A stretch of DNA of 64,000 nucleotides. Source: Polytrichum commune. Taxonomy: Eukaryota > Streptophyta > Polytrichopsida > Polytrichales > Polytrichaceae. How positions within the stretch are numbered: the first letter of the stretch is position 1; each line of letters begins with the position of its first letter. This document shows positions 1 to 64,000 of this stretch, piece by piece. The stretch spans positions 27,356,144-27,420,143 of the forward strand of contig OX485809.1 in the NCBI GenBank assembly GCA_950295325.1, written 5' to 3'. A program made the position numbers and the translations under genes. The notes beneath the pieces are model-generated. The model had not been told where the DNA came from and did not search any database. It saw nothing but the letters and a program-made list of their open reading frames with translations.

Positions 1-667
1 AATGTCTGTAGAGACCCGTGATGTTTGAAGTTGGGGTATAGTCAAGTGTCTTGAAAGCAATGGTCGGTAAGACATTGATCGACCATAAAGGCAAGCAAAT
101 TTGTGAAGGCTACGAGAGCCTTAGGCCAGTCTAAAAGAGTGATCCTTTGGCTATAACTTGAGAGGTGTAAGAGAGATGCACAAACCTTTGAAAGAAAAGT
201 AAGTCTTGACAATAAGCAAGAGTGGTACTACCTTAGTCTGTGAGAGAGAAAGGAAGACGAGTTGTTGTAAAAAGGGCGATAGCCTAACTACAAGCAAAAA
301 AAAAAAAACATAAAGCTAAGTAGCTGAAGGCTAAGAGATGTTGAAAAGAGAGAAAAGAGGCAAGTAGCCAGAGGGTAAGTGGCCGGAGATAGCGTAGACT
401 AGTAGGTAGTTTATTGTGTAGGGGTGGAGGCTTGGAGTGGATGTTGGTGTTGAGCGTAAGATTGTGTGTGGTGATGACTACAAGGGCATAGAGTATTTTT
501 AAATACTTGCCACCTTGTGTCTTTGAATAAAAAGTTGTGTTCAACATTCATATTGGTGGAGCATTGGGAGTTTAGTCTAGGGGTTAAGTGGGTTCAATCA
601 AGTATATGTGAGCCTTAGGCTCCCACCCGGACTATGACGCATAAGGGTGGGGGTTTAGGGCTGACAC
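1..667 (+). mobile_element. 3' part of an LTR related to the 10.5-21.8 kb gypsy family
   Basis: The segment ends in a G-rich run followed by a pyrimidine-type LTR end (GGGTGGGGGTTTAGGG, then CTGACA). This matches the ends of the LTRs at 12555 and 42460, which finish GGGTGGGGG...CCTCACA. It also shares the phrases TGTGAGCCTTAGGC and TTTAAATACTTG with the solo LTR at 40926-42460. The 5' end lies outside the window, so whether this is a solo LTR is unknown. No coding sequence is seen; the exact end is uncertain by about 2 bases. Confidence 0.6.
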
Positions 668-942
668 ATTCCAACCAATTAAATCCAACAAGGTCAAGGA
701 AGTTGAGTTCCACAACATCCCCTGAATCTCCTTTGAGCCTTTACACCCATTTAAATATAAAGAAGTCAAGGAGGTAAAATAATTTGAATGCCTCATGAAT
801 GTCTTTTAAGCCTTGAAATCTACATGAGTTGACTCTACTCCAAAAGATCATGTTCCCCACCCCCTCTAATGTTTCTTTCCAGCTAATACCCAACACCTTT
901 ACATTTTCAAGCCTAAACAACCCTTCATTTTCATCAAGAGCA
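668..942 (-). pseudogene. Decayed LRR units of a kinase-NB-ARC-LRR relative
   Basis: On the minus strand, about 690-833 aligns by eye with two of the 72-bp LRR units of the intact gene at 27948-32411. The plus-strand phrases GTCAAGGAGGT, AATGCCTC and AAGCCTT recur in the same order and spacing. The reading frame contains stops. Before the CACTA insertion this lay directly downstream of the intact gene, so it is a relic of a tandem neighbour or of a longer LRR array. The native stop codon of the intact gene (TAA on the minus strand) is at 943-945. Confidence 0.6.
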
Positions 943-949
943 TTAAAGC

Positions 950-961
950 CACTAGAAGAAT
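950..961 (+). repeat. CACTA left terminal inverted repeat
   Basis: CACTAGAAGAAT, a perfect 12-base match to the reverse complement of 27991-28002. It is flanked on the left by the target duplication AGC (947-949). Confidence 0.93.
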
Positions 962-1084
962 TTCAGCAATAAACAACTGTGTTTAATACTCTAAAACAAG
1001 TAATAAAGGACAAGAATGACTGTAAATTTTTTAGTTATTATGGACAAGTTGTAACGGACATATAGTGATTGTGGACATGACATG

Positions 1085-1480
1085 AACTCCACGTCAACTT
1101 CATCCAAATAGAGCACGGATGAAGCTCATTAGCCACGTGGCTCCGACGTGGTAGCCACTTGCTGACTAGGCCGCCATGATGGCATCCTTGTCACCATCTA
1201 TGTGGCAGGGCCTTCGAGGATGTGGCATTAACATGGGGCTATGTGAGCTTCATCCACGTGTCATTATGTCATATTTACATGTGGGAAAACCGTAACATTC
1301 GCATAATGCCACGTGTGAAAATGCGTAGTCATTCTCTAGTTGGATACAAGTATTTATTTGCCACGTAGCATACACGTGGCGGCATGCCGTGAATTGCATG
1401 CCACATCATCTTTGGTGATATGGCCATGTCCCACTTGGAGATGCTGCCACGTAGCTGCCAATAGTGCCAGGTGGACTTCA
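1085..1480. repeat. Subterminal cluster of CCACGT motifs
   Basis: About ten copies of CCACGT/ACGTGG-type hexamers, many as GCCACGTGG or close variants, lie in 400 bp just inside the left end. Single copies of CACGT also occur near the right end (27270-27910). CACTA elements typically carry short subterminal motifs bound by the tnpA product, so this is a likely binding array; that role is inferred, not shown. No coding sequence is seen from 962 to 2128. Confidence 0.6.
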
Positions 1481-1485
1481 TAGTA

Positions 1486-1915
1486 GTCATACACTAGTCA
1501 TTCATTATAGTCATATTGTACTCTTTCATTAGTCACACATGTAGTCATACAGTAGTCAAACAGTAGTCATGAAGTAGTCATACAGTAGTCATACAGTAAT
1601 CATACAGTAGTCATTGTTAGTCATAGAGTGGTTTATACTTATAGTAAAAGAGTAGTCGTTGTTGGTCATAGAGTGGCCATTACTTAGTCATAGAGTAGTC
1701 ATTGATAGTCATAAATTGGTTTTTGGGTATAGTCATATAGTAATCATTGAATGCAGTCATATAGTAGTCATACACTCGAGTAGTCATACATTGGATATAG
1801 TCATAGAGTAGTCCTACATTCCATACACATACATTGAATACAGTCATAGAATAGTCATGCATCGAATACAGTTATAGAGGTTGTCATGTATGATTACATT
1901 GCTTCAAAAATCGAG
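1486..1915. repeat. Subterminal array of TAGTCATA-type motifs
   Basis: About 30 irregularly spaced copies of AGTCAT, mostly within (G)TAGTCATA, fill 430 bp. Short open frames here are repeats, not genes. The same heptamer in its reverse form (ATGACTA) recurs at 21970-22110, in both introns of the TNP2 gene and at 27690-27960. Confidence 0.75.
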
Positions 1916-2128
1916 TCATACATTCGGGTATCCGCTTTTAGTGTTATATGTGCAATAAAGCGTGGTTGGACACTTACAACAAGTGCCACCTGACTTATCA
2001 AAATTGCCTAAGGAATGTGCACTGTAACATTGGTTTTTGTAACACTATGTTGCTCCATTCAGTATCCTCTGGCAGCCCTAGCCCCTTCAGTCTAGTACCT
2101 TCTATACATGTTTGCTATGCTGAAACAT

Positions 2129-2434
2129 TTAGTAAGCCTTCATATGCTTCTGGCTCCATATCACACTGCCTCCTATCACATCAGCAACAACTATTTGATC
2201 CCCTTCTGGATGTGGATGCATGAGAGGGGCATCACCTACTTGTACTTGTGTAACATCAACCTTGTAGAACGAGTGGGGAATTGGTTTGAAATGAAATTTA
2301 TCTACCCCCCCCACACCACTAACAGTTCCTAATGCCACTACTTGCCGCGGACTCTTGAAATTCATCAAGTGCACAACTTGGCCAATAGTAAACTGCCCCA
2401 GCCCAACATCCGCAACACGCAACATGTCAAGGGA
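2129..2434 (-). CDS. Last exon of the tnpA-like gene: TNP1-like domain
   Basis: The exon encodes 101 residues and a stop. It contains PRQVVALGTVSG and, further on, VTQVQVGDAPLMHPHP and DVIGGSVIW. This arrangement resembles the TNP1/En-Spm-like C-terminal domain of plant CACTA proteins (...VAKG.V......V.V........LP.P......DA.G..I.WP). The acceptor TTTGCAAG lies directly before the first codon. The small preceding exon (2580-2510) encodes a basic stretch and ends at a strong GTAAGT donor. Confidence 0.7.
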   Translation of the reverse strand, partial: SLDMLRVADVGLGQFTIGQVVHLMNFKSPRQVVALGTVSGVGGVDKFHFKPIPHSFYKVDVTQVQVGDAPLMHPHPEGDQIVVADVIGGSVIWSQKHMKAY

Positions 2435-5400
2435 CTTGCAAATTATGCAACAAAAATAAATTCAACCTTCGGAACCTATAAATCAATCAAGTTGGAGTTA
2501 AGTACTTACCCGATGCACATTTGGTCCTTCAATCAACGCGTTGTCAAGTGCTTTCACCGTCCTTGTTCGACGCTCCTTCCCTTGTTTTGCCTGCGCTCAA
2601 ATCCAATATATAAAGCCCATTAGTGAATTCAATGTGAACATAGGCAAGGGGACATTGCAAAGTGTGAACCAGTAGTTCACAACTCCCCTAACCTGACAAC
2701 GGAGGATGCCCCGACAAGGATGTGTCTGCAAGTTTCAGCTTTGAGCTCCTCGTTGTCCTCCCACCCGCTTGTACATTTTGCGAATGATCCCCAATTGCCT
2801 GCTTCGAATTAGGCAACACACTGCCATGTTTGTGAACATCAAGACTATCAACTAGGCCTTTCAAAAGAGGCCACAAACCAAATCTCAGGTAATTGTTATC
2901 ATCTGCAAGCTTTGTGATGTCTTCCACATAGAATGGAGGCGGGATAATGATGTTCGCAACTGGATTGCACTCCACCATAGCTCGGTGGTGGTCGATGATC
3001 ACTGTATTGCCCTCATTCCATTCTGGCCACATCTCCCACACTTTGGACAATGGTTTCTTCCACCTTGACGCCCCAACATTCTCACTAACTTCCTCACATT
3101 CCTTTGCTGACCATATGAACACAGGTTTGTGGCTACCCAAGGCATTAAACTTCCGCAACATCGAAGCCACAACATCTTCCATGTTTGATGTGCTCTTGAT
3201 TCCCCAAAAAGCAACTCTAAAATTTCTAAAGCATTTGTCTATGAATTCAACAAGCCATGGCCTAAACACCATCTGTCGTGTCAAGGACCGCGTAGTCACA
3301 CGGATTGACGTGTTAGGATTTGGCTCCGTCAAAAGACTGCAATCTAAAAGCGTGCCATGGACATTAAAAATCAATAACTTAACTGGAAAGTTGGTACCCA
3401 TTCTCTCAATGTCACTGCTCACCTGATCTGTTGGATGAGCCGATTGACTGCCACTACCACCTACTCTGTTAGGGGAATTTGGCTTATTTTTCCGCCTTGG
3501 TTTAGTGGGAGTAACTCTTTTCCGAGGTGACAATGGCGGAGCCATTTCCACATTCTCACTTACTACGCACCTACCTTCTCCATTGGCTGACCCTCCACTC
3601 CCACCCTCCACGGCCAATGCAATCATAGTCTCACCATCACCACGTCCCTCTATGAGCGTATCACTCCCTGCAATCTTTGCACAAACATCAAGGCCTTCCT
3701 TCCCATTAGCTTGGATGGGAGTGGGCTCCCCAACCGCTGCAGCTTCACCTTCCATGATTGCACCTGCAAGAGTCTCAAGTGCCTCTAATCCCACTACCTT
3801 GCTAACGCCTACCTCGCTAGCAACCTCCGCACTCCTACCACCACCCATCACACCCTCCCTATTCAACTTAGGCACATTAGTGGGAGCCTCAGATTCAATC
3901 ACCTTGGACATTGGGTTTAGGGTGGTGTCACCTGGACTACCATCCCATGAATTCAAAATCGGTTCTGAACTAGGCATATGGGAGTTAGTGTTTTGGGGTG
4001 TAGGTGACTTCGGGTCGCATCCAGTCATTGGGTTTCCTATTTTCTCCATCATGATGGCGAACATTGATGAAAGGTTATTGAGGACGACGGTGTTTTGTTG
4101 AGACGTGTGCACGAGGTCGGATAACTGCTGCTTGAACTCGTTTTGCGTGCTCTCAACCATGCTCATCCGTGTTGACAACCTCCCGGAAACCCCTTGCTGT
4201 GCACATACCCACCATACATGATTTAGAGGGGTTCAAAATAAATATGCTGGATGTTGAAGAATTGCACATGAATGCAGCTAAGATCCAGCATAAACACAAC
4301 CATAGGGCAGAATGCTGCTACATCTCAGCCTACATACTGACAACCATGGATTCAGGTGGATGCATTAGTATGTTAATACATTTGAGTTGACTGCTCTTGC
4401 AGCATTAACCTAGCATGTGACGTAAGGTAAACTCAACTTATATGAATGTGACATTACTACAAAATTACAGCAATATGACTAAAACTTACCACATTAACCC
4501 AACATATATGACTGTGAAATTACTACAAGATTACAGCAATATGACTGTGAACTGACTACATTAACCCAACATTATGACTATGAACTGACTAGATTAACCC
4601 AACTATATGACCACTCACTTACTGCAGACTAACAGAAATTGACTCAATTCAAGAATGAAAGCAATATACTACATCAGCTCAATTGAAAAACCTAGCTTGC
4701 ACCCAGAAGTTCACAATGGCAGTCTGTAAATTAGGAATGAGTGATACTGCGACTAAGACAAATGTCATCTGTGCAATAAATGAACATAAGAAATGACCCT
4801 TGCATAAAATGAATGTGGCTACATTAACCCAAGCAAAGAAATGAACTGACATATATAAGGCTTGCAAGAAATCTACTGACTATATTAACCCACCTATATG
4901 ACCACTCACTTACTGCAGACTAACAGAAATTGACTCAATTCAAGAATGAAAGCAATATACCCACAAGTTCAGCGTCAGTTCACAGTGGCAGTCATGGAAT
5001 TATGAATGACTGATGCTGCAACCCAGACATATATAATCCTGACAATAAATGAACACATGGGAATGACCCTTGCAATCAATGAACTGACTACATTTACCCG
5101 AGCAAGAAATGAACTGGCATATATAACCCTTGCAAGAAATGAACATAACCCCAAGACACCCAAAATACTTAGGCATGTGTGTCTCAATACTTACAGATGT
5201 ACAAGCTCAAGTCTGCTCAGACTCTTGGAGATCTTCCGCGATTTCAGTAATCCCTGGGCTCCTTTGCCTCTTCCTCCGCTGTCATAGCAATGCACCTTAG
5301 CACCGTCAGCTCAAATGGGATTTAATAAATGTACAAAGAGAATTGCAAGCTATGGAGTTGTTAGGTTACTTACCAATTGTGCCTCTTTTCCAGCCCTTCC

Positions 5401-8400
5401 AGTCCTCCCCACATTCGAGGTGTTTTTCACTTGCTGCCTTGCTTTCGCCATCATCTGCGCCTTTTGTTCTGTCTCGGGCGCCGACCAATATTTACATAGC
5501 TGTGCCCATTGATCTGGTTCAATGAAAACTGGGCATTCTTTTTTGCCAGACATATACCATCCTTTCATTTTGGCCCTCTCTGTTTTCATCTGTCTTTTGA
5601 CTGCATCTTTGAAGCCCATATCTGAAAGCCTATGTCCCACATACTCAAACTCATTGTCTATGGCAGACCTCAGCTTCTCCACAGAGCTAGGATGCTGGAA
5701 CTTCCACTTTAGTACGCTTACATCCAAAATTCGAGGAACTAGACTGCGGAGCGCCTCATCAAAGGCATTTTTTCTTTCACAACCGCCATCTATGCCGCCA
5801 CCGACTTTCACTCTCAGTGTATACGGTTTTTGGCCTCCAGAACGCCTCAAATCCACATTTGTTTCTGCCTCCTTCCTACTGGCTCTCCGTGTCGCTCTTG
5901 CTTCACTCTCTGCCTTTACCTTAGACTGATTTTGATGGTGTTCTTCCGCAGGTGCTGGCGGGGGAATCCAGTGGTTGGGGTATGGTTGGCAACATGGCCC
6001 CGGATGGGTAGGGTATGGTTGGTAGCAGTGATGAGTGGACCCATGTGGCTGTTGCATCCACGGTGGTTGGTGCCAATTGGGGGGCCATTGATTCTGTGTT
6101 GATGGTGCTGTGGAGTGGTGAACTTGTTGTGCTGCAACCTAACACACACCACATCAAAGGATTAGTTATGGGTGTATAATGGTGTATATAATGGTTGAAG
6201 CTAATATATATGTTTATACACTTAGCAAATGACACACAATTGATGAATTACTAACTGCAAAATTACTGCACCCTGACTGCAAATTAACTTTAAAATTACT
6301 GCCGATTGACTACAAACTAACTGCAAACCAACTGCAAACCAACTGCAAAATCACTGCAAGATTTTTAAGCAATCCCTTAACACGTACCTTTTTATCTGGA
6401 GACCTAAAAATTTTTCGGGCTCGTTTTCGCTTTGTAGCACTTTCACCAGCCAGAGCATGAGCGTCTTCGTGTACAGACTCAGAGTCCTCAGAGCAGTCTG
6501 CAATTTCCAGCAAGTTAGATTTTCACAATGCAGCGAAGGAATGCGAGGAACCAGACCACAAGAATCTTCACTTTAATAACAAGCAACATTCCTAATTCAT
6601 ACAAGCGCTAATCTGCTTCAAGGAACGAAACTAGGCCCTCAGTTGCATTTGAGAAGTATCTCCCTATGTGGCATGTTTCAAATACTAATAGAAGCAACAT
6701 GTGATGATGTCAACAACACACAGCTAGCTTCCTAAATACACTTTAGATCTATTCAGGTTAGCACTAATTGGATCATTAGATTATAGTTTTTAGGGGTACA
6801 TATTTATTCAGATTTTGAGCAAAGCACAACATGTCACTTTTCTATGAGAGAATCTTCACGAAATTAGCATTTCAAGACCAAAGTGTCCAACCTGTTTATC
6901 GACTACAGTACCAGCACAGAGGTGCAGACGTGTCTTCTATGAACTTAATAGTAAAACAGGGATCCAGGAATTCTTGATGTAGAAAACTCTAAGCCCATTC
7001 GAACTTTACAACAAGGAAAGCTGATTTGTAACCCCTATGCATCATCTGCTCACATGTGGCAGAACCGGTTGAAGTTCAAGCCTGCAGGCAATTTCAAGAC
7101 TGTGGAGTTTCAAGACTTGTGATTCAACAGGGAATCTCCTACCTGAAAGGACCCGAAAGTGTGATTTCACATCGAAACATAAAACATCATATTTGGGCCC
7201 TACATGCTGATCACATGCACATAAGATAGCAATAAAGACATGGGCTCTCGCATGAGACTTGTGAGAACGAAGGAATAGAGTACTCGTCATAAGGAAAAAA
7301 GCTTAGTCGTTAGGAAATAGCTTAAAAAGCTAGCTATGAGGAAAATCTAACCCAGCTTTTTCTAGGGTTGTGAACTGATAAAATACATGCGGTCCCCCAT
7401 CCTACCGCCGAATGGTGGCCGGCAAGAAGGATGTGGATCCCAGGGGTGCCAAGCTTCTGAATTCGCCCTACCTGGTTGCAAAATTCAGATATAACTCGGA
7501 AAGTTCAAGGTGTGTAAATTGTAAGAGCTTGATCAGAGGTTACTAGAAATCCAACGTCAATTGTGACTTAGCAGAATTACTCACAACATTACAAGCACTT
7601 TGCTTTCAACTCAATACATTTACAGGTGCGAGGCGTGGTCGAAGCTGGAAACTCCCTATATTGTGAAATCTTCAAGAATCACAAGTCCAACTGCACTGTG
7701 ACTTGCATACAAGCGCCACTAGCTAGCCTCCTGAAGACCCACTTCCAGAAAATTCTTTAAAAAAAGAAAGCCAGAAACGAGGGAGATGTCTTTCCATAAC
7801 CACCTAACCTAACGTAGATGTGCTTGTCCAAGTGCACAAATTGAAGAAACGGCAATATCTTTCAGCCTCCTAGTTGAACTATTCAAGCTATGATCACCTA
7901 ACAAAACTTGTGAGGTATTCAGATGCGCGAAAAGGCAAGTTTGGGACTATGCTCTACCTTTTTATTATTCTACACATGGATCACATCCATCAGGGGCGCT
8001 TTACACTATGGCTGAAGGTCAAGAGGTGGGCAAAGGCCGTCGCAATTTAAAATGATTATTTCTTGAAGAAAGCGACGGATTTTCGAAGGAAGTTTGAGTC
8101 AGACGGGAATGAAATCCCAAACTATAATCGAGAAGCTCTCACCCTAGACTTGTGACTAAACCCTAGACAAGTATTGTCGCGCACCTCTCCATGAGGAGTG
8201 CCCGAAACACCATGGGCACAAGGGGGACCCCGGAGTGACACCCGGGACTTGTGGCGCCGTTGGTGAGAGGGCCCAAGTGATCCTAGTGTGGGTGAGGGCC
8301 CCGGGCGTTGGGAACGCCTCCCACCCACGAAGACTAGGAGGCACAAGGGTAAGGCCATGAGCTATGCGTAGCTCATGGCGTGGTGATTCTAGAATGCTAA

Positions 8401-10276
8401 AGATCACCTCAATCGGAGGTGTGAGCTAGGAGTTATGGCCATTTGAGTGGGGTGCTGTCCCGGGACAGCGCCCTGGTACAGCAGTGCCTGGGAGTGATTC
8501 CCGGGACTGCCAAGGTTCAAACAGGCATAACTTCCTCATGACTTGCCCGAATGGGGCAAGCGAGGAGTCCATCGGCATCTACGTGAAGCGTAGATGAGGA
8601 TGGAGTGGTTGGTTGTTATGATCAGACATCATACAAGGAAGTTATGATGGTCTGAAGCTGCTGGGGGGTTCTAGGCCCAGCAGCTAAAGGAAAATGTCCA
8701 CTTGGCCCCAACTCTTGGTAGAGAGACAAGAGGTTGGTTGGCGGTGGGCTAGGGGCTCCGTGTAGAGTCCTAGAGGCTTATATGGGTGAGGTGGTGTGGC
8801 CTCACCCACCCGAGGCCGAACGGCACGGCCTCCATGGGCATTGGCCCATTGTGAGGCCATAGTTGCCTAGTATGGTTCGGGTTGTTGTAGTGTTGCTCCG
8901 GCAACGCGATGATCAACATAGGATTGGACTTCCATGGATGGAAGTCCACATTGGGGAAATGGGTTACCGATTAAGGGGTGCGTGAGTCCCGAAAGCAAAG
9001 TAGGAGGGTTGGTTCCCTCCTATGAACAATTGGTCCGGGGTAAGAGGAGCTATCCATTAGCATGGCGGAATGCGAATGGTTAGCGCTCGTAACCTTTGCT
9101 AGAAACGAAAATTGGCAAGATTATTAAGGGACCTAGCAAGGGTTGCGACAAGTATGCACATCCAGTGAGTAGGCTATGGAAAAAAACAAGTCAGTGAGCA
9201 ATATAAAGCAAGTCAGTGCCCAAGCATACAAGGATTCAAGCAAGATTACATGCCCAACAAAACCCTTCAACATGGAACCCACCCAAATCCAAATTCGAGC
9301 AAGAGAGAAATAGTGGGAGAGTTACCTGGGATGTACTCATCCTCCGTCTTAGACTCGTCTGCTTCCTTGGCGCGCGGCATTTCAGAAGGGCCACCCTCTG
9401 TACCCTTCTTTGCAACGCAAGCTCTGTTGCTCCTGCGCGGGGGCATCAATGGGTTCGATGCGGATTCACGGCGTACTCGGGGGTTTGGTGCGGTGCACAA
9501 ATCACGCCTGCTTCACAACCAACCCACCTTCAGCTAGCACTAAACCCTAAACTATCTTCACCTAGCACTAAACCCTAAGCCATGGATTCACGTGCCTGAG
9601 GAAAGCACGCTCCCACAGCGAGGAGGTACGTGCGGCAAGAGAAGTGGGAGGGCCACAGACGGGCGTGTGTTCTGCACACTCGTGGACGTCTGGGAGAGAG
9701 ACGAAATCTCCACCGTCCACGTGTTCACCCCCCCGTTAATCGCACCTAAACCTAGGCTCTTGCGATCACTAAAAAATTACTATGCTAAATGCAGCTGCTC
9801 CGCGCATATTTGGAAATTAAACCTAATTACAAGTGTGAGTGCACATAAACCTCGGAGAAGCATCATTACACATGCAAGACTAGCTGCTCACCCTAAGTGC
9901 ACAGGAAGTATACACACTTCTGTGCACAATTACATACACACTTAAGTTACATACACACTTACATACACATTGACTACACTATAGTAGCCCACGCACACCA
10001 GCGAATACGACAAGAATCAAGAATAGCACAAGAGACAAGTGTTGGAGATGCTTACAGTGCTGTGGCCGCAGTCTTCACTGGCTTGAGGTACTCCTGCAAC
10101 GCGGCTACCCGTCTGTCGCAGGCGAGCTCGTAGTCCCCTTTGAGTGCGGCTTCACCTCCCTCTACGGCAAAGGTATGACTACTCTCCCCTCTTTTTGATC
10201 CTTCATTGTTGCGAGGTTTTAAAGGGGACTGCACAGAGTTCAAGCTGTGCTCCACAACATCTGCAGAACCACCCAT
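2129..10276 (-). CDS. tnpA-like CACTA gene, eight exons, with embedded NIF/FCP1-like HAD domain; one internal TGA
   Basis: Gene model, minus strand: exons 10276-10056, 9507-9326, 6497-6388, 6138-5374, 5278-5195, 4196-2693, 2580-2510 and 2434-2129. Every intron is GT-AG and every junction keeps frame, giving 1080 codons plus the stop. In order it encodes a basic N-terminal region with an NLS-like KRKRARK, a Ptta/En-Spm transposase_24-type domain, a coiled-coil segment, a degenerate HAD phosphatase fold, and a C-terminal TNP1-like domain. In CACTA elements such proteins bind subterminal repeats and help the transposase. The only internal defect seen is TGA at 5207-5209; a CGA codon there would restore frame, or splicing could skip that 84-nt exon without frameshift. 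The first ATG at 10276 is 236 bp from the gypsy insertion, which therefore separates the gene from upstream promoter DNA. The acceptor at 2581 is the weakest junction. Confidence 0.75.
2693..4196 (-). CDS. Exon 6 of the tnpA-like gene: coiled coil plus degenerate NIF/FCP1-type HAD domain
   Basis: This single exon codes about 501 residues. It starts with a Gln/Asn-rich helical segment (STRMSMVESTQ..., FAIMMEKIG), followed by a low-complexity Gly/Glu/Thr region and a basic patch (PRKRVTPTKPRRK). Residues about 264-440, numbered from a TTG codon at 4178, form a NIF-family HAD fold. Markers are KLLIFNVHGTLLD, FRPWLVEFIDKCF, VAFWGIKS, FIWSAKEC, WKKPLSKVW and NTVIIDHHR...NIIIPPPFY. Plant NIF/FCP1 relatives read DLNG or DxDGT at motif I and DD at motif III; here they are N-V-H-G-T and D-H, so catalysis is probably lost. 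The first in-exon ATG is at 4166, but the open frame continues upstream to the acceptor at 4197-4198, which supports an internal exon. Confidence 0.8.
4602..5160. repeat. 290-bp tandem duplication inside a tnpA-like intron
   Basis: A block of about 65 bp starting ATATGACCACTCACTTACTG at about 4604 recurs nearly unchanged at about 4894, an offset of 290. Weaker similarity continues through both units. The duplication lies in the intron 4197-5194. It is rich in ACTGACTAC and ACATTAACCC phrases related to the subterminal motifs. Confidence 0.75.
5374..6138 (-). CDS. Exon 4 of the tnpA-like gene: Ptta/En-Spm transposase_24-type domain
   Basis: The exon encodes 255 residues with phase 0 at both ends. 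The first third is rich in Pro, His, Tyr and Trp. The second half carries a plant CACTA transposase_24-type domain: LKWKFQHPSSVEKLRSAID, then GFKDAVKRQMKTERAKMKGW, then PDQWAQLCKYW and QKAQMMAKARQQVKN. The acceptor lies at 6139-6140 and the donor GTAAGT starts at 5373. This family supplies the DNA-binding accessory protein of En/Spm-like elements. Confidence 0.8.
6498..9325 (-). other. Large intron of the tnpA-like gene, holding a solo LTR
   Basis: Donor GTAAC is at 9325 and acceptor CAG is at 6498-6500 on the minus strand; the joined codon (G + AC) keeps frame. Apart from the solo LTR at 8175-9150 no gene, RNA gene or clear repeat is seen. The short open frames in this stretch have no recognisable domain. 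Confidence 0.55.
8175..9150 (+). mobile_element. Solo LTR of the TGTCGC chromovirus family (976 bp)
   Basis: It starts TGTCGCGCACC and ends GGTTGCGACA. The 5-bp target duplication AGTAT is present on both sides (8170-8174 and 9151-9155). No internal element sequence follows, so this is a solo LTR left by LTR-LTR recombination. Related copies occur between 46.5 and 63.5 kb. The LTR is packed with stem-loops, for example the 11-bp-stem hairpin at 8354-8379. Open frames within it repeat in every copy and are not genes. Confidence 0.95.
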
Positions 10277-10511
10277 GTATGCAAACACTAACTCACACTA
10301 CCCTCACCCCTAAACTGCTACCCTCTCAGCCTTTCACCCTTTCTATCTATTCAAACAGTTTTCACTCTCTGCGTTTTTACCGCGGCACAAATCAACCTAA
10401 TTACCTCGCACCTCCCTCGTCTACTCCCCTCGGCCCTCACCCAATTCCTCCACTCTCTCCTCCCCAATACCATACAGTAGTTTCTCAACCTACCATTGCG
10501 GCTCCCTAAAC
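10277..10511. promoter_or_regulatory. Presumed 5' region of the tnpA-like gene
   Basis: This is the 235 bp between the proposed ATG and the gypsy insertion. It is rich in C and T on the plus strand, i.e. purine-rich in the sense direction. Before the insertion it was continuous with 21810-22898, so the two CACTA genes faced away from a shared intergenic region of about 1.3 kb. No TATA box is certain. Confidence 0.35.
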
Positions 10512-10516
10512 CCAAT

Positions 10517-12555
10517 TGTGAGCCCAAAAGGGTGCCCACATTTAGTCTTAGACCCTTGAAACGTTAGTTGATGCACTTTGAAGTAGCATGTTACTTCACA
10601 AAAATATAAAAAGAGTGAAATGTTAGTCTTAGAAGTACCATGTTGTAAGAGGCTAGGATGTGAGTTGTTATTGTGTTTTTACCTTCGGAAGGATTTGAGT
10701 GAATGAGGATAGGTAAGGAGAACTTGGATTGAGTAGTTAGTGAGTAGGCTAGTACAAATGGATGGAGACAACCAAAGTGACTCAAGAGGCAAGTGCATTC
10801 GAATTGGGATGAATGGAGGATCACATGGAGCGCACAAGTGGACCACCTCATCATGGCCACTTAATGGGGAAGGCCCAAGGAAGAATGCAAGGTGGAGGAT
10901 AAGCAAATTCTCAAAGCACCAATCAAATCACGAGTTAAGCATGGTGGTTTGAATTAAGTGGTGAGCGACGATTTGGGAAAGTAAGGGGAGAAAGTTATGG
11001 CGGCGGAAAGCGAAGGAGGCTAAGTTTGGGTTGAAGCATCCCAAGTTTGGTAAAGTGTGGTAGGTAGAAAGCCAAGGCTAGTTAAATGTTCGAATTAGGA
11101 TCCTTGTTGATCATTTGAGGGAGGAAGGCTTAGAAGATAGGATTGGCGCCTACTAAGTAGGAGGAAATCTCAAGGGCTTATCGTGAGCCTTGAGGGTGCT
11201 CACCCCCTCAAGCTTACTATATAATCCCTCATTCTTCCCTCACTCATCCTCTCTTTCCTTTGTGCTCCAAGGCACCCCACGAGTTATAAGTGTGGGTGTG
11301 GGAAGCCATATTGGAGCACATGTGTGTGCTTAGTTTTTAGTTTGAGAGCCAAGGCTTGTTAGCCTTGAAGAGGGCTTGACCTCTTGGTAGAATTAGTGTT
11401 GACGTGAAGGATTTTAAAGTTAATTCATGATTCCAATTTGTGGTACTTAAAGTTCATGTTTTGAATACACGTGGTTGCAAGTTCCATGTTTAAGAGTTGA
11501 GCACTTGATGTTGTGATGAGTGCAAAAATATACTTGTGTGGATTAGTTAGTCTTAGTGAAGTTAGGAAATTCTCTCTCCCCCTCTCCTCTCTACGATTTT
11601 AGGATTTTAGGATTAGAGAAGAATTGTGTGATTAGAAAGGGGTTGTTAGTAGAATTAGGGAAATTAGGTAGGAAGATTAGTTAAGGGCTTGAATAATTAG
11701 TGAGGTAGTTGGGGATTACAACTACAAAGTTGTGGGTTCATGAAGGAGCTGGGTTTATGAAGGAGCTGGGTTTGTTTAGTTAGAAAGTAAAGAGCTGGGT
11801 TTATGAAGGACCTGGGTTTGTTTAGTTAGAAGCTAAGGAGCTGGGTTCATGAAGGAGCTTAGTAAATAGCCTACCTAATTAGCTCATAGACAAGTAGTTA
11901 GTTACATTATGCTAGTGAGTGTTATGTGTGGCTTTCACAAGTAAATGTATTTGAGATTGACTATAGAGAATAGTGTTTTTTTTTACACTTGCATCCTCTC
12001 TTTAAAAATAAACCACGTGCACAAATTAATGGAGAATGTGGAGCACTCTCGCGATGGCAAGACAAAGGAAGCAAAGACCAAAGGTGCGAGGGAGAGATTG
12101 ACATAAGTCACATAAGTATTTCTTAATACTTAAAGGCTTATGTACGGTATGGAGACACCAAGTGAGACCTCTTATAGTAGCGATACGGAATACACAAGTG
12201 ATAGTTCAAGCGGTAGTATAGAGTCAACGGCACGGACTCCATTTAGGAGAGGGATATCCTTAAGGGCTTGTGTAGCTAAAGCGGCCGGATGGACGTTAGA
12301 AGCAAACAAAGACAAAATAGCACCCGAGCATAAGGAGGTTAAAATAACATAGTTAACTTGTGCATTCTCCACATACGTATTGAAATCGTACATTGAGTTG
12401 TTAAAAGTGAAATTCCAGTTAAATCCAAGACCACTTGAAGGGTGAACCTTGCACTATGGACTCATCCAAGTCCAAATCCAATACCGCGGAGGAATGTGAG
12501 CCCAAACCCACTACTCGGACTACGGACGCTTAAGGGTGGGGGGTTTGGCCTCACA
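10517..12555 (+). repeat. 5' LTR of the intact gypsy element
   Basis: It starts TGTGAGCCCAAAAGG and ends GGCCTCACA; the outermost bases form the short inverted repeat TGTGAG/CTCACA. It contains a TATA-like box at 11218-11225 and a run of GGAGCTGGGTTTATGAA-type tandem units at about 11745-11850. Short ORFs recur identically in the 3' LTR and are not supported as genes. Confidence 0.97.
11218..11225 (+). promoter_or_regulatory. TATA-like box in the gypsy LTR
   Basis: TATATAAT is followed by a pyrimidine-rich stretch (CCCTCATTCTTCCCTCACTC), a typical plant LTR promoter layout. Transcription would start about 30 bp downstream. The same sequence is at 20467-20474 in the 3' LTR. Inferred from position and sequence only. 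Confidence 0.5.
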
Positions 12556-12559
12556 TAAT

Positions 12560-12577
12560 TGGTGCGTCCGCCGGGAG
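12560..12577 (+). other. Candidate primer binding site
   Basis: TGGTGCGTCCGCCGGGAG begins four bases after the 5' LTR (spacer TAAT). It starts with TGG, as expected for pairing with a tRNA 3' CCA end, and resembles the TGGNGCCGTTGCCGGG sites of some plant gypsy elements. I cannot name the tRNA. Confidence 0.5.
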
Positions 12578-13464
12578 CGAAGCGGAAGGTAGTTACAAGA
12601 CTTGGAGGCGACTAGGAGACTTGGAGGCAACTAGGAAAAATTGGAGACACAAACTTGAGAGAAGGGAAGGAGCACCCGAAACTCGGTAAGTATTCTCTCT
12701 TTGGGTTACATTTGAATTCATTGTATTTCAACTATTCCTTGGAATGAATTGCATTGTCAATTACGCAAATTCATTTTTGAGGAAGGAGCGCGGCGAAGGT
12801 ACGTCCTCAACCTTTTTGGGGATTTGCTAAGAACTTAAAAGGAACCTATAACCGAGTAGCTCATTAAAACATTAGAGGGTAAATTCACCTTAGGACATTG
12901 AACTTTGACACTCACCTCGGGGTGAGTCTCAAAGTTTTGGGAGTTGTCATTTCATGCTCTAGATTAAATTAATATTTCACAAAGTTTATGGTGTTGTTAC
13001 ATTGAGTCACGATTGAGGGGAGTGCTAACTCACAGGGGGATGCGATTGCTCAAGGTATGTTTATTTCTTCAAAGTGAACTCATTAACTAATTAAGGAATG
13101 CCTTTTGTACTCGTGATTGTTGTTATCCGTTGTAGAGGGTAATTCCCGAATTGTGGATGGTGTGAGAAGTTGAAGGGTGAAGCCTCGACTTTTAACATAA
13201 TCTACTCGGAAGGTCACCCCCTCACAATCGGTATTGTGGTGAGTGTTAATTTGCGGGAAGGTGCGGAGGTGATGCTCCGACTTAACCAAAAAATTAACAT
13301 GAACATGCCTATCCCCTATTGGGATTCTTTCACCTAAGTGGGCTTGCAGGTTCTTTTCCTCACCTCCTAAAAAAATTATAACCACACCAAGACAAGTGAA
13401 AATATTAAGAGGGGAATTGCTAGGATTATGTGTGGTCAAGTGAGGGTCGATCGATTCTTATGGA

Positions 13465-16400
13465 ATGCAAGGTAGGACTCGCTCACAAAAACCAAGTTTG
13501 ATAGTAGGACTAGAGAAATCTACTCGAAAGAGGCGGTCCTCTAAAATCAGTGATAGATTAGAACAAGATAATGTTAGAATAGAGAGTTGTTTGAACGTCG
13601 AACCTAGGACTAGGTCAATTCTAAACACCTTAGAACTTGGAGCTCAACTTGAAGAGGAGATCACTCCCTCCAAATTGAGTGGTGAAACTTCTTCGGAAAA
13701 TTACACACTTAGAGAAGAATTCCCGGTAGAAGTTGATAGGGGATTGTTGAATAGTTCACCGGTCACCATGGCCGAGGAACGGGGGATGGATCCACCACCC
13801 ATACCCCCAATTCCGCCCAAACCTCCTATACCTCCAATAGACCCATTGGTTAGGCCAAGAGGCCTACCAATTGTGGTTCCACAAAATTTAGCGGCGATGG
13901 ATATGCCATCTCATCTCCCTAAATTTTATGGGACCAAGGATGAGGACCCCTCTCGGCACATGGAACGGTATATCGAACGGTTGGCTAGCTTCCTCATAAC
14001 CGACCCGGGTTATTGGTTAGTGTGGTTTCCTACCACTCTAGAGGGGGAAGCCTATGAATGGTATCGGGATCATGCCGAGGGACATTTTAGGGGATGGGAA
14101 CAATTACAAAGGGAGTTTCTTAACGAATTTAGGCCGGAAGTGGGTCAAAGTACCGCATTAAGGGCATTGTCGTCATTGAAGCAAGGAAGGGAGGAAGAAA
14201 TTTCGGCTTACATTAGGAGGTTTGATTTAGTGTGCACTAGATTTGTGGGTACCATGCTCAACGACGACACGCTAAAGCAATTTTTCATTCAAGGGTTTTT
14301 TAAGTCCGGAACTATTAGGGGTGTTCTAGAAAGGAATCCCTTGACCTTGGCGGATGCCAAGCGTGCGGCTAGAGATATTGAAAACTTGGATAAAGATCAC
14401 GAAAGGCTATGGAGAAGGGAGGATGAATTGATCCCACAATTCATCCCCATACGCCCTAGGGTGGTAGCGGTAGAACCCGCTAAGTATGAGAACCAAATTC
14501 CATATGCCATTGTGGACACCGGTCCCCGACCTTTAGCGGTTAGGGAACCGGCACCTCTTTTGGCACTACCGGCCCCTAGAACGGATCCACACTTGGAGGA
14601 GGTTGAGAGAAGACTAGGTGCTAGCCAACTAGGATTCCAAGAGGCTATGATAAAACAAATGCAAAGCCTCACGGATCAAATGTCATTAATGATCCGGAGT
14701 CAACAACCGGGGCCTCCACCCCCGGTTGAGTCGGGTAGGCATTCTTCCGGATTATGGTGTGTCCAATGTGGCCAACCGGGCCACACGCGTCAATTTTGTA
14801 GAAGTGGACAAAACCGTGACCAAAGAGGAAACGGTAACCCACCTCAACAAAATCAACGAGGTCAAGCGCCACCTCACTATGGAAATGGAAGCAATAGAGG
14901 ACCACAACCTAGAGGGCAAGGTGGCCAAAATTTAGAGAAGAAGGAATTTCATCCCTTTTGTGGAAGGTGGCACGCTCAAGGACAATGTTGGTCCGAAGGT
15001 CAAGAGTTTAATTGTAGCAATTGTGGAGGAAGTCATCCCTCGGATACGTGTCGCCAACCGGACAAAATAATTAATGTCCCTTACCCGGTGGCTAATCCAC
15101 AACAACAAGCAAGGGATAATATGCGAGGTGCTAGGCCACAAGGAGTACCGGCCAATGAACTTAGGCCACCTAACTTATACTATGACCATAGTAATGCTAG
15201 GCAAACTTTTCATCCACCGGCGGGCTTGCAAACTACAACTGGTTACATTCCAATACAAAATAGACAAGGAGTTCCACCTAATGGTAGTAACGGGAGACAA
15301 GCGCCTCCAACGGATCCGGGACCATCTAACTCCCAAGATGTTAGGTTCATGGATGGAGTGTTGGAGGCCACATGTGATGACATGCTTCCTCTCCCAACGA
15401 GAATTGGAGAGGAGCAAAGTCAATGGCCTCCTCACACCAATGCTATTACATATGAGTTAGTGAAGGGTAAGGGTGTGGTTGAAGAAGCACCTGCACTAGC
15501 GGTAACTACTAGGGCTAGGAGAGGGGATGCCCCGTTGGAGGTAAGAATAGGAGAGCAAGGAAATTACTCTTCGGATGAAGAGATTAATCTCTCCGAGTTG
15601 GATAGGGTAGCTAGAAGAGCTACTAAGGATGTGGAGAGGGAAAATATAATTTTACAAGATAGGGAGAGGACTAATGCGGTACATGACTTGGATAATAGCG
15701 ATGTGGGTGAATGGGAAGGACCGGGGGTTCCCGTAGACGAATTCGACGTAGTGGGTAATTCTAAGGTGGAAAGATCTACCGGGTACGACTTGTGGGCGGA
15801 CCTTAGTACACTCAAGGCGGATATTACTTTCGGCCAACTATTGGAAATTTCACCCACGGCAAGGAAAACATTAAAGGAGGGAATGCCGATACACAAGAGG
15901 ATGAGGAAGGTGAAAGCTAAAATAGCCGCTAGGATCCAATCACAAGGTGGAAGAGACGTGAAAGCTATAGAAATAGAAGTTGTTATAGTAGATAAGGTGG
16001 TTCCTAATGTGCTAGTCGACGGAGGGAGTAGTCTAAATATACTACCGGAGGATACTATGAAAAAATTGGGACTTGGACTCACGGGGCCTTCACCTTTGGT
16101 CATAAATATGGCAAATCAAAGTTCGACTACGCCTTTGGGGATGATCAAGGATTGTAGAATGACTACGGGAGGTGAGGAGTACTTGGTCACCTTCCATGTC
16201 ATTAAAATGCACTCCAACAAGGACACCTTCCCCATTTTGCTAGGTAGGCCTTGGTTGCGGATGGCGAATGCTATGGTCAATTGGGGTGGACCTAAACCAT
16301 CCATCACTTATGGTCCGGAGGGTAATAGGGTCATAGTGTCCATTGGTTCATTAGAAGGATGGATGAAGAAGGAGATGTATTTGCCATTGGAGAAGGAAAT

Positions 16401-19400
16401 TGATGACTTAAACGAGAATGAGATTGGCAAGGCATTGGTGGGAGTCGTCCATCCCGAAGGTCAAAGGGTTGTTATAGATTCGGGCTCGGGAAGTCTAGGT
16501 CCTAATTTTTACAATTATGGGGATAATGGGGATTATGCCCAATGGCTAAGGGAGTACCCCGAGTCCGAGGTTGATGTAATGGTTACATTTCACCAAGTAG
16601 GCTTAGGGAGTGAATTTCCTAGTGTTAGTTTAGGAGAGGGCTCATTGTTGGAGCCATGTGAGGTGCTCACCGAGGAAGAGTGGGTTAGCGGTGGGTTAAC
16701 ACCTTGGGTAGATGACGTGGAAGAGGGTGAGGTTAGTTTAATTCATGTAGATGGGACTCAAGAGGAGGATGTGATTATTGAGTCATCGAAATTGGAGGAG
16801 CCTTTACATTTCAAGACCACGTCTACGGGGATAGTTGTAGGTCAAGATGTGAAAGATTACCCCAATGTGCCTTCCGATTGGTATCGGAACAAAGAGGAAC
16901 AAGCACATGTGTCGGAAGCGGATTGGCGGTACGTGGATGTGAAATTAAAGAATGGAAAAACCCGACAAATGAAGATGGGCTCCAAATTGGGGGAGAAAGA
17001 GGTTAGGGAGTATAGCAATTTGGTGGATGAGTTTAGTGATACTTTTGCATGGTCCTACGATGAGCTTAAGGGAATTCCTAGGGAAATGGTAGAGCACCGG
17101 ATTCCTTTAATTCCGGGGGCGAGGCCAATTAGACAAAAGGAGAGGAGGATGAATCCTCAATTGCAATTGTTGGTGAAAGCGGAATTGGAAAGGTTATTGA
17201 AGGCCGGGTTTATCAAGCCGGTGGAAATCACGGATTGGGTTTCTCCTATGGTCTTAGTGAAGAAAAAAAATGGGAAATTAAGGGTTTGTGTCGACTATAG
17301 GAAATTGAATTCGTGCACACAAAAGGATCACTTCCCCTTACCTTTTATCACCTTGTTGCTTGAGGAGGTTGGAGGTCATTCGCGATATACCTTTATGGAT
17401 GGGTATGCGGGTTATAATCAAATTTCCATAGCCCTCCAAGATATCCATAAAACGGCTTTTACTACACCTTGGGGTACTTTTGTGTGGGTAGTGATGCCAT
17501 TTGGGTTATGTAATGCCCCGGCTACTTTCCAACGATTAGTAATGTATATCTTCACCGACTTGTTGTTCAAATCCATGACCGTCTTTGTGGACGATTTTAG
17601 CACACAAAGTAATGTGGATGATCACCTACATTGTGTTAGGGAGGCATTGGTTAGGTGTAGGAAGATGAGGTTAGCATTGAACCCGGATAAGACATTTTTG
17701 GGAGTGAATAAGGGAGTGTTGTTGGGTTATGTTGTTAGTGAGAAAGGTAGAGAACCCGATCCGGATAAGATTGCGGCCATAAGCGACTTGGCAACTCCAA
17801 CCAATTCCAAGGGGATCTCTAAGTTGTTAGGACATGTGGGATGGTACCGGGAACTTATTCCTAATTTTTCAAAGATAGCGGTGCCCATTACCCATTTGCT
17901 CAAAAAGGATGTCAAATTCGAGTGGACGGATGCTTGTCAAAAAGCCTTTGAGGAATTGCGGGATAGGTTGAGCACCTATCCGGTGTTGATACCACCCAAT
18001 TGGGGTAAACCTTTTCACGTCTATTGTGATGCTAGTAATGTGGCAATAGGGAGTGCGCTTTGTCAAGCAACGGGAGAAAAAGAGAAGGATCAACCTATAG
18101 CTTATGCGAGTAAGCAATTGACCCCCGCCGAAAGAAACTACTCTACAACGGAGAGGGAGTGCCTAGCCATGGTGTTTTCCGTTAAAAAGTTTAGGCATTA
18201 CCTCATGTGCAACCCGGTTGTATTTTTTGTTGACCACATGGCTATCAAGTATCTAATTAACAAGGCGGAGTTAAGTGGTAGGTTAGCTAGGTGGGTTTTG
18301 TTATTAGAAGAATTCGACTACACGGTGGAATATAAACCGGGTCGTATGCATTTACAAGCGGACCACTTGTCTAGGTTGTCGGAGGAGATAGGAAAAAATC
18401 CGGTAAATGATATGTTAGTAGATGATAGCCTCTTTGTGGTCACTTCTACACCGGAGTGGTATGCGGGCATAGTGGAATTTCTAACAACCCACAAGTTGCC
18501 CAAAGAGTGGACAAAAGAAGAGAGAAGGAAGGTGAGGGTAAATAGTAGGCAATTTGTTGTAGTGGGCCATAGGTTGTTTAGAAGGGGGTCCGATGGTATT
18601 TTACGACGATGCGTGTCAAAAACGGAGGTTGAAGCGATTTTAATCGCTTGCCACGATAGCGCTTGCGGCGGTCACTTCTCGGGTCAACTCACCGGGCAAA
18701 AAATACTTAGAGCGGGCTACTTTTGGCCTACACTATTTAAGGACGCCCATGACTATGTAAGGAAATGCGACGCTTGCCAACGGTATGCCCGAGACGACCT
18801 TAGAATGGAGATGCCTTTACATGTATCATTACCCTTAATTCCTTTCGAAAAATGGGGCATCGACTATGTGGGTGAGGTCCATCCCCAATCTTCAAAAGGA
18901 ATGAAATATATTGTGGTGGCAACCGAGTACCTCACCAAGTGGGCGGAAGCCAAAGCGGTGAAGACCGACACGGCGGAACACGCGGCAACATTTATGTACG
19001 AAAACATAATTTCGCGGTTCGGGGTGCCGAAGATCCTAGTAAGCGATAGGGGTACTCACTTTTTGAATGACTTGATTCGAGAGATGACAGAGAAATTTAA
19101 AATTGATCACCGGAAGACTACTCCCTACCACCCACAAACCAATGGACAAACGGAAAGGGTTAACGGAATTTTGGTGAGTATACTACGCAAGACGGTTATA
19201 GACTCGAAGCGGGATTGGGATACGAAACTAACGGCGGCACTTTGGGCATACCGTACAACCTATAAGGTAACTACGCGTGCTACACCATTTTCCTTAGTCT
19301 ATGGTCTTGAAGCGACACTACCAATCGAATATGAAGTCGAGTCACTTAGGGTGGCCGTGAGTACGAGACTTACCGAAAGTCAATCCTTACGAAATCGACT

Positions 19401-19704
19401 AACCGATTTGGAAGCACTTGACGAAGGGAGGAGAATGGCGGCTCAACATATTGAGGCAATCCAAAGAAGGAGAAAGATTACTTTCGACAAACGACATAAG
19501 AGAAGGGCCCTAACACCGGGAATGATGGTCATGATTCAAGACGCACGAAAGCTTGAATTTCCGGCGAAATTCAATGCGGTATGGTTAGGACCTTACCTTG
19601 TCTATGAGGTCTTTCCTAATAATTCAATTCAATTGGAAACGTTGAATGGTGAGCTCTTTCCTACCCGTACATCGGGAAGTAGATGTAAGGAGTACCGAGC
19701 TTGA
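13465..19704 (+). CDS. Gag-Pro-Pol polyprotein of the Ty3/gypsy element
   Basis: One uninterrupted 2079-residue frame encodes everything for reverse transcription and integration. Domains in order: retrotransposon gag (about 150-330), a CCHC zinc knuckle (C432, C435, H440, C445) with a second C-rich motif after it, and an aspartic protease with DGGSS at D852. These are followed by reverse transcriptase (about 1219-1400, with FVDD at 1374-1377 in place of YxDD) and RNase H (YCDAS, D1522). The integrase has an HHCC finger (H about 1730; C1768, C1771) and catalytic D1800, D1861 and E1897, a D-X60-D-X35-E spacing. No chromodomain follows; the protein ends shortly after a GPYLVYEVF motif. All key residues seen are intact, so the element may be competent. 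The ATG at 13465 is the first in this frame and gives the full gag. Confidence 0.97.
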   Translation: MQGRTRSQKPSLIVGLEKSTRKRRSSKISDRLEQDNVRIESCLNVEPRTRSILNTLELGAQLEEEITPSKLSGETSSENYTLREEFPVEVDRGLLNSSPVTMAEERGMDPPPIPPIPPKPPIPPIDPLVRPRGLPIVVPQNLAAMDMPSHLPKFYGTKDEDPSRHMERYIERLASFLITDPGYWLVWFPTTLEGEAYEWYRDHAEGHFRGWEQLQREFLNEFRPEVGQSTALRALSSLKQGREEEISAYIRRFDLVCTRFVGTMLNDDTLKQFFIQGFFKSGTIRGVLERNPLTLADAKRAARDIENLDKDHERLWRREDELIPQFIPIRPRVVAVEPAKYENQIPYAIVDTGPRPLAVREPAPLLALPAPRTDPHLEEVERRLGASQLGFQEAMIKQMQSLTDQMSLMIRSQQPGPPPPVESGRHSSGLWCVQCGQPGHTRQFCRSGQNRDQRGNGNPPQQNQRGQAPPHYGNGSNRGPQPRGQGGQNLEKKEFHPFCGRWHAQGQCWSEGQEFNCSNCGGSHPSDTCRQPDKIINVPYPVANPQQQARDNMRGARPQGVPANELRPPNLYYDHSNARQTFHPPAGLQTTTGYIPIQNRQGVPPNGSNGRQAPPTDPGPSNSQDVRFMDGVLEATCDDMLPLPTRIGEEQSQWPPHTNAITYELVKGKGVVEEAPALAVTTRARRGDAPLEVRIGEQGNYSSDEEINLSELDRVARRATKDVERENIILQDRERTNAVHDLDNSDVGEWEGPGVPVDEFDVVGNSKVERSTGYDLWADLSTLKADITFGQLLEISPTARKTLKEGMPIHKRMRKVKAKIAARIQSQGGRDVKAIEIEVVIVDKVVPNVLVDGGSSLNILPEDTMKKLGLGLTGPSPLVINMANQSSTTPLGMIKDCRMTTGGEEYLVTFHVIKMHSNKDTFPILLGRPWLRMANAMVNWGGPKPSITYGPEGNRVIVSIGSLEGWMKKEMYLPLEKEIDDLNENEIGKALVGVVHPEGQRVVIDSGSGSLGPNFYNYGDNGDYAQWLREYPESEVDVMVTFHQVGLGSEFPSVSLGEGSLLEPCEVLTEEEWVSGGLTPWVDDVEEGEVSLIHVDGTQEEDVIIESSKLEEPLHFKTTSTGIVVGQDVKDYPNVPSDWYRNKEEQAHVSEADWRYVDVKLKNGKTRQMKMGSKLGEKEVREYSNLVDEFSDTFAWSYDELKGIPREMVEHRIPLIPGARPIRQKERRMNPQLQLLVKAELERLLKAGFIKPVEITDWVSPMVLVKKKNGKLRVCVDYRKLNSCTQKDHFPLPFITLLLEEVGGHSRYTFMDGYAGYNQISIALQDIHKTAFTTPWGTFVWVVMPFGLCNAPATFQRLVMYIFTDLLFKSMTVFVDDFSTQSNVDDHLHCVREALVRCRKMRLALNPDKTFLGVNKGVLLGYVVSEKGREPDPDKIAAISDLATPTNSKGISKLLGHVGWYRELIPNFSKIAVPITHLLKKDVKFEWTDACQKAFEELRDRLSTYPVLIPPNWGKPFHVYCDASNVAIGSALCQATGEKEKDQPIAYASKQLTPAERNYSTTERECLAMVFSVKKFRHYLMCNPVVFFVDHMAIKYLINKAELSGRLARWVLLLEEFDYTVEYKPGRMHLQADHLSRLSEEIGKNPVNDMLVDDSLFVVTSTPEWYAGIVEFLTTHKLPKEWTKEERRKVRVNSRQFVVVGHRLFRRGSDGILRRCVSKTEVEAILIACHDSACGGHFSGQLTGQKILRAGYFWPTLFKDAHDYVRKCDACQRYARDDLRMEMPLHVSLPLIPFEKWGIDYVGEVHPQSSKGMKYIVVATEYLTKWAEAKAVKTDTAEHAATFMYENIISRFGVPKILVSDRGTHFLNDLIREMTEKFKIDHRKTTPYHPQTNGQTERVNGILVSILRKTVIDSKRDWDTKLTAALWAYRTTYKVTTRATPFSLVYGLEATLPIEYEVESLRVAVSTRLTESQSLRNRLTDLEALDEGRRMAAQHIEAIQRRRKITFDKRHKRRALTPGMMVMIQDARKLEFPAKFNAVWLGPYLVYEVFPNNSIQLETLNGELFPTRTSGSRCKEYRA

Positions 19705-19765
19705 CTAGGCAACTTACCCTTGGAGCAAGAGATGTTTGGATTCATCCCCCGATGGTCGCCAATTA

Positions 19766-21804
19766 TGTGAGCCCAAAAGGGTGCCCACATTTAGTCTTAG
19801 ACCCTTGAAACGTTAGTTGATGCACTTTGAAGTAGCATGTTACTTCACAAAAATATAAAAAGAGTGAAATGTTAGTCTTAGAAGTACCATGTTGTAAGAG
19901 GCTAGGATGTGAGTTGTTATTGTGTTTTTACCTTCGGAAGGATTTGAGTGAATGAGGATAGGTAAGGAGAACTTGGATTGAGTAGTTAGTGAGTAGGCTA
20001 GTACAAATGGATGGAGACAACCAAAGTGACTCAAGAGGCAAGTGCATTCGAATTGGGATGAATGGAGGATCACATGGAGCGCACAAGTGGACCACCTCAT
20101 CATGGCCACTTAATGGGGAAGGCCCAAGGAAGAATGCAAGGTGGAGGATAAGCAAATTCTCAAAGCACCAATCAAATCACGAGTTAAGCATGGTGGTTTG
20201 AATTAAGTGGTGAGCGACGATTTGGGAAAGTAAGGGGAGAAAGTTATGGCGGCGGAAAGCGAAGGAGGCTAAGTTTGGGTTGAAGCATCCCAAGTTTGGT
20301 AAAGTGTGGTAGGTAGAAAGCCAAGGCTAGTTAAATGTTCGAATTAGGATCCTTGTTGATCATTTGAGGGAGGAAGGCTTAGAAGATAGGATTGGCGCCT
20401 ACTAAGTAGGAGGAAATCTCAAGGGCTTATCGTGAGCCTTGAGGGTGCTCACCCCCTCAAGCTTACTATATAATCCCTCATTCTTCCCTCACTCATCCTC
20501 TCTTTCCTTTGTGCTCCAAGGCACCCCACGAGTTATAAGTGTGGGTGTGGGAAGCCATATTGGAGCACATGTGTGTGCTTAGTTTTTAGTTTGAGAGCCA
20601 AGGCTTGTTAGCCTTGAAGAGGGCTTGACCTCTTGGTAGAATTAGTGTTGACGTGAAGGATTTTAAAGTTAATTCATGATTCCAATTTGTGGTACTTAAA
20701 GTTCATGTTTTGAATACACGTGGTTGCAAGTTCCATGTTTAAGAGTTGAGCACTTGATGTTGTGATGAGTGCAAAAATATACTTGTGTGGATTAGTTAGT
20801 CTTAGTGAAGTTAGGAAATTCTCTCTCCCCCTCTCCTCTCTACGATTTTAGGATTTTAGGATTAGAGAAGAATTGTGTGATTAGAAAGGGGTTGTTAGTA
20901 GAATTAGGGAAATTAGGTAGGAAGATTAGTTAAGGGCTTGAATAATTAGTGAGGTAGTTGGGGATTACAACTACAAAGTTGTGGGTTCATGAAGGAGCTG
21001 GGTTTATGAAGGAGCTGGGTTTGTTTAGTTAGAAAGTAAAGAGCTGGGTTTATGAAGGACCTGGGTTTGTTTAGTTAGAAGCTAAGGAGCTGGGTTCATG
21101 AAGGAGCTTAGTAAATAGCCTACCTAATTAGCTCATAGACAAGTAGTTAGTTACATTATGCTAGTGAGTGTTATGTGTGGCTTTCACAAGTAAATGTATT
21201 TGAGATTGACTATAGAGAATAGTGTTTTTTTTTACACTTGCATCCTCTCTTTAAAAATAAACCACGTGCACAAATTAATGGAGAATGTGGAGCACTCTCG
21301 CGATGGCAAGACAAAGGAAGCAAAGACCAAAGGTGCGAGGGAGAGATTGACATAAGTCACATAAGTATTTCTTAATACTTAAAGGCTTATGTACGGTATG
21401 GAGACACCAAGTGAGACCTCTTATAGTAGCGATACGGAATACACAAGTGATAGTTCAAGCGGTAGTATAGAGTCAACGGCACGGACTCCATTTAGGAGAG
21501 GGATATCCTTAAGGGCTTGTGTAGCTAAAGCGGCCGGATGGACGTTAGAAGCAAACAAAGACAAAATAGCACCCGAGCATAAGGAGGTTAAAATAACATA
21601 GTTAACTTGTGCATTCTCCACATACGTATTGAAATCGTACATTGAGTTGTTAAAAGTGAAATTCCAGTTAAATCCAAGACCACTTGAAGGGTGAACCTTG
21701 CACTATGGACTCATCCAAGTCCAAATCCAATACCGCGGAGGAATGTGAGCCCAAACCCACTACTCGGACTACGGACGCTTAAGGGTGGGGGGTTTGGCCT
21801 CACA
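19766..21804 (+). repeat. 3' LTR of the intact gypsy element
   Basis: It has the same length and apparently the same sequence as 10517-12555. It is preceded by GTCGCCAATTA rather than by a clear polypurine tract, which is unusual. Confidence 0.97.
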
Positions 21805-21809
21805 CCAAT

Positions 21810-22898
21810 ACACGCCGAAACTTGCGCAATTCATAGCCGAATGCTCTGGCTCTCAGAGTCGTTGTTTATGTCGCATCAATGTGAGGCGTACCTAAACTAC
21901 GTTGTAGCATTCTGCATATAGGGTAAGTTTCAACGGCACTAAAAACCCCTAGCATATACGTTTAGGAGTACAGAATGACTATAGAACGAGTATATAATGA
22001 CTATGGAATGACTATAGCATGATTATAGAATGTCTGTAACACGACTATAGAACGACTACAAACTGACTAGGGAATCACTATAATTCTGTTCCGCAAGAAA
22101 TACAAAATGACTAAACTCCAACTACATATCAAGGCAGGAATGACAAATTTGCAACTACATTAGTACTGCACAACTTAATCAAAATGTCACAGGACACCCC
22201 TTTCCAAATGGCCAAACTGCGCCCAAGAAAACATTCAAACAAGAATAGCGAAGCATAGAACATTGAAGCCGGGGTAGAAGATGTCCAAGCAGAAATGAGA
22301 CAGCTACGCTGTGCAGAGGTAGAGCACAGCAAAAGCATACTGCAGTGTGCGCGTGGCCACCAGCTTCCTTCTTATAAGTACTTGGGGAAGTTTTAGTAAA
22401 TTCCTCTAAAATGATCGCTAATTTTCCCGCAATCTTGAATTTCAACCGGTTGTTTCTCAAACGTAACTGGTCCATCCGTAACTAACTGCCGGTTCTCCCC
22501 GATCATAGGTGTAGGCCTAAGAGACAGGACTCCGTCAACTTCATAACTTGCATATTCATATAAATCATGGTGTGAATTTGGATGTACAGATTAGCCATGT
22601 ACTCCAAGCCATCTTGAGTTCAAAAATGTGCATGATTATATAATACTATATCACAGTGAGACACTAAAAAGCCCCATCATTTTTATTGTCATTTGTAAGT
22701 CTCTTGGTGTCACTTATTTTCAATTTTGCTGAATTTATGAAACTGTCTAGTTGAATTAAAGAGAGAGAGACGAAAAGAGCTTGAATTTGTATATATCTAC
22801 AAAATGCCTTGCTTGTACCGTCACCGTCCACGTGCACTTAGGTAGGTACCAATTTACATTAGCATACTTTCGGTCAATTCAGTGCCCTTACATACACC
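21810..22898. other. CACTA interior between the divergent genes; motif cluster
   Basis: No gene is recognised. At 21970-22110 there are about eight copies of (A)ATGACTATAGAA-like motifs matching the subterminal array. A dispersed repeat copy lies at about 22385-22512. This stretch is the likely 5' region of the TNP2 gene. Confidence 0.5.
22385..22512 (-). repeat. Dispersed repeat, copy 1
   Basis: Its reverse complement is similar (roughly four of five bases by eye) to 38207-38331. Shared phrases include GATCGGGGAGAACCGGCAGT, TTTGAGAAA and GATCATTTT. The family is not recognised. Confidence 0.6.
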
Positions 22899-25800
22899 AT
22901 GCTAACCATGCATGTGTTGGCTGGTAATGAAAATTATGGACGTGCTCAACAACTTAGAATGGAGCAAAGGAGATTACCCGTTGGCGACAAGAGACGGCAA
23001 CAATTGAGAGATGATAGGCTATGGAAGAGGGAGCAGCAGAGGGCAGTATTCTACAATTTGAAACGCATACGGTGTCCATGCTCCAAGTGCAAGGGCCGTG
23101 TCCAGTGCTCATTGGAAAAGGTGAAGGAGCACCTCATCCTTTATGGCAGAGAACCTGCTTTTAGACTATGGAGAGGCCCAGGTGACAGGGATTCATCCGA
23201 TGAGGAATGGGAAAGTGAGTTCAAGACTGCGCCTAGAACACATGAAGATGGGAGGATGGATGTAGGCCTCGAAGTGCGCTCAATGGTGGAGGATGTATTC
23301 CAAGAAATAGACCAGCGAGATGACCCATTGGAAGAAACATTGCAGGACATCGTTATGGACGCATTTAATGTGGTTGATGGTCTCCAAGATGGTGGATGTG
23401 ACTCGGGTGATGAAGAGGATGAAGAACCCATGGCAGACGTAGGCAATGCGGATGACAAAGACGATGCCCCACATGATTTAGAGGAGGCAATTTAGGAACT
23501 GTACGATGGCGCAAAGTCTTCTGTATTAGCAGCAACGATCTTGATCATGACCCTGTGCACAATCCACGGAGTTAGCAACAAGTTTGCCGATCAAGTATTC
23601 GCTCTTTTCCGCCTACACCTTCTTCCCGGTGAGAATAGACTACCCAAGAATTATCATGCGGCAAAATCACTGATTCGGCGGTTGGGGCTAAATTATAACA
23701 CAATTCACGCTTGTGTAGGAGGATGTGTGTTGTTTAGAGGGCCACTTGAAAATGCTGTAAATTGTCCTAAGTGCAATGCTCCACGGTATAAAGACGTGGC
23801 ATAACATAAAAGACCGTGGAAAGTCCTTAGACATTTCCCATTGATTCCTAGACTAAAACGCATGTTTCGAACACCCGCAATATCCGAACTCATGACATGG
23901 CATTCAAAAAATAGGAGCTCAGATGGCATGGTTAGACATCCATGTGACTCCAAGGCTTGGCACCATGTGCACGATAATGTAGATCCCACTTTTGGCCATG
24001 ACGCCCGAAATGTACACATGGGACTTGCTGCTGATGGTGTTAATCCTTTCAAGCTTCAACGCTCTACTTGGTCGACATGGCCAGTGATGTTGCTTAACTA
24101 CAACATACCACCTTGGTTGACAACCAAGAAATTCTTTATCATGCTAGTCTTGCTTATTCCAGGGAAACAATCTGTTACTGCACAATTTTTTGACGTGTAT
24201 TTGGCCCCATTAGTTGAAGAATTGCAACAGTTATGGAGAGGGGTGTTAGCCTATGACATCTCGAAAGAGGTCGGGTTTCGGACGTTCAATTTGAGAGCAA
24301 TCCTATTGTGGACAATCCACGACTTTCCAGGGTATGGAACAGTGGCAGGTGTTGCGCACCAAGGCTACGTTGCATGCCCAGTTTGTGGGCCTGATTTTAG
24401 GGGGAACATTCCATTGAGCTTGGGAAACAGACGTATACGGACACACGAAGATGGCTTCCACAGGGTGACCCATGGAAATCATGTAGAATGAAAGATCACT
24501 TTAACGGCCGCACGGAAGAACGAGGTCCTCCTAGAGTCGTCACTGCAGAAGAGCAAGAACTAAGGGGTCTGCAATACCAAGAGTGGCTTGCAAATGGGAA
24601 CAGAGATGGCAGTGATGGAGATCCATCAAAAATACATGGAGTGAAACGGAGAAGCATTCTGTATGATTTGCCATACTGGAAGGTATTTTTTTATTCACAG
24701 TCCATTTGAATTTTCTGCACCCTAACCCAGCAGGCTAGCAATTTGAGAACAGAGAACCACTCGAATCCATTTTGTCATAGAATGTTGCAGGTTCAGAGTC
24801 CACATCAAACATCTGTTGCTTACGTTGTACTCTGCAATGATGTAATCTCACAATGAGTGTTCCTGACTGTGGAATGACTATATTTAAGTCCAGCTAAAAC
24901 CCCAGACGACTATGCAATGACTATCATATTGTACACGTAGGCAACAAAATGACTAATCTGGAACTGCACATGAAGAGAGTATGTTGCTTCTTGCAATTGC
25001 ATTAATCTGGTACTTTAATGTTTGATTCGTTGTTATGAAACAGGACCTTCTTATTCGATACACACTGGATGTTATGCATTGCGAACAAAATCTCTCAAAG
25101 AACATATTGAAGACCATAACGGGGCATAAGGACACTGTGAAAGTTAGACGTGATCTACAACGTAGGGGAATTAAGAAACACCTTTGGCTAACCATGAACC
25201 CAAAAAACTCTGGAAAAATGTTAAAACCAGCAGCCCCTTATGTACTGACCAGCGAGGAGTTTGACATATTTGCCCGCACCATTGAGTCTTTGAAAACACC
25301 TTCAGGCCACATATCCAACATAGGTCAATACATACGGAAGAAGAACTTTGGGGGACTGAAGTCGCATGATTACCATGTACTCATGCAGCAAATATTGCCG
25401 CTAGGCTTAAGGGGTTTGTTGAAACCAGGCCCTAGATTGGCAGTGATGAGGATCTCGAAGGTCTTTCGGAGAATTTGCAGCAAAGTGTGGAATCCAATTG
25501 AGTTTGAGGGTCTTCGTCTTGACGTTGCTCGGAGCATGGCACTCTTAGAGATGCATTTTCCCCCATCGTTTTTTGATATTATGACACACTTGGTGTATCA
25601 CCTTGTGGAGGAGCTGGATTTGTGTGGACCTGTTTCTACAAGATGGATGTACCCTGTTGAGAGGTACATGAAAACATTGAAACAATATGTGCGCAACACG
25701 GCGAGACCAGAGGCCTCCATGGCAGAGGGTTACGTGAAGGATGAATGCCTTGGGTTCATCACAGAATACTTGTAGAGGTTTGAGGTTGTAGACAGACGAG

Positions 25801-26813
25801 TTTGGGACGCAGATGAAGAATATGGAGATGCAGAGGAGGTTCTGGAGGGGGCAGGGTCCAGTTATGTCATGACTCCTCCTTTGAGAGAACTTGCTCATCA
25901 ATATGTTTTAACAAACATCTCACTCTTGGAACCCTGGCATCGGTGAGTATGATGCTGCGTAGTCACTCTGTAGTTAGTTTTCACTGAAATATGACTATAG
26001 TAGGACTACATCATCGTGGGCATGCACTAATGGAGGTTCAATGACTGTAATATGACAATTTTATATTACACTTGTGTGATTGCTCCGCAAGTCGCATACT
26101 AATGAATCCATGTTGTGTTCAGGCAATGGAGGGATGCACATGATGCAAATCGCAACATGGAACCATTTGATGTTTGGGTTAGGAAAGCAGTGCACACCCA
26201 TCCACACGATCCCAACAACGGGGACGACATGGATAGAATTTTGTTGTGTAGTAGGCCATCCCAAAAAGCAACACGTTACACGAGGATGCGTGCATTCGGG
26301 TACCACTTTCGAGTGGAAAATTCACAGTCCGCATTGTTGCAAACATACGACAGTGGAATTGCTTCTATATTTGAAGTACCAACATTTGACTCTCAATCAG
26401 AGGTATCCCTAAACTATGTGGGAGTGCTACAAGATATATTGAAGTTGGATTATGGTCCATTGCGAACTCCGGTGATTCTTTTTCGGTGCGATTGGTTGAA
26501 AAGAGAAGATAATCGTGGAAATCCAACTTATGTACGGGACGATGCGGGGTTTATGGTGGTGAATTCTCGGCACAAAGAACCCAAGATGTCGGACCCGTTC
26601 ATTTTCCCAAGTCAAGCCACACAAGTATTTTTCTCCAATGATCTCAGAAAACCCGGTTGGAAGGTAGTATTGCGAGCGGAAGCACGTTCAAGGAGGGAAG
26701 AACAAGACACATCTGATGTTTTCATAACAACTAGTTTAGAAGAGCAACGCATGAGTGCTGCAGCTCATGTGCCCCCCCCCTCCAAAAACTGTCTCTCTAG
26801 TAGGTGCCATTGA
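22899..26813 (+). pseudogene. CACTA TNP2-type transposase, three exons, disrupted
   Basis: The translated pieces give, in order: a transposase-associated N-terminal zinc region (RCPCSKCKG...HL), a transposase_21/TNP2 core (KVLRHFPLIPRLKRMF, NVHMGLAADGVNPF, WTIHDFPGYG), the joint LPYWK|DLLIRYTLDVMHCE, a DUF4218 region and a DUF4216 region (LQDILKLDYG, FRCDW). Introns are 24683-25043 and 25943-26122; both are GT-AG and rejoin conserved sequence. Defects: TAG at 23493, TAA at 23802 and TAG at 25773, plus a one-base frame change near 24480. The CACTA transposase cuts at the CACTA ends; this copy should not make a full protein. The ATG at 22899 is the first in frame, but an upstream exon is possible. 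Confidence 0.9.
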
Positions 26814-27990
26814 ATTATCAGACAAAGATAATTTGCTGGCAGTCGCAAAGTTTTAAGTTGACATTATATTTTGTATGGGCTACAGTAGTTTTTGTGCTAT
26901 CATCCTCAACAATGACTTAGAAATTGCAGTAGCCGTGTATGACTACACTATGAGTCAAATATGTCAATATTATGACGTTATTGCGACAACACTATTCCTA
27001 GTGATAACATTGATTACGTGGCATGGAATATAAGACTAATGAGTTAATCTTCAATTCGGTTGGGATACTAAATTGTTATGCAGAAGCAATCTTTACGCTC
27101 ACCCTTGACCCATGAAGGTTATTGATGTTCTACACACCACGCCATGTGTGTATGAATGATTAAAACATACACGATATCAAATGCTACAAATGATATTCAC
27201 ACCCTCCCTAAGTCCACCCTAATTAAACCCTAAATAAATTGATCCATAATCCTAATTCAAGAGTAGCCCAATTAATGAGGCACGTCAAATATTTTTCCTT
27301 ATAGGATATTCGTATTTTTACTAGTAGTATGCTCAAAAAGTTTCATGCCATTTGGAGGTCGTTGGCATAGTAGGAAGGAATTAATCCACACTTAAAATAA
27401 AAGTATTTTGCAATCTGGTAGCATGTTTAATAATGACTTGTCATAGTATGTAAAAAACTTCATGCCACATATACAAGAACAACATGAAAACGAGACGGAA
27501 ACAACTAGTATTGGGTATAGAGTGGAGGAGTCTATGCCACCTCATCACCCTAAACCTCTGAGAGTCATTGACGTTGTCACAACAGTCATTATTATGACAC
27601 GTCATTGTTACTGTCCACGTTGCTCATATAAGATTTCCTATTTTCCACATCATTCAATAGCCCTAAATGCCACGTAAAAAATGAATGTTAATATAAAGTG
27701 ATAGTTTAGACATCGTCGGTGAATGACAACAAAAGAATGACTTATGAATAACTAGGTCATGATCCCATATCCAAGTCATACACGAGTGGATGGAGTGGAT
27801 GATGAACGCTGGACAGAAAATGACTATGTTGTGAGGTCTTCAACATAGTTCATCAATGAGTCAATTGAATGACTTAAAAATGACAACCATGTTAGACACG
27901 TCAGCACATGTGAACCCGGTTTGCGCCGTAGTCATTTAATAAGTTGTTTAGGACAAATAGTCATTGATAGCATGGTCGGAATGGACAAGG
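26814..27990. repeat. Right subterminal region of the CACTA element
   Basis: No gene is seen. ATGACTA or TAGTCAT heptamers and close variants recur at 26930-27000 and densely at 27690-27960, with several CACGT motifs (27270, 27600, 27670, 27898). This mirrors the left subterminal region. Confidence 0.6.
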
Positions 27991-30900
27991 ATTCTTCTAG
28001 TGAGCCAAGTCATCAATTTTCTCCATAATCGACTCAAGCGTTTCCCCATGGAGAATTTGACCTCCTTGACCACCACTCTGTCACAAAGATAAATTTTCTC
28101 CAAGGGCGTCGCAGAGGCCTTACCCAAGGCCTTTGGTATCTTCTTCAAGCCTTCACACCCTTGTAAGTAGAGCGAGGTCAAAGAGGTCAAGTTACCCAAC
28201 GCCTCCGGTATCTCCTTCAAGCCTTTACACCAACTTAAGTCGAGTGAAATCAAGGAGGTCAAGTTACCCAACGCCTTTGGTAGCTTCTTCAAGCGGCTAC
28301 ACTTACTTAAGTTGAGGGAGGTCAAGGAGGTCAAGTTACCCAATGCCTCCGGTATCTCCTTCAAGCCTTCACAATAACTTAAGTCGAGGGAGGCCAAGGA
28401 GGTCAAGTTACCCAACGCCTCCGGTATCTCCTCCAAGCCTTGACACCAACTTAAGTCGAGTGAAATCAAGGAGGTCAAGTTACCCAACGCCTTTGGTAGC
28501 TTCTTCAAGCGGCTACACTTACTTAAGTTGAGGGAGGTCAAGGAGGTCAAGTTAACCAACGCCTCCGGTATCTCCTTCAAGCCTTCACAAGAACTTAAGT
28601 CGAGGGAGGTCAAGGAGGTCAAGTTACCCAATGCCTCCGGTATCTCCTTCAAGCCTTCACAATAACTTAAGTCGAGTGAGGTCAAGGAGGTCAAGTTACC
28701 CAACGCCTCCGGTATCTCCTTCAAGCCATAACACCAATGTAAGTCGAGGGAGGTCAAGGAGGTCAAGTTACCCAATGCCTCCGGTATCTCCTTCAAGCCT
28801 CTACACTTACTTAAGTTGAGGGAGGTCAAGGAGGTCAAGTTACCCAACGCCTCCGGTATCTTTTTCATGCCATAACAATGATTTAAGTCGAGGGAGGTCA
28901 AGGAGGTCAAGTTACCCAATGCCTCCGGTATCTCCTTCAAGCCTTCACGCCAACTTAAGTTGAGGGAGGTCAAGGAGGTCAAGTTACCCAACGCCTCCGG
29001 TATCTCCTTCAAGCCATAACACCAACTTAAGTTGAGGGAGGTCAAGGAGGTCAAGTTACCCAACGCCTCTGGTATCTCCTTCAAGCCTTCACACCAACTT
29101 AAGTTGAGGGAGGTCAAGGAGGTCAAGTTACCCAATGCCTCCGGTATCTCCTTCAAGCCTCCACACCCCCTTAAACCGAGGGAGGTCAAGGAGGTCAAGT
29201 TACCCAACGCCTCCGGTATCTCCTTCAAGCCTCTACACCCACTTATGTCAAGCGAGGTCAAGGAGGTCAAGTTACCCACCGCCTTCGGTAGCTTCATCAA
29301 GCCTCTACACTGACTTAAGTTGAGGGAGGTCAAGGATGTCAAGTTACCCAACGCCTTTGGTATCTCCTCCAAGCCTTCACACTTACTTATGTCAAAATAA
29401 GTCAAGATGCTTAAGTTGCCTATGGTGCTTGGTAGGGATCGCAAATTTTTGCAACATCTTATTCTCATTTTGTATAAGAATTTCAATTGTCCAATGCTAT
29501 CATCAATATGATGTAGAGTAGATACGCCTTCAATCACCAAAATTTGCAAATTAATATGATTGCCCCATTTGAACATAAATGGATTTGAGGTCATAATTTC
29601 AAAATCACGATTCTCTTGGCAAATCACCATCAAACATTGGAGATTTTTTGATTGACTCAAAATTTTATCCAATGATATTGAACCCTCGAAACCTTGGAAA
29701 CCAAAAAATCGGAGCGAAACCAAAGGTTTTGTAATGTCAAAGTGTGTTTTGAATTCCTTTGTTGGTTCATTGAAAGAAAGGCATTCGATACGCTCCAAAA
29801 CTGTTTGTGTTCTCCCACTCCATGTTGCATCTTGTATTTTCCACCATCGAGTGCCAATATACATGGGGTCTGTTTCCACAATCATACGTCCCATATCCCG
29901 TAATTGATCATGGATTTCATAGACTCCATCTTTGCCAATCTTAACCAAAGACTTATCGTCGAGACGTTTCAACGATTCTTCAAGATTTTTGTTCACATCT
30001 CGCCATAAACGTGATGAGGTCACAACTTGTAATGTATCCATGGGGACCAAATCTTTGCTGAAATGACAACATAGGTCCAAAAACAAGTTTTTTTCTTCTT
30101 GGGTAAGGTCGTCGAAGCTTATCCGTAGGCAATGCCAAACTTCATTGTTATTTTCCGATCCCAACGCTCTTGCCCTTTGTAGTCTTTGCAAAGCTCGCAC
30201 CCAAATGCGTAATCTCTTCAATCCATACAATGTTCCACCCACAACTTTCAAGCTCAAAGGCAACCCTTTACATGCATCCACAATTTTCTCGACAATGTCC
30301 ACCATATGAGATGGTATTTCATATCCTTGATCACCAAAAGCATGCCTAGAGAATAATTTCATAGCTTCGCCTTTGATGAGTTCATCCAAATCTACACGAC
30401 CAACGTCTCCCAGGTTTTCCACAAGGTGCCAATCACGAGTTGTGATGATCATCTTGTTAGTACGTTTGGCTTTGAAGATATCAACATCCATCAACTCATG
30501 AATTTGCGTACTATTGCCAATGTCATCAAAAACAATGAGAGCACTTTTGCTTGTGATTGTTTGGCAAAGACGGGTCCTTGCTTGTACAATGTCTTTCACA
30601 TCATCGACCTTTGCCCCTAAGTTGCTCAAGATTTCTTTGAAAATCTCGATAGTGCCACAATCTTTGTTTTTCATGAAAATAAAACAAATTGCTTCAAATT
30701 GACCACGCATACGTTCCATCACAACTTTTGCCAAAGTAGTTTTGCCCATTCCACCCACCCCTATAATGGCCACTATGGAGTATTTTTCCAATGCTTTCGT
30801 AACCCTTAGGATTCTTTCTTGCATACCAACAAGCTCGTTTCCTCCCTCCTTTGCACTTGTGTCCCCCTTGTGCTCCATAGTACCTATTGTCGGTTCAATG

Positions 30901-32411
30901 TTCCCACTTGTTTCTTGAGTTTGAGGGATGTTGGCCTTATCCATCTTCACAACATTGTTCCTATTGTTTGAAGCATTCAAATGAAGTTCTTGCCGAATTT
31001 GACGGAGCCTCGAACGAATATCTTGAAAGGTTGGCCTTTCTGATGGTTCGAAAGACCAACAATCTTTGATCAAAGATGTCAATGACTCGGGGCAATCAGG
31101 CGGCAAGCTCGGCCTCTCTCCAACTTCCATCCTTTCTTTTATCTCAGATCTCCTACATTGTGAGAATGGAATCACCCCCGTGAGAATGTAAGAACACACC
31201 ATGGCAAAGCTGAATACGTCACTTTTGAAAGCATTCACAAGATGTTTCAAGGTGTCATCGTATGCTACAAATGTCTCTGGTGCCCTAAACCCGGCGGAAC
31301 CTAGATTATGGCATGTTGGCTCTTCGTAAGCATCTTGTGCTTCAATTTTTGAAATTCCAAAGTCAACCAATTTAACTTTCATGTAGCCCATGGAAACGAA
31401 TATGGGATCATTCAAGGAGTTCACAAGGATGTTTTCGGGCTTCAAGTCACGGTGTGCAACATTCATGTCATGGAGATAGAGCATTCCGCTTGCAATTTGG
31501 AACATGACATCAACGACAACAGGATTTGATCGTTGCAAATCAACATTGTTCATAATTGCAACTCCGAGATTTCTCTCCATCTTCTCCATCACTATATATC
31601 GCCAATTGCTATCATGGTCACCTCCCTCACCACAACATATGAACTTAACAATGTTGGGATGACTCAACCCTGCTAAAATACCCACTTCTTTCTTGAAGTT
31701 TTCATATGCTTTATCTTCAGAATCAATGTCAACCGCTTTAAAAACCTTCATAGCCAATTCCAAGCCAAAGCAATTTGTTTTGTATATTTGTCCAGAAGCA
31801 CCACGTCCCAACGGAGTTGATCGTTGAGGAATCCAACTGTTTGCTGGAAATGTACAGGAATTCAACTCACCACCTTCTCCATCCATTCGACAAACCAACC
31901 GGTCGTAGGCATACTTTGCAACTTGCCGATCCTTCAAGGATTTTGTTGCATGACAATGTTCCAACAATTGCTGGACCAATGCCTTTTGGTCTTTCTCCAC
32001 TTCTGTTATATTGATCGGATGGAACTCTATGGACTTTCGAAGGTCCATGGTCATTATCCCCAATATTTGGAATTGCTCACACAATGTATCGAAAATACAA
32101 TTGAGCTCTTCAAGCAACTCACGAAACTCTTCTTCATTATTCATCTGCCACAATGATGCATGAATCCAATCGTCCCTACTGCAGTCTCGGATTAATGCCT
32201 CAATTTTACACACAACTCGATATAAATCCTCCATACTTGGTCCAAGCTCCATTTTGTCATGAACTTGTTGGACCAAAGTCTTGAAACATCCTACAACAAG
32301 ATTCGATTTGTTTTTTACATGCAAACATTGTTTTGCATTCAATAAGATTTCCTTTTGATCCAATTGCTTCAATTTTATTGAGCACTCCATCAAAAGCTGG
32401 GAGTTCTTCAT
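27948..32411 (-). CDS. Kinase-NB-ARC-LRR resistance-type protein; C-terminus supplied by the CACTA element
   Basis: An intact 1487-residue single-exon ORF from ATG at 32411. Residues 1-180 are helical and resemble the DUF1221 (HeLo-like) domain of plant MLKL proteins (IRDCSRDDW). A protein kinase follows at about 195-475: glycine loop from G202, K222, HRD 320-322, DFG 350-352 and APE 377-379, so it looks active. NB-ARC covers about 525-850: P-loop GVGGMGKTT 551-559, kinase-2 LIVFDD 625-630, GLPL 716-719 and IHD 833-835 in the MHD position. Eighteen 24-residue LRRs follow, about 1003-1434. This class is an intracellular immune receptor known from mosses. Codon 1470 (Leu) is split by the CACTA end, so the last 17 residues and stop are transposon sequence; the native protein was 1470 residues. 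A TATAAAT lies about 160 bp upstream on the minus strand. A short upstream exon cannot be excluded. Confidence 0.93.
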   Translation of the reverse strand: MKNSQLLMECSIKLKQLDQKEILLNAKQCLHVKNKSNLVVGCFKTLVQQVHDKMELGPSMEDLYRVVCKIEALIRDCSRDDWIHASLWQMNNEEEFRELLEELNCIFDTLCEQFQILGIMTMDLRKSIEFHPINITEVEKDQKALVQQLLEHCHATKSLKDRQVAKYAYDRLVCRMDGEGGELNSCTFPANSWIPQRSTPLGRGASGQIYKTNCFGLELAMKVFKAVDIDSEDKAYENFKKEVGILAGLSHPNIVKFICCGEGGDHDSNWRYIVMEKMERNLGVAIMNNVDLQRSNPVVVDVMFQIASGMLYLHDMNVAHRDLKPENILVNSLNDPIFVSMGYMKVKLVDFGISKIEAQDAYEEPTCHNLGSAGFRAPETFVAYDDTLKHLVNAFKSDVFSFAMVCSYILTGVIPFSQCRRSEIKERMEVGERPSLPPDCPESLTSLIKDCWSFEPSERPTFQDIRSRLRQIRQELHLNASNNRNNVVKMDKANIPQTQETSGNIEPTIGTMEHKGDTSAKEGGNELVGMQERILRVTKALEKYSIVAIIGVGGMGKTTLAKVVMERMRGQFEAICFIFMKNKDCGTIEIFKEILSNLGAKVDDVKDIVQARTRLCQTITSKSALIVFDDIGNSTQIHELMDVDIFKAKRTNKMIITTRDWHLVENLGDVGRVDLDELIKGEAMKLFSRHAFGDQGYEIPSHMVDIVEKIVDACKGLPLSLKVVGGTLYGLKRLRIWVRALQRLQRARALGSENNNEVWHCLRISFDDLTQEEKNLFLDLCCHFSKDLVPMDTLQVVTSSRLWRDVNKNLEESLKRLDDKSLVKIGKDGVYEIHDQLRDMGRMIVETDPMYIGTRWWKIQDATWSGRTQTVLERIECLSFNEPTKEFKTHFDITKPLVSLRFFGFQGFEGSISLDKILSQSKNLQCLMVICQENRDFEIMTSNPFMFKWGNHINLQILVIEGVSTLHHIDDSIGQLKFLYKMRIRCCKNLRSLPSTIGNLSILTYFDISKCEGLEEIPKALGNLTSLTSLNLSQCRGLMKLPKAVGNLTSLTSLDISGCRGLKEIPEALGNLTSLTSLGLRGCGGLKEIPEALGNLTSLTSLNLSWCEGLKEIPEALGNLTSLTSLNLSWCYGLKEIPEALGNLTSLTSLNLSWREGLKEIPEALGNLTSLTSLDLNHCYGMKKIPEALGNLTSLTSLNLSKCRGLKEIPEALGNLTSLTSLDLHWCYGLKEIPEALGNLTSLTSLDLSYCEGLKEIPEALGNLTSLTSLDLSSCEGLKEIPEALVNLTSLTSLNLSKCSRLKKLPKALGNLTSLISLDLSWCQGLEEIPEALGNLTSLASLDLSYCEGLKEIPEALGNLTSLTSLNLSKCSRLKKLPKALGNLTSLISLDLSWCKGLKEIPEALGNLTSLTSLYLQGCEGLKKIPKALGKASATPLEKIYLCDRVVVKEVKFSMGKRLSRLWRKLMTWLTRRILVHSDHAINDYLS
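27991..28002 (-). repeat. CACTA right terminal inverted repeat
   Basis: ATTCTTCTAGTG is the exact inverse of the left end and is followed by the target duplication AGC (28003-28005). It lies inside the open frame of the kinase-NB-ARC-LRR gene. Confidence 0.93.
28110..29400 (-). repeat. 72-bp LRR-coding tandem array, 18 units
   Basis: Eighteen near-identical units each encode LTSLTSLxLSxCxGLKEIPEALGN or a close form. Variation concentrates at the exposed x positions of the beta-strand. A multi-unit block (units with KCSRLKKLPKALGN followed by ISLDLSWC) occurs twice, 216 bp apart, which indicates recent unequal exchange. The open frames on the plus strand here are shadows of the repeat. Confidence 0.92.
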
Positions 32412-34980
32412 GATGCAATACTTGCCGTATGCCCTTGAATAAATGTACTTTATGAAATCTCAATTTAAAAGGATTTTGTATTGGAAAGGAACTTTGAAGG
32501 ATCATATAATCATCTGCACATCAAAGCCAAAAATCAAGATTAAGAACGCACCTTCATATACAACACATTTATATCTACTTTATTATATGCAACACATATT
32601 ACATCTATCAAAAAACAAATCATGAAATAAAAAAAATAAAAAATAATGTATTCTAAGAACTCCTCCTTACTAGTTCCAACACTCTATAGTCTACTTGGAA
32701 GCATACACAACTTAATCACTTCATATGTTAAACATGTTTGTAACATAATGTAGGATGTTAGATGATCTTGGGCAACCTAGATTTTCTACATTTGTAGAAG
32801 ATATTAAGGTCTAAACAAACCTTCATTAACCATTCATACAATATAGCATGAGCATTGTATTATACATTATACAAGAAAATTCAAACTTGTAGAATGATAT
32901 AATACAAGTATTACTTGGAACCACCCCCCGCCCAGCAATCATGAAGTTTTCACTAACTAGGATATGGGACAAGAATTTGGTATTTAGGTGCAAGTTGAAC
33001 AACTAACACCAAAATCCAAAGAGAAGCGAATCATGGATGTGCGTGAACTCTTTGTTGGAAACCTAAATGATGTGCATAGGTGACCATGAAAAAAGGATAC
33101 CCCTACATGCGAGAAATTTATAGGGAACAAATATTGTATATGTACGAACAATAAGCTAGAAAATGGCTCATATATTTATATTAAGTTTTTCAATTTAATG
33201 TCATGAAAACCTCCACTACATACACGAACTAAACTTCATGAAATAAATAGGCCTCCACTCCATATATAATCCACTTTTACTTTCCAATGACATTTAGTCT
33301 TTGGACATTTTTCATCCATATGATATATCCCATTATACCTTGACCCTTAAACACACATCACTTCAAAGAAATAAGGTATATTAGATGAAAATAACAAATC
33401 TATTGTCAATCATGTCTCTAGATCTTAGAAGCCTTTTGTACATCTATTCTAGAATTTCTTTGCAGAACTGTGTCAACTTCCCAATTACCACAATAATACA
33501 TACCAAATTAGCAAAACATGTACCTAGAAACGCTTCTAAACCCTCTTGGTTTGAATCTACCACCCCGGAAAACGTTTATCAAACACGAATGAGGCTGCTA
33601 TACCTACCAAAAAGCCATAGCAACCAAACGAACCAGGTAATGTGAGAATCCTTGTCTCGACATGTAGTAAGCGCCCAACCTACCGAGCTGCAATAATGAC
33701 ATGGTAAACATTTTGTGCCTGCTACAGGCGCTTGCATGGCGACACGTGTCCATTATGAGACCAAATGGTCATGAATTATGGGCGATAATATGCACGCTCA
33801 TATCAAATCAGTAATAAACACTCTAGTAAAATATATACATTAATTTGGAATTCCATCATATGTTGATAGTTTCTTCCCAAGTGAGTTTGTTTCGTAGTGT
33901 GCATGTATCAACGTATAACGCAAACAATACTCTCATAGACATTATTATTTTCATATAAACTATTTTGTCTACATTTTCTTAATTCCTAGTAGTCGGTTAG
34001 ATAATCATAACACTTGCACATAAACAAGGTTGCACTCGACACGCTTGGATTGGCGGATTCACACTCCACTATCACCTCACTCTTGATGACAAGGTGGAGA
34101 ACATCCTTATAGTCTATTCCCCATTCTCCTCCAACAATTACTTCCCTCCTAAACACTCACAATACTTGATAACAACACATGCCACTCAATAACTTTATCA
34201 CGTATCACGTAGCCCGTCATTTAACAATTTCCAAATTAGACAGTTTTATGGACCCAACAATAAGGTGCATAGGAATTTCTATATGAATCATGCAAGCGCA
34301 TGATTGTATTGAAATAGAGAAGATATGCACCTATGTGAAGAGGTAGGAAATACAAATGATGATGGTGTTGTGGTCAAATCGCCCTTGAAGTCAACTTCCC
34401 AATCTTCATGAGCCATGCTATTAAGCAATTCGCGGAAGTCCCTCTTGTACAACACCACACTAAATGCTTAAGTTAACGTGGCCAACATTATATGTCGTGG
34501 ATCACATGCATCTGGCAACTAGCGAGGGTGTCATACGACACTTGGTGCTACATGACCAACCATGAAGACCACTCTAATCAACATGATTAGACATTTTTAA
34601 ACACACACTCAATATCTATGGTTTTGATTGCTCCTCAAATTTTAGGGCGCACAAAATCCCTAGGAGCAACCGCCGCTCAACTCAACATCAACACAACCTA
34701 ATTTCTACACTAAACAACCGCCAACAAATCTAATCCACAAAGAGGAGTGCGAGTACATAGGAAGCAACATACATGTGAAGCATATTAACTCCTATTTAGA
34801 CTCCTCTTTGCATGACAAAGACCTACTTCAATAGCAAGCTATTGATATATCTCCAAGAAACAAACAAAACAAACAAATCTTCAGCTATTGGTAGAACCAC
34901 AAGCTACACACAAAGTGGTCGAGCCAAGGAATTTTTTTTGACGGTTACATACCTTTTGTTCATCGCTATAGAGTGGAACG
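32412..34980. other. Intergenic, no gene recognised
   Basis: AT-rich sequence upstream of the kinase-NB-ARC-LRR gene. No conserved domain, RNA gene or clear repeat was seen on either strand. Short ORFs have no recognisable features. Confidence 0.5.
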
Positions 34981-35354
34981 AGAGGTCGAGTCCAACAAAG
35001 CCTGGGAAACGATAGGGATGGTGAGCCCAAAGAATAATAAATCAATGCCCATGACCCTAAGTATCTCCTGAACATCGTTGCCGTTGCAAACCACGACCCA
35101 CCATCACCAAAAAAACCTGTAAGTTTTGGGAGTCGGTTGATCGTGAGAGCCAAGGTGGTGAACAAAGGCCAGCATGCACCTCCCACAAAAGTAAACACAA
35201 GATCGTTTGTAGAATGCCATGAAGTAGAGCACAGAGTCATACAAAATACACCAAGACTCATGCAGAGTCACAAAAGAATCTCTAGAAAGTGTAGAACTTT
35301 TAATGCAAACTAGTACCTATAAACCATTGGATCCTCCAAGGAAGCATGACAAAC

Positions 35355-37241
35355 ATGTGTTGAGTCAGAAGTGCTTTAAAGTCAACTGCCAGACGAGACA
35401 TGCCCTTATTCAAGAAATATCGAGCATGATCAAGTGCCCCATCACTAGCTTTCAGACTTCGGTTGAGCGTGAAAAACTCCACATTGTGTTGAAGCTGGTC
35501 AACAACTTCTAGGAATCCGCCAAGATCATTCTCAGGACCTTCCAATACCTTGTTCTCCACCTTCCATCCCACACATATCACATGGACTTAGATCATGTCT
35601 TCCTGCAGTTATACCATAGTTGTTGAGAAAACTGGAGAATGAAAACATATGGTACATATTCAGAACAAAATTTTATGAAGATATGGCACATCAAACACTA
35701 CCACTAGCTTGTAAGTACTTCCTAACCATGTCAATATCCTATACAGTTGTCTAGCCACAAATAATCAGTTGCATACGCACATGAAAACATGACATCCTGC
35801 TGATTTGGCACAACTTGAAACAGAATTACCCTTCATTGATAGTATGCCTACACCAATTTTAAGATTCTGAACAGAGACACGAAAATTCAAGATAGGCCTT
35901 CAAAGAAATTTTCATAAGTAGGAACAAATGTAAGCCTACCTGGCGTGAGACATCCAATTAAGTCAACACAAATTCAACAGCTTTGAGAGTACTGTCAATG
36001 TTCTCGTGTGCTTTCCTAAATGCATGCGTTCATACCTAAACAATGGATCCCACATAATGCATTCAGTTACTTCAAATATTTATATTAGTCTATGCGTAGT
36101 TTCAAAACAAGGCACAGAAGGGACAAAAGAGGTCCAAAGAGGTACCCCGGGGTGATGAAAAAGGCAACTAAAGAATTCTTGAAGGCAACTAATAGGAGTG
36201 AAATTCTTGAAGAATCTCGCAGAATTATTATCCCTACTCTATTTATGCAATTTCAAAGAAGAGGTTCCAGATAATTGTTCTGATTGTCCTTGAGAAAACT
36301 TCACGACTTATATAGTATACTTCTGCTCAATCAGACATTGCTAAGAATCAGGCTTCATAGTAATGACGATTTTGTCGGCAAACTTCTAGAGTTCAAGTCT
36401 AGTTGTGAGATGATTGAGATAGAAATAGTGACAATTGTTGTTCATCAAAGTTACACAAGCGTAATTGTCCCTTCACAGCTAACACGAATATTCATACATC
36501 ACATTTTCTTATCTTGCATCCTCCCCCTTCCTTTGGCAATATATTCACTTTGTACAGGTGTTAATTTGCACTAAGATTGCCTTTCACCACCTATTGCTGT
36601 CTTGGTTGAAACACATGTTGCTGATAGTCAGGCTTCAGTTTAAAGAGGAAGAATATTACTGTTAAGACCGATTAACTTAGGTCGATAAAACCCGGAGAGA
36701 AGATAACCTGCTCTGAAGTTTATCAATCCAGACATACATTACATTACATCATTATCCCCGTGTCTTCATACCGGAAACCTCTAAGAAAATAGTGAACGTC
36801 ATACAGGTGATACCACAATAAAAAGAAGCCCAACAGAATTGTCTGCAATGAAATCGAGAACTGGTTCGCAATGCGGCACTCAAACGGATTTGGTTCAAGT
36901 TTTGACAATGTGAGCCTTGGAAATCCACTTTTGAAAGTTCAGTAGGAGGAGCAAGTGCAATTGCGCAGACACGTCTGCCTATGTCCGCATCGAGATTGAT
37001 GTTTAAGAAATTACTGCGCAAAATGCACACCAAGTGGAGTGGTTCCGCAAAAATAATTATGTAGATATCCACGTTCAATAATCGTGGCTGAGATGAGAAT
37101 TGGCGAAAGAAGTACTTGAGTAGGACGCATTGCAGATTCAAGCGTAGAGAGACGGTGGTCAAGGAGCCGAGGATGGAGATACTCCGTCACGCTCCGCCTC
37201 TTGCCGAGGCTCTCCCGCATCAACTGCGCACACGCTCTCAC
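35355..37241 (-). pseudogene. EXO70A-like exocyst subunit, decayed N-terminal exons
   Basis: Three minus-strand exons match the start of plant EXO70A. Exon 1 (37241-37116) reads LMRESLGKR...LSTLESAMRPTQ and ends at a GTACTT donor. Exon 2 (36035-35940, 32 codons) reads THAFRKAHENIDSTLKAVEF and ends SRQ at a GT donor. Exon 3 (35560-35355) reads NKVLEGPENDLGGFLEVVDQ, then KASDGALDHA and RLAVDFKALL. Exon 2 has TGA and TAA at codons 2 and 26, where EXO70A proteins have Arg and Gln. A weakly matching piece (HHLG...KTYR) lies near 35125-35195; the rest of the protein is not found. EXO70 tethers secretory vesicles at the plasma membrane. The ATG matching the family start region is at 37220. Confidence 0.8.
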
Positions 37242-37279
37242 TTTCTCTGTTTCTTTCCTCCTCCACTCCTCTTCACTTC

Positions 37280-37800
37280 AACCTTGTCACAAATCACCGC
37301 AATGCATCTCCGTCTTCTAAATCCCAATTAAATCATCCCTCCCACACGCTCCCAAGCCTTCATGATGTGCGCAAGTTGCAATCTTCCTCTTATTCCGCCT
37401 AAATCTCGGCCCAAATCCCCTGTTCTCTACAATGCGCTTCATTACCCTTACACAGAAACTTCAGCTACAATGTTTTGCTTCCCAACAACACTCCTCACGC
37501 ATTAACAAGGTGGTCTTCGTCTTACTCCCCACAAATGCATCTCCGTCTTTTAATTTTCAATCATTCCACAACATGCATAACCTCACAGCACAGCAGCGTT
37601 GTTGCATCTCCTACGCTCCCAAACCTTAGCGATGTGCGCATGTTGAAACCTTCGTCATCCTCCGTCTCAAATCTCGGTCCTTAAATCTTCTTCTTTAACC
37701 GCACAACACAGCAACTTCAGCTGCTTCCAATGTTCTCCTTCACAACAACACTCCTCGCGCATTAACAAGATCTTCTTCGTCTTGCTGCGCCACAAATCTC
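37280..37800 (+). repeat. Diverged direct repeats of about 230-250 bp
   Basis: The phrases AATGCATCTCCGTCTT (about 37301 and 37533), CAACAACACTCCTC and GCGCATTAACAAG, and GATGTGCGCA recur two to three times in the same order. No coding function is supported. It lies just upstream of the EXO70-like relic. Confidence 0.6.
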
Positions 37801-38206
37801 GCACCACATCAAACCTCCTCTGCGGAGTGGCTATGGCTATTGGCTATGGTGGTAGTGGAGGTGGAGGTGAAGAAGGCGGTTTGGTGAAAAGGATCGTGGT
37901 TGCTTGAGTCCGTGTCCACACGTTAATGGGTGGGCTAGGGAGACCCGGATTTGGGCGGGCATCTTGGGTTACCGATTGTACGTCTCCCACAAGACCCATG
38001 CTGGCCAAAGTGTCTGTACTCACTCGAGATTCCCGCTGCTTGGACTATTGTCCGGGGTTCAAGCGACGCACAGTCGGAAGCCTGGAATGTTTGAATAGGA
38101 TAATGGTTCATGCCTTGCGTTAGGGAATGAGCAACACGTGGACTGTAACTGTGAACCATTCTTGGGTTTCCCTCCCTGCAGCTTCCCTGGCAGGCTAACC
38201 AGAGCA

Positions 38207-38331
38207 ATGATCGGGGAGAACCGGCAGTTAGTTACAGATGAACCGGTTGAGTTTGAGAAATAACTGGTTGAAGTTTCAAGACTTCAGGCAAATTACCGAT
38301 CATTTTGGAGGAATTTATAGAATATACCCCA
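38207..38331 (+). repeat. Dispersed repeat, copy 2
   Basis: Similar to the reverse complement of 22385-22512. The surrounding 37801-38500 has no recognised gene. Confidence 0.6.
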
Positions 38332-38499
38332 ATTTAATAAAGGAAAACTGGAGGGTGTCAACATGTGACCGGTTGGACTTGCAAACACTAGGATCTCAAC
38401 CGATTATGCCCAAAAATCTACCCGATCACTGAACCAGAGCGTCTGTATTTAGGTTTCTCGAACCTTCGGAAGACATCTAGAGAACTTACGGCTTCCTGC

Positions 38500-40925
38500 T
38501 CGGTTTAGGCCTTTTTTGGGCAACTACACTAAATAGGCTATTTAGTGTCAGATGGCGCTCAATGTCACTATGGTATCGTTCCGGATGACACTTCTTACAA
38601 GTAAGTATACCGATCCTGTCATGGATGAGTTTGTCCATCATCCAAAATCCTACCTCCTCTTGTCAGCAACCTGTGATGAGATGTTGTCGTAGATGATTGA
38701 AATTTGGATGAGAAATCACTTGCTAAGTGAAAGTAATTGCAACACCGTAAATCTATAAGACACACACCCCCCCCTGCCAAGAAAAAAAAATTACAAAGGA
38801 ATTACAAGGAATGACAAATGATGTTGGGTTAACATTTGGTGTGGGTGACACTAAACCGCGGTTTATAATTAGTGTTGAGCAAGACAATCAAAATCGGTGA
38901 CACTGAATATCACCTCTAACTTACAAACGTTTTTACAATTGGATTTGTCAAAAAAAAAAAAAAAAAAACTTTAGATCTTCACCTACGGTTGTTGAAATTG
39001 AGGTCGCATTTTATGGGCAGGTTTGAGGGAATTCAGGTGTGGGAAGTTAGGGGTTGAACCAACCACACCAAATGCTTGGGCGCAACTTCAACTTATTTGA
39101 TTTTTTCAGTTTAGCTTTATGGTATGTAGTGTGACTTACTACATGGGTTTATGGAATGCTCTAACTTTCGCTAAGAATGTAAGTTGTCATGAAGGAAAGT
39201 CCATGCATTTAATCTTTTTTGGTAAAACATAAAATCCATAATTAGGAGTTATGGCCTTGCGAATTTCCAAATAATTGAACTCTATATCATAAACAATGTA
39301 CCATTCAACTTATAATGTGTAGGTTGTATGTTGTACATATACCTTTAGAAATATCTCAGTTTCACAAAACATATCAAGATGTTTAAACTCGTTGAGAATA
39401 ATGAGATTAGAGTGCTTGTAGAATTTTCTTCATAGGAGCTTCATGCTCAAGAGATTCAAAGATTCAAATTCAATCATTAGTGTTGAATGAAAAAAATATT
39501 TTTATTTTTTGTCCCTCTCTCTCTATATATATTTATTATGTTTAAATTTAGTTGCGGAATGATGTAGTCACCAAGTTGGTGTTTAACGCGGGCCATCATT
39601 ACACCATTTATGGCATTTAGTGTCACTTACTAGCCAAAGTTACACATTGCTATAATATTTTAGTATTAATGCAAACTTTTACCAAGTAAAAAATGTTAAT
39701 GCTTGATAGTGTCCAAACAACCAATTTGGCCCTTGTTGGTAAAACATGAGATCTATAGTAAAAACTTATGGCACAATGTAACTACAAAAAGTAAGTGACT
39801 AAATGCCATACATGGTGTAGTGAGATACATAATAAAAAAGTTATAGCACAACACACTCCAAATAGTAAGTGACATCAAATACCATAAGTGATGTCGTTTT
39901 CATGCCTGTTTTTGTCCTAAAGTGCACTCTTGGTTGATAGTAATGTGAAGTACATATACTTTTTTGAGCACCAAAGAGCTCAAGTGTTGAAGTCATCTTT
40001 ATCATGTGCCACACTTAGTGTCACTGCATTGTCAAGTTTAACACCACGTGCGATTGAAAATAAAATCCATTTCTTACATAAGGCATCACCAAAATGGGTC
40101 CAAATTTATCAACCTTTTTTCATGACTAGATATACATAGTATCTATTACATAGTTAAAAAATGATAACCAAATTTGATGATTTGTTTTTCTAAATAAAAC
40201 ATACCGTTTCTAACTAGAATGATGCACAATTGAACTAAAACAATTACTACAAAAATGAAGATGACTAGAAAATTCAAGAAAATGTACAAAAGTTATTATC
40301 AATGATTGAGTATATGTATGTGAGAAGATCAAAAAATTTAAAATTCTCTATGGCATTGAATATAGGGTAGCAAACTTTTATCGCACGTGGTTATGAAATG
40401 TACGGGGGTGTGATCGCCTTGATATCCTCAAGGATGATGCTCTCATAAGCAAAGTCAATTTGGACGATGGATTTATTCTCATGTTTGCCCAAATCGACTT
40501 TCCATATGACATGATTGTCACTACATTTATTAGTCCTACTAGTGTGGGTGGAAATTTAGTGTAGGCCACATTGATTTTCTATTGAAGGTGACATTACCAT
40601 GGGGTCAAGACCTTACATAAAGTAAAAGTCACCTCAGGGATTGTTCACACTTATGGGTAGTCCTATTGTGAGTGCTAGATTTACCAATCTTGATGATAAA
40701 TAACCTAACTTTAAGTTAACCTAAATGACATTCACACTTATAGGCAACTTTACCAAAGATGTTGCCTATCTAGAGAGGGTTACTACTTCCATTCACACAT
40801 GGTCATCACTAAACTCACCATGTTTGCCAACATGTGATGTGATGACTATAATGAATATGCTATTTAGTTTCATTATATTATTTGGAATTACTCAATCCTA
40901 TAACTATTTACTTTATGTTTCATAT
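38500..40925. other. AT-rich repeat-derived DNA without recognised genes
   Basis: Phrases such as TTTAGTGTCACTTACTA and CCAAATAGTAAGTGA recur here and again at about 42570-42610, which suggests an old dispersed element into which the solo LTR at 40926 inserted. A poly-A run of about 19 bases lies at 38951 and a CT/AT microsatellite at about 39512-39535. No coding sequence is supported. Confidence 0.4.
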
Positions 40926-42460
40926 TGTGAGCCCAAAGTGGTGCCCACAGTTGTTCTTAACCCTTACTTTCCAACAAATTCGGGTTTTTATTTTAATCAT
41001 GCAATCAAAATACATAAAAAGAGTGTGGGCTTTGGTTTGGGTTTGAGATTGAGCTAGGGGTGGAGTTTGTGTGTTAGTATAGTGTCACGGGTGGAGATTG
41101 TGTTTAAGACGGGCTTAGTTAAAGTGAGGGAATTGAGTGACTTAATAGTAGAGGCTTAGTGACCGAGTAGGGCCAAGGGACTGTCTAAATGGGGTCTGAC
41201 TGGTGTTCGTTTAAGGAGGGGTGCACTGCACCCCTAGCTTTTCCCGGACTTTGGATCGGGGAGAGACGGTTGGAGGCGCTGGTCTATTTTCTCTCTCTCT
41301 CTCTCTGTGCGAACTGTGGTGGCTATGGGGGTACTGGACGTCGTCATCGGAACTGGCTGGTGTATCATTTTTGAAGTATGAAGATGGCCATGCTGGGAAT
41401 GTAGCTGCCGTAGAATGGATTGGGTTACAGGTAGGGGGTGACACATGGCTGGAGGCGAAGGGCCCAGCATGAAGCAGAGGGGGAGGAGAGCTCAGAGGCT
41501 CGGCCGCAACCAGGTGGTTGCAATTTTCCGAGAGCAAACGGCTACGACACAAGGCACTGCCAGAGCGAAGGGCGAGAGATTACGGGTGCGCGGAAGCTCA
41601 AAAAACAGGGGTGATTGCGAGGAGGGAGGAAGGTAAGGCTGAGTATTTGAGCGCCGCCGCTGCCGCAAGAGGGCGAGTAGTTGAACCCAACATTCGGTGC
41701 GGGCTTTTGTGGCTGATTTCAGGAAGAGTTAAAACTAGCCCAATGCGAGGGTCAGTGTCGGATCAGTGATAGAGGTGAAGGTCGTTGAAGAGAAGGGTAG
41801 CTGGTCGAAAATGAGGGCGGAAGCATGCACCGCCTCTAGCCAAATTATGGCTGGCATGCCTTGCTGGTCTAGTCTGCGAGGGAATTGGGAGCAGAACTCT
41901 GTTAGATCGACTAAGGGGAATGCAGGTGCAGGAGGCCCCCTACTGAGCAACCAGGGCAGTTGGAGATTCACGGCACTGGGAAGGAGGGCCGAGTGAGCCA
42001 AGGGACTGAGGGACCAGGGCGCTGCTTCAGTTGGGCTCAATCCAAGGGGCCAAGACCGGGTGAGGCATCGGGCCAGGTGATAGTAAGGAAAGGCCAAGTG
42101 TGGCATAGTGGGGTGATTAGGTAGGATTAAGGCTTAGGTTAACGCAGATCTGTTGCAAGGCTGGACCAGTCTTAAGGTGATTAAGAGCTAGTTGATATTA
42201 GTAAAGTAGCCTAGGTTATAAAAGTAAGGGCATTAGGCCATTAACTCAAGATTTGGAGAGGTAGGGGGTTAGCAATATAAGCAAGGAAGATAGTATTTCT
42301 AAATACTTGGCCCTTGGTTACCTTTCAATAAAGTGGTGTGGTTGATACTCATATTATTGTGGCATTGGGGCTAAACGGGGTCAAGAGAATACATGTGAGC
42401 CTTAAGCGCCCACCATGGACTAGGATGCTGAAGGGGTGGGGGTTTAATTTAGGCCTCACA
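40926..42460 (+). mobile_element. Solo LTR related to the intact gypsy family (1535 bp)
   Basis: It starts TGTGAGCCCAAAGTGGTGCCCACA and ends AGGCCTCACA. The target duplication CATAT is at 40921-40925 and 42461-42465. The ends match the LTRs at 10517 and 19766, but the LTR is about 500 bp shorter, so it is a sister subfamily. Open frames inside it are not supported as genes. Confidence 0.93.
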
Positions 42461-42878
42461 CATATTCTACCAACAAATGTCAAACTGGTTGTTTGGACAT
42501 TATAGAACATTAACACCTTTACTTGGTAAGAAATAATATCAATAGTAGTATGACATAGCATTGCATAATTCCAAATAGTAAGTGATACTAAATTTCATAT
42601 TTAGTGTAGTAATTCAATAGTCACTACCATTTTCTTTAAATTTAGCTAACCATTCTCGTACGCATGTAATAACATACCACCCAAGTTAGACGCTAATCGT
42701 GTTGGTAGGTTAGACCTATGAAGTAACTTAACCCAATGATGGTAACTTCATGTATGAGGTAAGTTAACAATCCACCAAGTGTGCATATAGTTATGAATAA
42801 CCATGTCGTTAAGAAAAGATACCCACGGTTGTGAACAATGCCTTAGATCAATAGTAGCATAGAAACAAATAACCACCC

Positions 42879-43624
42879 GGGGCCATTCACGATCAGGGTA
42901 CTACTTTCGGGACAAAGCACTTAAGGACTTTGTCGCATTAATCTTGGTTTTTATCATGATTTATTATTATTTGATCAATAATTTTTACATAAATAAGTAG
43001 ATAGTTCATAAGCTTTATCAAGAAAGATTTTTATTATTATTTAATAATCACCCTAAACCCTAGGCCACATCAGTGGCATTTTTTTGCTATTTAGGTGTGC
43101 ATTGGTGGTCAATTATTTCCTGTTATGTATCTTGGTACCTTGGTAAAAGTGTCATGTGTCCATTCATATAAATTTTTTTGTCCAATTCTAATACTAGACG
43201 TTCCTTTTACCTGTGGCCGTGAGTATATGTATGTTTGGACATGTTTGGTGCCACATGTAAAGTTGGGCAATTGCTATTCAATACATATTTGGTTCTATTG
43301 GTACACACTTGAACGATGAGTGTGAGGAAATTTTTTGGGATTGTTTCGATTGATTCTTGTTGTCCTTTTCATTCCTTGATCCTAAGGTGAACAATTAAGA
43401 CAACACTCCTGAATGTCCTTTAAGGAATCAAAAGAATATCTTAGATGACCCTATTCCTTCTAAATTAACTTTGTCAGTGTACTCGATATGGAGTATGAAA
43501 TGTAGGTATGATCCAAAATATGCTTCACAATACAAATCTAAGCATACCAAGCATGTGAAGTTATCTAAAAAAGTCCGTTTTCCATAAGACGGCCAAAAGT
43601 AGTACCCCAACCGTGAATGGCCCC
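42879..43624. mobile_element. Candidate non-autonomous inverted-repeat element (746 bp)
   Basis: The left arm begins GGGGCCATTCACG at 42879 and continues GGGTACTACTTT. The right arm is the inverse, AAAGTAGTACCCC then CGTGAATGGCCCC, ending at 43624. The arms are about 30 bp. The interior is AT-rich with ATTATTATT runs and no coding sequence. I see no clean target duplication, so the superfamily is unknown. Confidence 0.5.
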
Positions 43625-44274
43625 ACCCACATTGATTTTTTTATAATAAATTTATTGTCGCCCACTCTATTTAGTATAATATTTATTATTATTATCACCC
43701 ATGCTATTTTTATAAAATAATTATTGTGCCCCGTGCATAATTTTCTACGAGAAGTTTAGCGTGGTTTGAGAATCAATGTGGCCCACATGAATTCTCATCA
43801 TAAGAATTACCGAGGGCTTTAGAAAACTAGTGTGGCCCATAGTAATAGGATTATTTAGATACTTTTGCATATATTAGTCTAACTTGTATGCTTGAAAAGT
43901 GCTAATCTATGCACACATAAGGGAGCAGCATCTTCTAACCCCAACCAAGTCCATTCTACACTAGTAACCCTAATTACCATTAAGTTCCCAATGATAAGTG
44001 AAGTTCCCAAGTAGTTCCTAAGTGAAAATGGATGTATTTTAGATGTACATAACATAGATGGAAAGAATTTTAGCATTAATTACCTCTTAAAAATGACAAA
44101 ACGGAGATTCTAAATGTCGTATTATCGAGTGTCGTAGACGTATAAAAGAGGGAGTCTTGAACTAAAAAGTTTAGGCACGCAAACATGTGTCGTAATATCG
44201 CGGGTGCTTTATAAACGAGTGTCGTATTAATGAGGTTAGACTGTAATATAACATAAGTCAACAAGCTTAGGCCC

Positions 44275-44479
44275 TTCCCCACATCATGAATCATCGGTGC
44301 CCTTGCTCCATCCTAAAGAACCTCTTTCTCCCTTTCCAAAGCCTTGGCCGTCCTCCTAGCAGTCCTAGCCATTCTCTCTAACTCAGAGAGATGGGGGGCC
44401 TCATCTGAGGAATACTCCTCTTGCCCCTCCATTTCTCTTTCGGCTTGGAGGTTGCCTCACATCACCCGAGTGGTGACTG
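44275..44479 (-). pseudogene. Fragment of a gypsy polyprotein related to 13465-19704
   Basis: The minus-strand translation gives VTTRV, then GQEEYSSDEAPHLSELERMA with interrupting stops. The intact polyprotein has VTTRARR and, further on, GNYSSDEEINLSELDRVA in the same order, in the region before its protease. The fragment is cut by an LTR start at 44480. Confidence 0.7.
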
Positions 44480-44760
44480 TGTGAGCCCAAATTATGTGCC
44501 CACATGTGTTCTGGGAAACTTAGTAGTGTGAGCGTAGAGCGGAAAATTTTGACTTTGTTGGGTAATTTTAGGACAAGCAATGCCTATTTCAATGGATTTT
44601 ATAGATAGTTTGAATTTAATTTGTTGAAAAGGCACCCAATTCCCGTGGACATAATAACCCAACCTAGTTCAAGGAACAAACGGAACCTAAAGGCATGGAA
44701 GATTGTATTTGTTATCAAAGATCTTATAGTCTAGGTTTCAAATGGTTTCATATTAAATTA
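44480..44760 (+). mobile_element. 5' fragment of a TGTGAGCCC-type LTR
   Basis: TGTGAGCCCAAATTATGTGCCCACA at 44480 matches the first bases of the LTRs at 10517 and 40926. No matching LTR end (CTCACA) is found downstream. The right limit is arbitrary. Confidence 0.5.
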
Positions 44761-45021
44761 GGGCTGACGTTAGCAATTGAAATCAAACATCAACATATGA
44801 TGAACAATTTAAGTGTACTTAAATGATTTCTAGAAAGTGATACATTGCCCCAAGTAGCCAGGGTACTTTTTCAAAGTACGCTTAGATCTCAAGAATTCTC
44901 ATACACAAAATATTTGATTGGCCGAGAAAATGTAGGTGAAGTTAGGTGCCAAACTCAAGACTTACAAAAATGTGCATGCAGTTCGATTTTCTATAAACAG
45001 TTTACTCCAGTTTATTTCCAT

Positions 45022-45369
45022 CTACACCCTATCGGCCGGGCATGTCCAATACGGTGCACATGGATGAAAGCTCATGCCATAGAACTCCACCGCAGAGAAT
45101 GACATCTCCAATTCATCCCTTAGCGCAGCCAATTTCCGCAATGACAAATCCCCCAAGTCTGACATAAGAATCCTCCGCGAAATTCGTGAGCTGACGTGCC
45201 AGCTATGTGAGAACCACATCAAGTTATGTTGAAATTGAGTGATGAGGTTATGTTTGCGTGGCAAACACACCCTTATGACATCATTGGAACACGTGGCGTA
45301 TTCATATTGAGCCAAACGAAGAGCATTGTACTCCGCACTTTTATCCACAATTGTCCAAATACAATACAA
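45022..45369 (-). other. Unrecognised ORF or exon candidate
   Basis: An open minus-strand frame of 115 residues; its first codon here is TTG, so the start is not defined. It contains DLGDLSLRKLAALRDELEMS, which superficially resembles the MADS-box K-domain pattern (xLSLxELxxLExELExS). No MADS domain or neighbouring exon was found. Function unknown; it could be chance. Confidence 0.2.
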
Positions 45370-45472
45370 GTGGCTCCATCATGTGGGATTGGCGCGATCT
45401 TCCCCAACCAGATGCGCCAACCTCAATGAGTTACAAAATGAGACACATTCATCATATGAATCCAACCTTTAT

Positions 45473-45640
45473 GAAATGTGGCCGAGAGCTGAACCTTAAC
45501 TCAAACATTCAAGATTTCTGAAATTCGGCCGAGAGGTAAACCTTAACACAAACATTCAAGCATTCTGAAATGTGGCTGAGAGGTAAACCTTGACACAAAC
45601 ATTCAAGATTTCTGAAATGTGGCCGAGAGCTAAGGGTGGA
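45473..45640 (+). repeat. 47-bp tandem repeat, about 3.5 copies
   Basis: GAAATGTGGCCGAGAG or a variant starts at 45473, 45520, 45567 and 45614, exactly 47 bases apart. Each is followed by (T/G)AACCTT and AAACATTCAAG. No coding role is seen. Confidence 0.9.
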
Positions 45641-46564
45641 AGCATCCTTGGGTGGATCCGCTAGGAACGTCACAGTCAAATTTCAGTTCACAAACAATGT
45701 TTTAGGAAACTTGTTTTCAATCTTAAGTGATTTTCTTTTTCCTTATGAACATACTTTAGGGTCAAATAGATTAAGGTCTTAGGCATTAATATAACAAACT
45801 TACAAATCACCATGTGTTTGGCCCCTTGAAAGGGTTGTTAGCACTTGATTTCAGGAATGAACTCTGTATACTTATAACTTCAGGAACCAATTAGGAATGC
45901 AAAATAATATCGATTCTATTTGGGATTATTTTTGCATGGTAACCTCTTAATCTGGTATTGCTATCCATTAGTTATTTGCAAAAAACAGTCACCAAAATAG
46001 TAGGTAGGGTCACCTGACCTCCAGGAACGCAGCTTCCCGGGGGCAACACCTTTAAGGACACCCTCATTGATGGTTTTTTTTGTTTTAGCTCATCCCAAAG
46101 CTGCTCCTAGGCATCTTCTACTGAACTAGTGGCCATTTGGTGGAAAAAAACAAAGTGAAACCGCAAAGTGCCCTCCATGCCAAATCTTCAGGAATCCCCG
46201 GAACGGCATAGGAAACCTTCCTGCCGAACGTTCCCAGTGTGTTATTGATGACTCACACCTGTCCCTTTTTCACCTTTAATTCCCCACTGTTGGATTGAGA
46301 GCGCTTTTTCTCTGAGTCACTAGATCACTAATGAACAGATAAGGGTTTAGTTAACGATCCTAATTCCAACATTGTTGAGAGAATGTTTTGCCGCCGATAT
46401 TCTGTTGGCTTCTGGTAAGGAATTTTTGCCGCCGATTTTCTGTTGGCTTCTGCTGAAGAATGTTTGCCGCCTCTCACCTGGTGGCTATGGTGGTTCTGAG
46501 TTTGGGATGCTCCAACACAGTGGGTAGTGCCAAAGCATTGTAGGATTACATTGAAAGTCGGTTG
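45641..46564. other. No gene recognised; short direct repeat
   Basis: The only structure noted is TTGCCGCCGAT followed by TTCTGTTGGCTTCTG, repeated at about 46388 and 46425, with a partial third copy near 46463. Confidence 0.4.
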
Positions 46565-46569
46565 TCATG

Positions 46570-47542
46570 TGTCGCGCACCTCTCCATGAGGAGTGCCCGA
46601 AACACCATGGGCACAAGGGGGACCCCGGAGTGACACCCGGGACTTGTGGCGCCGTTGGTGAGAGGGCCCAAGTGATCCTAGTGTAGGTGAGGGCCCCGGG
46701 CGTTGAGAACGCCTCCCACCCACGGAGACTAGGAGGCACGAGGGGTAAGGCCATGAGCTATGCGTAGCTCATGGCGTGGTGATTCTAGAATGCTCAAGAA
46801 CACCTCAATCGGAGGTGTGAGCTAGGAGTTATGGCCATTTGAGTGGGGCGCTGTCCCGGGACAGCGCCCTGGTACAGCAGTGCCTGGGAGTGATTCCCGG
46901 GACTGCCAAGGTTCAAACAGGCATAACTTCCTCACCACTTGCCCGAATGGGGCAAGTGAGGAGTCCATCGGCATCTACGTGAAGCGTAGATGAGGATGGA
47001 GTGGTTGGTTGTTATGATCAGACATCATACAAGGAAGTTATGATGGTCTGAAGCTGTGGGGCCTTCTAGGCCCAGCGGCTAAGGGAAAATGTCCACTTGG
47101 CCCCAACTCTTGGTAGAGAGACAAGAGGTTGGTTGACGGTGGGGTAGGGGCCCCGCGTAGAGTCCTAGAGGCTTATATGGGTGAGGTGGTGTGGCCTCAC
47201 CCACCCGAGGCCGAATGGCACGGCCTCCATGGGCATTGGCCCATTGTGAGGCCATAGTTGCCTAGTATGGTTCGGGTTGTTGTAGTGTTGCTCCGGCAAT
47301 GCGATGATCAACATGGGATTGGACTTCTATGGATGGAAGTCCACATCTAGGAATGGGTTACCGATTAAGGGGTGAGTCCCGAAAGCAAAGTAGGAGGGTT
47401 GGTTCCCTCCTATGAACTATAAGGTCCGGGGTAGGAGGAGCTAATCATTAGCATGGCGGAATGCGAATGGTTAGCGCTCGTAACCTTTGCTAGAATTGAA
47501 AATTGGCAAGATTGTCAAGGGGGGCTAGCAAGGGTTGCGACA
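46570..47542 (+). mobile_element. Chromovirus-family LTR (973 bp), 5' LTR of a truncated element
   Basis: It starts TGTCGCGCACC and ends GGTTGCGACA. It is followed at 47545 by TGGTATCAGAGC, the initiator-Met tRNA primer site, so this is a 5' LTR. The bases before it are TCATG; no matching 3' LTR with that duplication is found. Confidence 0.92.
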
Positions 47543-48247
47543 CTTGGTATCAGAGCAGGGTTCCAAGTTTTGAGCTTGCACTTTGAGGGAAACATGGCTA
47601 TCAAAAATGCGGGTTATGATGGTGAGCCCGGGGTTTCCAAAAGGGTGTGAGGCTCAAATTGGAACAAGGATCATGTGCAAGTGGAATTTGACCATGCCAT
47701 TGGTTCTAATGACAATGGTGGGCATGAGGGTGGATTTGGTAAGGAAAATGGAGGAGTGCTTTGAAAGGGCTCCCTCAAACCTCAAAAAACATTTGGGGCC
47801 TAGAATACCGAAAGCACCCAAAACCTTGGAGGGCATTAATGTTGGATTGAAATTCCAATTCGAAATGCTTGGAAGGTATTGATGTTGGAATGAATTTGGT
47901 GCTAATGAGGCACCCGGGGCCTCTTAAGGCCTATGTGCGCTATTCAAACGCACAAATGAAGGATACACCTAAAAGCAGGTTTGAGAGACCAAAGCAGGTT
48001 GTGCATGTAAAACATTCCCAAACACTCATTACAGATTTCTTCAAGGGTTCGAATGTAAGGCATGAAGAGGGAGTCTCATCTGAGAGTGTTTCATCTTGCG
48101 AATGCACTAGCTCATTGGCACCTGTTCATTCTTCCTCTTCTTTTCAATCTATCCATAGAACTCCACCCTCCAAAATAACTCTTCCTTGGTCATTTCAATC
48201 AGCATGCTCTTTGAGTCGTGTTAGTGAGACATGCATGTCATAAGGTT
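47543..48247 (+). pseudogene. Truncated gag leader joined to unidentified sequence
   Basis: 47594-47940 is a frameshifted copy of the gag start seen intact at 49216. After about 47945 the sequence no longer matches other copies. The frame 47869-48243 continues through it with a Ser-rich tail and contains QTLITDFFK at 48019-48045, a PCNA-interaction-like motif. The outer LTR element at 48253 inserted just after it. Confidence 0.55.
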
Positions 48248-48252
48248 GTCAT

Positions 48253-49165
48253 TGTCGCGCACCTCTCCATGAGGAGTGCCCGCAACACCATGGGCACAAG
48301 GGGGACCCCGGAGTGACACCCGGGACTTGTGACGCCCTTGGTGAGAGGGACCAAGTGATCCTAATGTGGGTGAGGGCCCCGGGCGTTTAGAACGCCTCCC
48401 ACCCACAAAGACTAGGAGTCATGAGGGTAAAGCCATAAGCTATGAGTAGCTTATGGCGTCCCGATTCTAGAATGCTAAAGAACACCTCAATCTGAGGTGT
48501 GAGCTAGGAGATATGGCACTTTGAGTGGGATGCTGTCCCGGGACAGCGCCCTGGAACAGCAGGGGCCTGGGAGTGGCTCCCGGGACTGCAAAGGTTTAAA
48601 CAGGCATAACTTCCTCAATACTTGCACGAATAGGGCAAGTGAGGTGTCCATAGGGATCTACGTGAAATGTAGATGACGATAGAGTGGTTGGTTGTTAGAT
48701 TCAGAGACCGCACGTGGAAGTTATGAAGGTCTGAAGCTGCAGGGAGGCTTCTAGACCCAGCGGCTAAGGGAAAATGTCTACTTGGCCCCAACTCTTGGTA
48801 GAGAGACAAAAGGGATGTTGACGGTGGGGGAGGGGCCCCGCCAAAAGTCCTAGAGGCTTATATGGGTGAGGCGGCTTTGCCGATCGACCCCCCCGGAGCA
48901 TACTTGGCAATGTGCTCCGGGTGGTTGTAGTGTTGTCCTAGCAACACTATGACCAAGTCCACCTTAGCGATGGGTTACCTACTAAGGGGAAAGAGTCCCG
49001 AATGCATGTGTAGGAGGGTTTCGTGACCAAATATGGGATTGAAGGTCCGCGGTTTTGGGAGCTAACCATGCATGTGCGTGGGATGTGCAGGTTAGCGCTC
49101 GGGACACTTGCTAGAGTTGGAAAGCGATTGAGCTAAGTGGAGAAAAACTAGCAAGGGTCGCGACA
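48253..49165 (+). repeat. 5' LTR of the outer element (913-bp subfamily)
   Basis: TGTCGCGCACC...GGTCGCGACA, followed by CG and TGGTATCAGAGC (primer site at 49168). It is about 60 bp shorter than the 973-bp LTRs of the window and diverged mainly in its second half. Confidence 0.95.
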
Positions 49166-49215
49166 CGTGGTATCAGAGCAGGGTTTCGTCTTTGAGCTAG
49201 CACTTTGAAGGAGAG

Positions 49216-49541
49216 ATGGCTACCAAACGTGCGGGTAACGATGGTGAGGCGGGTACTTCTAAAAAGTTGCGACGCTCAAAACGGAACAAAGATCATGTTG
49301 AAGAGGATGTTGACCCCGCCATTGAGTCTATTAACAATGGTGGGGATGATGGTGCAACCGGTGAGGAAGTGGAGGAGTCCCTAGAAAGGGGTCCCGAAAA
49401 CCTCGAAGAAAATTCGGGGACTAGACTTCCAAATGCGCCCGAAAGCTTGGAAGGTGGTGATGTTGGATTAAAATTCCAACTCAAAATGCTTGAGTTCATG
49501 GACTCCGTGAATCAAGAGCTCAAGCGTGTCAAGGACGAGAG
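49216..49541 (+). pseudogene. 5' part of gag of the outer element
   Basis: The ATG lies 44 bp after the primer site. The frame is open for 108 codons: a basic start (MATKRAGNDG, KKLRRSKRNK), an acidic middle and LKMLEFMDSVNQELKRV. It is cut at 49542 by an inverted LTR fragment. Decayed copies of the same start are at 47594 and 50697. The rest of gag and all of pol of this element are absent. Confidence 0.75.
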
Positions 49542-49679
49542 TGTCGCAACCCTTGCTAGTCCCCCTTGACCATCTTGGCAATTTTCATTTCCTAGCAAAG
49601 GTTACGACTGCTAACCCTTCGCATACCGCCATGCTAATGGTTAGCTCCTCTCACCCCGGACCTTATAGTTCATAGGAGG
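49542..49679 (-). repeat. Inverted 3'-end fragment of a chromovirus LTR
   Basis: TGTCGCAACCCTTGCTAG... is the reverse complement of the last 138 bp of the LTR. It stops abruptly in CATAGGAGG and joins a forward LTR that lacks its first bases, making a head-to-head chimera. Confidence 0.85.
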
Positions 49680-50645
49680 CGCACCTCTCCATGAGGAGTG
49701 CCCGAAACACCATGGGCACAAGGGGGACCCTGGAGTGACACCCGGGACTTGTGGCGCCGTTGGTGAGAGGGCCCAAGTGATCCTAGTGTGGGTGAGGGCC
49801 CCGGGCGTTGGGAACGCCTCCCACCCACGAAGACTAGGAGGCACAAGGGTAAGGCCATGAGTTATGCGTAGCTCATGGCGTGGTGATTCTAGAAAGCTCA
49901 AGAACACCTCAATCGGAGGTGTGAGCTAGGAGTTATGGCCATTTGAGTGGGGCGCTGTCCCGGGACAGCGCCCTGGTACAGCAGTGCCTGGAGTGATTAC
50001 CGGGACTGCCAAGGTTCAAACAGGCATAACTTCCTCAAGACTTGCTCAAATGGAGCAAGTGAGGAGTCCATTGGCATCTACGTGAAGCGTAGATGAAGAT
50101 GGAGTGGTTGGGTGTTATGATCAGACATCATACAAGGAAGTTATGATGGTCTGAAGCTGCTAGGGGGTTCTAGGCCCAGCTGCTAAAGGAAAATGTCCAC
50201 TTGGCCCCAACTCTTGGTAGAGAGACAAGAGGTTGGTTGACGGTGGGGTAGGGGCCCCGCGTGAAGTCCTAGAGGCTTATATGGGTGAGGTGGTGTGGCC
50301 TCACCCACCCGAGGCCGAACGGCACGGCCTCCATGGGCATTGGCCCATTGTGAGGCCATAGTTGCCTAGTATGGTTCGGGTTGTTGTAGTGTTGCTCCGG
50401 CAACGCGATGATCAACATAGGATTGGACTTCCATGGATGGAAGTCCACATTGGGGAAATGGGTTACCGATTAAGGGGTGAGCCCCGAAAGCAAAGTAGGA
50501 GGGTTGGTTCCCTCCTATGAACTATTGGTCCGGGGTAAAAGGAGCTATCCATTAGCATGGCGGAATGCGAAGGGTTAGCGCTCGTAACCTTTGCTAGAAA
50601 CGAAAATTGGCAAGATTATTAAGGGACCTAGCAAGGGTTGCGACA
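49680..50645 (+). mobile_element. Chromovirus LTR lacking its first bases (inner 5' LTR)
   Basis: It begins CGCACCTCTCC, missing TGTCG, and ends GTTGCGACA at 50645. TGGTATCAGAGC follows at 50648. It is the 5' LTR of the broken inner gag-pol element. Confidence 0.9.
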
Positions 50646-53439
50646 CTTGGTATCAGAGCAGGGTTCCAATATTTGAGCTAGCACTTTGAGGGAAGCATGG
50701 CTATCATATAAGCGGGTTATGATGGTGACCCGGGGTTTCCAAAAGGTTGTGAGGCTCAAATTGGAACAAAGATCATGTGTAAATGGAATTTGACCATACC
50801 ATTAGTTCTAATGACAATGGTGGGCATGAGGGTGGATTCGGTGAGGAAAATGGAGGAGTGCTTTGAAAAGGCTCCCGCAAACCTCGAAAAGTATTCAGGG
50901 GCTAGAATACCGAATGCACCCAAAACCTTGGAGGGCATTAATGTTGGATTGAAATTTCAATTCGAAATGCTTAGAAGGTGGTGATGTTGAAATGAACTTG
51001 GGGCACATGAGGCACGCGGGGTCTCTTAAGGCGTATATGTGCGAATTTCACACCCAAATGAATGGTACATCTAGGATGGACGAGCTTTCTAAGAAATGCA
51101 TCGTTTTAGGTGGGTTTCAAAAGCGGGTGGTGAAAACCATGTTCAAGACCCCAAAGCATCTTGAGGACGTAGTGCGAATCATAAAGATTTGAAGAGCATT
51201 GAAGCCGATGTTCCTAAGAAGAAGTTGGACGGCACATCACCACAAAGTGGGTTTAGCCGAAAGAGGCCCCAAGGAAATGAGCGCAAGTAGTTTGGCCCAT
51301 TATACCAAGGCAAATCATGCTAGCTCGTGCCGTGGACAAAATGTGAGAAGGTGGTTTGGTGGTACCAAACTAGATCATATTTGTGCCACGGACGGAGTGT
51401 TAAAAGTTGGCCTTGTGGACCAAGCCAAACTCACGGTGTTGCCGAGGACCAAATGTTAGACGATGGTTTTGTGGCCAAGGCTAGTAGCTTTAAGCCAAGG
51501 CCAACTATTTTATATCTTGAGGCTCAAATGAATGGGACAAACGTCTAATGGGTTGACAAAGAGGCAAGCCATGCCTTCTTGAGCCCAAAACTCATAAGGG
51601 AGTTGGGGCTTGCCGATTGGTAGAGCGGGCAAACCCACCAAGGTGCGGTTTGGAAAGGGCAAACCGCATGAGACAAAGAAGGCCGCGATGCATGTAACCT
51701 TGCAATGTGGGACATTGGATTTTTGTCAAAATTTCACACCAAGTGAAATAGATAAAATGCATGTCATTGTGAAGGCCGCCTTCTTTGAAACTCACATGAT
51801 AGATGTGAGGTGCAAGCCGGTGTGCTTGCGGTGCATTATGATGTGTCATAATGGCAAAGAATTGAAGTTCAAATTAACAATGACTCCTATGGTAGGAGGA
51901 CCTAAGTTGAATTTGGTCTTAATGGACCGAATAAAAAAAAAAAAAAAACATAATAGTCGTGGTTCAATTGGAGCAACTCCAAGGAACGTATGGGGAGGCT
52001 AGGAAAGATGGGCCTCCCCCAAACAACATTGGTGTGATGTTGGTGAAATACAAGGATGTATTCACCAATGTGTTGCCCAAAAAAAAAAAATTACCGCCAA
52101 GAAGTGAAAAATAACTTTGCTCAACGAGAGATTGAGCTCTTGAGGTATGTGGTGATAAATGAAGTTGGTGGACGAACATGAAGAATGTCAAGACAATCCA
52201 AAAGGACAATTGGCCCTTCATTCAAAAATGGCTTAGGTCATTTGTTGGCCTAGCCAATTAGTACCACAACTTCATTCGAGAGTTTTCTAAGGTTGCTAGG
52301 ACCTTATTCAACTTATTGAGGAAAATGGCTATCCCAAGAGTGGGATGAGCCTTGTCACCAAGCCTTTGGGGGGCTCAAAAACAAGTTCTCTTCGCCGCCC
52401 GTGCTTAAGTTCGCGGACTTTGACAAACCTTTTGAGGTGCATACGGGGGCGAGTAACTTTACCATTCGCGGATGTTGATCCAAGATGGATGCCCATTGCA
52501 TATGGGAGCATTAAGCTTAAAGGTTGTCAAACCTTGTGCGACTTGTGAAAGAAATGGATATCCCAAGAGTGGGATGAGCCTTGCCACCAAGTCTTTGAGA
52601 AGCTTAAGAGCAAGTTCTCTTCGCCGCCCGTGCTCAAGTTCGCGGAGTTTGACAAACCTTTTGAGGTGCATACGGGGGCGAGTGACTTTACCATTGGCGG
52701 ATGTTGAGGCAAGATGGATGGCCATGGCATATGAGAGCATGAAGCTCGATGGTTGTCCCACCTTGTGCGACTTGTGGAAGAAATGGCTATCCCAAGAGTG
52801 GGATGAGCCTTCCCACCAAGTCTTTGAGGAGCTTAAGACCAAGTTCTCTTCGCCGCCCGTGCTCAAGTTCGCGGAGCTTGACAAACCTTTCGAGGTGCAT
52901 ACGGGGGTGAGTGCCTTTGCCAATGGTGGATTATGTGTAAGATGGATGGCCATTGCATATGGGAGCATAAAGCTCGATGGTTGTCAAAGAAGACAACCAA
53001 CTCATGACAAAGAATCTCTTTGCCGTAGTGCATTGCTTGAAGATGTGTCGACATTATATGGGGTCGTACAAAGCAAAGGTCTACATGGACAATGTGTCCT
53101 AAAAGTATTTTGACATACAAGCGTAAGTGAACGCCAAGTCATTGCGGAGTTATGATAGTTTGGCGCTTACGAAGGTGGATTTGATCCACAAACCGGACCG
53201 TGGAAATGTGGTGCCGGATGCGCGAAGTAGACCGGAAAAATTCCAAGCAATGAGAACCATCCAAACCTTGTGGATAATGTGTGCCGGCAAAGGAAACTTG
53301 TGATGCAAGATACGGAAGGGGTAAATTAACTACCCCGAAGCACAAAAACTTTTAGGTGAGCTTCGCAAGAGCAAGGTGCTTAAAGAGGTTAAGTTGGTGG
53401 ACGGATTGTTCAAGTGCAAGCAAAGTTGGGTGTATGTGC
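50646..53439 (+). pseudogene. Decayed chromovirus gag-pol, first part
   Basis: A gag relic with stops lies at about 50697-51190, then a pro-like region at 51610-51920. Reverse transcriptase is almost entirely deleted: the text jumps from DVFTNVLPKKK (about 52050) to FVGLANxYHNFI (about 52240). RNase H follows (FSSPPVLKFA.FDKPFEVHTGAS) and is triplicated. The frame stops at the CACAA target site (53440) of a solo LTR and resumes at 57248: VYVPQ before the insertion joins GKLRL after it. Confidence 0.85.
52323..52990 (+). repeat. 229-bp tandem triplication within RNase H
   Basis: AAATGG(C/A)TATCCCAAGAG starts at 52323, 52552 and 52781, exactly 229 bases apart. Each unit carries the TTCTCTTCGCCGCCCGTGCT segment. 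The third unit diverges near 52988 and runs into the normal continuation of RNase H. Because 229 is not a multiple of three, each step shifts the frame. Confidence 0.93.
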
Positions 53440-53444
53440 CACAA

Positions 53445-56400
53445 TGTCGCAACCCTTGCTAGGTCCTTTAACAATCTTGCCAATTTTCGTTTCTAGCAAA
53501 GGTTACGAGCGCTAACCATTCGCATTCCGCCATGCTAATGATTAGCTCCTCTTACCCCGGACCAATAGTTCATAGGAGGGAACCAACCCTTCTACTTTGC
53601 TTTCGGGACTCACCCCTTAATCGGTAACCCATCTCCCCAATGTGGACTTCCATCCATGGAAGTCCAATCCTATGTTGATCATTGCGTTGCCGGAGCAACA
53701 CTACAACAACCCGAAGCATACTAGGCAACTATGGCCTCACAATAGGCCAAAGCCCATGGAGGCCTTGCCGTTCGGCCTCGGGTGGGTGAGGCCACACCAC
53801 CTCACCCATATAAGCCTCTAGGACTCTATGCAGGGCCCCTACCCCACCGTCAACCAACCTCTTGTCTCTCTACCAAGAGTTGGGGCCAAGTGGACATTTT
53901 CCCTTAGCCGCTGGGCCTAGAAGCCCCCACAGCTTCAGACCATCATAACTTCCTTGTATGATGTCTGATCATAACAACCAACCACTCCATCCTCATGTAC
54001 GCTTCACGTAGATGCCGATGGACTCCTTACTTGCCCCATTCGGGCAAGTGGTGAGGAAGTTATGCCTGTTTGAACCTTGGCAGTCCCGGGAATCACTCCC
54101 AGGCACTGCTGTACCAGGGCGCTGTCCCGGGACAGCGCCCCACTCAAATGGCCATAACTCCTAGCTCACACCTTCGATTGAGGTGTTCTTGGGCTTTTGT
54201 GGTACTTTTGGGCCACCCCCTTTCGAGGGAGCCTAAAAGTATCACACAAGCCCTTCGGTGAAGGTGGCCTGCATTTGCAGGCGCCCAAGCCGAACCCGGA
54301 TGATAGGTGTATAACGTGAGTAGTTAGATTTTTAAGGGAGATTAAATATGCGTCGTAGTACCTCCGGAGGTTAGGCCTTAGTTTTTTACTAGTGTGGCTT
54401 TAAACTCCACTAACCAATTTCATATCTAGTTCTAACCTTAACCTACAACCTATTCTACGCGCAGACGCACCAGCCTTGAAACCAAGGCAATCCTAATTTG
54501 TGAATTGGGATGGTTCTGATACACCCAACCGGGTGTGACTCATACCACCCTAACTCAACGAACGGAATAACGACAATTTGATGGACCATTCAATTCTTCC
54601 TATTTCTTTATTTAGTTCTATTTAGTTTTCTAAGCGGGGGAACTTGGCCTAAGTCCCACCCTTCACACAAATTCCTTCTTAATTACTTACTTTTGTTTGC
54701 ACGTCCTAACTTACTACATTAACATATTAGGCATCACCCCTTACCTCGGGTCTCTTGCCAACAAGGGTTTACGATTTATTTGGTATGTTTTGATTGTTAA
54801 ATGTGTTTACACTGGATAGACCACGAAATGCAACTCAATGGGACCAGGGTGACGGGCGACCTGTAGGTTCAACCTGTTGCGCAATCTTCATAAATTGGGG
54901 CCATTACTCCCAATCTATGGGGCCAACAACATAATAGTGGATTCGCGGGTCATTAACCCCACATTTCCACCAACAACATTCAGAGTGGTCGTGTCGGTGA
55001 TTAATCCGACTTACCACACACGAAACTTGCTAATAAATGAAGCTACTACCACAAAACATACCAAGGGCCCCGAAAACAATGGAATTGGGTACTCCCTTGG
55101 CGGTCAAGTGGTCAAGCCACTTGACCTTACGAGATAGGTGAGTGGGTTTAGAAATGCGTACCTTAGCCGTGCTCCCTCCAATCCTAAATGGAAGGCTTAA
55201 GGTTAGTTAATTTACCTCAATTTTCCTCGGTTGATTTGGGCTTGATGTAGGCCGAGCCGCTACCTCCTTCCTTGCTCCACTTTCCGAGCGTCGACCTTGC
55301 CTCCTTCTTTGTAACTAGTTTGGTAGTAAGCGTACCTTAGTTAACAATTAAAATATAAAGTGTTATTCTGCCCTGTAATTTAATCCTAAGCATAATATTT
55401 ATACTTAGTGCACCAAATTATCTTTCCAATGATCTAAAAATCACTCTAATCGGATAAGAAATGCAAAAGTTATGAGGGTTGGAAGTGTGAGGTCGATTCA
55501 ACCGACCCTTCCAACCCACCTATCTACCTTCTAACTTCAAAAATTCATAGCACATTCCTTACTACTTGGATCTAGGCTTTCCTTATACCATTGGAAAGCT
55601 ATGAACAAGCTCTAACTAGAAAAATTATGACATCAGCAGGTTAAGCTAATAGAAATTCAGCGGACTCCTTGTAACACAGCAGTCAATCAAGAAGGCTTAA
55701 ACTATGTATCTCGCCTTCAACAATTCATATCTAATTCAAATCTTAGTCAAATCAAACGTTCTATATGACCCTGGAGAGATATTAAAAATATGTGATTAGA
55801 AAGGTAAGCCGAAGTGAACCCAGCAGGTCCTCTGTAATGCAGCAGTCAACCAAAAGTTCTCAAACTATGTGTCCCATCTTGCACAATTCATATCTAATTC
55901 AAATCATGCTCAAATCAAATGTTCTAAGCCATTTTGGAAAGCTACACAAAAGTTCTACTTGGGAAAAATATAATTTCTTGGAATTAAAATTCCTATTGGG
56001 CTCGCAGGTCTGATCCAGCAGCCGCTACCCACAAGACCACCCAGTTTTTCTACTCCATCTTTGAAAATCCATAACTAATTGTCATCTCAACCAAATCACA
56101 AATGGGAAACGGCTATGGATAGCTATATGAAATCTCTCTAAGAGAAAAATGATAAGTATCTTGTTCTAGCTTTTGAACTAAGCCTTCAGGGCATTGGCAG
56201 ATGAGGTCTATAATGCCTCTACTCAAAAGTCTACCATCCAACCTACCTCTACAAAAGAAGGAATAATTTTGTTGGTGTGTTAATAAACACACAACCTAAC
56301 TAGAAGAGAGAGAGTAGAGGAGGTTCTCAAGCCTTTCTTTTAGACCATTGAGAATACATGCTAAAGGATTTTTTCCTAACTACATTGAAGCAGGGCTTCG

Positions 56401-57242
56401 CCCAAAAACTAGAGAAAGAAAGAGAGCTACAAAGTGGAAGGAGGGGTTTTTAAACCCTCTCACAAAAGGGTTGGACCCCTCCTCCACCGGATCCATTTTT
56501 CAAACCCTTTCCCGAAATTTTGGCTCGGGGGTTTTCCCGGTTGAGGTTGCCACCCTCTCGCCGAGGTGGCTCCGACAAAAAACCTTTAGAAATCTTTCTA
56601 ATTTTTCCGCCATCGAGTTGGCAAGGGGGCAAGTGGCCAAGTATCCTCCTTGCTTTTTTTTTTTTTTGTCTTCAAAATTCTTCACGCCGATTTTATCTTC
56701 TTACGTAAAACACCTCCAATAGTCTTGTGTGCCTCACACTAACTAATAAACTAACACTTGCTTAGCTAGCATCTACTAACATTTGCTTAATAACTAGCAT
56801 CTACTAATATTTGCTTAGCTAGTTGTTTTTACTAGCTAGCACATTTTTTCTACTTTGCTATCTTCTAGCACTACTTAGTTTCATTTTGACCTTCCTTCTT
56901 CTAGGCTAAATGCTAAATGAACTAATTTTTCCTAAATTCCCTATCAATTCTAACTTTTAATGCTAACATTCTAACTAAAGGTGATCCCGCAGAGTGGTGG
57001 ACCACTCAAAGGGTTCACAGCTTTCTAGAATCACCACGCCATGAGCTACGCATAGCTTATGGCCTTACCCTTGTGCATCCTAGTCTCCGTGGGTGGGAGG
57101 CGTTCCCAACGCCCGGGGCCCTCACCCACACTAGGATCACTTGGGCCCTCTCACCAACGGCGCCACAAGTTCCGGGTGTCACTCCGGGGTTCCCCTTGTG
57201 CCCATGGTGTTTCGGCCACTCCTCATGGGGAGGTGCACGACA
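53445..57242 (-). mobile_element. Inverted solo chromovirus LTR, split by a second insertion
   Basis: The LTR runs on the minus strand from 57242 to 53445; the two parts (57025-57242 and 53445-54197) total 971 bp. The target duplication CACAA is at 53440-53444 and 57243-57247. It interrupts the pol gene of the inner element. Confidence 0.95.
54198..57019. mobile_element. 2.8-kb TGTG...CACA insertion, probably a long solo LTR
   Basis: It begins TGTGGTACTTTTGGGCC and ends GGGTTCACA. The target duplication GCTTT is at 54193-54197 and 57020-57024. No terminal direct repeats, primer site or coding sequence are seen, so a solo LTR of an unrelated large retroelement fits best; an LTR-type non-autonomous element is the alternative. 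No gene is recognised inside it. Confidence 0.85.
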
Positions 57243-57247
57243 CACAA

Positions 57248-58884
57248 GGCAAGTTGAGGCTATCGGTTGTGAAGGAGGAATATGATAGTCCTATTGCCAG
57301 CCATAGAGGAGAAAGAAAAAGCCGCCATAGAATGGTGTCAAAGAGGTACCATTGGCGGTGCATAAAGGAAGATATAGCCCACTTTGTGAAGGCTTGAATC
57401 AAAGTGCCAAGTGAACCGAGCCTCTTACCAAAAGCAAGGCGACTTCTTGCAACCGTTGCCTATCCCGTTGGCGCCATGGCATGGTATGTGCATGGACTTG
57501 ATCACAAGTTTGCCGGAGTCACATGGGTATGATGCCATCTTGTTGATGGTAGAGCGGTTTGCCAAGTTGGCACACATGATGCCGATTGTGGGAACCCGCA
57601 CCGCGTTGGAGACCGCATAGCCTTTTCTCAAAGGATGGTTGAGGCACCACGGGTTGCCAAGAGTGATTGTGTGGGATCAAGATCCAAAGTTCACAAGTGC
57701 ATTTTCAATGCAATTCTCTAAGGAGGTCGGAATGAAACTAAGGTTTACCACGACCTTGCATTCCCAAATGAATGGGAGATCGGAGCGTGTGAATGGAGTC
57801 TTGAAGCAATACTTGAGGAACTTGGTGGGGGCGGACCAAGGAGATTGGGCGGACTATGTGGGTCGAGCGGAGTGTAATTGCAATGTAGCCACGCACTTGG
57901 CTACCAAGGGGTGGTCTTTGGTGGTGGCTTATGGAGTGGATGCGCTCCAACCTATTAACCTAGCTCTCGAGGAGGCACATTCAACACTAGAGTTCAACCA
58001 AGATGGTGAGGACTTGGCCAAGAAGCATGAACAAGTCTTGGAGATGACCAAGTTGTTGGTGGAGAAAGCCCGAAGGTGCTACGGAGTGCAAATCAATGCC
58101 GGAAGACGCGAAGTGGAGAATGAGGTGGGCCAAAAGGCGTTGTTGAATGTAAACAACTTCACTTAGCCGGAAGGCCTCACTCCAAAGTTCATGTCCAAAA
58201 TTGGAGCTCCGTTTCCCATTGTGGAACAAGTGGTCAAGGACATATATAAGTTGGAATTACCGCCGGAGATCAAAGTGCATCCGACATTTCATGTCTCATT
58301 ACGAAAGTCATTTTAGGATGACACCTTGTGGCCCGATCACAAGCAAGTGATTAGGCCACGTCCCGACCTTGTGGAGGTCATTTGGAACATGAGGTAGGAG
58401 GGCATCCTCAAGTGTAGGAAGCCCAAGTGAAAAGGAAAGAAAATGTACAAAGGAATACTTGGTGAAATGGTGAGGATACCATGAGAAAGAAACCGCTTGG
58501 GTGGCGGCAAGAGACATGGTCAACACCAATGAATTGGTGAAGCACTTTGAAGAAACTAAGGCTAGACATTCCAATAAAAAAAAGCGTAGGCATTGATGAG
58601 GACATCAATCTCCTTTAGTGGGGGAGAGACTCTAGTAGCAAACATAGCTTCGAGGTTAATTGCTCCACAACATGCACTTGTTCTTTGGCTTGAGGGAATA
58701 AAGTCCAAACTTTAGTGGTGCAAAGAGAAAAGTATGAGATGAGGTCCTAGTCTTGTACTTGTGCTTGGTTAATGGAAGAGGGGGAATAGACATGCCAAAC
58801 TAGGTTGGGTAAGCCGAGTAATTGGGGCCATAGCTTGGAGGGGCCTTGGATAAAACCAAGAAACTTCTTAGTTGTGGGCTTGTC
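57248..58884 (+). pseudogene. Decayed chromovirus integrase and chromodomain
   Basis: It continues pol after the solo LTR: GKLRLSVVKEEYDSPIASH, then the integrase core (MDLITSLPESHGYD, VIVWDQDPKF, QMNGRSERVNGVL) at about 57480-57800 and the C-terminal part to about 58320 (PPEIKVHPTFHVS). A chromodomain lies at about 58455-58575: EYLVKW, a TGA, then GYHEKETAWVAARDM. The chromodomain identifies the family as a chromovirus. Several stops and frameshifts make it inactive. Confidence 0.88.
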
Positions 58885-58897
58885 CGGGCGGGGAGAA
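58885..58897 (+). other. Polypurine tract
   Basis: GGGCGGGGAGAA directly precedes the LTR start TGTCGC at 58898, the expected plus-strand primer position. Confidence 0.75.
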
Positions 58898-59870
58898 TGT
58901 CGCGCACCTCTCCATGAGGAGTGCCCGAAACACCATGGGCACAAGGGGGACCCCGGAGTGACACCCGGGACTTGTGGCGCCGTTGGTGAGAGGGCCCAAG
59001 TGATCCTAGTGTGGGTGAGGGCCCCGGGCGTTGGGAACGCCTCCCACCCACGGAGACTAGGGGGCACAAGGGTAAGGCCATGAGCTATGCGTAGCTCATG
59101 GCGTGGTGATTCTAGAATGCTCAAGAACACCTCAATCGGAGGTGTGAGCTAGGAGTTATGGCCATTTGAGTGGGACGCTGTCCCGGGACAGCGCCCTGGT
59201 ACAGCAGTGCCTGGGAGGGATTCCCGGGACTGCCAAGGTTCAAACAGGCATAACTTCCTCAAGACTTGCTCGAATGGAGCAAGTGAGGAGTCCATCGGCA
59301 TTTACGTGAAGCGTAGATGAGGATGGAGTGGTTGGTTGTTATGATCAGACATCATACAAGGAAGTTATGATGGTCTGAAGCTGCTGGGGGGTTCTAGGCC
59401 CAGCAGCTAAAGGAAAATGTCCACTTGGCCCCAACTCTTGGTAGGGAGACAAGAGGTTGGTTGGCGGTGGGGTAGGGGCCCCGTGTGACGTCCTAGAGGC
59501 TTATATGGGTGAGGTGGTGTGGCCTCACCCACCTGAGGCCGAACGGCAAGGACTCCATGGGCCTTGGCCCAATGTGAGGCCATAGTTGCCTAGTATGGTT
59601 CGGGTTGTTGTAGTGTTGCTCCGGCAATGCGATGATCAACATGGGATTGGACTTTCATGGATGGAAGTCCACATGTAGGAATGGGTTACCGATTAACGGG
59701 TGAGTCCCGAAAGCAAAGTAGGAGGGTTGGTTCCCTCCTATGAACTATAAGGTCCGGGGTAGGAGGAGCTAATCATTAGCATGGCGGAATGCGAATGGTT
59801 AGCGCTCGTAACCTTTGCTAGAATTGAAAATTGGCAAGATTGTCAAGGGGGGCTAGCAAGGGTTGCGACA
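58898..59870 (+). mobile_element. 3' LTR of the inner chromovirus (973 bp)
   Basis: TGTCGCGCACC...GGTTGCGACA, preceded by the polypurine tract. It differs at many positions from the presumed partner LTR at 49680-50645, including the last 60 bp, so the pair is old or recombinant. Confidence 0.93.
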
Positions 59871-60387
59871 GACAAGGTGATGGCGCGTGCTCATAAAAGT
59901 GCTACCCGCGAGCTAACGAGAGTTGGCGCATGGGAGTCATGAACCCATGTCTCGAAAGAGCAAAGTGGGAACCGAGTCGGGCGGGACTTGGCATCACCCC
60001 CGTGCGATCGAGGCGTGGCTTAACAATGGAAAGCCATCTCGGAGTTGCAACCGAGACAACTTAGTGGAAGCGTTGAGGTCTCGCCTAGATGTGTCATGTT
60101 AGGCTAGTGGAGCCTAACGGGGGAGGCCCCAAAGGAGGGGCAACCCAAGTGAGTCCCAAAGTAGGTGGGTCTAGTATAGGTTAGGTCCTTGGATGAGAGA
60201 TCCAAGATCGCTAACGGACCACCTAGGAACGACACCTTTGGGACCATGCCAAATTTGAAGATGCATTGTGGGGGTCGCGCCCTAAGGTAAACACAATGCC
60301 GCACCATAGAGGATGGCAACTTGAGAATTGGTGTGCCGACTACGAGTATAGTCGATGAGGGCATCGACTCCGTTTGGTGGGGGTGAG
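59871..60387 (+). other. 3' untranslated region of a chromovirus element
   Basis: Non-coding. From 60100 it matches 61364-61464 plus 62442-62635 (GTTAGGCTAGTGGAGCCTAAC, then TTTGGTGGGGGTGAG just before an LTR). It ends in a polypurine-type GGTGGGGGTGAG. Confidence 0.75.
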
Positions 60388-61363
60388 TGTCGCGCACCTC
60401 CCCATGAGGAGTGGCCGAAACACCATGGGCACAAGGGGGACCCCGGAGTGACACCGGGACTTGTGGCGCCGTTGGTGAGAGGGCCCAAGTGATCCTAGTG
60501 TGGGTGAGGGCCCCGGGCGTTGGGAACGCCTCCCACCCACAAAGACTAGGAGGCATGAGGGTGAGGCCATGAGCTATGCGTAGCTCATGGCGTGGTGATT
60601 CTAGAATGCTCAAGAACACCTCAATCGGAGGTGTGAGCTAGGAGTTATGGCCATTTGAGTGTGGTGGTGTCCCGGGACAGCGCCCTGGTACAGCAGTGCC
60701 TGGGAGTGATTCCCGGGACTGCCAAGGTTCAAACAGGCATAACTTCCTCACCACTTGCCCGAATGGGGCAAGTGAGGAGTCCATCGGCATCTACGTGAAG
60801 CGTACATGAGGATGGAGTGGTTGGTTGTTATGATCAGACATCATACAAGGAATTTATGATGGTCTGAAGCTGCTGGGGGGGTTCTAGGCCCAGCAGCTAA
60901 GGGAAAATGTCCACTTGGCCCCAACTCTTGGTAGAGAGACAAGAGGTTGGTTGACGGTGGGGTAGGGGCTCCGTGTAGAGTCCTAGAGGCTTATATGGGT
61001 GAGGTGGTGTGGCCTCACCCACCCGAGGCCGAACGGCAAGGCCTCTATGGGCTTTGGCCTATTGTGAGGCCATAGTTGCCTAGTATGGTGCGGGTTGTTG
61101 TAGTGTTGCTCCGGCAACGCGATGATCAACATAGGATTGGACTTCCATCCATGGATGGAAGTCCACATTGGGGAAATGGGTTACCGATTAAGGTGTGAGT
61201 CCCGAAAGCAAAGTAGGAGGGTTGGTTCCCTCCTATGAACTATTGGTCCGGGGTAAGAGGAGCTATCCATTAGCATGGCGGAATGCGAAGGGTTAGCGCT
61301 CGTAACCTTTGCTAGAAACGAAAATTGGCAAGATTGTTAAGGGACCTAGCAAGGGTTGCAACA
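60388..61363 (+). mobile_element. Chromovirus LTR (976 bp), 3' LTR of a partial element
   Basis: TGTCGCGCACC...GGTTGCAACA with a polypurine tract immediately upstream, so it is a 3' LTR rather than an insertion on its own. It is followed by GTTAG and more 3' untranslated sequence of the outer element. Confidence 0.9.
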
Positions 61364-61464
61364 GTTAGGCTAGTGGAGCCTAACTTGGGTGGCCCCAAAG
61401 GAAGGGTCACCCAAGTAAATCTCAAAGTAGGTGAGTCTAGTGTAGTTTAGGTCCTTGGACAAGA

Positions 61465-62436
61465 TGTCGCAACCCTTGCTAACCCGCTTAGCAATCTTGC
61501 CAATTTTCAATTCTAGCAAAGGTTACGAGCGCTAACCATTCGCATTCCGCCATGCTAATGGTTAGCTCCTCATACCCCGGACCTTATAGTTCATAGGAGG
61601 GAACCAACCCTCCTACTTTGCTTTAGGGACTCACCCCTTAATCGGTAATCCATTCCTAGATGTGGACTTCCATCCATGGAAGTCCAATCCCATGTTGATC
61701 ATCACGTTGCCGGAGCAACACTACAACAACCCGAACCATACTAGGCAACTATGGCCTCACATTGGGCCAATGCCCATGGAGGCCGTGCCGTTCGGCCTCG
61801 GGTGGGTGAGGCCACACCACCTCACCCATATAAGCCTCTAGGACTCTACACAGGGCCCCTACCCCACCGTCAACCAACCTCTTGTCTCTCTACCAAGAGT
61901 TGGGGCCAAGTGGACACTTTCCCTTAGCCGCTGGGCCTAGAAGCCCCCAGCAACTTCAGACCATCATAACTTCCTTGTATGATGTCTGATCATAACAACC
62001 AACCACTCCATCTCCATCTACGCTTCACGTAGATGCCGATGGACTCCTCACTTGCCCCATTCAGGCAAGTCTTGAGGAAGTTATGCCTGTTTGAAGCTTG
62101 GCAGTCCCGGGAATCACTCCCAGGCACTGCTGTAGCAGGGCGCTGTCCCGGGACAGCGCCCCACTCAAATGGCCATAACTCCTAGCTCACACCTCTGATT
62201 GAGGTGTTCTTGAGCATTCTAGAATCACCACGCCATGAGCTACGCATAGCTCATGGCCTTACCCTTGTGCCTCCTAGTCTCCGTGGGTGGGAGGCGTTCC
62301 CAACGCCCGGGGCCCTCGCCCACACTAGGATCACTTGGGCCCTCTCACCAACGGCGCCACAAGTCCCGGGTGTCACTCCGGGGTCCCCCTTGTGCCCATG
62401 GTGTTTCGGCCACTCCTCATGGAGAGGTGCGCGACA
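61465..62436 (-). mobile_element. Inverted solo chromovirus LTR (972 bp)
   Basis: The LTR is in reverse orientation with the target duplication CAAGA at 61460-61464 and 62437-62441. It lies in the 3' untranslated region of the outer element. Confidence 0.96.
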
Positions 62437-62635
62437 CAAGATGTCCGGGGTTTTCCTAAACGGACCACCTAGGATCGACACCTTTGAGACTTTGCCAAAT
62501 TTGAAGATGCATTGTGGGGGTATCGCCCTAAAGAAAACACAATGCCACACCAAGAGAGGATGGCAACTTGAGAATTGATGTGCCCGACTATAAGTATAGT
62601 CAATGAGGGCATCGACTCCATTTGGTGGGGGTGAG

Positions 62636-63548
62636 TGTCGCGCACCTCTCCATGAGGAGTGCCCGCAACACCATGGGCACAAGGGGGACCCCGGAGTGAC
62701 ACCCGGGACTTGTGACGCCATTGGTGAGAGGGACCAAGTGATCCTAATGTGGGTGAGGGCCCCGGGCGTTTAGAACGCCTCCCACCCACAAAGACTAGGA
62801 GTCATGAGGGTAAAGCCATAAGCTATGAGTAGCTTATGGCGTCCCGATTCTAGAATGCTAAAGAACACCTCAATCTGAGGTGTGAGCTAGGAGATATGGC
62901 ACTTTGAGTGGGATGCTGTCCCGGGACAGCGCCCTGGAACAGCAGGGGCCTGGGAGTGGCTCCCGGGACTGCAAAGGTTTAAACAGGCATAACTTCCTCA
63001 ATACTTGCACGAATAGGGCAAGTGAGGTGTCCATAGGGATCTACGTGAAATGTAGATGACGATAGAGTGGTTGGTTGTTAGATTCAGAGACCGCACGTGG
63101 AAGTTATGAAGGTCTGAAGCTGCAGGGAGGCTTCTAGACCCAGCGGCTAAGGGAAAATGTCTACTTGGCCCCAACTCTTGGTAGAGAGACAAAAGGGATG
63201 TTGACGGTGGGGGAGGGGCCCCGCCAAAAGTCCTAGAGGCTTATATGGGTGAGGCGGCTTTGCCGATCGACCCCCCCGGAGCATACTTGGCAATGTGCTC
63301 CGGGTGGTTGTAGTGTTGTCCTAGCAACACTATGACCAAGTCCACCTTAGCGATGGGTTACCTACTAAGGGGAAAGAGTCCCGAATGCATGTGTAGGAGG
63401 GTTTCGTGACCAAATATGGGATTGAAGGTCCGCGGTTTTGGGAGCTAACCATGCATGTGCGTGGGATGTGCAGGTTAGCGCTCGGGACACTTGCTAGAGT
63501 TGGAAAGCGATTGAGCTAAGTGGAGAAAAACTAGCAAGGGTCGCGACA
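62636..63548 (+). repeat. 3' LTR of the outer element (913-bp subfamily)
   Basis: Almost identical to 48253-49165. It is preceded by TTTGGTGGGGGTGAG (polypurine tract) and followed by the target duplication GTCAT. Confidence 0.95.
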
Positions 63549-63567
63549 GTCATTGACTGTGAATTAG

Positions 63568-64000
63568 ATGGCAAACCAACGGAATAGAAGAACACTAGGT
63601 CAAGGTACACGAGAGCGTCTTGCTAGAGAAGCTGAAGAGACTAATAGAGGACTAGCTCAGAATGAACGCCAAAGACGGTGTAGAGCGAGAAGGTCAGAAG
63701 TTTTGAGAGCTTTATGCGAGGAAGTTGAGTCCCAAGGTTCTGAGGATAGCAACATTAATGTGGAGAGGTCTACGTCTAGGATGGCAGAGAATTTTTCCAT
63801 TCAATGGTACCAAGAAACAACAGGAAGGGGTCTACAATATCAAAGATCCTTGATTCCCAAAATATTGAAACATGTTATTTGGCAAAGTGTCCTCCCCAAC
63901 TACTCTGAAATGGAACATGCTTGGGAAACTGTAGGAAATATTGCTAGGGGGTGGCAACAAATCAAAGGTTGTCACTCCAAGGATGATCAAAGGGCTAGGA
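63568..64000 (+). CDS. Unidentified ORF, 5' part, runs off the window
   Basis: Open from ATG at 63568 to the window end, 144 codons with no stop. The start is strongly basic (NQRNRRTLGQGTRERLA, then NERQRRCRARRSEVLRALC), followed by an acidic Ser/Glu stretch. A more ordered part comes next with QWYQETTGRGLQYQ, HVIWQSVLPNY and ARGWQQIKGCHS. I do not recognise the family. It could be the first exon of a host gene or of another transposon. Before the outer element inserted, it was continuous with 47945-48247. Confidence 0.5.
   Translation, partial: MANQRNRRTLGQGTRERLAREAEETNRGLAQNERQRRCRARRSEVLRALCEEVESQGSEDSNINVERSTSRMAENFSIQWYQETTGRGLQYQRSLIPKILKHVIWQSVLPNYSEMEHAWETVGNIARGWQQIKGCHSKDDQRAR

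Follow-up and report, generated by a model that had tools for sequence, protein, structure and literature searches.

A CACTA transposon at the coding 3' end of a kinase/NB-ARC/LRR receptor gene in Polytrichum commune

In a 64-kb stretch of the Polytrichum commune genome (64,000 nucleotides, hereafter the window), the reading frame of a kinase/NB-ARC/LRR receptor runs into the right end of a large CACTA element. The question raised by this locus is where the receptor ended before the transposon arrived, and what ends it now. That a CACTA element is inserted in the 3' end of this kinase-NLR gene is a well-supported observation. As for its history, we consider it likely that the element entered the extreme coding 3' end of the gene, that the ancestral protein ended in WLQCSRSK, and that the receptor is now terminated by a tail of 17 codons. 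The element ends, the duplication, the frame open into the element, the conserved C-terminal tail and a homolog running across the uninterrupted site are all read directly from the sequence.

Boundaries, contents and state of the element

The CACTA (En/Spm-type) element spans 27,053 bp (950-28002, + strand), including a nested LTR retrotransposon. Its left terminal inverted repeat, CACTAGAAGAAT, lies at 950-961 (+ strand) and the reverse complement of CACTAGAAGAAT at 27991-28002 (- strand), the two ends being identical over 12 bp, and a target-site duplication, AGC, is present at 947-949 and 28003-28005 (no strand assigned). The 66 CACTA and 81 TAGTG sites of the window were paired on condition that the ends be identical over 12 bp, carry a duplication of 3 bp and lie 0.3-40 kb apart; 950/28002 was the sole qualifying pair, while none was found in 40 dinucleotide-preserving shuffles (in which a shuffle could fall up to 1000 bases short). 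The perfect 12-bp inverted ends, the AGC duplications and the right end at 28002, as proposed in an earlier sequence-only reading of this DNA, are borne out by these results.

Subterminal enrichment is strong on the left for AGTCAT, with 21 copies in the first 1 kb of the element vs. a shuffle mean of 1.43 and a maximum of 5 (200 shuffles); ATGACT, with one copy there, is not enriched (200 shuffles). It is weaker in the right 1 kb, where AGTCAT has five copies and ATGACT four (shuffle maximum of three each, 200 shuffles). The element matches the CACTA superfamily in its inverted repeats starting with CACTA, its 3-bp duplication, its tnp2-type transposase and its subterminal repeats. In addition to these traits, it holds a NIF-type (FCP1-like) phosphatase ORF (2688-4232, - strand) and the nested LTR element.

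Concerning the transposase region (22863-26813, + strand), profile matches were obtained for Transpos_assoc (E 2.9e-8), Transposase_21 or tnp2 (23805-24488, E 1.4e-54), DUF4218 (E 4.9e-32) and DUF4216 (E 4.4e-13). The remainder of the Transposase_21 profile sits in another frame, at 22.3 bits and below the cut-off; about 26 bases separate the two frames, and nine profile positions are missing there. No intron would fit in a gap of this size, so that the transposase, its profile split over two frames, is probably broken. In the frame upstream, stops at 23493-23495 and 23802-23804 may represent either introns or damage. A candidate signal for a second, TnpA-like protein is a Transposase_24 match of 20 bits, under the cut-off of 28.7, in an ORF at 5350-6138 (- strand).

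The nested retrotransposon, of Ty3/gypsy type, occupies 10512-21809 (+ strand) with its CCAAT duplications, and 10517-21804 without them, i.e. 11.3 kb of the 27 kb, which leaves about 15.8 kb of other sequence. Its LTRs (10517-12555 and 19766-21804) are identical across 2039 bp and CCAAT flanks both sides, which points to a recent nested insertion and makes that of the CACTA element the older of the two.

The receptor gene and its C-terminal tail

The receptor ORF (27948-32411, - strand) counts 1487 codons plus a stop, the latter lying within the element. Kinase, NB-ARC and LRR domains were all matched above the Pfam cut-offs, in that order. A regular expression detected 18 LRR repeats of 24 residues each, 16 of which have a mean DNA divergence of 12.7% and a pN/pS of 0.80. 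Among the best 120 of the 783 relatives found, the top six are Physcomitrium patens proteins (33-41% identity), whose homology spans the kinase and the NB-ARC, while the Ceratodon matches cover the kinase part alone. In the GTDB genomes, one locus was retrieved, L001 of an Algoriphagus MAG, whose 34% identity across the P-loop region is a chance-level match here, and the viral contigs that were searched yielded none.

This architecture corresponds to the PNL class of moss NLR genes (PMC3352924), also named kinase-NL or PpKNL (PMC3991678), and is treated as moss-specific in the accessible parts of both papers. The receptor agrees with this class in its domain order and in its nearest named relatives, those of P. 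patens. According to the same portions of the P. patens survey, PNL genes have two phase-0 introns, at the kinase/NBS and NBS/LRR borders (PMC3352924), whereas no intron-sized gap was seen in the receptor frame aligned to P. patens proteins. The term PNL-type is therefore used here for the domains, and is not certified by gene structure. The receptor also differs in its non-LRR C-terminal tail, which is absent from the ends of proteins P0001-P0006.

This tail of 41 residues, of which the part to the right of the element lies at 28003-28124 (- strand), was compared with the LRR repeats. Its derivation from frameshifted LRR sequence was rejected: in the sense of the gene, 786 of 1000 shuffles match the LRR consensus at least as well as the tail does, and an earlier protein-level score of 32.9 (maximum of 25.1 in 30 shuffles) had taken in residues of the last true repeat. 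In the opposite orientation, the tail contains a 21-bp LRR stretch with 19 of 21 positions matching, a level reached in none of 1000 shuffles, hence an old rearrangement may have made the tail before the split from the homolog described below.

The native end of the receptor

Once the element and one copy of AGC are removed and the flanks joined, the protein ends ...KLMTWL-stop at residue 1470. With the element in place, the Leu codon becomes CTC and is followed by TRRILVHSDHAINDYLS and the stop TAA, i.e. 17 element-encoded codons plus TAA at 27948-28001 (- strand). Reading the joined and the interrupted sequences thus agrees with the earlier claims that the kinase-NLR frame is broken into by the CACTA element close to its end, that this frame stays open to a predicted stop in the element, and that the altered Leu codon is followed by 17 transposon-encoded residues and TAA. 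An open tail of this length is unremarkable, as translation into the right end of the element stops after 1, 17 or 22 residues depending on the entry frame.

The same reading had also taken Trp-Leu-stop as the native end of the protein, and this part did not hold. A search of metagenome proteins with the LRR part gave 1125 relatives, and a single protein among the best 120 of them, P0197, carries the C-terminal tail. P0197, known here as a protein alone, has 268 residues and comes from a 1177-bp contig; it shares 29 of 41 tail residues with the receptor (71%, E 5e-14), the identity being about 66-71% in the parts compared. It crosses the insertion point as WL-QCSRSK, six residues beyond Trp-Leu, and ends at K, possibly at the contig edge. 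A second close relative, P0191 (79% over 318 residues), is devoid of such a tail and uninformative on the native end.

On the far side of the element, the displaced old 3' end of the frame (925-946, - strand) reads (CT)T TAA TGC TCT TGA TGA AAA TGA, where P0197 has QCSRSK. The joined flanks give WL-stop-C-S-stop-stop-K-stop, in which C, S, K and the final stop (TGA, 927-925) are in register with P0197, the three other stops standing where the homolog has Q, R and S; the final one falls precisely on the codon after the position of its K. Across all frames and both strands of the 64-kb window, the P0197-derived pattern xCSxxK-stop has a single occurrence, at this joined flank, the join itself affecting just the codon before the pattern.

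Further outwards, decayed LRR repeats in the orientation of the gene lie at 668-924 (- strand). They show 67-75% DNA identity to the receptor repeats up to about 924, with one frameshift in the aligned part, and an alignment score of 108 vs. 20.8 +/- 4.3 in 30 shuffles; a second test gave 74 vs. a maximum of 26 in 300 shuffles. This relic beyond the junction, being in the same orientation, provides independent support for both flanks having once been continuous. As it lies past the end of the P0197 protein, it is probably old 3' sequence; for the same reason, the idea that a recent stop had shortened a once longer LRR protein and left this relic was rejected. The adjoining 1-667 (+ strand) is probably a terminal piece of a further LTR retrotransposon, as 606-667 weakly resembles the nested LTRs (62 bp at 76%).

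Taken together, P0197 supports an uninterrupted site and shows that the protein of this family extends six residues further, and the ancestral receptor probably ended six residues past the junction, in WLQCSRSK. An empty-site allele whose frame does not continue to the TAA at 943-945 had been named as an observation that would speak against the earlier reading. P0197 goes part of the way towards it, in that its frame does not stop at this position, where it has a Gln; P0197 is a homolog rather than an empty-site allele, and as such is silent on which stop was used at the time of insertion.

A competing explanation, that of the earlier reading, which we regard as somewhat unlikely, is that this TAA ended the protein before the element arrived, so that the insertion replaced nothing but the stop and the last base of the Leu codon. 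The joined flanks indeed read TGG CTT TAA, and a member of the family may have gained an early stop before the insertion. On the other hand, P0197 has Gln there and ends six residues later, and three stops in seven codons suit sequence that is out of translation, which has been the condition of the displaced flank ever since the element landed. Sequence downstream of an older stop would have the same appearance, so that the TAA may have arisen after the insertion or before it.

Predicted consequences and comparison with known systems

According to the preferred reading, a CACTA transposon with a 3-bp AGC duplication entered the 3' coding end of a PNL-type receptor gene, after which the displaced end (925-946) would have lost its sense codons. 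An unspliced transcript would be translated through 17 element codons up to the stop at 27948-27950 and, one step further from the data, its cleavage and polyadenylation, whose signals the earlier reading had assigned to the transposon, would take place inside the right end of the element. The receptor would thereby keep every recognisable domain, and exchange its last six or so residues and its 3' UTR. Its last predicted residues and the end of the gene would then derive from the transposon, the mRNA 3' end being the more conjectural part. Within 1000 nt past the new stop, no AATAAA was found, vs. two ATTAAA and one AATAAT; the plant polyadenylation signal is loose, and these counts say little.

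Whether such a receptor is expressed is a separate matter. Chromatin that spreads out of the element, or antisense reading that starts in the transposase genes, could have left the gene silent or made it a pseudogene, a scenario that we hold to be possible rather than probable. The transposase ORFs, on the + strand, stop about 1.2 kb short of the junction in a tail-to-tail arrangement with the receptor, and since these genes point at its 3' end, both antisense reading and silencing are live alternatives. The receptor nevertheless displays 1487 codons without a stop and all its domains are matched; as for the broken tnp2 frame, it makes an active transposase unlikely, but is compatible with its transcription.

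A more doubtful alternative places the element end outside the working mRNA, the transcripts ending upstream or splicing the element out. The tail starts with GGTAAGG (28124-28118), which by eye resembles a 5' splice site, and some isoforms of the Arabidopsis gene RPP4 retain the 3' exons although COPIA4 is inserted there over 4.7 kb, as reported in the available portions of the source. In the present case, however, the protein sequence of the tail is common to the receptor and P0197 through GGTAAGG, which indicates that the P0197 frame is read without a splice at that site. Finally, an assembly artefact wrongly joining the element to the gene is very improbable: the window is rich in near-identical repeats, but the duplications match, the LRR relic lies in the same orientation on the opposite side, and P0197 matches both sides in register.

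The insertion offers a clean case in which a large DNA transposon swaps the end of an immune receptor while its domains are untouched and a homolog shows the uninterrupted site. It also carries a caution, as a native stop is unreliable when read from a flank on which, owing to an insertion, selection no longer acts. If the gene is transcribed, regulation of the RPP4/COPIA4 kind would extend to mosses and to CACTA elements. The more specific proposal that the CACTA terminus serves as a working 3' end, that the tail is made, and that element chromatin or convergent transcription sets the level of full-length receptor, as with COPIA4 at RPP4, is a speculation to which we give little credence.

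A literature search, relying on partially available texts, returned no published case of an NLR gene ended by a CACTA element, nor one from this lineage. NLR genes ended by other transposons are already known in Arabidopsis, and the following comparisons are limited to the accessible portions of the sources. In Arabidopsis thaliana, COPIA4 truncated the 3' part of RPP4 and its LTR supplies polyadenylation sites (PMC10241880, PMC7529245). The likeness is that a transposon sitting towards the 3' end of an NLR gene takes the place of the original end, as at this receptor. COPIA4 is, however, an LTR retrotransposon rather than a CACTA DNA transposon, and RPP4 lost a larger C-terminal part than the six or so residues concerned here, the NLR class and the lineage being different as well. 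For the 3' UTR and polyadenylation sites given by COPIA4, the evidence consists of 3' RACE and of direct RNA reads, whereas those of the moss receptor are predicted from genomic sequence. At RPP7, COPIA-R7 also serves as a polyadenylation site in an NLR gene (PMC7529245), yet it resides within intron 1, where it terminates a short non-coding transcript, while the moss element is at the end of the gene. CACTA insertions that alter genes are also on record, Ans-1 of raspberry being one example. What sets the present locus apart is the class of the transposon, that of the receptor and an insertion placed in the last codons.

Phosphatase ORF and repeats of the CACTA element

Within the CACTA element (950-28002), which interrupts the 3' end of the receptor frame, a NIF/FCP1-like phosphatase ORF of 514 codons is found at 2688-4232 on the minus strand. 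When the 8000 candidates that had the most words in common with it were scored, 52 relatives were found, with identities of up to 96% and all from metagenome-type sources; this ORF is possibly a passenger that the CACTA element family carries in multiple copies. The element also carries, at 4584-5140, two direct repeats of about 290 bp each, at 78% identity. A repeat of about 975 bp is present in many copies on both strands, at 8158-9150 and at several sites in the 46.5-63.5 kb region; its copies are mostly 94-97% identical, and one lies within the CACTA element.

Sequences on either side of the element

To the left, positions 1-667 of the far flank are probably the end of another LTR retrotransposon, and 492-657 is also similar to 42292-42446 (69%). 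To the right, the part of the receptor's non-LRR C-terminal tail at 28003-28124 contains an inverted LRR-like stretch of 21 bp, with 19 of 21 positions matching (0 of 1000 shuffles).

Intron content of the receptor frame

The receptor frame (27948-32411, minus strand), a PNL-type kinase/NB-ARC/LRR ORF, is devoid of introns, possibly through intron loss or as a retrocopy, whereas the PNL genes of P. patens, as described in PMC3352924, have phase-0 introns at two domain borders.
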